Shown here: piece after piece, positions 1-64,000 of the stretch
Layout of the letters: every line of letters starts with the position of its first letter
Numbering within the stretch: the stretch's first letter is position 1
Origin: Pocillopora verrucosa
Taxonomy: Eukaryota; Cnidaria; Anthozoa; Scleractinia; Pocilloporidae
Direction of reading: 5' to 3'
Length of the DNA stretch: 64,000 nucleotides
Assembly (NCBI RefSeq): GCF_036669915.1
Contig: NC_089318.1
Coordinates: forward strand, 6,335,349 to 6,399,348
Translations under genes and position numbers: made by a program
The notes under the pieces: model-generated
What the model was told of the DNA's origin: nothing
The model's database searches: none
Seen by the model: only the letters and a program-made list of their open reading frames with translations

Positions 1-1919
1 TCTCCCGCAACTGTATGGTACTGAAGATTGTTCCCGTACGACTATCACCTGCAGTGAAGCGACCATCTTGTGACAGTGCATGCATGTTTAAATTACCAAA
101 CCTTTGCGAATGAAATAACCACAGTTGAATCCGCGACCAATCTTTTTTCTTTTTTTAATATGTTATTTAGGTTTTAAGGGGGGTAAATTTCTAAAGAACT
201 GTGGTGCTGCGGTGGTGGAAGAGTATAACAAGGTAATTTTATAAGTATTATCAACCGAGTTGATAACGTAAATTGGCCACCGTAAAGAGTTTAAAAGCTG
301 ACATTTCGAGCGTTAACCCTTCGTCAGAGCGAATGGAGAAATTGCGGTTTGTGTGTGGGGTTATATGCAGAAAATGGAGCTACGCTATTGGTGGGAATTT
401 TGGTTACGAGAAAGCAAGAATGAATAAGTTGAATGAAGAGCGCTCGTTGATACCGTGGGGATTAAGAGTGCCGATTTGAAAGAAAAAATGTTGCTCTAGA
501 GTTTTGCGGCTTTCCGAAGTGTTTAAATGTGGGGAAAGGCCGCAAACTGCCATATGCTGCTTAGAATGATTAGGAAGATTAAAGTGTCTAGCGACTGGTT
601 TGGATGCGTCTTGTCATTGCTTTCTACGTCGTGTTAGGAGAATTTCTCTCTAACACTCGGTAAAATTCCTTTTTTTTCCTTGACCTAAATTCTCGGTACA
701 GCTTTCTTCTTTAGGGACTAGCCTGATCTCTAACTTTACTTAGAACAACTCACTTTACTCTGCTTTGTTCAATCTGTCTTCTCTGATTGAGAAACGCTTT
801 GTACCAGCTTATAAAGGTAACACCAAAGATGACACTACTAAGCTGTCAATCTTCTTACTTCGCGATCGCTCCGTTTCAGCCAGCGAATCACGTTAGAGTA
901 CGTACGTCAGTTCCTGCATACTAAGTATGCACCTTCGAATTGTTTACGCAATTACAAAATCATCTTCTACCTTAAATTAAAAATTATAATTAACCTAGAG
1001 GCAGAATTGAAATTACGCTTGAAAAGATAGTTTACGAGAAAATAGCCTTAGAGGATTATTATATAACAACAGAGTAAACAGAAAATTCGGAGAAGAAGGG
1101 GCGTTCGTTAGCACCGCCCCCAGGAACACTACGTGGTTTTATCTAATTTAATTTTCAGTGCGGAGATGAAAAAGCATAAGCTATTTACAATCAGAGCCAC
1201 CTTTAAGAAGAGGCGTTGAAGGTGTTAATTTAAAATTTAAGAAATATTCTGGAATCGTGAATTTGACTTAGAATTTGACCAAAAAAAACCAGTCTGAAAG
1301 TAATCAATAGTATAAGAAGCAGGAGGAAACCCTTACAATATTTCAGATTAAATTTAGTTCTATTTTTATCGTTTAACAGTCGCGAAGGTGTTCTCGGAAT
1401 CGGTCACATAGTCGTCTTCCCATTTCACCGATGTATAACTTTTTGCAATGAGTGCAAGTTATGAAGTAGATGATATTGGCGGAGGTGCACGTGAAGTGAT
1501 CAGTGATCTTAATGGATCTCTTGGGTCCTGACATTTTCTTATCGTTATGAATGAAAGGACAACTTTTGCATCGTGAGCGAGCGCACTGGAAATGACACTA
1601 GTGGAGGTTGAGAAAAGATACTACCAGTCTCTGAATCGTTTCAAATTGATTTAAAGTTTTTAAGAATGATAGAGTGAACCGAGTAGTTGTGAGGGTGAAA
1701 TGTGAGATTGAATGGAATGCGTTAAGTATTTCTCTTCGCAGCCTTTCGTAGTGCTGACTGTTGATAGGAGCTCCTGCTGTCGATCAACTTTTTGGGCGCA
1801 GTGGTGGCCCGCTTGAACAACAGAAACGGGATAGCCACGTTCATCGGAAAATCAGAGTCGTCACTACACAAACGACGAAATCTGAGAAACAAACAAATCA
1901 ATTTGTCTGCAAACCGCCT

Positions 1920-2280
1920 CCCGGTTAGCTCAATTGGTTAGAGCGCCGGACTGTTTTGCAGGAGGTCGAGGGTTCGAGCCCCGGCCGAACCAACACTCAA
2001 GGTCTTAAAATAACTGAGGAGAATGTGCTACCTTTCTATAATATTAAGAAATGGACAGTCTTCTCGGATAAGGACGAATAAACTGTAGGCCCCGTCTGCT
2101 GTATCTATTAATAATTTGGTTAGCCAGGGGACGTTAAAGAACCCAATCACGAGATTACTGTGATGTGGTCTAGCCTGTAAAGTATAGTGTAAAGTAGATA
2201 GCAAGGGACGTTAAAGAACCCAATCACGAGATTACTGTGATGTGGTCTAGCCTGTAAAGTATAGTGTAAAGTAGATAGCA
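1920..2280 (+). repeat. tRNA-headed SINE-like element
   Basis: The 5' part (1924-1993) resembles a tRNA with an A-box-like GGTTAGCTCAATTGGTTAGA and a B-box-like GGGTTCGAGCC. It is followed by a non-tRNA body containing the motif GGGACGTTAAAGAACCCAAT. The acceptor stem does not pair well, so this is not a functional tRNA gene. I recognise the head-plus-body arrangement as a dispersed coral repeat, from memory. The tail contains a 77-bp direct duplication. Confidence 0.65.
2127..2280 (+). repeat. 77-bp tandem duplication in the SINE tail
   Basis: The unit beginning GGGACGTTAAAGAACC and ending GTAGATAGCA occurs twice back to back (about 2127-2203 and 2204-2280) with no difference that I can see, which points to recent slippage or duplication. 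Confidence 0.85.
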
Positions 2281-2333
2281 GGTCCACATCAGCAACAGCT
2301 GCCATTTATTCAACCTGCCTTACTAAAGAAAAG

Positions 2334-2550
2334 ATGTATATATGTATGTATGCATGTATGCATGTATGTATGTATGTATGTATGTATGTATGTATGTATG
2401 CATGTATGTATGTATGTATGTATGTATGCATGTATGCATGTATGCATGTATGCATGTATGCATGTATGCATGTATGCATGTATGCATGTATGCATGTATG
2501 CATGTATGCATGTATGCATGTATGCATGTCTGTATGTCTGTATATAAACC
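2334..2550. repeat. (ATGT)n / (ATGTATGC)n microsatellite
   Basis: More than 200 bp of alternating purine-pyrimidine tetramers. It starts as ATGT repeats and becomes an almost pure octamer ATGTATGC array from about 2420. All six frames stay open across it, giving spurious Met-Tyr-Val-Cys or His-Thr-Tyr-Ile ORFs that are not genes. Confidence 0.95.
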
Positions 2551-3827
2551 CACACACAACCCACAATTCCTCCAATCGCCCTCACGAACGCTCGAAATGT
2601 CATCCTTTTAACTCTTTACGGTGGCCAAGGAAATTAAAGTTACGAAAATTTTCAAGTGCGTGTTGGCTGGTTTTAATGTATGATAGTAAAGTTTTGACGA
2701 TAGATGCCAGAATTATTTCTAAATAGCTGGAAATAAGTTCGGTGGGACCACTGCAGGCAGAGACGATAGGTCGACCTGGGTTTTTATGTTTGTGGATTTT
2801 AGGTACAAAGTAAATACATAAAGTTCACACGCATTCCATTCACTCTCACGTTAACGCTCACAACCACGCAGAAAGTAGAAATAAATGACAAGGACGCATC
2901 CAAACTAGTCGTTAGACACTTTAATCTCCCTAATCATTCTAAGCAGCAGATGGCAGTTTGTGGCCTTACCCTACATCTAGGAAGTTCGGAAAGTAGCAAA
3001 ACTCTAGAACAAAAATTTATCTTTGAAATCGTCACACTTAATTAATCTCCACGGTATGAAAGAGCGCTTTGTACTCAGCTAATTTATTCTTGAATAAATG
3101 GCTGTAAATATATAAAAATCATGTATGTGAACTGCGGTTTAAGAAAAGAATATGGAAGCGATCCCCGCAGTTTTGAACAGTACTTAGCTAGTGTGAAAAT
3201 AGGGCCTGAAAAAATTTAATTTATTCTTGTTTTCTCGTAACCATATTCCTATCAATAGCGTATCTCCATTTTCTCAATATAAATCCACACGCAAAGCAAA
3301 ATTTCTCCAATCGCCACTCTTTGCGGCGGCCAATTTACGTTATCAACTCGGTTGATAGTACTGAATTACCCTATTTACGTTTTAGCTACTAGTGAGCAGA
3401 CACATCGCTTGAATCAACCTCATGGCGGGAAATGCAGGCTTGGTTTAAAATCCAGGCGTTGAGGATCGTTCTTTCCCTTAAAATTGGTAGTTTGCAAAAA
3501 TAATTTTGAAAGCCAATTACAAGTTATTTTCACACCAATACACTCTAGTTTATTCAGGATGTGAAGTACAAGTTTCGAAACATACGCCGGATGTTTCGAA
3601 AGAGTAACTTAAAAAAGGCGATAAGGCTAAATTATTGCGACAATTGTGACAATTACGAGCAAGGAACTTTCAAAACACCTGCCTTTGCCCGATTTGCCTC
3701 TATTCTGGTGCGTTTACAATATTTTCCTAATGACATACCATGCTCATTGGTCATTAAGGAAACAAATATTCATAACGGATGGGAATCAGTTCATACATGG
3801 CGTACGTATGGCGAGATGTAGATACAC

Positions 3828-3940
3828 ACTATTCGCTCTGTCGAAGGGCTCACGCTCTAAACGTCAGCTTTAGAAAGTTTGCGATGGCAAATTTACATTA
3901 TCAACTCAGCTGAAAGACACAAATTATCTTAGAGATGTAC
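3828..3940 (+). repeat. Dispersed repeat 'A' fragment
   Basis: A copy of the element marked by CTCTTTACGGTGGCCAA-like and TTACATTATCAACTCAG-like sequence, which also forms the arms of the 185-3385 element and recurs near 12.8, 31.6 and 59.0-59.4 kb. This copy is degenerate and has no coding capacity. Confidence 0.6.
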
Positions 3941-4209
3941 ACAAGAAATGTGCAGGGCAGGAAAAACTTAAGAGTCGCTCGAGGTTAAAACATATCCGTC
4001 CGTTTGTCCACAGTCTTAACAAAAAATACATACATGCATTCTCTATCAAGATCGTAGAAGGGTAACTGAAAATCATTCTAGATTTACCTGTAAGCCAATG
4101 ATAAGATTTATTAAGAGTGCCATTTAAAATCATCCAATGTCCTGCAATTATTCTTGATTGAATGTTACATAATATAGAGATTTAGTCAAGCCTCGCATTT
4201 TTTTTCCCG

Positions 4210-4320
4210 CACGTCTCAAGGGCACAACGCCTTGCCCCGGCCAGGACTAGAACCCAGGTCGTCCGACTCGGAGCCCAGTGCACTGACCACTGGACTACTG
4301 GACAAAGCCGTGGCGTTGGC
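4210..4320 (-). repeat. Truncated tRNA-derived SINE
   Basis: On the minus strand the sequence has an A-box-like TGGTCAGTGCACTGG and a B-box-like GGGTTCTAGTCCTGG, followed by a short body ending in an A-rich tract (T-rich on plus). It lies just beyond the 3' end of the polycystin gene. Confidence 0.55.
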
Positions 4321-4653
4321 GTGCCCGCGGTACAGTTTACCACGCATGTTAAAAGTAGCACCTTGTGCGGTCGGTAGTACGGTCGTACGGTCGTACATCC
4401 AAATTTTTTCGGCTTGATGGGTTTCTACTATATTGTATAATTATAGGGCTACGCGAGCTCCGCTATAATTGAGCGATAAGGCGAGGAAGCAAAATACAAC
4501 TTTTTTTCAAACTTTCTAAAAATAATTCCTGGTGATTCCGCTTAAATGCCCTTATCAAAAGTAAATTATACCTATATAAATTTGCTAATAAGTTATTACT
4601 CTATGTTTAAAACTTAACAAAAAAAGTAGCCTTAAAACACCTTAAGTTTAAAT

Positions 4654-6991
4654 TTACAGCCTGGTTTCTGTGTTCGAATCGGTTACGTCAGAGCACAAAA
4701 CCGATATCAGTTCAGTTTCCATGTCCAGAAACTGAGACTTCATTTCATCAAGCAAGTCATCTTCATAAATAATATTTTTGATACAACAAAGAAATTTGAT
4801 TTTAACTTCCTCCTCTGTGATGAATCTAAGAGGATAATCAGTGATTCCAAGTGTTGGCGAAACTGGCGACATATCAATGTTATTCTTAGCTTCTTGGTTG
4901 GATGATTCAATAAAGCGTTTCTCTTTACTGCTCAGTTCTACATCAGGACTTCGGCTCTTTATAGAGCATTTTTTTGAGAGATGTTTACACAGCGACTTCA
5001 TTGTTGAACGGATGTGAGCAGGAAGCTCTTTTCCTCTATCTCTTAAGGTATTGCACATAAAATTCCCAACTTCTACATCGAAAAAATCATCCCCTTTACC
5101 CCCCCTGACCTCTTCGTATGCATCAACCAAAATAGCTACAAATATATTGATCAGGAAAAACATTACGACAACCAAAAATAAAAACAAGTAGAGCGAGCCC
5201 ATCAATGAGTTATTCAAGTAAATGCTGACGTAATCTACTTGCTTGCCGACAGACATTTGTAGCACTACTCGCAAAGAGTTGAAAAAAGACGAAAAGATTT
5301 CTAAATGAGCTCCAAAACCGAGAAAACCAAAATGACTGAAGGCAATAACAGCAATGACGAAAAGCAACGAAAACGAAAATATTGACCTGGCTGACCTTTT
5401 AAGAGTTCCTTGCATTTGACAGATATGGGAATTAAAACGGATTAGTCTCAGAAGCTTTAAAGTTACGATAAAAATTGCTATTGACAGCCAAGTAGTTCCG
5501 TGATTTAACCAACGTACGATGTAATCAGAGCCATAGGTCTCATAGGGGTTTGACTTAATTTTCCTAACAAACAAACTGGTGTATTTCCCTTTAAGAAATG
5601 ACATTGTAACTACCACGATACAATCCACAAGGAGAATGACCTCCACCCAGTTCCAAATTTGACGAAAGTACCTACTCTGGCGAAAAAACTTGACTACAGC
5701 AGCAATTAAATGTATCACAATGACTATAAGAAAAAACAACTGGCACACTTCATAAAACCTTTGCCAATGTGTCTCTGGTGAGGGAAATACAGCAAGTGTT
5801 CTGATGTCCATTTTTGTACTAGGCTTTCCACTAGGCGATGCTTCGTAGACCAATCTACCACTACAAAAGAGAGACGTAGCTGGATCATATAAAGTGAACT
5901 CTATGAATACAGCCACAGTTTGTCCATCAATCCAGTTATTCTCGCTAAGTCCCTTTATCACTTTGGATGCCGATTGACCGTTGTATCCAAGGTCTGCTAT
6001 ATACCCACCGCCTCCATAACCGTCATGTGAAAGAGTTTGTGTCATCGATCCCGATTGGTATCTCCACGGTTTAGGACAGAGGTCATCAATAGAGGAAAAG
6101 AGACTGTAATTTTGCAGCTTAATCCACTTTGGGAGATGATATGGAGTCACATCCTCAGTATCGGGTGAGTACTTTTGAAAACAACCAGGAAAAACGTCTG
6201 TGATGTGGGTGTTGTAAACATCATTTGGGCAGCTTATCCCTATCAAGTGAAGGAAATTTAAAGTCACTTCTAACAAATAATCGTAACTAAAGATAACGAG
6301 CCAGTGGTGTGACATATTTGTTCTTATATCAAAACCTACTGAATGCACAGCCTACCCACATAAGTTGCCATTGTAACGAAAGGTTTTGCTTTTGTGACAA
6401 GAATTTCATGTTTGGAAAAAGAAACTGGACGATTATCAACTTTAAAGCAGTGGTATAGAATTTCATATACTCAATCTGGCTAAAACATTCCCATTTTAAA
6501 AATATTTTCTGCTATACCCCATTCACACCAATAAAACACATTAAGTTAAACCGTGTTTAACTGAGTGAAATTCAGATTAAACAAAGAACTGAAAAAATGG
6601 AATTTTCGATAGGATTCACGTAATCAAGTAAAGCAATCGCTAACTCGTATTTTCAGTGCGCTATATTTGAAGCCGCCAGTTTAAACAGCTTCTTTGAAGA
6701 AAAAAATTTTAAGCCGTATTTAACAAAACAGCTTTGAAGCATCTTTAAGCTTTGATGTAATGGGATCACTGATACGGATACTATGCTATTTACAGGTATA
6801 TTTCTTTTTTCCCTCTTACTTGGTTTCGATCTTAACTGTCTCAGCCGTGGCATTCCAATCAGGAAATTCTTCTTGTTGCTGATAAATCCCTCTTTGTATT
6901 CAAATGACCTGCCATTGTACCAAGTTACATCGTACAAGCCAGGAATTAGCGCCTCGTCTACCCAATTCCACAATGAAGACGTACTATCCAC
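4654..6991 (-). CDS. Polycystin channel-domain exons (last two exons)
   Basis: The penultimate exon (6991-6820) encodes the start of the extracellular polycystin (TOP) domain, with the family motif GMPRLRQLR. A strong GTAAGA donor after codon position 1 joins to an acceptor at 6240, giving KPRISCPND. The last exon (6239-4654, 528 codons plus stop) carries the remaining TOP region with Gly-rich GYGGGGY, five TM helices, a voltage-sensor-like S4 segment LKLLRLIRFNSHI, the pore region SLRVVLQMSVG and an S6 with FLINIFVAILVDAYEEVRGG. The tail ends after about 130 acidic/basic residues. No long coiled coil like that of vertebrate PKD1 was recognised. The whole second half of the channel sits in one exon. 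Confidence 0.9.
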
Positions 6992-9900
6992 CTAATAAAA
7001 CAAAGTATTTCAATCGTCTGTCGACAAGATACATTGATTTATTATAACTCTCAGTTAGTACGTATGCTATGATCGATCATTGAAGGGGGCCGTTTTTTAC
7101 TGTAGCTAAATTCAAAAGTCTGTTTGAGCCTAGCGTTAAAGTAAATAACACCTTAACTTCGTTTCTCAGTCCATACTGTAATTTATGGAACTTGGCGCTT
7201 GGGCCATAAATCTGAGCGGAAAAAAATCGGTCCGCAACTCATAGTTAAACTCGGTTAGTAGGAGGTATATATTGCCCTTTTTTCTTGTCACTCAGATGAG
7301 TTTTTGTGTCCCAAGCTCGGGGTTTCAAACAGACCTTTTTAAAACGTAAAAGTTTTAACACTTCTACTGGTTTCAATGGAGTATAAAATTTTATTTTTGC
7401 AATTCACCCTCATCATTGATTTTATAACAACCACTATCGATACTGTAAAAACAGATCTATTCGAAAGCTTAAATTACAATATATGGAAATGCTTTTGACC
7501 TCATCTAATCCACTGAAGATGTCCATCGTGGATTTGGTAAACTGGAATCGAGTCGGATGAATATCTCCATAACATATGACCATAAGCAGAAAACTGAATA
7601 TTGAAAATGATAGTACTTCTTTGATTGCTTCCATCATGCTCCATTTTTGGCTATCGGCTTCTTTTTCTCCGGCGAGTTCCTTATCCCTTTTCCTTTTAGT
7701 TCGAAAATTCTCCCCCTTTTTACTTTGAAACAAGGAAGCTCCAATAACAGGATCCTGTTCTAGTGGTTTCCTTACGAGAAGAGACAAAAATGCAGCCAAA
7801 GTAAACACCTTAATTGGTTGTGTGAGTAAAACATCCTGGAAAAGGGACACTAAAATAGATGTGAGCCACTTATTTGAAGTGTCTGCTCCCCACATCAAGC
7901 TATAGAACACTGAAAAGGTTGCACCGGTCAAGGAAATGATCAAGCTGAAGGTCCAAGCAACGTAGATAAAGAAAGGTGGGAGACAACCGGGGGGCTTAGG
8001 CTTTTTATCGACTTCTCTGGGATCGTACACCTCATCGGAAGATTTTCGTTTTGTGTTTCTGTAAATAAGTATCACAAGGAAGTTAGCTGGAATCGCTATA
8101 AAGCTGCTCTGTATTCCAATCTTGAGCTGTGTCCAGCTCATGACAAGGGGGCCAAATCTAAAGGAGTCTGTGGGTATTCGACCAAATTGGTAGAACATAG
8201 CATTGGTCACCATTGCTGTAAAAAGGAAAGCAAGGCAACAAGTAAGACGCTGGCAACGAGTAAAAGGGCTGTGAGGAGGCCTCGCAAACACAGATATCCA
8301 GATGTGTCCGTCTCCCAGACTTCGGGCCGTGCGGGAAAAGAAAAGATGCTTAAACTCAGCAAGCTCATCTTCTTTTGCAGCCTCGACAGATAACTCAATG
8401 GAGCCACTCCTTTCGTCCAGGGCAAGCCATTGGTTCACAAAAAAGTACCACATTTGCTCAGTTTGCTGATCTGTTAGAACAACTTGTTGAAGAAACCAGG
8501 CCGGATTGGACCCGATGTTGTCATGCCAGATGCAGATATCTGTCACTTTTCCCAAGGAAAAAGGTAAGGTTAGGGTAAAATTGTTTACACTTCCCCTAGC
8601 AAAATATTTTCTCTTAGCTAAGGGATCAGTCAACGTAATTGGTCCACTGCTTCCTTCGTCTCCATTGATGATTATTCCTACATGCGCTGAAGTACCAAAT
8701 CCTTTCCATACTCCGGTCTGGATGCTTAAAAAGTAAGTGTAACCCTCCGTTTGGGAATTAGTTATATAAACGTTGGCGACAACCTAGAAATAGTAAAAAG
8801 GACAAAAAATTTAAGCACTCAAACACATTGCATTGTAATTATATGGTAATTATTATTCTCCCGACAAGTAATTCTGGAAAATGCATGCAGCGCTGAACCA
8901 GAGTGAACTTCGCTATCACTAATTTATTGATAAAAAAACGACCTAAATAATCAATTAAAAAAATGAACAATTGATGACTATGGAACCGAAATAACTTTCA
9001 ATGATTTACTACACTTGTAGGCAGAAAAATATAGTTCCTTATCTTTCACTGAAGGCCCTTTTCACACTTACCAGTATGAGAGGAGAGTTCGGTCCCGTCA
9101 TTCTGGGACCAATTAGCGTATTGATTAATGAATGACTCGAAGTTTGGAATCCAGAAGGTCAACTGGCCACTTAAGTGTTACTGACCTTTAAAGAGTCCTT
9201 TTTATCAGCTCGACGAGCAGCCACGAGTCCTAAAAGGTATACACCAAATATAAATAACACAGTGGAAAGCACGACGAAATTTCCGGAGTCAGCGATCCTC
9301 TTGAATTCTGTCCAAACCTTTTCAAAGTCGATAGGGTTTGGAGCCACAAAAATGTTCCCACCAAACGCTGAAAGATGTTTACAGAGGCAGTGCAGCTTTC
9401 CATCCGTTATTTTCCAGCCAACCTGAAGAAATGAAAACTATCAGTATTGCATCTTTATGTGTTTTTATGGGCCTTAAAGCAAAATTCCGGGAGTCATCGT
9501 CATAGCGTGCGACTTGTTTAATTTGTTGTAATCATAAATGAATTTTCGTAATTTTCGACAAAGTTGCAGATGGAGGGATGGGCTGACTGCCGCATAAAAT
9601 TCAATGTTGATAACAAATTAAAATGGAGAAAAGAGGCATTTTTTGTGGCTGTCGATCTTACACAGGTGCTCTGATAAGACTAAAGAGCTGGGTTTCTCTG
9701 TTGAAGGACCGTTTCGGAAAAACAATAGAGCGAAACAACACGAAATTGCTGATCGTAGCAGTATGTGCGTGTCACATATGAACTTCGTAACGGGCCTTGC
9801 CCACCATTAAGTCTCTTTTGCTCAGTGGTAGAGCATCGGAATCCGAAGGTCTGAGGTTCGATTCCTCATGGGGACTCAGAATTTTTTCTTTTTCCCACGC

Positions 9901-12900
9901 TCGTGAAAAGACGAAAACAATTTTCTCTATAACACGAATGTGTGTTTTGATTATACTTATGAAATATACAGTACTCGCACCTCGCACCCCTCAGTTGTCC
10001 ATGTCTGAATCTTTTCAGACCAATATAAACAGCTCCTGATCTTTACTGACATGGTGTAGTTCACATCTGTCAGTGGATTATACTGGGGTGTTATTATCTC
10101 TGGGGCTGGAGGAGGAGTGGTTGGGGGATCCTTGACACCGATACAAGATCGCTTTTGCCTCCCATTTTTATCTTTACACGAAGTTGAAATATGACGGGTT
10201 TGACGCTGAGCAATTCCCGTCATGTTTAGTAGACGTATACCAATAAAATGAACACCAGTGCCACCAGTAATATTGCTTGATAGCAAAAGAACGTTAGGGT
10301 TACGGGTGCAATCAATATAACCAGTTCTGTCTTGATGACGAACGCATGATGAAAAATCGGGAATTCTCGTTTTTAACTTGTAGTTTTCATGTGATGGCTT
10401 AACACCACGACTCACAAAGACATCAACAGACGAATTGTTTTCTGGGCTTATTTCCACAAATGCAGCTTGAAAGTCATTTTCAATTTCTATTTTGTGGTAG
10501 AGCAAAGGACTGGATCCATTATAGGTTCGCTTTAAAAAAAAATGTCGCTGGCTAGAATTTCCAGTTTCATCATTTCTATGAATTCTCTCTGGAATAAACA
10601 GTTCAATGGGCTGACTAAGGTCAGATATTGCTAAGAGGGATCCGTCTTGCCGCTTTAAATTCACACTCAGAACTGAAGATTTGATGAAGTTCGAGCGGTT
10701 GTTCCACACGTAAGGGTTTATTTGCAGCGTTGTCATCTAAAATAAAAGTAATGATAACAGAACAGTATGACGTTGTATGAAAAAGATAAGAACAACAACA
10801 GCGTGCAAAAACCAAAATTTCACGTTCTATAATCCTTTTGGCAAACAGCCGTGAAATTCTTTCTGCTTAAGACAAATTCCAACCAAAACAACAGAATTAA
10901 AAAAAAAAAAAGAAGCAAACTAAGACCATAATAGGCTCCGTAACTTCAAAGTGTTCGATCTCCTGATGGCTTGACAAGGAAATGTTTTAAGTCCATCATA
11001 AAACACAAAGCGTATAGTTGTTGAAGATCGTTAATCCTAACGTGATGCGAATATCGCCGATCGAAAGAGCTAGTTTGCACGGCCTGAAGTATCGTGATAT
11101 AGATAAACAACAACTTGTGAAGAAAATGGGTAATATAGAAAGAAAAAGTTCTCTCGACAGCTTACTTGAGTGCCAACGGATCTCAAATTGGTTCCTTTTC
11201 TTCCAAACAGCACTTCCATTGACGGAAAAGTAACGGCGCCTTCCCCATCATTTCCATAAAAGGTTTCATTTCCAATTTTTGATGGTGCCTTACTCTGAAG
11301 TGTCATAGTGATAATATCTGTTTGGAGCGTTGTTTTCCTCTGACCTTGAGCCTGTATAGAGAGCAATGTAGTACCAAGCATGTCCGCCGTTGATAAAATC
11401 TTCTCCGTGACTTGTTTGGCCTGTATGAACGTGGAATAAAGAACATTTGTATCTGATCAGAATCTAGCATCGAATGCTCTATAGCTACTTCCAAGCAGCA
11501 GTGAAATTGTTTCAAAAACGACCACCCGCTACATGTAATTTTACGTTTGACACTTGCCCTGCAAGATCCGGTACGGGAAGGAATTTCCAGCAAAAATGGT
11601 TCACTCTGATACTTGGGAAAGCCTGAAAACTCATTCAAATGTATTGACAAAGGATTTACCTTATAAAATTCTCTTGTAGCTTGTTCAGCTTCTCTACGCC
11701 TTCTGTTTAACGTTTGTGTTAGGTTTAGTTTGCCTCCATCTTCCTGATGAAGAACTTCATGGTAATTTTTTTTAGCGAAAGATGTAGAAGCTGTCAGAGT
11801 GTTTGATATTCCTTCTAAAATATCTGCACTAGCATCTTCAACAACATCTCTGCCTTGATAAGCACGGAGGAAGTCAGTCGCTTTGGAAAGTAACGAGGCA
11901 GCATCTTCCTAAGTTAGAGAAGTAAAGGATATTCATGGCTTTAAAAACAACTCTGCATTTACGGCCACATATTGTGACTTAGACCTGCTTAAATCCAAAC
12001 CTTTATTTCAATACAACGATTAGAAAAAATTTTCGTACAAGGAACGTTTTGCGGAATTACAACTCTGTCATAATAACGATGAAGATTAAATGCCGGATAT
12101 GCAGCAAAAAAAAGCCTCATCAGAACCATGAACAGTAAGTGTTCGGTTGATTTTTCTTAGCAATGGACGTGAGAATTGAGCAAAGACCGTCCTCCGTTTC
12201 AAAAAAAATCAATATACTTGCCAGAGCGTCCATAGGGATTTGGACTCTGTTTTGTGTTGCCATGACAACAATCGTAGATAGTCCTGTGACCTGGCTAACA
12301 TCCGCGATTTTGATATCAGCCATAGCCTTCAATATAGAGTCCTTCGTCTACATTGGAAAGAACATACACCTGTAGTTTTATTATTGTTGATTATAAACAT
12401 AACTCCTTAGAGGAGAAGTATGGAAACAGGCTCATGGACAAAACTTCGACAAAAAAGGAACATACTCTGTCTTCAACGTGTGAACTAAGAATAGCTATCG
12501 CCAAAGTAGCAGCTTCGCTGAATCTTGTCTCCTCAAGGAGGCTCCCAAGGTCGTTCATCAATGTTTCAACATTCATTGAAGAGTCATTCTGAGGCAATGG
12601 CTTCACCTAAGATTCAGAAAAGACCGTGAGATTTAAAATTTCCTTTGCTATGTTCACAATTTTTCTAGTCAATTGATATCTATGTAAATTCTTTTAAATC
12701 GACTGACTTGATAATGTAAAGTAGTCGCCGTAAATATTTTCTACAGCTAACGTTTCGAGCCGGTTAGCCCTTCGTCAGCCATGGAAATTCTTTATGGAGG
12801 CCAATATACATTATCGATTCAGTTGATATCATCGAATTATCTTGTACTGCCCGCCACCGACGCTGCACCACAGTTTCTTTGGAAACGTACCCACTTTGTT

Positions 12901-15900
12901 CATTTGTTATCAATCTTGCTGTTTTGGATGCGCTGGCTACGTTGATCTTAGAATGGAAAACTAGGCTTTTTCTTGTAATGAGGTGAGATTTAATAGCTTA
13001 GGTTTCCTTATTGGTTAAGCAGACGTGACACACAGACACTCACAAACATCCCTAAGACCCTTAGAAGCCAATGTGAAAATCATACAACAAGCGAATTTTC
13101 CAGTAGTAGGAGTAGGCCGTTTTATTATAATTTAACTTGCCTTTACGGTGACAATATCGCTGTAGCTTGATTCTCTTACATCAGTTATGTCAACTCTAAG
13201 GGTGACATTGTAATCTTTAGCCTGATACCCTTGTGGGAGCTTAAGTGATATATATGGTGCATTTTGAGGCCGTGCAGCTGTCACAATGCTCCTTGAAGTA
13301 TTGTAACTGCAAAAAAGGTGATGACGTCATCAAAGGAGCTTATTAATCAAAAGAGAGAGAAGCAGAGATAATTAGGAACGTTTCAGGAAAGGTCGGCCAT
13401 AGCAAGTCATTCACAACTTTAAATATCTGAGAGATAAGGTCAAACATCGAACAAAGAGAAATGCTGAATTCAATTTTAACAGGCGTCAAATGGAAAATGC
13501 ACTGCACCAAAATACATAGTTTTTTAGTGTTTTCAGCAGGCAAGAAGAAAAGCTGAGTATTTTCCTCTCGCAAAACTTACCTGAATTTGAAAATCAAATT
13601 ATCGTTTCCAATACGCCAGCCAGAACAGTTCACAAAAAATAAAGTTTTAATTACAAAGCCTTCTTTCGGCTGGACATTACACTTCTCTTTAGGAACTTCT
13701 AATGGCGCAACGGTTTGAAACACCATACTGTCATCTCTAAAATATCCACCAGCCATTTTTATGGAGGCAGCTATCTTGTATGCGGTATTCATTTTGAGTG
13801 AATACTCGTTATCTTTCATCCTGCCGGTGAGAACAAGGGTTGGGTTGTCTAGGTCCGTGAGTATTCGTTCTGCTAAGTCTGCGATTTGCACCCACGAACT
13901 CTTGGGATCCGCTTTCTCATATAAAGACCAGTCATAGCCAGTAACTTTTTCACAGAGGTTCCCTCTGCATCGGGATTCAAATATCATTCGCTTGGTCGGA
14001 ATAACCTCGGGTCCACAATTGTAGATGCAGCTGTAAAATTGAAATAAATGTTACTGTCACGACGTTTATAGAAAATCGCTACTGATGAGCCCCCTTGATC
14101 TTGATCCGAGTGAAAGTCGACGATAACTACTCTAGGTGCTTGGTATTACTTAATATATTCAGCAATGCTCTGGTACAATTCCTGTTCAAGGAAGGAGACA
14201 GCTGCGTGCGAGATAGCTACGGGTTGCAGATGCGCAGGTTTGAAATAGCAAAACGCTACTGTTACCAAACGATATAGAGTGAGACAAAATGAATCATACT
14301 AAATCAGTGGTCTAGCTAACTCGAGTTCCTTTCGCACATTGTTAAAGCCTTTGAAAGTCTAGTCAGGGGGTCATAAATTTGGACCCTGTATAGAGAATCA
14401 GGAATGTTTTTTAAGATTGCATGTGCATGTCTGACTGAAAATACAAAAACTTAAGCATAAAAACCTTGCAGACTTTAAAGGAAACTAAGTCTCCCTAATA
14501 ATATTAACACGTTTTCGTAAAGGGATATAATGGCCCTATACACTATCAGTTATTCCTTTGACTGAAAACTGGGCAAGAAGACACATATTTTACAAACGAG
14601 GAATAATTACCTTATTGAAAATGATGCATGTGGTTTTTTTATCACGGTCAATTCATGAACATCCCTAGAACTACTAGCTCCATCTGAGACATCAAGTTCA
14701 AAAACATAAGTTTGTCCACTTTCCATTTTGTCGACTTGAACAACAATAGCAGTCTTGTGACCCATAAGTCTTCCCGGGCCGTATCCATAGCAACCTCCGG
14801 AAGCATTTGCGTTCCCTTTTGGAGAATCGACAAGTGGAAGGGTAACGCGTTTTGGCAATTTTTCGTACCTTCTTCTGCAAAACCAGGTAAATATCAATGA
14901 ATCTGCTAGATCAGAATTTCGAACATATGGAAGGGAGCCAACAAGGGATATATTCCCTCCTCCAATTTCCGCGGAAGATACTCCTGAAATTCTGGCAACG
15001 AAATCTCTTCGCGTGACTTGTATGAAACCATAATCATAGCCGATTATCCTGAGATCTGCCTTGGCTCGTAAAATGTAGCTAACGTGATAGAATCGGTCGA
15101 TAAAAACTCTTCGTTGCGTAGACCAGACAGGTTTACTTTGTTTCATGGCGTTGCGCATAAAGCTGTAAAATGTTCTGTCCGTTAATTGTGCTTTGGTGAT
15201 GAGCCAGTATGATAGCGATTGTGTCTCAGAACTACATCGCGAATGCTGCACGTCTGCTTGAAAGTTAATCACGTCGGTTGTATGGATCACCTTTACCTGT
15301 CCCAGTGCCTTGCTCAAGTTTACGTCAACATTTGCAGGGAGACATTTGCAGTTTGCTGAGAAAATAATTGGGTTAAATCAGGATAAAAATCTCCTGAAAT
15401 GGTATAGCTTCATCAAATAATGCGTATTACTCATACTGTCCTTCAGATAGTCTTGCTAATTCACGCTGGCTTCAGATTTGACGTCAAACAATTTCTGCTT
15501 ACATTTATGACATTATTTAAGGGAAAAACCCGGGAACAGGGAAAGTGTACCCTGAATGGGGACGTCCCTTGTTTTGGTTAAATATAAGTAATAAGAGTAT
15601 CCTAAAACAGTGGATAGCGTTAAAGGCGCGCGCTCATTGGAGAATATCACTTGAGGTATATCCTCGGATATTCTCTAATTTTAGCTAGTAAAAATATTTG
15701 ATGGATCTGAAACATTGTTATTTACTTCCGAGAAATCCACCCGGGATTTGCACCCGAGAATATTGTAATCGCTGCAGGAATTTGCAAGACTAAAAAGAGG
15801 CGAAATTTTTTTTTTGTGCTGTAGCATCCCAAATTTTTATTATAGACTGAAATAACAATTTCTCGAACGGAGGTGTCCTTTGAATGAAGGAGTTTCTTGA

Positions 15901-18900
15901 ATGGACGTGGCCCAGGAACGAGCTTTTGGTACCTATCTCCTTATATTCAAATTCAGGCACACATACACATTCGTATGTTCCTCAATTTGACGCAACCGAA
16001 GCAATTGCAAACGTAATCTCTGTTTCACCCAGAACAATTGCTACTTTCCCCCGAATAGAAGTGTTTCGTGAATAGAAGTGTTCCAGAAGAGCGGCACCAC
16101 CGTAGTTAATAATTCTTACCGGAGCGCAATCTTTTCGATGCGGTAAACTTCCAGACAACAGGGAGTTTTATAGTGAGTTTCATGATCAACGCACAGCCAA
16201 AATGTGATCAACCCCACGACAAAGAGAGAGGCCTAAGCTCGAGGTGAAGAGAACTAAGAAATATCTAGGGCTCAAGACCAACAACATACAAAGAAAATCA
16301 AAAGGGCATAATCACCTGTATCCAAAAAGTCAATATAGGTCTTGTTAAACAACGATATGGAAGCTAAGTCTTTCTTAATCTTTTTCATCAACTGAAATTT
16401 CACTTGCTCGCTGCTGCAGGAGATATTTATGTCTGCCATCAATACAGCCGTGGTATTGAAAATTTTGTCAACACTCTGCGGACTTCAGAAAAAAAAGTAT
16501 AAGAAGAAGAATGGAAGAAGAAGGAGAAAGAGCAAAGCTACTAATTAATTTCTGAAAAATGATGCTGACTTTATCTGTTTCTTGCATGAGATGAAGTAAA
16601 ATAATACAATCCCCTATAATGTTGTCACATCAAGCCTTGCCATCGCCAGTCAATCAGTCAGGTTCCCTAAGACTGGCCCGTTTGCCCTTCGTAATACGGC
16701 TACAAAAGATGTGTTTACCAGACAAATCAAAACTAAAGTGTTCATCATATTTCTTACCCAAATCGCTGCAATTCGGCGGAGAAAAATCCTGGAAATCCGC
16801 GAACCATTCCATTGAACTGCAAAGGTGTTGATCATCGTATTAGATGGATAACTCTTTACATAAGTTGTATCTTCAGCTATTTCTGCAGCTTTTGTTATAT
16901 ATGCACCGCTTTTAAAGATGATGTTTCTTAAATGATGAGGATATTAACGAATATTTATAAACTTAGTCTTTCGGAGGTTAAATGCTTGACCAGATTTTGT
17001 TACGATAATGTTTCTGAGTATAATTTTCTTTAAGAGGAAATGAGCTTAATTTCCGCTCTTTTCCTTTCTGTTCTACCAGCATTTCTTTTGATATTCCTGG
17101 TTAGTCCGTCTGTTTGTCTTTGTCCTTACTTTCAGCATTTCCTTATCCCTTTATCCTTTTTCTTCTCTTATTTACTTTGTTCTTTCTTAGTTTATTTTGT
17201 GTATTACCTTTGCCATCACTTTAGCCTTCATTTCTTTGTATTGCGCACTCGTTGGAATGAGAAGATCCAGAGTTAAACGCGTGTTTTTGATTATAAGCCA
17301 TGTGTTGAAGTGATAAGCTGAAACATAAGGAAATGGAAAACATTGACCCATAAAGCTTCAAAAGTGTTAAATTTGTAATTTTTTTCAAGTATTCACCTTG
17401 AATATTTGGCAAACTTTTGTTAAAAGTTCGAACACATTATCTTAAATCATGCAAAATAATAAAGATTTTCACGAGTGCCTTTCTTCACGTAAAAAATTAT
17501 CGATAGAAAGGACATTCAAGGTTTTTAAGAAAGTAGGTAGCGTTAGTCCATGCAGGCCAGCGTCTCGTTGATGGAGATGAAGACACACTGTAGGTGCAGA
17601 TCAACATTTTATCATATGTAGGGAGAAACATATCAGCAAAACTATAAGGAAGGACAAGAAGGGGAAAATAACACATTGAGTGGTGTTACGGTCCCAAATT
17701 TCTGTTCCTGAAATATTTTATTTATCAAAAAGAGAAGGGGGAAACATTCAGTCACAGGCATCAGAACATACCATCCTCTTTAAACATTCTTGCCTCCTTT
17801 AATATTTCGCTGCTGTTCAGCAATCTCTTATAGACCTTCATTTTTCTGACGAGTCCATGGAATGTTTCCTTGGTATCTGCCTTGCTTCCAATCTGATAAT
17901 ATGTACTGGGAGAACTTATAATACTATAGCCTGACCTGCCAGGAAGAGGGGATTGCTCTCCTCTTTTACTTCCGTTGAAAAACATTTCAGCAACCTGTCT
18001 CTGCTGATCCCACGTGACTACCACGTGCATCCAAATGCCCAGACGTATTCCACTGCAAGACAAAGATGAACATCACCTCCTTTTGAGATGGGTGGAGTAA
18101 ATATGAAGATGCTATGAAAAGTTTTCCAAAACGATCGGCTTATTCAAACAAAATCAGATAACCCTGTGAGTGTTTTGACTCATATGACAAACCATAGAAT
18201 CCGAAACAAAATGAAGTTCTGCCATAGACTACTGAATGATGGTGGAATTTTCAATGAATATTGGTATGCTGTGTAAGAGTGATAATAACTATTTTTAATG
18301 ACCCATTACTTTTTCACGTTCTTTAAGTTTCGTCGTTTTTAATGACGATTGATGTTGCACCCGAAAATTTGCGAAAGATCATCAGAGTCCCGCTGCGCAA
18401 ATAAGAACCCTTAGCAAAGTTTACGAAGAGGAATGAACTTACCAATTAACTTACCTCCTGTGCATCACAAGAATGTCTCTTCCCAGTTCGTTTCTTAGAT
18501 GGAAGAGGAGTGACTTGTGGATACCGTTGACCCAAAAAGAAAACTGATAAGGTCTGGACCAATCAGCATAGATGTAGCCCTTATTTTTTGCGGGTACTAA
18601 GACCTTTACCCAGCACATAATGGTAAACGCCGAAAATTGATAGAGGGCGGTGGATGGTGTGTCGGCGTATGAACCCTTGCCATCCAGATACAAAGCAGTT
18701 ACACCATCTTCAGATTTATAGGAAGCATTATTTCGCAAGCTGGGATATGAAAGTATTTATCATTAAAGATGGAGAGTTAAGAAGTAATACCACAATACGG
18801 TTCAAAACTGTCAAACTGTTACTCTAATACGAATGACTGAGGTAAATTTGCAATTGTCTCTGGGGAAAAAAAGAGGAAACTTATGGAAGCTGGTAATAAA

Positions 18901-21900
18901 TGTCAAATTCAGGAAACCATGAGCACAGGAAACATTTCATGAATATTGTTGTGTAAACAAGAAGTGACCAGTCAGCGTTAAGCCACAATTTAGAAAAAAC
19001 TCTGGTATTGCAATCACAGTTTGTCTTTGACTTACATTACATCTTTGTCAGTGCCGTCGAGGGTCCAGTTAGCAACAAGGTCTGTGACATCTAAATGATA
19101 TGAACGAATGTTTGAAAGGCTCAACATTTGACCAGTAAGATTAATTATATGACAAAGGAACTAGCTTATCTTTCTACAACAAGACTTCTTAAAAATCAAT
19201 AGGCGTAAACAGTAGTCTAAATAGGAGTGTGAAATTCATAACAGACGAAGATCGGGATACGGTATTCATGAAAATAGTGATGTTATTTGCATTGCACGAA
19301 TAGCGTTGTAAACAGCTGATTAAGGCAAATAATCTCCTCAGCCTGCGTTTTGATAATCACCTGACTCTCAAAAACATCTCAAAACAGAATTTCCGTTTTT
19401 AAAACGCCGATACTTTCAAAAAAACCTTTGGATAAAAGACAATTATTTTAGTAAAATCTTGCAATCCAATAAATTACTTTTCGCATCGATTACGAAAACA
19501 CCAAGAAATGTTCTGGTAAGATCTTCAGGAACGTCTTTCATTTATATGCCAGTGAACATCAATAAAGGTTGAGAATGGCCTAACGAATTTTGTTGATCAT
19601 TGCACTTCAAACGATCTTCCACTACAAAAGAAAAAAATCAGGAACTCTTGAAGTAAGGGCTGCGGACACTGCTTTGCTCTTCTCGATAATTCAAATCTCT
19701 TCTGTTCTTCGCACGAGTTGTAACTGCAAGGCTTCGTGACAATTTGTATATTTTAGATAGATCTTTTATCTTGTCGAACACGATGTCCAGTTATAATTAG
19801 AATATAAATGATATGCAGTTTCTTTTCTTTGAAGGTTTCAGAATTAATTGCCTAAAAGTCTTAAGTTCTTATCCGTACAGTCATCCCAACTTGCTGTTCT
19901 CACTAATAAGACTTGAAATTTTACACCACGGCAGAATGACATACTATACCCGTATTAGCACTTTTTTTGTGTTTGTTTTTTCATTTTCACTTGGGCTTTC
20001 AACACTTTTCACGTTCAGTTGCAAATCGCACTCAAGTGCTTAACACGCACGCGCGACGTTCTGACTGATGAGCACATGTTATGGTGTAACGGCGGAAGAA
20101 GAGAGGTCTTTGCGGTGCAAAATAAGTACAGATACTGTGTATAATACGCTCAAAACGCATACAAAATATGCACACAGCGTTCGCGGTAAACTCATAGTAA
20201 AAGAAGTCGAGAGTTTTCGGAACGGGTCGGTCTGCGAACCTTATAAGAGATCTCTTTACAAGCGAACATTTATGAGTGAACCTTTCATCGAGAAACATGC
20301 TATATCAACTGAGCTACCTAATGCTAATTGAGAGAAGCATAAAAGCAAATCTCATCGTGTATGTAGACGTGATCGTGAACCAAGCAGAATACCAATACGA
20401 AGTTTGAAAAGTTTAGGGAACAAGCTTAAGAGCAGAAGGGTTAGAAAATTTGTCTATGCACGTATTCTTTCATGTATACCCATGTCATCTACATTGTACT
20501 ATTATGTAAATGCTTAAAATCTATCAAATACAACGACTTTTAAGTTTAACTGTCGTGAAAGAATTCGTCAAAGTATAAGAAAGATAAAGTATCGGATCAG
20601 TCGATATTTAACATCTTTTTCTTGTACAAATTGATTTGTCCTATTGCAACTATAGATTTGGTCCTCCAATGTTTGTTGACCTAACAAAAGAATAGCAGCT
20701 CCATATGGTCAAGGTAACGAGTTAGTTTTTGGGCAGAATGCAGGACAACAATGTGTTGTAATGAGTTTGTGCTCTTTGATCTACAATAGCACACTTGGGA
20801 TCAGCTCTACAATTGATCTTATGCAAATAATGAATTTTGGAAATCAGTTTTTTCAAGTTTGTCATGATTAGTCAGACAGGCGTTGTTAAGGCAGTCAGAA
20901 TTACCAACAGCATTAAATGTGTTTGATACTGATTATCAACTGGAATACAGTGAAAGCTACTCTGGTACTGCTCACCAAGAAACTGCGATAGAGGGATATC
21001 AGTACTGTACCTCTTTACGAGGAGCCTTTGAGTCGTCCATATCTGAAAATTAGCTCTGGTTGTGACTTTTTGTTTTCTTTTAGTGATAAGAAAATAAGCA
21101 ATTGGTTTTCTTGCTTGGGTTGAGTGTCATCACCCCTGCACTTGGGGCTGTTTATAATTAAAAGCTATCCCACCCTGAAATCTTTTGTTAACCAAGAAAA
21201 GGAAAACATAAGGAGACAGCCTATGTGGTAAATGACTCACCCCGCTAAAACCCCTTAACCCGCAAAACAATATCTAATCAAGTTAAAACTAAAAAAAAAA
21301 AAAAAAAAATGGAAATAACGTCTAGTGATAAGTATTGAAATAATAGCCAATAATATATGGCACTACCTCCCCCCACCCCAGAAAAGGGTCTGTACACTAC
21401 ATAACAAATGCTGTTTTCAGCTCTCTGTATACATATGTGAGAAACCTGCATCTCCGACATACCAAGACAGAAAACAGTTAAAGGATAAACCAATAATTGC
21501 ATAAAGAAACTTTGACAAATGCAGGCACAAAGAAAAAAACAAAGTTTGTTTCCAACAGAAAGCCCGAGTGAACGCAAATTTGTGTCGAGGTCAAGAGGAA
21601 AATTGAAAGCAGTTGGGACCAATTTCCTTTGCTTCCAGCTAAAAAATTACGCAATAACTTCAAGATATGATAAAAAATGATAGATGAAAACAAAATTAGG
21701 AAGCAGCTAGAAATCTTCACAAATTAAAGCGTTTCATGGGACACCAATGCGCATATTATTGAACGATTATGTCAATGACAGAAATAACATTTTAACACCT
21801 TTTCAGACCGAGATAAAGGCGCGTTTCAGTTCTCCGAAAGAAACATTACGCTAACTGTCGGTTTCAATTAGAAAAAAACCGACTGTTTTTCTTTCGTAAT

Positions 21901-24900
21901 TTCCTTACATGCAAGCGCAAATCAATAAGTTTCTTTATGTTGGCTCTTTGACAAAAATTATCTTTAAATACGAGCCAATGTCGATTGTTATTTGCATCCA
22001 TTCATTTGCATTTCGGGTGGATTAATAACCGAAAATATAGACGAAAATAGGCATTTCACGCTGTTATCTATCCTCCGGCTTAGGTATCCAGCTGTGTATA
22101 GCAACTTTATCATGAACAATATCTTAAATTGGCTTCTAAATATATATAACCTACACAATTTTGCTCATAGGGTTAAACAAATAACCAATTTTGCACTTGC
22201 GTGACCCCAAAAAGCCATCGTGTGTTATTAAAGGTTAAAATGAATTTCACCTACGTGTATATCTTTTCGGAAATTTTTTCCCATAAGATACGGAGGGGAA
22301 TTAAAATTTTCTTGAGCTAAAGCGAATCATGTTCACGGTTGCTTATGACAACGTTGGAAAACTGGGGACATATGAAAGTTGGATTTGCGACCCAAGCCAT
22401 TACTATCACAGCTCTAGAATTAAAGATGTTTTGAAGAGACGGTCAAGCCATAATTACTTTTTCCTCGCTTGGGCTTCGATTAAAATACGAGGGAAGGGTG
22501 AAAGCAGCATTTGTGTAGGGATATTTTTGGGGCTTTTTCAGGGACAGGTTATATGCTGTTTTTACACCATAGCAACGCTATTATCATGGCAATTCTTGTC
22601 TTTTGATACAAAGAGAAAATTATCAGGAATTGATTTTATATTCATATATCTACAGTCTATTTCCAAACGATTTGAACAATATTCTTGCAAAAACCTTCAA
22701 ATGCCTGATTGTCAGTTGTAATCTCTTTCGCTCTCATATCAATTTCTAAAAATCCACTTAACATGGAAAGTATATATCCCTTTTAAGGAGAGGACACTGA
22801 AAGCTACTTAACAACGTAATTTAGAGCACTATTCAATACCTTTTCAAGTAAGGAAAAAGATGAACATCACATGTCTGAATTAGAGCTTTCTCATTTCTCC
22901 TTAGATCAGTTACAATTACATTACCTGGACACTTCGTTTTCCCCGAGATAGCGGGATAAGTTAATGTCAAAGAAAAATAAGTGCAGACCCAGAGGTGGTT
23001 CATGGTGGCAAGACAAGTAAACTGCGCTGCAAAAATTTTTATTTTTGAATTTATAACGTGCATCATTACCGAATGACAGCAATGGGCACGCTTTGATTGG
23101 CTAACCACTGACATCTCATCTACCTAATAACAAAAGAGCTGGAATTCTTTATCTTTTTGTATGTTTGCCTGTCCATTTCTTTTTCGTTTTGGCTCACCGA
23201 ATTGAACGATGAATTATGGATGTACTCTTTCTCATATGAAGCTACCCCGTTGAAAACGGAAAACAACATCGCATTTTGGCTTTGAAATTCTTCCTACTTC
23301 CTCCAAGGTAATTTACAAAGTTGCCGCCCTGAAGCAACACGTACGAGTCAAAAAACAGCGGTGTGTTAGCCAAGAATATTTGTAAGTTTTCCAAATTACC
23401 TATCTCGCAATGTTAGTTGTTACCCGTGTCACTCATTTGTGTTTGTGTGTAAACGTTCTCTGGTTTGGTACTTACTGAGGTGATAATACTTTTTTTTCAT
23501 CTTAAAGCTGTTATTATTGAGTTTTTATCATAAATGATGTTGTATTCTCTGTAATAGCGGGTTGTGAAGCAGGATGAGTAATTTTTCTTGTTATAGTTTA
23601 ATAACTTCATCCGTGAATGATCAAACTAATGGAACACAAACACTACCTATAATCAAAGTATGCATAAATCGACAAAGCAATTTCCGGTCTGAGAAAACAT
23701 TTCTTGTTAGTTAGGGAAACTTTCGAAAGCAAAATCTTAGGCAGTTTTTAAACTCAATTCTTGAATCTGTGTAACTAAACAGAGTCACGAAGAACTACTA
23801 ATTATTATTCAGAACAATCAATTCAGCTTAAAAACATTAAAACTGTCTCCATAGCTATTCACACGCCTGTTCGATGTTAAAGCTAATTACGTTTTCAGAC
23901 TCTGCCACTAAACATTAAAAAAAACATTTTAACAGAACTTAACCTAAAGATGACAAAAAAGATAACGCTTCCTTTTAAAAAAACATCAAAAAGTGATGGC
24001 CAACACCATCATCGAAAAGCCATAAGGCCTCGAGAAGACGGGGTGGCTTTGAGAACACTACTTGATGCTCCAGCTGATCTTGTTGCTGTATTTAACGCAG
24101 CAGTTGTTGACGTTGTGTTATCTGGTGCGGTTGCTGTTGATGTTGCTGAGACACGTGAAACAGCCGATTGCGTTGTTGAATCTGATACAGCAATCGAAAT
24201 ACTTGGTGTAGCAGCTGATGGTTTTGTTGAACTTGATGCAGCAAATGCTTGTGTTGTTTTTTCTGGCACAACAGTGGTTGGTGTTCTTGAATCTGATGGC
24301 AGAGGAGCTGGTGTCGTTCGTGCTCTTGAATCTGATGAAACAGATGTTAGTAATACTGTTGATGATACACCGACTGATGGTGTCGTTGAATCAACTGGAA
24401 AAGATGTTGGCGTTGATATTTTAGGCAAATCAAGCGGAGTTGTCATGGAATCCGATGTAGGAGATGTTGATGTTGTTATTGTTGTTGTTGTTTCTGAAAC
24501 GACAGACGATGATATCGATGTGACTGAGTCCGACAGAAGAGGTGTTATTGATGTCGCATTTATCATAACAGTTGGTGAGGCTGTTGAATCCACTTGAGCA
24601 GACATTGCAGTTGTTTCTGGCACAACCAGTGATGTTGTTGTTGAACTTGATGTAGTAGATATTAATGTCGTTGTCTCTGGCACAACAGTTGATTTTGCTT
24701 TTGACTCCGGAAGAAAAGTTACTGTCATTGATGTTTCTGGCACCACAGCTGATGGAGTTGTTGAATCTAATGGAACTGGTTTTGATATTGTTGAATTTGG
24801 AACAACAGCCGAGGATGTTACTGAACCTGACGGAACAGATGTTTGTTTTGATGAGGCAAACGTTGGTGTTGCTGTGGCTAGCAGATTAGTTGATGCTGTT

Positions 24901-27900
24901 GAATCTTCTGGAACAGATATTGGTGTTGCCATTTTTGGCACAATAACTGATGATGTCATTGAACGGGATGGGGCAGATGGTAGCATTGTTTTTTGTAGCA
25001 CAACAGGTGATGATGTCATTGAATCTGATGGAACAGCCACTAAAGTTGTTGTTTTTGACAGAAAAGATGATGTTGGTGATGAATCCAATAAAACAGATGT
25101 TTGTGTGGTTATTTCTGAAAAAACTGATAATTGTGCCGATGAATCAACTAGAGCAGATATTGGTGTTGTTGTTTCTGAAGTAACAGGTGACTTTGTTGAT
25201 GACTCAACTGGAAAAGATGATCCTGTCGTTGTTTCTGTCACCACAGCTGACGGTGTTGTTATTTTTAAAACAGCAAGAGATGTTGTTTTTGAATCAACTG
25301 GAACGGATATTGGTGTGGTTTTTTGTGTAACTAAAGGTGATGGAGTAGTTGAATTTGATGGAATATGTGTCGACGTTTTTGTTTCTGACACCGCAGCTGA
25401 TGGCGTTGTTGAGTCTTTGACAGACTTTGGTGTTATTGTACCTGTCATCATGGCGGATGATGTTGTTGAAACAACTGGGATTGGTGATGCTGTTGTTTCT
25501 GGCACTGCAGGTGATGGTGAAGTTGAATTTGATGGAACAGATGTTTGTGTTTTGATTTTTGAAACGTTCATCAGTATTGTTGAATTTACAGAAAGGGATG
25601 TTAGAGTTGTTGTTGAAGGAGTTGTCGAATCTGGTTGTGTAAATGATGGGGTCATTGTTCCTGAAGCCACAGCTAATGGTGATGTTGAATTGGATGTTTG
25701 TCTTGTTGTTTGTTGCTTGACAGAAGGATTATTTGTTGACGTTGTTGAACCAGGCACAATAGCCGAAATTGTTGTTGAATTAATTGGTAGAGGTATTGGT
25801 GTTGTTGTTCCTGGCAAAACAGGTGGTGATGTAGTTGCGTCATCTGAACCAGATGTTGACGTTGTTATGTTAGGCATAACAGCTGATGGTGTTGTTGAGG
25901 CTGCTGGAACAGAGGTCAGTGTTGCAACTTTTGGTACAACAGTTGAAGGTGTTGTTGAATTTACTTGAACAGAAGTTGAGATTGATGTTTCCGGCACGGC
26001 AGGTGATTGTGTTTTAGCCACAGCTAATGGTGATGTTGAATTGGATGTTTGTCTTGTTGTTTGTTGCTTGACAGAAGGATTATTTGTTGATGTTGTTGAA
26101 CCAGGCACAATAGCCGAAATTGTTGTTGAATTGATTGGTAGAGGTATTGGTGTTGTTGTTCCTGGCAAAACAGGTGGTGATGTAGTTGCGTCATCTGAAC
26201 CAGATGTTGACGTTGTTATGTTAGGCATAACAGCTGATGGTGTTGTTGAGGCTGCTGGAACAGAGGTCAGTGTTGCAACTTTTGGTACAACAGTTGAAGG
26301 TGTTGTTGAATTTACTTGAACAGAAGTTGAGATTGATGTATCCGGAGCGGCAGGTGATTGTGTTTTGGCCACAGCTAATGGTGATGTTGAATTGGATGTT
26401 TGTCTTGTTGTTTGTTGCTCGACAGAAGGATTATTTGTTGACGTTGTTGAACCAGGCACAATAGCCGAAATTGTTGTTGAATTAATTGGTAGAGGTATTG
26501 GTGTTGTTGTTCCTGGCAAAACAGGTGGTGATGTAGTTGCGTCATCTGGACCAGAAGTTGACGTTGTTATGTTAGGCATAACAGCTGATGGTGTTGTTGA
26601 GGCTGCTGGAACAGAGGTCAGTGTTGCAACTTTTGGTACAACAGTTGAAGGTGTTGTTGAATTTACTTGAACAGAAGTTGAGATTGATGTATCCGGCACG
26701 GCAGGTGATTGTGTTTTTGAATCAGAAATAATGTAGGTTGTTGTTGCTGCTGAAGTTGTCGGGTCAAGTGATGGTGTTGCTGAATCTACTGGGGCAGATG
26801 TTTGTGATGTGCTTTCTTGCACAACAGGTGATGGTGTTGTCGAATCAACAGGAGAAGATGTTGGTTTTTTTATTTCTGGCACAACAGTTGATGTTGTTAA
26901 ACCCACTGTAGCAGATGTGGATATTGTTCTTTCTAGCACAACAGCTGATGATGTTGTTGAATTAACTGAAGCAGGTGTTGTTGATCTTGTTTCTGACGCA
27001 GCAGGTAATGGTGTCGTTGAATCTAATGGAACGCTTGTCGGCACAGCTGATGGTGTGGTACCCGAAGGCACAGATGTTGGTGTTGTCGTCTTTGGCACAA
27101 CATCAGATAATATTGTTGAAGCTGATGAACCTTGTCTTGGTGTGGCTGTTCTTGATAGATAAGGTGATACTGTCTCTGTATTTATTTAAAAAAATGTAGA
27201 TGGTTGTTTTATTTAAGAGAGCGGTTGATTATGTTAGTGTTTTCGGTAGGAGAGGTGAGGGTGAAGCATTTTTCAAAATAGTATATTGCGTTATTTCAAC
27301 CTGAAAGGACATTTTACGTTGGTTTATTTGTCGTTAACGGTGTTCCATTTGTTGTGGTTTTTGTTTAGCGATTATTTTGTTGTCTGTGATGTACTACCTC
27401 GGTCAGAAATATTGAATAAGCCGGATTGATACGGAGATGGAATATTCCTAAGCAAGTGTTCAAAATTAAAGTGAAATAGATGTATCTTTCTTAGTTTAGC
27501 AAGAAAACACAACAGCGTTTCTGAATCAGTTCATTAGAAAAACGACAGGCCTGAGAAGCCACCTTGTCCCTTTTCGGCTTTAATCTTAGGTTTAAGTAAA
27601 TGTTGTTCAACTCTATGAGATGTCTACTCCTTTCCTAGGGAAGTTACCAAAAATATATACTTTGCAAATATCAGTGCTGGAAGTTAATGTTGATCCTCTG
27701 ATATTAAGAGTCACTTCTTTCACACATAACAAAAATACGAAGGGCCGAAATTCATGCCCTTTTCAATATGATCTGCCGAAAATGTCCAATATAACAATTT
27801 GCATTGATTTACTTATTTATTTTTTATATCTATCATTCTCAAATCAAGATCGTCATAGTGCATTATTCGAGTTTCGTGTTGTTTGCAATCAAAACAACCT

Positions 27901-28776
27901 AGCAGTCGCCAATATCAATATCATCATTCTTGAGTTATGACTTGGGTTTTTACTCAGAGCTATCAGTTAGGACAACCACGCCTTGATATTTTACAATATT
28001 TCTGAAATAAAAGGTTACAAATCTACTTTCATGGAATCGATCGCTTAACTCGACAAAAGCAAAGTCTTTATATATCTAAAGAATGATCTGGGCGATCCCT
28101 ACAGTTCCACAGTGAGAATGATTATAATTGTTATCCAGGACAAGGAAAGCGGAAGAAACGGTAAAATGAAGGGTTGAACAGTTTTTAAAAACATTGAACT
28201 ACCTCATGATTAATTTGGATTTCATAATCTTCAAAATGTTAGCTATAGAATAATTAACCCACCGAAGTAAACATCTTAAGAACAAAGCCAAAAAAAGGCT
28301 ACGAATTCGTAGGTTGAATCGTGATTTTAATATTCTATATGGAAAAAAATAATTTGGTTTCCAAATACTCAGACTCTGTGGAAATGCTATCTAGTTATAC
28401 TAAGTTACCTTCGGTGACTAGGTATTCTAAAGGTCTTAAGTTGGAGTAATGTGTAAGGTGTAAGTTTGAAACATAAAAAATACCAACTCAACGTCAAATA
28501 TACCCACGGAATATACCACGTGGAAAATCGTGCATTTTCACTAAAAATAAAGAATGAAATAAAACTTTTCATCATTCTCGGACGAGCTCCTTTTTCCAAC
28601 AAGCACATTCTATTTTGTTTTTTTAATTATTGATAGGTTATGATGTTACGTAATGCAAAACGAAGTTCTTCTTTTCACGGCGTTATCAATTACTTTCACT
28701 TACCTATCTGAGCCCAGGATTGCGTTGATAAAAATGCTATCTGTAAAGCCACTACAAACAGAAGATCGAAACGCAT
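4654..28776 (-). CDS. Polycystin-1-like protein with mucin, LamG, REJ, GPS, PLAT and channel modules
   Basis: My model joins 19 exons: 28776-28704, 27175-24062, 19091-19037, 18739-18455, 18052-17772, 16816-16758, 16475-16316, 15355-14611, 14030-13581, 13306-13147 (or 13141), 12606-12466, 12347-12222, 11908-11660, 11420-11166, 10736-9981, 9422-9186, 8783-7500, 6991-6820 and 6239-4654. Every junction keeps phase, giving 10188 nt (3395 residues plus stop). Domain order: signal peptide (1-22), Ser/Thr/Pro-rich mucin-like region (to about 1060), LamG/ConA-like domain (about 1070-1265), REJ module (about 1340-1795), GAIN with GPS (to about 2320), TM1, PLAT (about 2383-2500), five further TM helices, then the polycystin cation-channel domain to the C-terminus. 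The family consists of autocleaved, very large surface receptors with a TRPP-like channel body, used in cilia, sperm and mechanosensory membranes. The LRR, WSC and PKD repeats of vertebrate PKD1 were not seen. The family is certain. The single-gene link between the mucin exons and the LamG exon is well supported by phase but unproven. Confidence 0.8.
7500..8783 (-). CDS. PLAT domain and central TM exon of the polycystin-like gene
   Basis: One 1284-nt exon, phase 0 at both ends. The first part is a PLAT/LH2 beta-sandwich: ANVYITNSQTEGYTY, HVGIIINGDEGSSGP, ICIWHDNIG and WFLQQVVL are the usual landmarks. It is followed by RPPHSPFTRCQRLTCCLAF leading into TM2, then TM3-TM5 and the first helix of the channel bundle. 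A charged Lys/Glu-rich cytosolic loop (around KRKRDKELAGEKEAD) separates TM5 and TM6. The donor at 7500 (GAG|GTCAAA) is weak, but the join to GTG GAT in the next exon restores conserved family sequence. Confidence 0.88.
9186..10736 (-). CDS. GAIN/GPS and first TM exons of the polycystin-like gene
   Basis: Exon 10736-9981 (252 codons) holds the beta-rich part of the GAIN domain and, near its end, CLYWSEKIQTWTTEGCE. Exon 9422-9186 (79 codons) continues with VGWKITDGKLHCLCKHLSAF. Together these give the four-cysteine GPS with its Trp residues and an intact HL|S autoproteolysis tripeptide, then NIFVAPNPIDF and TM1 (VVLSTVLFIFGVYLLGL). The receptor is therefore predicted to self-cleave between Leu and Ser just outside the membrane. 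Two GT donors compete at 9981; the upstream one restores the consensus GPS and is preferred. A SINE lies in the intron. Confidence 0.88.
9797..9935 (+). repeat. tRNA-derived SINE inside an intron
   Basis: It contains TTGCTCAGTGGTAGAGCATC (A-box region), a CGAATC-like anticodon region and GAGGTTCGATTCCTC (B-box), followed by a T-rich tail. It sits antisense within the GPS intron of the polycystin-like gene. It lacks the pairing and 3' end of a true tRNA gene. Confidence 0.7.
11166..13306 (-). CDS. Five small linker/GAIN exons, at least one GC-AG intron
   Basis: Exons 13306-13147, 12606-12466, 12347-12222, 11908-11660 and 11420-11166 run between the REJ and GPS exons. All but the first start in phase 0, and all leave in phase 0. 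They encode Ser/Thr and helix-rich sequence typical of the helical GAIN-A region (for example ETLMNDLGSLLEETRFSEAA). The donor at 12222 can only be GC (CTG|GCAAGT), because the nearby GT would shift the frame into stops. At the end of the first exon, either a GT donor (13147) or a GC donor (13141, two residues longer) works. No catalytic motifs are expected here. Confidence 0.75.
12690..12905. repeat. Head-to-head pair of dispersed repeat 'A' arms
   Basis: Within an intron of the polycystin-like gene, a minus-oriented copy (about 12705-12783, containing CTTGATAATGTAAAGTAGTC and CCCTTCGTCAG) abuts a plus-oriented copy (12786-12900, containing ACATTATCGATTCAGTTGAT and GCTGCACCACAGTTTCTTT). The result is a near-palindromic foldback without a loop. 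It has no coding potential. Confidence 0.65.
13581..15355 (-). CDS. REJ-module exons of the polycystin-like gene
   Basis: Exon 15355-14611 (745 nt) and exon 14030-13581 (450 nt) are joined in phase 2. The first ends in a fibronectin-like strand pattern (TYVFELDVSDGASS). The second starts with SCIYNCGPEVIPTKRMIFES followed by a Cys-rich stretch and YDWSLYE, the signature of the receptor-for-egg-jelly module. These Ig/FNIII-like modules occur in PKD1, PKDREJ and the sea-urchin sperm receptors upstream of the GPS. Several N-linked glycosylation sequons are visible. Confidence 0.85.
16316..16816 (-). CDS. Two short extracellular exons between LamG and REJ
   Basis: Exon 16816-16758 (59 nt) begins in phase 1 and ends in phase 0. 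Exon 16475-16316 (160 nt) runs phase 0 to 1 and encodes a helix/strand segment beginning SVDKIFNTTAVLMADINIS. Their only strong support is that both have good splice sites and that the phases fit the neighbours exactly. Residue similarity to a named domain was not recognised; a SEA- or stalk-like region is possible. The 59-nt exon is the least certain of the model. Confidence 0.6.
17772..19091 (-). CDS. LamG / concanavalin-like lectin domain exons
   Basis: Exons 19091-19037, 18739-18455 and 18052-17772 give one compact domain: VTDLVANWTLDGTDKD, then DGVTALYLDGKGSYADTPS, FSAFTIMCWVKV, IYADWSRPYQFSFWVNG, WMHVVVTWDQQ, EMFFNGSKRG, YYQIGSKADT and FHGLVRKMKVYKRLLN. This strand order is that of LamG-type (pentraxin/ConA-like) jelly-rolls and probably binds glycan or matrix. 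All junctions conserve phase. In this protein it precedes the REJ module, where vertebrate PKD1 has PKD repeats. Confidence 0.82.
19092..24061 (-). other. 5-kb intron of the polycystin-like gene
   Basis: Between the mucin exon and the first LamG exon. It contains AT-rich DNA, a poly-A run near 21290-21310 and short unsupported ORFs. Apart from a 102-nt candidate exon (22925-23026), no coding sequence was recognised. Confidence 0.6.
22925..23026 (-). CDS. Candidate 34-residue cassette exon
   Basis: The segment is bounded by a T-rich tract ending TTGCAG and by CCAG|GTAATG. It is 102 nt long and open in the phase-1 frame that the surrounding intron needs (QFTCLATMNHLWVCTYFS and on to KCP). If included, the next codon becomes GAT (Asp); if skipped, it is AAT (Asn). 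The frame survives either way. It would add three cysteines just before the LamG domain. It is also open in a second frame, so the call rests on splice sites and phase only. Confidence 0.45.
24062..27175 (-). CDS. Mucin-like giant exon of the polycystin-like gene
   Basis: A 3114-nt exon encodes about 1037 residues composed mostly of Thr, Ser, Pro, Val and Ala in a loose 13-17-residue rhythm (for example SVPSGTTPSAVPTSVPLDST), with many N-x-S/T sequons. This is a textbook mucin-type O-glycosylated stalk. The acceptor TACAG at 27176 completes the GAG codon begun by the signal-peptide exon. The preferred donor is TCAA|GTAGTG at 24062, phase 1; without splicing the frame stops at 24009, which would give a secreted mucin instead. 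It contains three 351-bp tandem repeats. The long plus-strand frames opposite it reflect composition only. Confidence 0.75.
25666..26718 (-). repeat. Three tandem 351-bp (117-residue) coding repeats
   Basis: The anchor GCCACAGCTAATGGTGATG recurs at 25666, 26017 and 26368 (GCC at each), exactly 351 bp apart. The copies differ by only a few substitutions. Each encodes 117 residues including TSISTSVQVNSTTPSTVVPK. The period is a multiple of three, so copy-number change keeps the frame. The repeats occupy about residues 178-528 of the protein. Confidence 0.92.
28704..28776 (-). CDS. First coding exon: signal peptide
   Basis: ATG at 28776 opens MRFDLLFVVALQIAFLSTQS, followed by WAQI, a classical secretory signal with probable cleavage near Gln-Ser-Trp-Ala. 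The donor is G|GTAAGT after codon position 1, which matches the AG start of the mucin exon at 27175. This is the only upstream exon needed to give the protein an N-terminus. A TATA-like box lies about 150 nt upstream. Confidence 0.8.
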
Positions 28777-28924
28777 TATGAAAATGTTTAAGGCTCCTTA
28801 AGCCTTGCGGCCGGGGTAAAAAATTTCTTATTTGAAATGTCTGAAAAATAGCTTTAGGAATTCATAAAGCTGTTGTTCTCATCAAAGCTAACCCTATAGT
28901 GTCACCCACTTCTCTTACCATTAG

Positions 28925-28934
28925 CCTTTTTATA
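28925..28934 (-). promoter_or_regulatory. Possible TATA box of the polycystin-like gene
   Basis: TATAAAAAGG on the minus strand, about 150 nt upstream of the signal-peptide ATG. It would place the transcription start near 28900 and a 5' UTR of about 125 nt. It is a sequence match only, in AT-rich DNA. Confidence 0.3.
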
Positions 28935-29469
28935 ACGTTGTTTTTGCGTGCACGGATCTGGTCGCATATATCGGTTTGTTTGTAACTTCCATGGTAATTT
29001 ACCTTGTTTTCATTGAGTGCTGCTCTGTATTATTTACAGCATCAAGTGGATATTGTATTCCTGGTTGTTAATTGTATATCAGTGTATTTTCTGTTTAATA
29101 TTATGAACGCGAATCGACTGTAAATGAAAAGTGATTTTCTCTTGTTGTGTTTGGTCGACTAAAAAGATACCAACATTGTCCAAAAGCACACAGGTTTTCT
29201 AGCTCTTCAAGGTTTAACTGAGTGCCATATGGCGCGCTTGTATCCAGTACATCACGGTTACTCATGGTGTAGTCTGTGCTCCAGTATTAATGTCTAATGG
29301 TTATAAAGGGTCGACTGAGTTTGATATTGTTGTGTCCCGCATTCTTCGCGGTTTTCTTTAATATAATCTCGTAAGCCACTTTAAAGATTCATCTACTATT
29401 GCCAATTGTATTTGAAATCGTATATCTAAAACCAGTATTACAAAAACTTACTCTCCAAAATAGTATTCA

Positions 29470-30200
29470 TCTTTACAGTGAGAGGTAGGAGTGATGCTAC
29501 CACTTCCATGCATAACTCACGTCTATTAATAGATGAGCTCAAGTTTCTAAAAGCTAAAAGTACATGGAAATTAAGAGCCAATATACAGCGATGAAATACA
29601 GACAAGCTATGACTGATGCAATGAGCTAGAGAAAATAACTTTGAGGCTATGTGTCATAATTATGTCTGAAGTACAAGGACAGACGTTATAAAATTACTCA
29701 AAAGGTATAGGCTGAGACATCACTGTTAAATGTTCCAAAAATTTTATTCCTGCTATTAAAAAAAAAAAAAATTCATATTTGCGCGTTTTTACCCCGGATT
29801 AGTAAAGATTAAAATTATCCCAAATTTCCAATTTTCCGCCAGGCACAAGTTATCGTTTCCACGCATGGCTCACGTATAATAATAAATGAGCTAAAGTTTC
29901 TAAAGCCAATTGAATGACAATATACATCGGTGACATGTAGACAAGACATGACTAGTACAATGACCGAGAGAATACAAATTTCAGCCAACTACAATACCTA
30001 TATCTGGTGCACGGAAACAGAGATTTAAGTATAGTCAAATGGTATAGGCTGGGACAACGTTCTAAATGTTCCAAAAATTTCATTCTTGTAAATAAGTCCA
30101 CTGCACTGCCCCAAATTTCAGTTTTCCACCAGGCACAAGCGAAAGAGAAAGTGGAAGTGATTGTTGATACATGTATCAGAATAATTGTAAAGTTTGAAAA
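29470..30200. repeat. Diverged direct repeat (about 345-bp spacing)
   Basis: The stretch at about 29480-29760 resembles about 29850-30110. Both contain GGTATAGGCTG(A/G)GACA followed by AAATGTTCCAAAAATTT, and both have ATGAGCT near AAGTTTCTAAA. The copies are diverged. No ORF of note lies in either. Confidence 0.5.
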
Positions 30201-31574
30201 AAAAAATTGAGCCAATTTGTCTAAGTTCGTTTTTGGAGCACAAAAAGTAGCGATGGATCTGTCGTTAAATAGAATAATAATACTAGTGAAAAAATTTGTT
30301 GCTCAAAGATAAAACACAACGACCAAAAGGTCTATTTTCTACCACCTGGTTTTCTCAGTGTGATTTATGACAAACAACATTCACTCGTCATGCAGAGCAT
30401 TGAGACGTACGGTATTCCAGGGGGGTCAAGTATGGGGCCTTCCCAAGAGACCAGCCTTATCAGTAATTATCATCTGTTACCAAGATTATTGTCATAGCAA
30501 CCATTAGATCTCATTACAACCAGAGCATAAAAAAAAACACGAGGAAAGAGGGAAGGGGGGGAAATTGGTAATAATCTTCAGGGTCCACCCCACCCCACCC
30601 CCCTCCCCCACCCATCCTGTTCTACTACACGATTAAGACATCAATCTTAAAGTTTCTTTACAAGAAGACAAATTTATTACTGTTGAAGCTAATTCCTTTA
30701 TGTCTACAAGTTTTCCTTTGATTTTTCAAAGCTAAAACAATCCCAAATGTATGTAACTGTTGGTACAATAAATCTATGAAAGCTTTCCTTTGAGGAATTC
30801 AAGTACACAAACACTATCTGAGTCCGATATAGCTTATATTTACTCCAATAAAATAGAAATACAAAATAACAAAACTCCCAAAACAGGTCTAGACAGATAT
30901 ATTCTAGCCCAAGCCAAATAAGAACTAACATTTCAACACTTTCTTAGGTTGATTTTCACTTGTCACAAGAGGTCTAATAGTCTGTCTCCTATCAGGAAGA
31001 ATCAGTTTTCTTACTCCTGCTCAGATTAAATGTATTCAAAATGCAGGAAGTACTGAATATTGCATTCAATCATACGAGAGAACAAACCTACCGGTAGTTA
31101 TGTTGTTATCAAAAACAGGCAAAGCACGCAAATCCCAAGCAAATGCTCCAGAAAGGTGAACTTTGACTTTCCATTTTCAGAAAAAAGTAAAGTCCAGTTT
31201 ATGAAATTCCTTTCAACACTCCACCCTTCACTCTCTATATATTTTGTTTTGTTGCTTTTCGTGACAGATGTTAGCACCTCTAATTAAGGTAGCGTCCCTA
31301 GTTACATGTAATAAGAGGCACAAGCCAGTGCCATATGTTTTTTTTCCTTACCTTATGGGACACACAGTGTATTCTGCTACAAATGCTCCTCCCAACTCAA
31401 GTATGGAGAGTTTACTTAAGGATTACCTTGAGAATGCCAGACTTACTTGGCAGTACCTTCAAATGAAGCATTACATATTATAGAGACATCACTCTTTAGG
31501 TAACCATGTAATATTGATTTATCTTTCCTGTGCTAATACGACATTGCTAAGTGTTTTAGCTGTGTCAGTCACTT

Positions 31575-31735
31575 CCTACACCTGACAAAGGGCTTCCCCC
31601 TTGAAACTTCAGCTTTTGAGACTCTTTACAGTGGCAAACAACTTACATTATGATACATAAATTTTAAATAAAAGCAAATTATTTTAGTGTATCCCCATTG
31701 ACACAGAATCACAGTTTCTTTAGAAACTTAGCCTC
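31575..31735 (+). repeat. Dispersed repeat 'A' copy
   Basis: Contains GACAAAGGGCTTCC, CTCTTTACAGTGGCAAAC, TTACATTATGATACA and ATCACAGTTTCTTTAGAAAC in the same order as the other copies in this window. Confidence 0.55.
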
Positions 31736-32387
31736 TTTGCTCATCATTATGGTCTTGGCAATTATATATGCTATCACTGTATCTATGCATGCTATTTAAC
31801 AATCACAGCATCTTTAGAAACAACTAAGTACCTTATTTTTCGTCACATAGTAAAAGTTTATGTAACGTCTTAATGCAATTAATCATGCCTTTCCTGGTGA
31901 TAATATTCAAGTGAACCAGGAGTCTGCATCTTTATATCATGCAGAATACAAAAAAATTCAACCACACAACAAAGTAAAAGGCATTTTTAAAGTATCGTTA
32001 AAAAAATGTGATTAATATTCAAAGTTACATGGATACACAAGAAAAGACCAAACTTGAGTATGGAAATCTTGGAAACAGTCACTCAAAGCTACTAGGGTTT
32101 CCTGAGGATTTTCACTTATCTAACATAAGCCTCATTAACTCCTGTTACATGAACTCTTCACACCTTAACATCAGTTTGCATCTTCTCCATACTGTTTTCT
32201 AAAAATTTTTCTAAGGAGCTGCTGAGGAGAATTTGTTTTAACAATCAAGAGCTTCTCAAGTTGATGATCACTTCCTTTATCCATGTAAACTTAATGCTTG
32301 ATTCGGGGGTGACATTCTAAAGAGAAGTAAACTACCAGTCAATTTTCAAGGTTAAAGGGTAAAAATATTTTTTATTTCCCTTAGTAG

Positions 32388-32576
32388 TTAACCCTTTAAC
32401 TCCCATGAGTGACCAAGACAGAATTTCTCCTTACAATATCAATACAAAATCAAGTAGACAAGTGATGAAAATAAAGAAAAATATTTATTGGAGAATTATA
32501 AGTTGATCTAATATCAAATTCTCCAAACTAACATCACAAGAACTATATGGCAGACAGTGGGAGTTAAAGGGGTTAA
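32388..32576. mobile_element. MITE family 1 copy
   Basis: Begins TTAACCCTTTAACTCCCA and ends with its near reverse complement (TGGGAGTTAAAGGGGTTAA, allowing one extra G). The interior includes GACAGAATTTCTCCTTACAA. It is about 190 bp and non-coding. TTAA at both ends suggests insertion at TTAA. Confidence 0.75.
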
Positions 32577-32719
32577 GTTTGCAGGGCTCTATCATTTATT
32601 AGCACAAGTAATGAAATGATTTCCCAAGTGAGCTGCAAATAAAGTGTTTAAAGAAAAAGAAATCCTTAAAAAATGTCAAGCTGATCTAACCTAAAACCAA
32701 TTACTGTGTTATTGAAAGC

Positions 32720-32928
32720 TTAACCCTTTAACACCCGGAAGTGATTAGCATGTAACTTCTCTCTATTATATTTACACATCATCCAGCAAACAGGTAATGA
32801 GAATACTCAAACTTATCGGGTAGAAGTTTTCATCTTGATCCAACAAGAAATTCTCTTTACTAGTTTATAAGGAAATGTGTAGCAGTTAGAGGGAAGATTA
32901 CAAATCAGATCTAGGGAGTTAAGGGATT
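32720..32928. mobile_element. MITE family 2 copy
   Basis: Shares the TTAACCCTTTAAC terminus with family 1, but its interior reads AGCATGTAACTTCTC, then AGGTAATGAGAATACTC and GGAAATGTGTAGCAG. It ends CTAGGGAGTTAAGGG. Confidence 0.65.
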
Positions 32929-33177
32929 ATGCAAACTCAGCCATGAAGCAATTTCTCAAGAGGGCTTCAATGGTAATCTGGAAATGCTCTGTTTTTGAGC
33001 AACAACCCACCATGATTGGTTCAAACTATTTGTTCTATGTACTAAACTAATAAATTGGGCAACTGGTTAAATTAATTATCTTTATCTAAAGTTTTCACTT
33101 TGCAGTCACTTCCATTTTTTGTTTTGCCACCCAATCAAAAAGCACTTCCACATACTCACTTCTGACTTGTCATGGCC

Positions 33178-35487
33178 TCAAGCGGTCGGCTGTAGGCCTT
33201 GGTAGGGAACAGAGGAACCATTTGTCTTCTTAAAGCAGCAGTGGCCCTTGGATCGGCAAAACAGAGTACCAAGGAGGCCAACACTCATTGCAATGATGAG
33301 CATCGGCCACAAAATGCAATGCAAAATCTTCATCTTATCACTTTTCACTGAAGATCTTGTTAAAAACACCTCATCAAGTTTCTTTTGATTATAGAAACAG
33401 GTGTAAGTATCATGAACTCGGCCATACTTGTTTTCGAAGCTTGATACACTTTCGACATTTCCATAAGTATTACATGGCTGAGTGCTACACTGTAACAAAA
33501 ATATAACAATAATATTATACAATGGCCAAAAAATGACAAAGTCTATCTGTAAAACTACATATTTTAGTATTTTTCTGCAACTGAAGGATTGTAATGCGAC
33601 CTACATTGTAAGAAGTCTATGTAGAAATTATGTTTTGTAAATTAAAATTATCATTATTCCTACAAATAAAAAAAATGTTTGGGAACAAAAGTAGAAAATA
33701 AGTTTACAATGCCATGTAGTTCACCATAAAACACATCTTCCCTTAAGAGTGACTGGCATCTAATTTCTCCTTACAATATCACCCTTGAATCACACATTAA
33801 AGTTATGACAATAAAGGAAATGATCACCACCTAAAGAAGCTCTTGATTGTTAAACAAATTCTCTTGTTAGCACCTTAGGAAATGTATAGAGAACAGTAAA
33901 GAGAAAATGCATAATGATGATAGGGTGCAAAAAGTTAAATGTTATTCAATCACAGAAAACACAGTGATCCTTAGTACAGGGAGAGAAAGGGTGAAAACAA
34001 GGGTACTAATAATGGTAATAGGACCAAGTGAAGTCCAATTTGGTCTGTAATCACACAAGTACTTAACAAAATTGAATGACTGTGAAGCAGGAGTCTGATT
34101 TGTTAATTATGAGTATGATTACAGACAGAATTGGACAACACAAATTTCTGTTACTAATTAATCAAAACTATGACAAAATTTGAGAAAGAAACTAGACATT
34201 GGTTATATGTTTTCATAAAAAAAAAACTGTTAACTCAGCGAATTGCAAGACAACAGGCCATGCACATGATGGGTTCTGTCCACTTACACAGGTATGATGT
34301 GTTAACTGTCCCTGTAACTGTCCTATTACACTGTCCAATTACAAGCATGATGCACACACCATCCAGTTAGTGCTCAAATCAGGCTGGTGATGACCAATCA
34401 CGTTTGAGAATTTTGTTATAGTTTTGATTGGTAATAAAACTGTTATGTTAGTCCACTAAAACCTTTTCAAAGGTGATGTGTGTGAACAATTTTGTCACTA
34501 ATTGAAGTGATAAGCTATATGAAATGTGCACTGAAAGTAAACACATGAAGGTTTTCCTTCGAACAACTAAACGTCCGGTAGTCTAATATTCGTCCATATT
34601 TCTCTTTGAAAAATACCAATTTCTATTGGAAATATTTCGTCTTCATTTAGAATCCTCAAGCGCTTCTAGAAAGTGAAAAAATTTGAACGTTGTCCAAAGA
34701 CGATTCTAGAAGGTTTCGAGTACTGCGTGTTACTCAGCCGAAAATATACTTAATAAAAACTAAAATTGTTTACTAAAAAGTCACCTCTCACCTTGTTTTT
34801 GCTGTCGTAAACATTTTCATACAGATAAGCAATGTGTTCCTCACCGCTAGCGTGGTAGCCCACTCTTATCTCGAGACAAGGGTAAGACGAAGAACAGTAC
34901 CGACCACAACTACAACTTTTATCCTCTCCTGTCATTTCACTAGAGGTGACAATGCACACGGCTTTCTTCAGCTTCATGTCGTTCATGGTGGGATGGACGA
35001 TAAGGACACCAAGCACAATAAGTAATACCAAACCTACCAGAAAGAACGAAACGCCGAGCCGGGTGAGACGGTAGGCACAGCTTCGCCGAGGGTACCTACG
35101 ACTGATGACCACCGTGTTGGCGATCCCTTGTTGGATCGTTATCTCCTGCTGCCGACGATGATTAACTTCTCCACTGACGACATTAGGACCAGGATAATAT
35201 TGTCTGGGATACCCAGTATTGTACAGATGAAATGCACCCGGCTGTTGGGAATAGGACGGTTGCTGTTGACCCTGTTGAGCGCTTCCTGCGAAGTTGGATC
35301 CAGGTTGAGTCGGCCATTGTTGTTGTATTGTGGGATTCTGAATTACTTGTGGGTTTTCCTCTCTATACTGTGGCACTTGAGTGTATGGCGGTGGAGGTTC
35401 CATTCCAGTTCCACGTTGTCCTCCGTTAGATTCGTCATTTGGGTGAACAACAGTCCCAACCAGCCTAGATTCCTTCTGGGCGTCCAT
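33178..35487 (-). CDS. KCNMB/TipE-like two-TM channel beta-subunit, paralogue 1
   Basis: Two exons, 35487-34792 (232 codons) and 33489-33178 (103 codons plus stop), joined in phase 0 with a GT-AG intron; 335 residues. The N-terminus is cytosolic, Gln/Pro/Tyr-rich, about 140 residues, with a PPPPY motif (31-35) that could bind WW domains. TM1 is about residues 144-164. The extracellular loop is Cys-rich (CSCGRYC, SYPCLEIRVGYHASGEEH, CSTQPC, YTCFYN). TM2 is about 287-309, preceded by the family-typical MKILHCILWPM. The loop pattern and the W-P in TM2 match BK-channel beta subunits (KCNMB) and the related insect TipE proteins, which tune gating and trafficking of a pore subunit. ATG 35487 was chosen because no ATG lies upstream in the open frame. 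Which channel it partners is unknown. Confidence 0.75.
33742..33938. mobile_element. MITE family 3 copy
   Basis: Located in the intron of the KCNMB-like gene. The interior is marked by CTAATTTCTCCTTACAATAT, GCTCTTGATTGTTAAACAAA and AGGAAATGTATAGAGAACAG. Termini are degraded. Confidence 0.6.
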
Positions 35488-38415
35488 GTTAAGGTTTGTC
35501 AGCAATCGCGTCTCGCAGAAATTTTTTTTAAGATCACTTTCCAAAGGAGCGTAGACACCAGGCTCAGTTAGGTAACCAAGCCTTCCAGGGATTTGTTAAC
35601 AATTCTACACTCACCTCCCCCGACTGGTTGAAGTGCGATTGGAGGGGGACAGGGAAGGGGACATTTTTGTTACTTAGGCGAGAAAAAATGAATGGGAAGT
35701 TATCTGTTAACCTTTTTTTTTTTTTTTTGAATTTTCGCGGGAAAGAATATTATCTCGCTGCGCTCCGTTCAAATACGAATCTTCTGCCTTTGGCTAAAAT
35801 ACGCTTTCTTCGTGAATTCTACTCACGGTCAAATGGAACCAAAGGGAATTTCAAACCTAGAAAATACTTGCTTCTCGATAGTGTCTTACAAGCTCTGGTC
35901 TCAGTGACATGTTTTTCCGAAGGACTCGCTGGATTACAGCACAATCGCGAGAAGTGCACCTCGTCGAGTACAGGTCTTGAAAATGTATTCAATGTTAAAA
36001 AAAAATCCCAGCAAGCAAACAACATTAACCTTTCGGTGAACTGCGTAATTGAATCAAGTACTTTTTCTGGACCGCAAAATTCGTCATAAGTGTAGTAATC
36101 CAATTATTTATTCTGGAAATTAAGCTTATTTCGACTTAATGAAGCAATTGGTATCAATCATATTAAAATACGTATTTGACAACTTGATATTCTTGTTAGA
36201 ACGTCATTGGAAGTTGTACCTCTAAAGAAGCTACGAGTAAAATCTGCACGTCTTAGTCATTTGCTTGATTATTTTTTGACGCTGTTGTGTTGCGCATTCA
36301 TCTGAAGTGTGCTTGTATGAGTTTTCAGGGTGCAAAGAGTGAAAACGGTATGCAAACCTAATAATTTCGACCCCTCCACCCCTCCCAGCCCCACCGTCTA
36401 CAAAAATGAGTAGTTTCTGGACCATATTGACTTGAAATTTTACACTTGGTAATTCCTAAATTGACTGATGCCTCACACAAGAGAAAATTATTTTCATATC
36501 ATAACTGTGCACCACTGGGGCCTTGCATTAATAAAAAGGCTATCTGGTATGTTCTACTAATTACTCTAGGTCAGATGCGTTTGCAACAAAGGATGGAAAA
36601 ATGAATTATTATTGTTATTGATATTATTATCATTATTATCATTGTGTTACATACTCTTAACCAAATTTGAAACTTTACCACTCCCCTTCCCCAAAGCAGC
36701 TACATGTGTACAATATAGGACTTTTTAAAAGTGCTCACTGTTTAATGCCTCAAGGCTTGCTGGTTTGGCAATAAATGGAAAAGTAATAAAAAAATACATT
36801 CAGTTGGATTTAAATGACTATAATATTTATATATCAATTCTATCTGAGCAATGACGCGGGATATAGAAAACAAGACATTGATTGCATTATATAAGGTGGC
36901 TTGATCCAAATGAGCCAAGAAAGCTTTTTTTTTTTTGTTTGGTACCTAATCATAAAAAAGCCCCATATTCTGTAATTGTAAGTCAAATTCAGTACTCTAA
37001 CTATATTCAATAGACCTTACTGCAGTTTTCAATACCACCTTGATGGGTTGGTGGGTAAGCGTGACCTTGCAGTATTTGCATAAGAATTCAATGTCAAATA
37101 ATTTTTGTGAAAATTCTGTTATGATGAAAATATCAGTAATGCAGCAGTTGTACACGTTACAGGAAAAGGATTCTTCTCTAAAAAAAAACTCTTCTTGCAG
37201 ACTTAAAATTTCCTGAAAAAAATAACAGACAGTGCATGGAAAATCTATTACAAACAACAGGGTAAATTCAAGGACAGGTACAGCCATAGCTACTATGAAG
37301 TAAGCATCCCTACCACTCCCGAAATGGATTATAAGTTGCCTCAGATGTCCAGGCAGTCCAGGGAACAATTTAAGCATTAACTCAGTTCTGTGAAATCAGA
37401 TTAATTGTTGCTAAGTGCATTATTTCATGACAACATACTTCAACAAGTTAGGTATACATATAGTATATACCACAAAAGCAAATGATGTCTGGTGTTATCA
37501 CTAATTGAGATATGAGATCAAGAAAGTATAAGGTTATTGATAAAGAGTTAAATTTTAGCCTAAAGCTTTCTGAGTCATTATTTTGACAATTTACTGTACG
37601 TTGTAAAATTACAAAGCAAAACACTAAATTTAGGTTGTAAAACACTAAAATACTTACTTACTTACCTTTCGGTCTCAAAACGTTCTTCTCTTTGCTGCTT
37701 TAAAAATTTGAGCTTGTGTTTTCTACACACCGAAGTTCCTTGTCTTCTCCAGTGTGATAAAAAAGGTCACGCAAGCAAGAAAAGGCTTGGGCACAAATTC
37801 GGTAGGCTTGGCTACTGAAAAAATTTTTGCTGGCGTTCTCACAAGATCCTTGAGAGTACAACGTAGTTCTCAGGGTTTTTCTCTCTTCTCCCCTAAAGAA
37901 ATACGAGAGAAGACCCTGGGAACGAGATTGTGTTTAAGCGTATTTCTCGCGCGCCCGGAAACCGTCAAGTAAAGCACCCGAAGAAGGTTTCGGTTTTACT
38001 GGAACACACCAAAAATTTCGCACCCTAGAAAAACACGTAATTTTTTTTTCCCGAAAACTGTTTACGCATGTCTTGATCTGAGATGTATCTGCCGTCGGGG
38101 CTGTCTGAATCATACCAGTACAATCGAGAAGATACAAGACGATACATGGTAAGAACATCGATAGGGAATAAAAAAAAAACGACATTTTTGAAAGACATTG
38201 GTCATCAGATGAGAGATTTTCATAGTCGGTGGCTTGATTTGAGAACAAACTTTAGCGTGACATGTGGCGCGAATTTCCTCAGAGCGTGAAGACGTAGGTG
38301 AGCATGTTGAATTAAATAAACAATTGCAATATCCTCCATTTAGCGCGAAAATAGGCACTGATACTTTTCGCGGACGTTATCTGTTCTGACAAGCGAACAG
38401 TTTTTCGAGAACAAA

Positions 38416-38670
38416 GCTCCAGGGACCAGTTGTTCGAAGGCCGATTAGCACTAGCCTGGGGTTAAATATTAATCCAGCTTTCTTTATTTCTTTGTTCAAA
38501 AATCCTTTTTAAGGAAAAATCTTCCCTATTACTTTTAGGGAATCCAATGATGAAATTGCAAGCAAAAATATTTGAACTGAACTTTCTCTTAAAGCTTTCA
38601 GACCTAAAATCAAATTTCACACTAACCCTGGGTTATCTTAACCCAGCTTTGAACAACCCGGGCCAGAAAA
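38416..38670. mobile_element. MITE with GGGACCAGTTGTTCGAA-type ends
   Basis: The left end has CCAGGGACCAGTTGTTCGAA and CTAGCCTGGGGTTAAA. The right end has the inverted counterparts TAACCCTGGGTTATCTTAA and GCTTTGAACAACCCGGGCC. It is about 250 bp and non-coding. Confidence 0.65.
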
Positions 38671-39602
38671 ATTGTAAGCTGTGAGGGATTAGGACTTCTC
38701 CGAATACAAAACAAACACTTATACGCATCCTTTATCAGGTCTGTAGCTGTTTGCGATCATTATGATACAGGAAATCCCCATTTATTGCAACGCAGAACTA
38801 GTCTGTATCCATACCTTTCACGGCTAAGCGGTTGTAGGGATCCCATTGTCATTTCAGTTACAGTTACACAGTAGGATCTAGGTACAAGATTAACAACAGC
38901 ATTGACTCCGATCTATTGAGCGACTTTCGATTGAAATAAATGTAAGCTTCTGTTCCATTGGGAGACCAGTACGAGAGAAGACCCTTTGTACAGTACTATA
39001 TACTGGACAAAATAATATTTACAAATGTAAATTACATTACAATATCCTGACTCAACATATTGAGACGACGTCCTTGCAGTCGGAACTTAGGGTGTCGGGG
39101 GGGAAAAAGACGGTACTCTATTTGCAAGGCGAAAGCAAGGATGAAAAAGCTGAGCAGCGGGGAATTTCGGTTTATTCTTCTCCCGACTCAGTGTTTGTAT
39201 CTGTTGCAGGTTCGAGATTTCTATTACTTTCCAGTCAGCTAGCGTGGAAGAAAATTTTAGATTTCTTGATTTTCTGATTTTTTATTATTACTGATTGGAA
39301 AACCTCTTGAATTGCTTCCTTACTCGGCTAAAAGATAAATTAATTATTTCCGTGTCGTATTTATTAACTGGTTATTCGCAGACTGAGCAAACCACAAAAT
39401 GAATGAAAACACTAAACATTCAAAGAGGAAAGAAAAATATAAAAAAAATAAGTAGTATAAGTAAAAAAGGTAAAACTGAAAATTTTGAAGCGTAAAAAAA
39501 ACATGACACAAGAATTATACAGTAATTACTTTCTTTTTCCGTTTCTGTAGAAATCTTTGATAATAACATATTTATATTTCGAAAATCCGAAATAAAGAGA
39601 AT

Positions 39603-39832
39603 TTGAACAGCTTTGTACTTCCACCCACTTCAACATACATGCCTTTACACATCACGACAAATGGAGTAGAACACAATCAGCCATATTCATGTTCCATCAT
39701 CCCGAGAGTATTTGTACAGCTTGGCGCTTCCACGCACTTCAGCATCGATTTCATTCTCACGTCTGCGATGACTACCTCTACAGATCACGATAAATGAAGT
39801 CGAACACAACCAGACATATATTCATGTTCCAT
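39603..39832. repeat. Diverged two-copy tandem repeat
   Basis: About 39604-39712 and 39713-39832 share the order ACAGCTT..ACTTCCAC..ACTTCA..ACATCACGA(T/C)AAAT..GA(G)TAGAACACAA..TTCATGTTCCAT with substitutions and one insertion. It lies just downstream of the GPCR stop codon and may be in its 3' UTR. Confidence 0.5.
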
Positions 39833-39879
39833 TGTTCCGGCGAATTAACAAACTGAGTTGCAGATTACTTGGATAGTTT

Positions 39880-40893
39880 TCAATTGGCGGTGAGCTCTGT
39901 GTTGCGAGGGTTTCGACTCGAAAACGAAGTTAAATCCACTTGCAAATTTTGCCGTCTTGAGTTTCTTTTCCTTAACGAAAACATCTTTCCATATTCTCTT
40001 CTGAAACTCCTGTTTAGGAAACCGTATATAAAAGGATTAATGGCTCCTGACAAATTTCCCAGAATTAGGTAAAAAACATAGACCTGTCTCGGAAGAGACA
40101 CTTCACCCCGGAACGTGTCTACAAAATCTATGACCGCAATCGGGGTCCAACAGGCCAAAAATCCTATCACGGTGATGAACAGAATCTTTGTAACTCTGAT
40201 ATCTGCATGAGTTATGTTGTCCACAGCCATAGCACACGATCGCAAATTTTGAACTGTTCTCCGGTGAATACGCATTTGTCTGAAGACAAGAGCATAGCAT
40301 ATGGTTAAAGTGAAAGTAGGCAAGCCGACGTAGAAATACACGATGAAGTTTGGAAGGGAAATCTCACCTGTCTGAAAGCAAAACAACTTTCCGGGATGAA
40401 AGACATAACGTCGACCCGAAAGTAAATAAGGTAATGGTTCCAAGCAAGCTAAGCCGACTCCAAATGCTATCATAGTTGAGGTTTTCCACTTTGTAAAAAT
40501 TTGCCGATAATGTTTCGTTAGGACCATTCGGTAAAATCGATTGATCGCGGTCAGGGTTAAGGTTAGCAAAGAGGCGCAAGCTAAAATTATGACGAAAAAT
40601 CCTTGACTTTGGCAAACGCTATCATTAAATGGCCAGTAACCAACGATGGCAACAGCTATAGAATACGGAGCACACAGTAAAGGTAAAAGAATATCAGAGA
40701 TCGCCAGAGACACAATGAAGTAGTTAGGAATCGTTCGCAGTCTTGAGTTTCTGTACACTGCCAGAAGAACACAGGAGTTTCCAACGACTGCCACCGAAAT
40801 TGTTAACAGATAGAAAAACGTTTCAAATATCACAACCTTCTGATCTCGGTTTAAAAGTTCTTTTGCCAAGTTTTCGATTCCTTTCAGCCGCAT
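39880..40893 (-). CDS. Rhodopsin-class (class A) GPCR, intronless, melatonin-receptor-like
   Basis: A 337-residue seven-TM receptor in one exon. Landmarks: N39 in TM1 (VVGNSCVLL), D67 in TM2 (SLAISDILL), Cys94 and Cys172 for the extracellular disulfide, NRF (118-120) in place of DRY at the end of TM3, CWTP (248-251) in TM6, and NPFIY (286-290) in TM7, then a basic C-tail (SLRKRNSRRQ). The loss of the acidic DRY residue and the TM3 context INRFYRM resemble the melatonin-receptor-like class A receptors expanded in cnidarians; the ligand is unknown. ATG 40893 starts the only open frame. The 5' end is duplicated upstream. Confidence 0.85.
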   Translation of the reverse strand: MRLKGIENLAKELLNRDQKVVIFETFFYLLTISVAVVGNSCVLLAVYRNSRLRTIPNYFIVSLAISDILLPLLCAPYSIAVAIVGYWPFNDSVCQSQGFFVIILACASLLTLTLTAINRFYRMVLTKHYRQIFTKWKTSTMIAFGVGLACLEPLPYLLSGRRYVFHPGKLFCFQTGEISLPNFIVYFYVGLPTFTLTICYALVFRQMRIHRRTVQNLRSCAMAVDNITHADIRVTKILFITVIGFLACWTPIAVIDFVDTFRGEVSLPRQVYVFYLILGNLSGAINPFIYGFLNRSFRREYGKMFSLRKRNSRRQNLQVDLTSFSSRNPRNTELTAN

Positions 40894-41348
40894 CGTCGTC
40901 CTCTAACACAGGAAGAAAATTCTGTTTAACGATGACTGTGATTGATGGACACTAACTAGCTTTAGGCTCGCACTTAAGCTAGCATCTAATGACGAAAAGT
41001 GGCATGAAACAGTATGAGAAACGAGATCGCCAGAGACACAATGAAGTAGTTAGGAATCGTTCGCAGTCTTGAGTTTCTGTACACTGCCAGAAGAACACAG
41101 GAGTTTCCAACGACTGCCACCGAAATTGTTAACAGATAGAAAAACGTTTCAAATATCACAACCTTCTGATCTCGGTTTAAAAGTTCTTTTGCCAAGTTTT
41201 CGATTCCTTTCAGCCGCATCGTCGTCCTCTAACACAGGAAGAAAATTCTGTTTAACGATGACTGTGATTGATGGACACTAACTAGCTTTAGGCTCGCACT
41301 TAAGCTAGCATCTAATGACGAAAAGTGGCATGAAACAGTATGAGAAAC
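40697..41348. repeat. 326-bp tandem duplication over the GPCR 5' end
   Basis: Copy 1 (40697-41022) and copy 2 (41023-41348) look identical base for base. Each copy contains the first 66 codons of the GPCR plus about 130 bp of upstream sequence. The duplication is therefore very young, or is an assembly error. Confidence 0.9.
40986..41219 (-). pseudogene. Truncated duplicate of the GPCR N-terminus
   Basis: The upstream copy encodes the same 66 residues as the intact receptor (through TM1 and into TM2, ending LAIS), then runs into 11 unrelated residues and a stop at the duplication join. It cannot make a receptor. A transcript starting above it would meet this short ORF first, so it could act as an upstream ORF for the real gene. 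Confidence 0.8.
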
Positions 41349-42120
41349 GTTTTGGAACGTTGCCCACCGCACTTCCTTTGTCCATTTCGCTTTCGTAACA
41401 CTTTCTGCTTACGTAAATCCCTTCCCCTCACGATCTCGCGAGGCTCTCGCTCCGTCTGCATTGGGAAGGTTTCACGGTTCCCTATCTTCGGCTACTGCAG
41501 ATAGCACAAGCCTCGCAATCGGCCATGATCATCCTCGCCACATACGATAATTTTTAGAGTCAGGTTGTCTTTTCCCCATTTGAACCACTGAAAGTAACTT
41601 TTGAAATAGCAGGGACTCGAGATTTTATCCGATGTAAAATTACAGAGACACACAGCCCGGCTCAAGCCGCATCTGGGGATGCGCCCCTTTCATTACCTGG
41701 CCGTTGGAGGTCTGCGTACGAGATAAAAGGGAGTTTAAGACATCTGTCGGAAAAGGATACTCTGTTAGAACGTTAAGGGTTATAAACAACTGAAAACATG
41801 TTGACGAGGAGGCACTGGAAACCATAGTGAGGAAACCTTTCTTTATAATTTTAGTTTTAATATACGACCGCTTTGCAGCTACAATTCTGAGTAATTTGTG
41901 AAATTACCTAAACGATACGCGCCTATAAGCCCAATGTGGAGTTTCTTTCTTTTATTTGGTGTAACTCTGAAAGTTGACGATCATTTGTCAGAGCAGACCT
42001 GAAGCAGACTTGGTCAATGTCAACTTTATCTGTGCGATATCAGGGATCGATAGCTGCAAAGAAAGAACTTTAAAAAAAAAGAAGGCAAAAGGATGCAGCT
42101 TTAAAATCAGGGGTAACTTC

Positions 42121-44156
42121 TTAAGGCGGGGGTAAACCTGAAAAAATGCCCATTTTTCACTCATTTTTCACAGCTAGGACTTAATTCAAAACTTAGGCAA
42201 ACTATATATCCCTGGAAAGCTTATGACTTGAAGATCATGGAAAAAAATATTTCAGACTCAACATGTCAATTGTAATAGGATACCACTCATTTAATTGAGC
42301 CACCTGCTGGGTTCTACCAGGGGTTACTTCAGAAAAGATAACTCCTTCTGGAATTAATGAAAAATAACGTTTTTAGTATCAATTCAAAGAAGACATGTTG
42401 CTTATTGTTATAAGCAGAGGGATTTCTAATATGTTGAAAACATTTTAAATGATGATCAATTAAATTTGACATGGAAAATCAGAGGGGTGTTTCACTTCAT
42501 AACTTTAAGTACATACATCATATGGAAAATTGCTCTGCTTATAACACAAAACTTATCAAAAGGAACAAATGCTGAAAATTTCATATCAATTGGATAAATT
42601 GTTGTCAAGATATCCTTTCTGGAAGACAAAATTATTGCGTAATGAGAAAATGGCCTTTAAACTTACAGATAGCAATCAAACTTAATTTTTTACAATATGT
42701 AACCACTATAGTGGCCCAAGTGTCCATATTTTGTCCACAGGAGTATCTAAAAGTAATTTAAAAACATCCTGGTTCATAAGTAACTCCTTCAGCTTCTCGA
42801 AGGGCTTCCTCTCGACGAGTCCTCAGAAGTCGCTCCCCTTGACGCCGTCTCTTTTCCTTCTGCATAACCTGCAAATCGGACTTAGCCTATCTTTTACTGT
42901 CTTTTGCATGTGTTGCCACTCTTGTACAAACACCACCAGGGATACAAAGCCTCTCCATGATTTTTAGCCTACTAAAAGACTCGGTGGTTAATGTCATATG
43001 ATTTCCCTAACTGGGTCACACCACTGGATGGTGGAAGTGGACTGGATTCCTCACAGGAACTACACTGAAGGGAAAACTGTAACCCCCACTCTTGCACTTT
43101 TATCTTCCTCAAGAGTTAAGGTGCCTAAAGACAAATCAAGTGAAAATTTTTAGATAAATCGGGCAATTTTGTTATAAGCAAAGTAAAGACCTCAAGTCAG
43201 AAATACACATTCTGTGATTTTTCCCCATAATTTTTTGTTTACAGTGTATATGCACAATACCTAAAAATCTTTCTCTTACCCAATCCAAGATTTAATAGAT
43301 AAATCAGTGTATTTAGCAGGGAAAAACTGGAACTATGGGTCGATATGATATGGGAAATAAGTCATAATCGAGAACAGAGAAAGACAGAGATTTAAAAAAT
43401 TTCTCACCTTTCTCACACACGTGTGCCTTTGAGACGGCCGTGGATAAATTTTTCTCATTTATTAATCTAAATCCCTCGCTTTCCTCGGTATTGAAGGTAT
43501 ACTCTTCATCAGAGCTGTCTAAAAGAAGCGGCATATTTCATTTTCTTTCTGGAGGAACCAACGGTTTCTTTAGAGTCCGAGTCAGAGAGCTGATTTTCAT
43601 CCAGCGAAGTGCTCGGAGTTGAGGCGGCGATTTCGTCAACATCGGGAGCTGTTTCTTCAGACTCTTGTTTTGTTTTCGCCTTCCAGAAAAACTTCTCTTT
43701 CTTTTCTTCCTGTAGACAGATCTACTTTTCTTTCCGACCATTTTCGATATAACTTTTCCTTTGATTATAACTTTTCCTTTGATTGCTCCGAGTACACCGA
43801 GTGTCACATTCGACAGAAACTGCCTCTAAATCTATCCCATAATGGGTTTGACCCTAGAAAACCCTTCAGATAAGACTACATAAAGTATCTCTCGTTAAAT
43901 CCTGCCCGTTTGGGAGCTTGGTTGCCAGAATAACACATCATAAACAACTGAAAAATCAAAAAATGCTCTTCTCGTTGCCATGGTAACCACACCATTAACC
44001 AGAGCGGGAATTTTGAAATCGCTCAAAAAGGCAAAAATAGTGAAAATAAGTAGAAAATTATTTTTCCACAGCGAAGTTGAATACCCAAAGCTGCAAATTC
44101 CGAGGAAAACAAAAAACTCAGTTTTTGAGCAAATTTCAGGTTTACCCCCGCCTTAA
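42121..44156 (-). mobile_element. TTAA-flanked DNA transposon, internally deleted
   Basis: TTAA at 42121-42124 and 44153-44156 flanks inverted ends GGCGGGGGTAAACCTGAAA (42125 onward and, inverted, ending at 44152). The body is 2028 bp. TTAA target duplications are typical of piggyBac and Kolobok. The GG start does not fit the piggyBac CCY rule as I remember it, so Kolobok or another TTAA family is more likely. It contains transposase remnants on the minus strand. Confidence 0.75.
42758..43741 (-). pseudogene. Broken transposase remnant
   Basis: The N-terminus at 43741 begins MVGKKSRSVYRKKRKRSFSG, very basic. The frame then shifts to an acidic Ser-rich stretch (SDSDSKETVGSSRKK) and again to DSSDEE...GFRLINEKNLSTA with AHVCEKG. 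Near the other end, EKRRRQGERLLRTRREEAL and AEGVTYEPGCF precede a stop at 42758. From memory, the first and last motifs resemble the N- and C-ends of Mutator-like transposases common in cnidarian genomes. The catalytic middle is missing and there are at least two frame breaks, so it is inactive. Confidence 0.55.
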
Positions 44157-44319
44157 GACAGAGGAAAATCTCTGAGATGTGATCCGTATGATAATAAAAG
44201 GTTAAAGGCACTTGAAAATCGAAAACAGATTGAAACAATAACCTAACTATATGCTTGATTCAACCACACATTAATACGATAGCTAATCTTTCATACAATT
44301 TATGATAAAATGTTTATGA

Positions 44320-45578
44320 TTAGGCCATTGACGAAAGATCTTGATATGGAACAGAACTGGAGGATTCATTCTGCTTCCTGTAACGGCAGTGTCCTTTATC
44401 TCGGCAAAACCCTATACCCAGAAAGACGATGCCGATAACCAAAACTAGCCCTGGCCACAAGAAGGAATGCATCAACTTCATGCCATCACTCTTCAAAAGT
44501 CTTTTTGTAAAAGCTTCGTTGAGATTTTTGGGATTGTAGTAACAAGTGTACGTGTCGTTAACTCCACCATAATTAATCCAAAACACTGTCACATTTCCAT
44601 CATTATTGACGTCGAGGCAGTCACACGGCTGAGTGCTGCACTAAAAATTTAAAAAATAAAAAATAATAAAAGGCATAAGTTTCTTGAAAAGTACAAAATA
44701 ATTATCAGGAAGGTGGAGTTTGGGTCTAGGTTCGAAATGGTTCCCAGGACTTTCCGACGTTCTTCAGCCCAAATGCAAATGAAAAACAAAACTAGCTACT
44801 GAAATGACATGTGCAATGATATAACTCTTAAACAAAGGCGTTAAAAAAAAAAAAAAGCGTTAGTTATGTGAAGTTCAGCGAAACTGATTTGATACCTATG
44901 TAAATAATGTCTTCATTCATTATCAGATCAAATTGTAGTGTTCCAACTGCGCATGCTCTTCTGTTATGGTTTTTTTTTTCGGTGCGCTGTCATTGGTGCA
45001 TTTTGACCTTCATCTTTATTAAAAGCCACTTATTTAGAAGTGGCCCTTAGGCTGAATTACAATTATTATTCAAATATGAAGTGAAAGATTGTCATTTACA
45101 CGGACAATTGATGACTAATTCTGTTTGCTACCTTTGCGCGATCTTCCCAAATCAACGTATTACTACGTATACATACATTTCCTGACACGAAGATCATTTC
45201 ATGAAATCCCGCCGTATTTCCAGATCTTACCTTATTTTTCTGCTTGTAACTATTTTCATACAGATAGGCTGTGTGCTCTTCACCGTTCGCGTACAAGGCA
45301 ACTTCTATCAGAAGGCAAGGGTAGGACGACTTAGACGACATGAAAGAGGGCACGGTGTTCGTGCAACTACAATTCATCCTTTCGCTTGCTACTCCAGTGG
45401 ATAAGACTCTACACTCGGACGTTTTCAGTTCCATGTCGTACACTGCGAAACGTGCAACTGTGAGACCAAGCACTATCGCGGCCACAACACTAATCAGCGA
45501 CAAAAAAATCCCTAACCCTGTAAAATCAAGGCCAGTTCTATGTTTTTGAGACCTCTCCGAGACCTTCTCGTGTTCCAT
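44320..45578 (-). CDS. KCNMB/TipE-like two-TM channel beta-subunit, paralogue 2
   Basis: Exons 45578-45231 (116 codons) and 44640-44320 (106 codons plus stop), joined in phase 0; 222 residues. Same plan as the paralogue at 33.2-35.5 kb: TM1 (about 22-44), a Cys-rich loop with CSCTN, SYPCLLIEVALYANGEEH, CSTQPCDC and YTCYYN, an N-x-T sequon at 131, TM2 (about 172-194) with MHSFLWPG, and a C-terminus ending in SSSVPYQDL. The intron is at the same codon position. It lacks the long Pro/Gln-rich N-terminal tail and PPPPY motif of paralogue 1. ATG 45578 is the first in the frame. Role inferred: an auxiliary subunit of a potassium (or sodium) channel in the plasma membrane. Confidence 0.75.
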
Positions 45579-47050
45579 TTTAAGCCACAATTTCTTCAGC
45601 TTGAGCGCGTTGCAATGCAAGATTTCTGAATAGCTATGTAAGAAAAGAAAAGATATAAAAACCGTCGAAACTGTCAGATTGAACCAATCCCCGAAAACCG
45701 GAAAAGGAAACCACGATCAGAATAATTATTTCAAGTCACGTTTTGTCACGGCAGCTGCACTTAAAGCATGAATGATCACAAAGCGTTCATGCTACAGATA
45801 GCCAGTTAGTATCAGGAGTAAAATAGGCTGCAAAAGTAAAAACTAAATATACAACTAACCAAATAAATACCAAAAAAGTAAAAAAAAAAAGAAACAAATT
45901 GAAAACTTTTAAATACAAGAACAAAAGAACAAAGAAACAGCCCTAATGATGTCGGTGTTAACAAGAGTTTGAGGCGGTTTTCGGCTCCTCTTTTAATCAC
46001 GATTTGGGTCAAAGATTTAGTTCTATAGTATTTGGAGAGAAATTCGCTTCTACTCTATTTTGATAACTTTCCAAAACTCCCCGATATCATCGGCCCTTCC
46101 TGACAGATTTGGTACCAGAAAAACGTTCTCAGAACACTTAAGTTCCTTATGACGGCGAACAATAATGATATCAAAACACGGAAAATTATAGTGTTGCCCA
46201 AGTGTTTATTGTCTTCGATATGACGTCATTTGGATCGACGTTCTCCTTTGGACGAGTAACTATCACGTACCATTAGTAATTTCATCCATTCATGAACCTT
46301 AGACAGGACAAGATCATAAAAGATATAACTATCCTTGAAATAAACCCAATTACTTATTTTTACCATTGCTACCATCTTCAATTGAGAGAAGTCTTTTTTT
46401 AAGTTCATAAATAAACATCTAACTCTACTTTAAAAGGGTTATCAAGTGAATTGTAGGGGAGAGTGAAGGGAAAATAGTGAAAGGTGGCACGTTTTAACAA
46501 AGAGATTCCTTGATGCCGCGCGACTGTTCAGGAAAAGATGCGACAAGTAAAGTGATATGACGTCAAAATGCGGTAAGGACATGCAAGTGGCATACGAGGG
46601 GCAGCCGAGTGTGTCCATGATGTTCTTACCATGCATAATGCGCTAGAAATTAAGGCAATCACAATCAATACAAATTTGTACATCAACGGCAGTCTTTCCT
46701 GGAATTGGTTTTATTACATCAAGTTAGCAGAAGCAAAGAAATTCACAACTATCTGTATACTTAGTGATCACGTAAAAACGTTTGACTTTTAAAAGAAAAT
46801 CTGGTCTCCCACGCAAAAACAATCAAACTAATAAACAAATTAAAAGCACCACCAACGACATCAACAACAAACATAACAACAAAAGGCCAACCTAGAGTAA
46901 AAATATAATAATTTCCTATTCCTCTAAGGCAGCTGGTGAGGATTGCGTCTTTTCAACCCAAAAATGACAAATATCCTTAGCTTGCCGAAATATTTATCAA
47001 ATTGTCGATCACTCTGAAATTCTAGGGTAGCGATGTAAACAGCGGCAGCT
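45579..47050. other. Intergenic between paralogue 2 and RIOX1
   Basis: No coding exon recognised. An AATAAA signal on the minus strand at 46715-46710, about 335 nt past the RIOX1 stop, is a plausible polyadenylation signal for that gene. Confidence 0.4.
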
Positions 47051-56114
<9,064 letters not shown>

Positions 56115-56237
56115 TTTTACGAGAAGATACTCGTGTGAACTTGATTCTCCCGCGTAATATATCAGCGGCTTTAGCAGTACTCGTATGCTCCGTGGTGCAA
56201 TAGTACTGAGAATTCTCTTAGGAGTGGTTTGAGGAAG
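56115..56237. promoter_or_regulatory. Bidirectional promoter region between RIOX1 and the DHHC gene
   Basis: Only 123 bp separate the two ATGs (RIOX1 minus, palmitoyltransferase plus). Both 5' UTRs and the core promoter(s) must lie here or overlap the coding ends. No TATA box is obvious on either strand. Confidence 0.6.
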
Positions 56238-57140
56238 ATGAGTGCGTCATCTCAACCAATTGATTTTTCTCGGCATCAGTTCTACGGCAAGACTTCGCGA
56301 GGCACCATCCTCGGAACTCACACCGTTGGGCTTGGATATGTCGTTGTTATGTTCGTCCTTCTTTTTTGGTTTGAAATTTTTGAAGTGATACCAATATTGT
56401 TTACGGACTCTGTCGGGCTGCTGGCGACAAATTTAATACTTTTTATCTACATTATGATCAATGCTGTTGGAAACTATTTCTACGTAGTAACGACTGACAC
56501 ATCTCATAAGAGGCTGGAGAAATTCAGCGAGGGGCGCGATGGAGATTTCTATTGCCAATCGTGCGAACAAAATTCGCCTCCAAGGTCACATCATTGTTCG
56601 TTTTGTGACAGGTGTATAGTTAGGCGTGACCATCATTGCTTCTTTGCGGCAGCCTGCATTGGTCACGCAAATGCGCGTTTCTTTGTCGTATTTAATTTTT
56701 TCGCATTCGTCGGATCAGCTTATGTGGCGATCATAAACTTATTTTACTTACATCTGAAGATCGGTCCTTTGATTCCTCTCAGTTTTGAGGCCATCTGCAA
56801 AGTTGTTCCATTATTGACAGTCTTTAAAGTATGGAATGGAAGTGTCACGTTGTATTATTTCTTGGTGGTTGTTGTAACATGGCTATGTATTGTTCAAACT
56901 CTGGGTTGTGCCAGCTGTTGCTTCTTTCAACTGACATTGATTTTCTCTGGGCAAACAACCTATGAATGGCAACATAAAAATTTCATTTACAGCAAAGGTT
57001 GGAAGAAAAACTTCTATGACATTTGTGGACAAAAGTGGTACCTCTGGTGGTTTTTCCCTATTTTTCAGTGGCAAAAACTTGCATCAAGGGAGGAAGAATA
57101 TTATGCACAGTATAGTTCTAAAACATCAAAGTATGTCTGA
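56238..57140 (+). CDS. DHHC palmitoyltransferase (ZDHHC22/24-like), intronless
   Basis: 300 residues in one exon. It has four predicted TM helices (about 32-52, 62-85, 150-175 and 205-230). The cytosolic cysteine-rich domain between TM2 and TM3 is FYCQSCEQNSPPRSHHCSFC followed by DRCIVRRDHHCFFAAACIG. The catalytic tetrad DHHC is intact (Cys134) and the zinc-binding Cys/His pattern is complete. A TTxE-type motif (GQTTYEW) follows TM4, as in most DHHC enzymes. Role: S-acylation of membrane or membrane-associated proteins, usually at the Golgi/ER; substrates unknown. The DHHCFF context suggests the ZDHHC22/24 group. ATG 56238 is the first in the open frame. Confidence 0.88.
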   Translation: MSASSQPIDFSRHQFYGKTSRGTILGTHTVGLGYVVVMFVLLFWFEIFEVIPILFTDSVGLLATNLILFIYIMINAVGNYFYVVTTDTSHKRLEKFSEGRDGDFYCQSCEQNSPPRSHHCSFCDRCIVRRDHHCFFAAACIGHANARFFVVFNFFAFVGSAYVAIINLFYLHLKIGPLIPLSFEAICKVVPLLTVFKVWNGSVTLYYFLVVVVTWLCIVQTLGCASCCFFQLTLIFSGQTTYEWQHKNFIYSKGWKKNFYDICGQKWYLWWFFPIFQWQKLASREEEYYAQYSSKTSKYV

Positions 57141-58427
57141 GTACATAATTATCATGATAATGGTCAATCATTTATTTTGCTTTCTCATCCAAGTATCCAC
57201 AGAAGTATCTTACATACTCGTCTATGATAGGCTCAATAATCTGCCACTGTTTGGGAATATGAGCCCACACTCCCCCCCTTGAACCAGGGAGGAGCAAAAA
57301 GTGGTCAGGAGAGAGCAGCAAAAATTGAACTGTGAATTTTTGGCATTTAATTAACGATTTGCATGTTGTGTGCACAGGACCCCCCCACTCTACCTCCTCT
57401 AAAAATCACACACAGACACACCCACCTACACCCATGCACACACACTTGAAATAAGTAAGGGTAGGAGAAGGGTATGAGTTGCAAGAGGCTTTATCCTAGT
57501 GAAGAATCATTTGGTTTCCTATTCAGGTTTTATTTTTATTTTGTTGCAACAACAGAAATTAAATGTGGACCAAAAAAAAGAAGAATTGATGACTGAAAAT
57601 AACAAAATGAAGCAATTGATGCTCTATCCTTGTGGATAGATTGAGGATTGTGGGTTCATTTTCTGAACAGTGGTTCTTAATCGAGCGTATGGTCTACCTA
57701 ACACTCAACAAAGTGCATTTGCATGTGTGACTGTTGTAATAACTAGGTGGGGTACTTTCAGGCTGTCAGAACCCTTTAATTCCCATAAGTGACCAAGACA
57801 GAATTTCTCCTTACAGTATCAATACAATATCAACCAGATGAGTGATGAGAACAAAGAAAAATATCAAATTGGGGATAGTTAGTTGATTTGATACTTAATT
57901 CTCTGAACTAACATTATAATAATTGTATGGTTGACAGTAAGGAGAATTACAAATTTGATCTGGGAGTTAAAGGGTTAAACAATTTGCAAACAACCACACA
58001 AGCCAGTGAGTCATGGTGTTTTGGAATAAATTTCTTGAAGAAGCTTTGTGTTCAAAAGTCTCGAGTTTTCCTATTTCCTCCTTTTTTTCTTTTACAGATT
58101 TCAATTTTCTTTTGTTTATTTTTTGAGACCGGTCGTTTCTTACATTTTCATGTGAAATTATGCGCGGGAAATTGGCTCGCTGGCGGCCGAAATTAATGCT
58201 TCGCACATGCCTCATGTGTTTAGTCTCGTCACGCGACGCTCTGTCTTCCCGTACGCGTGAGCACGTTGCGTGACGTGATGAAACAACGAGTCGGAACGGA
58301 TACTACGCGCAAAAGTAACATTAGTTTTTTTCCCGTCTTAATAATCAATGTTATATTTGAAAAAACTAAGGCAATAGTTGAAATCAGAATTACATAGAAA
58401 AGCAGTTTTTCTGGAATGAGTATCGGG
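57141..58427. other. Intergenic; no gene recognised
   Basis: 3' region of the DHHC gene, a CA-rich stretch near 57410-57445 and a family 1 MITE (57770-57978). Confidence 0.5.
57770..57978. mobile_element. MITE family 1 copy
   Basis: ACCCTTTAATTCCCATAAGT at the left and GGGAGTTAAAGGGTTAA at the right, with the family interior GACAGAATTTCTCCTTACAG. Confidence 0.75.
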
Positions 58428-60598
58428 TTAGTTTGCGTGCCCTTCTGAATTTTTGGTCGTGGTTTTATGCGATGCGATATATTCGGGATAGTCAATATAT
58501 CCGTCTGAATTTAAGTCATCCTCGTCCAAAATCTGGTCCACGGTTCTCGAATTAGCTTCGTCCGAAGTTTCCTCCTTGTCTGTTACTCCCGACTCGTTCT
58601 GATAATGGCTGATGGCATGCATAATCTCCAGTCCGTCCAGTTTTCTGTTTCCGTCGTAATCATGAAGTCGGAAGTAGTGGAACTGTAGGTCTTCATCACT
58701 CATTTCTTCTTCTTTGAACTCAATTTCCTCTTTTAGATGCTCCTTGATATGACTAAAATTAAAGAAAATTCTTGTGAAAAGCTGACTTTTCTGGCAAATT
58801 ACTTGTGGATGACAAACTAAGGTAAAATAAACATAAAAAGTTCTTGCAGAAACAAGGTCAGCAACACTTAAAAAAGACATTTTTAACTTAAAAGTTATGA
58901 GTAACAACAAATCAGCCCATGACGCCTTTATATCCTCTTTGATGTGAAAAAGAAGAATTTCCGATCTGCAGAGCCGCAAAAAAGCGGCATAAGTGGAGAC
59001 GATCCTGTTTTATCAAGTGAGTTGATAATATAAATTGGCCACCTTCCCGGTAGAGAATTTCTATGAATTTCTATATTCAATTTACAATGGCTTAGTTTTG
59101 CCAGGGTTTTGCCGAGATCTCGGCACTTTTCATTGGCGCAACAAAAATCAATTTCGTGATTACATGACAACCGAGCCAGCCCGGTTAGCCAGGATCCCGG
59201 TATCACAATGACTGGGCTGGCTCGGTTGCCATGTAAATTCTTGCGTTAAACTAAATTGACGAAATCTCAGCCAAACCTAATTGGCGCAGCTCTTGTAACC
59301 AGGCCCTAAAGCTGACGTTCGAGCGTTCGCTCTGAATAACTCTCGAAACATCAACTTTAGAAACCCTCTACGGTAGCCACACTTACATTATCAATTCAGT
59401 CTAAAACCAAATTCTCTTTTTACCCCCCCCCCCTCCCTCTCTCAACGACGCAGTACCACAGTTTCCCCTTTTTTCAGGAGTGGGGACGGTTTCATAGCGT
59501 TTTTTAACCCTTTCACTTCCCAAAGTGATTAACCTGTAACTTCTCCCTATAATAACCATACGTTCTCCAACAGACTAGAAATGAGAATACTTAAAATTAT
59601 CAGGTACAAATTGTTATCTTGATCGGTCCCAAATTCTCTCAACTTGTTTACAAGGAAATGTGTAGCAGCTAGAAGGGAGAATTGACAATCAGTTCTTGGG
59701 AGTTAGAGGGTTAATGGCGTGTTACTGATAGGAATGACCCAGTCACTCTAGGCCAAAATGTTTCTTGCTATTTTTGTTTGGCTTCCTTTTTAATACGACT
59801 TTTCTTTGTTCCACCGGTCATGTAGAACAGTTTCCTTGTCTATTTTGGGAGATTGAGCGCTGGCCATCGTTTGTCACGTTGCGCCGTTTTGTTTTTTCTC
59901 AGGCCGAATAAGTAGGTAGTCAGTAGGGTTACTCTTCAGTCACACTCGACTGGCCTGGTTTTTCACACTTCACGCATGCCTCGTTTCGCGTTCGCATGGA
60001 TTATCACATTACAAAGCAGGTGCAATTTGAATGCTGCAAATTTAACCATTTGAAATCATGTTTACCTATACAAACACAGACGAAAACAACCGGTGTGCAT
60101 ACTTTTCACACAGAAAAATGTACTGGCTTTTTCGAAAAAAACCAGCAGCATGCAAGTGTGGGTCGTATTAAATTATACCTCCCGAAATGTGATAAAATTA
60201 TATGTTTGAGATAGCAACAGAGCGGTAAACAAGTTAAAACATATGAATAATTGGACCATTTACATCGACCTTCACACACAGTCAAGCGGTACGATTTCAC
60301 ACTTTCAATATTGCAGCACCAAGTCCTGATTCAAATGGATATATTTCTATTTTGTCTAAATATTATTAATAAATATTTTAGGTGGCATTCGCTTGGTACT
60401 GAAAACCATAGTGATCTTCAAAGCGCACATTAGGATTTCAACTGTTTAGTTAGGTACTTTTTGATGTAAAGTTACTTACTCTCGATCGTGCGTGACTTTG
60501 GAATCGTGTAGAACCGATTTCGCCTCTTCATCGGCACGTGCGAAAGATCCGCCGAAGAGAGCAACAATGAAAATACACCGCATACTCAAGGGTGCCAT
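58428..60598 (-). CDS. MCFD2: MCFD2 homologue: EF-hand ER-Golgi cargo co-receptor
   Basis: Exons 60598-60480 (39 codons + 2 nt) and 58752-58428, joined in phase 2 as HDRDHIKEHL; 147 residues against 146 in human MCFD2. The N-terminal signal peptide is MAPLSMRCIFIVALFGGSFA. The family motifs HIKEHLKEE and LQFHYFRLHDYDG precede two canonical EF-hands: loop 1 at 71-82 (D71, D73, N75, D79, E82) and loop 2 at 119-130 (D119, N121, D123, D127, E130), with all calcium ligands kept. MCFD2 binds LMAN1/ERGIC-53 in the ER lumen and, in vertebrates, exports clotting factors V and VIII; a coral protein presumably serves other glycoproteins. No C-terminal ER-retention signal, as in the family. Confidence 0.88.
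59008..59475. repeat. Nested inverted repeats in the MCFD2 intron
   Basis: Repeat 'A' arms occur at about 59008-59075 (minus orientation) and 59318-59475 (plus orientation). Between them is a second palindromic element: ACATGACAACCGAGCCAGCC near 59163 pairs with GGCTGGCTCGGTTGCCATGT near 59216, and CGAGATCTCGGCA / GAAATCTCAGCC lie outside these. This is a MITE sitting within a foldback element. Confidence 0.65.
59504..59714. mobile_element. MITE family 2 copy, well preserved
   Basis: TTAACCCTTTCACTTCCCAA at the left and GGGAGTTAGAGGGTTAA at the right; the interior has CCTGTAACTTCTCCCTATAA and GGAAATGTGTAGCAGCTAG. Confidence 0.75.
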
Positions 60599-61039
60599 CC
60601 TTATTTTTGATGTCTGTGTGCCGTAATATTCTGTAAATTACCAGGCTTGCCACAAATTGTCACCATTCGCTTAGACAATTTGCGTATGCTAATTCAGCTA
60701 ATTACTTTGTTAATGCCTGCGTCTATTCTTAACTTTATTTTCCGTCAAACCGAGACTACGTATGGAATTTCGATTGGTGAAAACCACAAAGGGATATCAA
60801 GAACAATTGAAATTTATCGCTTCATTGCTGTTTTCCATTGCAAATATTCTGGAGAGATCTGTCCATTATCTCTTGTCCCAGGCTACAAATGATAAATTTG
60901 TGTCAAATTAAAGAATTTTCAAGTATCTTTTGATCAGCTTACTCGAGCTGTCTAGGCCTACAGCTTGATGATTCGTATGTAGGCGCAACGCACCTCTATC
61001 ACAATGGGTTGGTTGTTACTCTTTACGTCCCAACATCAA

Positions 61040-61200
61040 TGTGCAAGTTCTCCTTACTGTTATTTATACAATTTCTATGATGCTGACAAGGAGACCTTAC
61101 TTAACAATCCGAAGCTTCAAGAGTTTGCGATCATTTCTTGTATTCTCATGACATTAATGTTTTATTCAGGGGTGATATTGTTGGGAGAATTTAGATGCTT
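61040..61200 (-). mobile_element. MITE family 3 partial copy
   Basis: Reverse orientation: TGCTGACAAGGAGA, then GATCATTTCTTGTATTCTCA and CAGGGGTGATATTGT, which is the complement of the family 3 interior. Confidence 0.5.
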
Positions 61201-62754
61201 GTTAGAAAAAAAAGAAACGATTAAGGGAGGGAGGTAGCTTTTCGTGCGCTCGATGAAAGTAACGAAGGTGTTGGACGTGAGAAAACGAGAGGTACAGCTG
61301 ATACCCTTTGTGACTCTGCCCAATAAAACTTTAACAAAACAGTCAGCTGCACCGGTTAAGTAAAAGCAATTGAATCATGTTCGATCGTGACTAGTCCCGA
61401 GGACTTCTTGTTGTCGGTAAAAGTGACCAACGATTCGACAACCTATGCGGAAGTCATCAAGACTCATCAGAGTCGTGCGTTTACCTGTATCGACATCATT
61501 CATTGAAGCACGGTGCGATTATTCCCAATGGGTATAAGTGTGGAAGCACTGTTAAGTGTTTTGGTATCTAAAAAAAGCCAAAATCTAGACAAGATCATTT
61601 CTGAGTAACCTGCAGTGCAGTTGCCGACGTCTTATTAGGGCGAGCTAACGTTTCTCAGGCCGGTCATGTTTGATTTGGAGTTAGAGTGGACGGTGGGGGT
61701 AGGGTGGGGAAAGGGCGAGAAGACTTCTCCCACCCCAGCCCTCTCCTTATTTTTGACTGTCGACCGTCCCCTGCAATTTGTTTAGCTAAGGAAGGCTAAC
61801 TTAGATGCATCCTACCAAAAAGTCGAGTGGAGTTGTAAAAATTAGTATTTTGTAAAGTGGAGTAATTAGGTCTGTCCACATAAGATAGGGTGCGCGGCTC
61901 CAGATGGCGTAATACGCGATTGTGCCGTGCGGAAAAACCCAAATCCGAGAGCTTGCTTGCCATCGAAACAGATGGCAGAGAGAAGTCTTACAGGCGGCGG
62001 TAGACCGCCAATAACTGGCTTTTATTGAAACTCCAAGCGTTTAAGGTTCGAAAGATCTCTCTCGAAGGATGACGGTAATCCTTTTTTTCTGTTCTATTCC
62101 AGTGAGTATTTGTTTGTTTTTCGCTTCTTGTTACGTTTTGTTCGTTGACTTATATTTGGTTAGTTTTACTTAGCCTTTTTATGCTTTATTTGTGTTTTTT
62201 TTTCTTGTTTTGTATTTTTTTAAAAAGTTGAATCCAAAGGGCACATCTCACAACGAACACTACGCATTCTTTAAAATTATTTTCTCTTTTTTATTTCATC
62301 TTTTTTTTCCAAAGAAGCTGCAATCGTTCAATTAATTTATTAAAGATATTTTACAGATCCTCTAAAGTTGATAAGATAACTAATACTAGACATGACAGTT
62401 GAACAAGCCACTGTATACCTGAAAAAAAAATGACATAATACGATGAAAAAAAGAAAAAAAAAAAATTCATAACTTGTTTAATAGTTTTTAAGCTAAACCC
62501 ATTACACCCAAACAAAAAGTTATGGTTTTTAAAAAGTTCTTGTTTTCCTTGGTAAAGTTTCTAAAGGAACTAGGGAGAATGTTCCTTCACAGGACAGCTT
62601 TGTGCTTAGGAATATTTCATTAAACGCAATTGAGGTGGCAACTTGGAGTGCTAATGTATGCACATATGCATGTATGTTCTATATGTTTATGATACGTATA
62701 GGAGAAAATTGTTAATTTAATTCTATGGGTATAGCCATTTGCTGCCAAATTTTA

Positions 62755-63138
62755 CACCCAGAGAGTGACTGGTATCTAGTTTCTCCTTACAGGATGACCC
62801 CTGAATCAAAAACGCACTAAAGAGGCTCTACACTGTTAAGCAACTCTCCTTATCAATACCTTGGGAATTTTACTGAGGAGAGTAGGGAGAATATGCATAT
62901 GGATGTTAGGGTAGAAAAGGTTAATCCTTTAACGCCTAAGGGTGACTAGCATCTAATTTCCCCTTACAATATCACCCCTGTATCACACATTAAGGTAATG
63001 AGATGAGAATAAAGAAAATGATCAACAGCCCAAAGAGGCTCTTGATTGTTAAACAAATTCTCCTTGTCTGCACCTAAGGAAATGTATAGAGAACAGTATG
63101 GAGAATATGCAGACTGATTTTGGGTTAGAAAAGGTTGA
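62755..63138. mobile_element. Two family 3 MITEs head to tail
   Basis: Copy 1 (about 62755-62924) and copy 2 (about 62921-63138) abut at TTAATCCTTTAACGCC. Both have TAGTTTCTCC/TAATTTCCCC, TTGTTAAACAA-like and GAGAATATGCA motifs. Confidence 0.65.
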
Positions 63139-63350
63139 TGTGTGTGAAATAGTCTAACAATGGGTAGTGAGGTACAAAGAATCTCTGAGACTACAGTTTG
63201 GACAAAACTGATCAAAATCTTTTACAGGAATAACTGTTCTTCCTCTATCAGCTTCATCCAAAAAAGTCTCTTTTTTCCCCCCATTGTTTGTGTTGTTTTT
63301 TTTTCACCAGAAGAAAAACAGCCAATGATTAAAAATAAGAAATTTGTCAC

Positions 63351-63446
63351 CCACCAAAGGTATTGCAAATGAGGATGATCCACAAATCCAAAAACAGGAG
63401 CAGCCAGTGAACAGCCAACAAGAGCCAGCTGTAAAACTGTGTTGGC
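63351..63446 (-). CDS. CRLS1: Single exon of a cardiolipin synthase-like gene (partial)
   Basis: The acceptor TTTTAG precedes 32 codons reading NTVLQLALVGCSLAAPVFGF and on to DHPHLQYLW, matching from memory the C-terminal membrane segment of human CRLS1 (pattern NTxxQLxLVxxSLAAPVF...LQxLW). The enzyme makes cardiolipin from CDP-diacylglycerol and phosphatidylglycerol in the mitochondrial inner membrane. The donor may be GTGGGT at 63354 or GTGACA at 63350. Upstream exons would lie past the right edge or in 63.45-64 kb, where I could not identify them. Confidence 0.5.
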
Positions 63447-64000
63447 CTAAAACAATGAAGGAAAGTTAAATAACAAACAGAGGCTCTTACATTATGATAC
63501 AAATTTGTCATGATTGGTTATCAAACAACTGGAACCACCAGATTAACAAATGCCAACGTCAGCCTTTTTTGAAACACATTTTTGCAAATTAAGTTATATT
63601 AAATAACAATCTCAACAAGAGATAGCAAGTGGTAGGATAGTGTTAGCTTTCAGAACAGGCGTAATCTTGGCAAGTAAGTGCTCGATATTTTCTTGATGAA
63701 AATTATAGCTGCCATCTTTGATTTTACAGCAGCAGAGAGCATAGATATGTATTCCATGGGAGTAAGGAAGGAAAAGGAGAGGGGAGGGTGTAGGCTAAGG
63801 GTTGTGCAGTTTAACTCATATTTAAGTGTATGCTATCTTAAACTGTGGGCAAATCTCACTGACAAGTGATTTCCATCAAATTCAATTACATCTGTCTTCA
63901 TTAACTTTTAATTCTGATTCTAGATTTTGGCTACAAAAGAAACTTAATATTTTACAAAAGGTTATCAAGTTTAGAAATTTGCACATTCTTAAAGCTTTGA
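63447..64000. other. Right edge; nothing recognised
   Basis: AT-rich sequence, presumably an intron of the CRLS1-like gene. No exon or repeat was identified with confidence. Confidence 0.35.

Follow-up and report, generated by a model that had tools for sequence, protein, structure and literature searches.

Does a single gene at this locus of Pocillopora verrucosa encode a polycystin carried on a mucin stalk, or do two genes lie side by side on the same strand? The window analysed here is a stretch of 64,000 nucleotides (C7:6335349-6399348, where C7 is NC_089318.1) from a 353-Mb assembly of 52 contigs. The original prediction placed a mucin stalk on the polycystin in one 3395-residue gene. 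We find that the claimed gene consists of two signal-bearing minus-strand pieces, a Ser/Thr/Pro-rich exon upstream and an exon series running from LamG to channel downstream. With a probability of roughly 80%, these are two adjacent minus-strand genes, one for a mucin-like secreted protein (1079 residues, 28776-24009) and the other for a PKD1-family receptor (2387 residues, 23003-4654). In other words, the stalk most likely stems from a fusion in the gene model, and separating the two genes disposes of a probably chimeric model ahead of any mucus-sensor story.

The gene structures given below are sequence-based models, and their donor scores rest on generic splice-site matrices. Stop-to-stop frames, Pfam and a DP gene finder were followed by frame-by-frame choice of junctions and comparison with paralogs. 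Junctions were fixed in this way because a small coding model, tried alone for ab initio gene finding and rejected, missed or invented small exons. The features of the two genes are as follows.

Neighbour gene exon 1, 28704..28776, minus strand: signal peptide MRFDLLFVVALQIAFLSTQSWAQI, phase 1, donor GTAAGT with score 4.6
Neighbour gene exon 2, 24009..27175, minus strand: mucin-like Ser/Thr/Pro-rich exon, ending at TGA
Polycystin exon 1, 22925..23003, minus strand: candidate signal peptide MNHLWVCTYFSLTLTYPAISGKTKCP, phase 1 end, donor GTAATG
Exon 2, 19036..19090, minus strand: start of the LamG region (VTDLVANWTLDGTDKDV)
Exons 3-4, 17772..18739 (18739-18455, 18052-17772), minus strand: LamG / ConA-like lectin head, intron at about profile position 72
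Exons 5-7, 16316..17317 (17317-17208, 16816-16758, 16482-16316), minus strand: linker, based on the DP model and a faint paralog resemblance
Exons 8-10, 13180..15355 (15355-14611, 14030-13581, 13306-13180), minus strand: REJ module, from Pfam
Exons 11-15, 9981..12606 (12606-12466, 12347-12222, 11908-11660, 11420-11166, 10736-9981), minus strand: pre-GPS region and first part of GPS
Exon 16, 9186..9422, minus strand: remainder of GPS with HL|S, then TM1
Exon 17, 7500..8783, minus strand: PLAT and TM2-TM6, weak end donor (-1.3)
Exon 18, 6820..6991, minus strand: start of the Polycystin (TOP) domain
Exon 19, 4654..6239, minus strand: remainder of the Polycystin domain, TM7-TM11, tail and stop, with filter SVGKQ at 5253-5239

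One gene or two

The signal peptide and long mucin-like domain of the original prediction are borne out, in that exons 28776-28704 and 27175-24009 join in phase into 1079 residues. This product contains 21.9% Thr and 20.3% Ser (42% Ser+Thr) and 11.4% Pro, Cys is absent, and its frame holds 0 stops against the approximately 53 per frame naively expected from base composition (chance about 3e-24). Inside the mucin exon a 351-bp unit occurs three times; 17 codons differ, and the 6/17 that are synonymous are uninformative. A test for duplicated mucins returned the window copy only, which is weak evidence because simple repeats were skipped.

If this exon were spliced onto the polycystin, the splice would have to fall before the in-frame TGA at 24009. 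The best donor in its last 600 bases scores -0.8 and is in phase 0, and none scores above 0. The phase-1 donors in the same interval (24370, -1.16; 24202, -1.21; 24061, -1.23; 24154, -1.7) stand near or below the best 20% of the strand's 3565 GTs. Between the two genes lie polyA-like signals (ATTAAA at 23602, AATAAA at 23043), which could arise by chance in such AT-rich DNA.

The second line of evidence is the candidate signal-peptide exon at 23003-22925 (-), which the original prediction missed. A LamG/REJ signal peptide downstream of 24 kb had been named beforehand as an observation that would overturn a fusion, and by sequence one is present here. Its ATG at 23003 stands in full Kozak context GCCACCATGA, with TATAAA 52 bases before it, and the exon end is in phase 1, which is what the LamG exon requires; this agreement is partly built in, since the signal-exon scan took phase-1 donors only. 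The donor scores 2.8, and 1.04% of the strand's GTs score higher. The hydrophobic core is modest, the best 9-mer reaching 1.51 compared with 2.79-3.38 in the best signal candidates of the mucin and six paralogs. The exon therefore failed a first scan with a core cut of 2.0, in which the sole window match was the mucin signal exon (2.82). With the core cut lowered to 1.3 and the phase-1 donor required to score 2.5 or more, it alone qualifies in 24008-19091, and 300 dinucleotide shuffles averaged 0.10 candidates per run, none with a Kozak match of 5/6 or better; because these cut-offs were chosen with the exon already in view, the figures flatter it.

Comparison with paralogs in the surrounding gene cluster points the same way, to different degrees. 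The 3' end of the exon and the start of its intron agree with the signal exon of the paralog at C7:6237182 at 18/19 bases, with a match score of 34 against a maximum of 32 in 500 shuffles; in blastn against the cluster the same match has E 0.12, equal to that of an unrelated 16-base match. In the same splice-site test, 8/500 shuffles reach the score obtained for paralog 6332537 and 203/500 that for 6309347. Each of these three candidate paralog signal exons closes with a phase-1 donor, which in two cases follows ...CP as it does in the window exon. The phase-1 scan gave signal-exon candidates in six of seven paralogs, none in 6276k and several in some.

The strongest rival is one fused gene, in which signal peptide 1 and the whole or part of the mucin exon precede LamG, REJ, GPS, PLAT and channel, so that the polycystin would carry an O-glycosylated stalk. 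A fused model through donor 24061 is open, with 20 exons and 3423 residues, and phase 1 is common to the mucin signal exon and the LamG exon. A better phase-1 donor stands midway along the mucin exon, at 25441; its score of 0.58 falls between the best 5% and 10%, and a splice from it could bring in roughly half of the mucin. Among PKD1-family proteins, sea urchin SpREJ9 has also been described with a stretch rich in Ser close to its N-terminus (PMC1934368, in the part available). Furthermore, the polycystin model itself relies on a GC donor and on two donors scoring -0.1 and -1.3, so the weakness of the donors is no disproof of a fusion. Against it, the donors near the mucin exon end are weak while the Ser/Thr-rich composition continues almost to the stop, and a second signal exon intervenes. 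Likewise, no long mucin-like frame was seen among frames of at least 45 residues upstream of paralogs 6318k and 6296k (one 50-residue frame has 40% Ser+Thr), and an F5/8C match lies upstream in seven paralogs instead. We therefore disfavour a fusion of mucin and polycystin and consider it improbable, although the donor at 25441, together with the failure of the 23003 exon in the first scan, has lowered our confidence in two genes.

Alternative first exons, with either 28776 or 23003 spliced to 19090 in phase 1 and the mucin exon confined to a separate short isoform, seem to us decidedly improbable. The DP score of 719.3 for 28776-28704 joined to 19090 exceeds the 718.8 for 23003, but the difference is negligible and due to the first exon alone, and the acceptor of the mucin exon is in phase with signal exon 1. 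A start at ATG 19127, read straight into exon 2 without a signal peptide, tops the unrestricted DP paths (722.8), but it saves one intron cost and would leave a large extracellular region without the signal sequence for which six of seven paralogs gave a candidate exon, and we give it very little credence.

The LamG polycystin and its pore

Under the two-gene reading, the splicing model yields a polycystin frame at 23003-4654 (-) that runs through 19 exons uninterrupted by stops and encodes 2387 residues. Its domain order is signal peptide, LamG, REJ, GPS, PLAT, Polycystin domain and PKD channel, and the six domains from LamG to PKD channel all pass Pfam cut-offs in the spliced protein. They are encoded between 19090 and 4654 (-) by phase-compatible exons, so this part of the original prediction, including the GPS cleavage site beneath a LamG head, is upheld.

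The head, Laminin_G_3, occupies residues 64-223 (1.2e-16) and is followed by the REJ module at residues 380-788 (1.5e-28). GPS spans residues 1278-1315 (9.6e-6, 26.5 bits against a cut-off of 22.5) and precedes TM1. The cleavage triad of GPS is HL[S/T], and the sequence CLCKHLSAFGG contains the putative triad HL|S. After TM1 come PLAT (residues 1391-1495, 3.9e-16), Polycystin_dom or TOP (residues 1800-2008, 5.7e-35) and PKD_channel (residues 2016-2237, 2.7e-31). A crude hydropathy test agrees with the 11 TM segments claimed originally, giving 12 Kyte-Doolittle peaks above 1.6 of which two overlap. Among solved structures, the last exon is related to PKD2L1, PKD2, PKD1L3 and polycystin-1 (best E 2.2e-41). 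REJ, a GPS with HL[S/T], TM1, PLAT, TOP, the channel fold and 11 hydrophobic segments are common to this protein and the PKD1 family (polycystin-1, PKDREJ, PKD1L1-3, SpREJ1-10), from which its LamG head sets it apart. An N-terminus of the vertebrate polycystin-1 type is absent: Pfam at E up to 1 gave no LRR, WSC, C-type lectin or PKD repeats.

All introns of the model are GT-AG except one GC-AG after 12222, where exon 12347-12222 carries the GC donor. This donor, the donors at 12466 (-0.1) and 7500 (-1.3), and exons 5-7 are the weak places of the model. The pre-GPS region of exons 11-15 is GAIN-like by position only. A SEA domain was considered for residues 234-345 and rejected, as neither this piece nor the corresponding piece of gene 6296k has a Pfam match and the resemblance is by eye only. 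An Rfam tRNA match (46 bits) lies at 9811-9876 (+), on the opposite strand within a polycystin intron.

Two cnidarian proteins are among the closest comparisons. Nematostella polycystin 1 shares REJ, PLAT, TOP and 11 TM segments with the window protein, but the Nematostella protein, from tentacle hair cells, is 3457 residues long and has WSC and a PKD domain (PMC8846589, in the part available). Similarly, the REJ domain-containing skeletal matrix protein of Acropora digitifera shares REJ, GPS, PLAT and the conserved cleavage site, but carries WSC and PKD repeats, and LamG is not named on it in the accessible text (PMC4890752).

The polycystin filter, SVGKQ, lies at residues 2189-2193 (window 5253-5239, minus strand), with Lys directly after Gly. 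In alignment it occupies the position of LGD in PKD2. The seven paralogs have LGG, IGG, LGD, IGA or IGI there, and the one with IGI (6279k) has a Lys two residues further on. As far as the available text describes it, PKD1L3 likewise has a Lys rather than Asp at the filter of the 1:3 PKD1L3/PKD2L1 channel (filter KDDD), but its Lys2069 is three residues past Gly2066, whereas the window Lys is immediately past Gly (PMC8357825). Human PKD1L3 also differs in having no REJ domain, according to the part of PMC1934368 available. Because the filter reads SVGKQ where PKD2 has LGD, we suggest that the polycystin probably assembles with PKD2-type subunits into a heterotetramer, in which it plays the regulatory part.

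A richly expanded family and its heads

Eight channel genes, including that of the window, lie together in a 190-kb cluster at C7:6.15-6.34 Mb. Tblastn with an F5/8C query from gene 6318k finds a match upstream of the other 7/8, confirmed by Pfam in 6318k and 6251k, and no match in the window gene (E 1e-4), where LamG stands instead. The paralog models are rough and started at supplied ATGs; in 6318k and 6296k they capture only part of F5/8C. HL[S/T] is present in the GPS of 8/8 cluster genes. In a 13-row tree, which left out minus-strand loci L004, L005 and L008 (of L001-L008) and had no row from C7:17 Mb, the window channel domain groups with 6/7 other cluster genes (support 98/95) and C7:6149k falls outside. 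The polycystin body is of the ordinary PKD1-family type but its head is uncommon, and the family has expanded richly. With F5/8C or LamG heads on like bodies in one cluster, the role of the head is testable by comparison.

Across the genome there are at least 115 PKD_channel matches (150/171 candidates scored), of which some are fragments of a single gene, and at least 150 Laminin_G_3 matches (150/315 candidates scored). Besides the window, at least 12 places have a LamG match followed on the same strand, within 30 kb, by a PKD match, as in the window gene; these pairs are defined by distance and not by gene models. C7:16.98-17.30 Mb holds nine of them, and C10, C1 and C8 hold a single one each. 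Spacing is 10.7-13.2 kb in 10/12 pairs, 18.3 kb on C1 and 20.6 kb on C8. Pairing covered 150 LamG matches; the 12 pairs came from 46 of these and the other 104 added none. In addition, a same-strand PKD match lies upstream of eight LamG places, all of them in the C7:17 Mb array, where the next gene follows, and one LamG place is on the opposite strand.

The exact architecture was originally said not to be known from described polycystins. No description of LamG on a polycystin was found in the literature examined, an incomplete set that is weak evidence of absence; within this genome, however, the recurrence of LamG upstream of PKD channels tempers the claim, as does the Ser-rich precedent of SpREJ9 for a stalk. 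In the portions available, PMC6208414 mentions polycystin diversification in corals, and neither two symbiosis papers (PMC9102920, PMC6019070) nor PMC10236652 was found to bear on architecture.

Outside the window, seven places at C4:16.2 Mb (43-49% identity) come closest to the window LamG, whose 38 matches include none from C7:17 Mb. An intron splits the window domain near profile position 72, and the two C4:16.2 Mb places inspected likewise match in two pieces, whereas the nine C7:17 Mb domains each lie in one open frame (profile 3/4-150/151). This absence from the matches, together with the split as opposed to single-frame domain, suggests separate origins for the two LamG-polycystin groups.

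We tentatively propose, as a possibility we rate well below even odds, that the polycystins of this animal form a large modular recognition repertoire, built on a chassis of signal peptide, REJ, GPS, PLAT and channel that is copied in tandem and swaps its binding heads through phase-1 exon shuffling. On this view an F5/8C chassis would have acquired the window LamG, a head of the split C4 type, in an event separate from the origin of the LamG heads at C7:17 Mb. If this were true, such polycystins could sense self/non-self, symbiont or prey glycans and respond through a Ca2+ channel.

Several side observations concern these families. LamG and PKD_channel matches form a second tandem array at C7:16.98-17.31 Mb, where several pairs are about 12 kb apart and some PKD matches have inner stops. 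A PKD_channel match at C5:23771813 lies in a 2256-residue open frame and a LamG match at C8:8218866 in one of 4823 residues, each possibly an intron-poor giant gene.

Hypothetical signalling and the remaining genes

From these features we infer how the polycystin might work, including its transcription start, cleavage, ligand, partner, cell type and gating. The protein would be cut at HL|S in GPS and its ectodomain would remain attached; in PKD1-family relatives both halves stay together after GPS cleavage (PMC1934368, in the part available). The LamG head, a putative lectin-fold sensor, may bind a glycan or matrix ligand, and binding or pull could be relayed by REJ and the cleaved GPS as far as the TOP domain and pore, where the polycystin would serve as regulatory subunit beside PKD2-type subunits. 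Polycystin 1 marks hair cells in a cnidarian (PMC8846589) and a coral REJ protein is present in the skeletal proteome (PMC4890752), as reported in the sections available. For this reason mechanosensory and matrix roles are both possible. Flow, ligand or gamete sensing, the function suggested originally, is a speculative possibility.

Other genes share the window. Two pairs of frames on the minus strand, 33178-35595 and 44320-45716, match CaKB (calcium-activated potassium channel beta subunit), with the N-terminal and C-terminal parts in separate frames. A rhodopsin-type GPCR occupies a single 340-residue frame at 39880-40902 (-) (7tm_1, 1.5e-37). Further along are a DHHC palmitoyltransferase frame at 56175-57140 (+) and an EF-hand frame at 58428-59009 (-).
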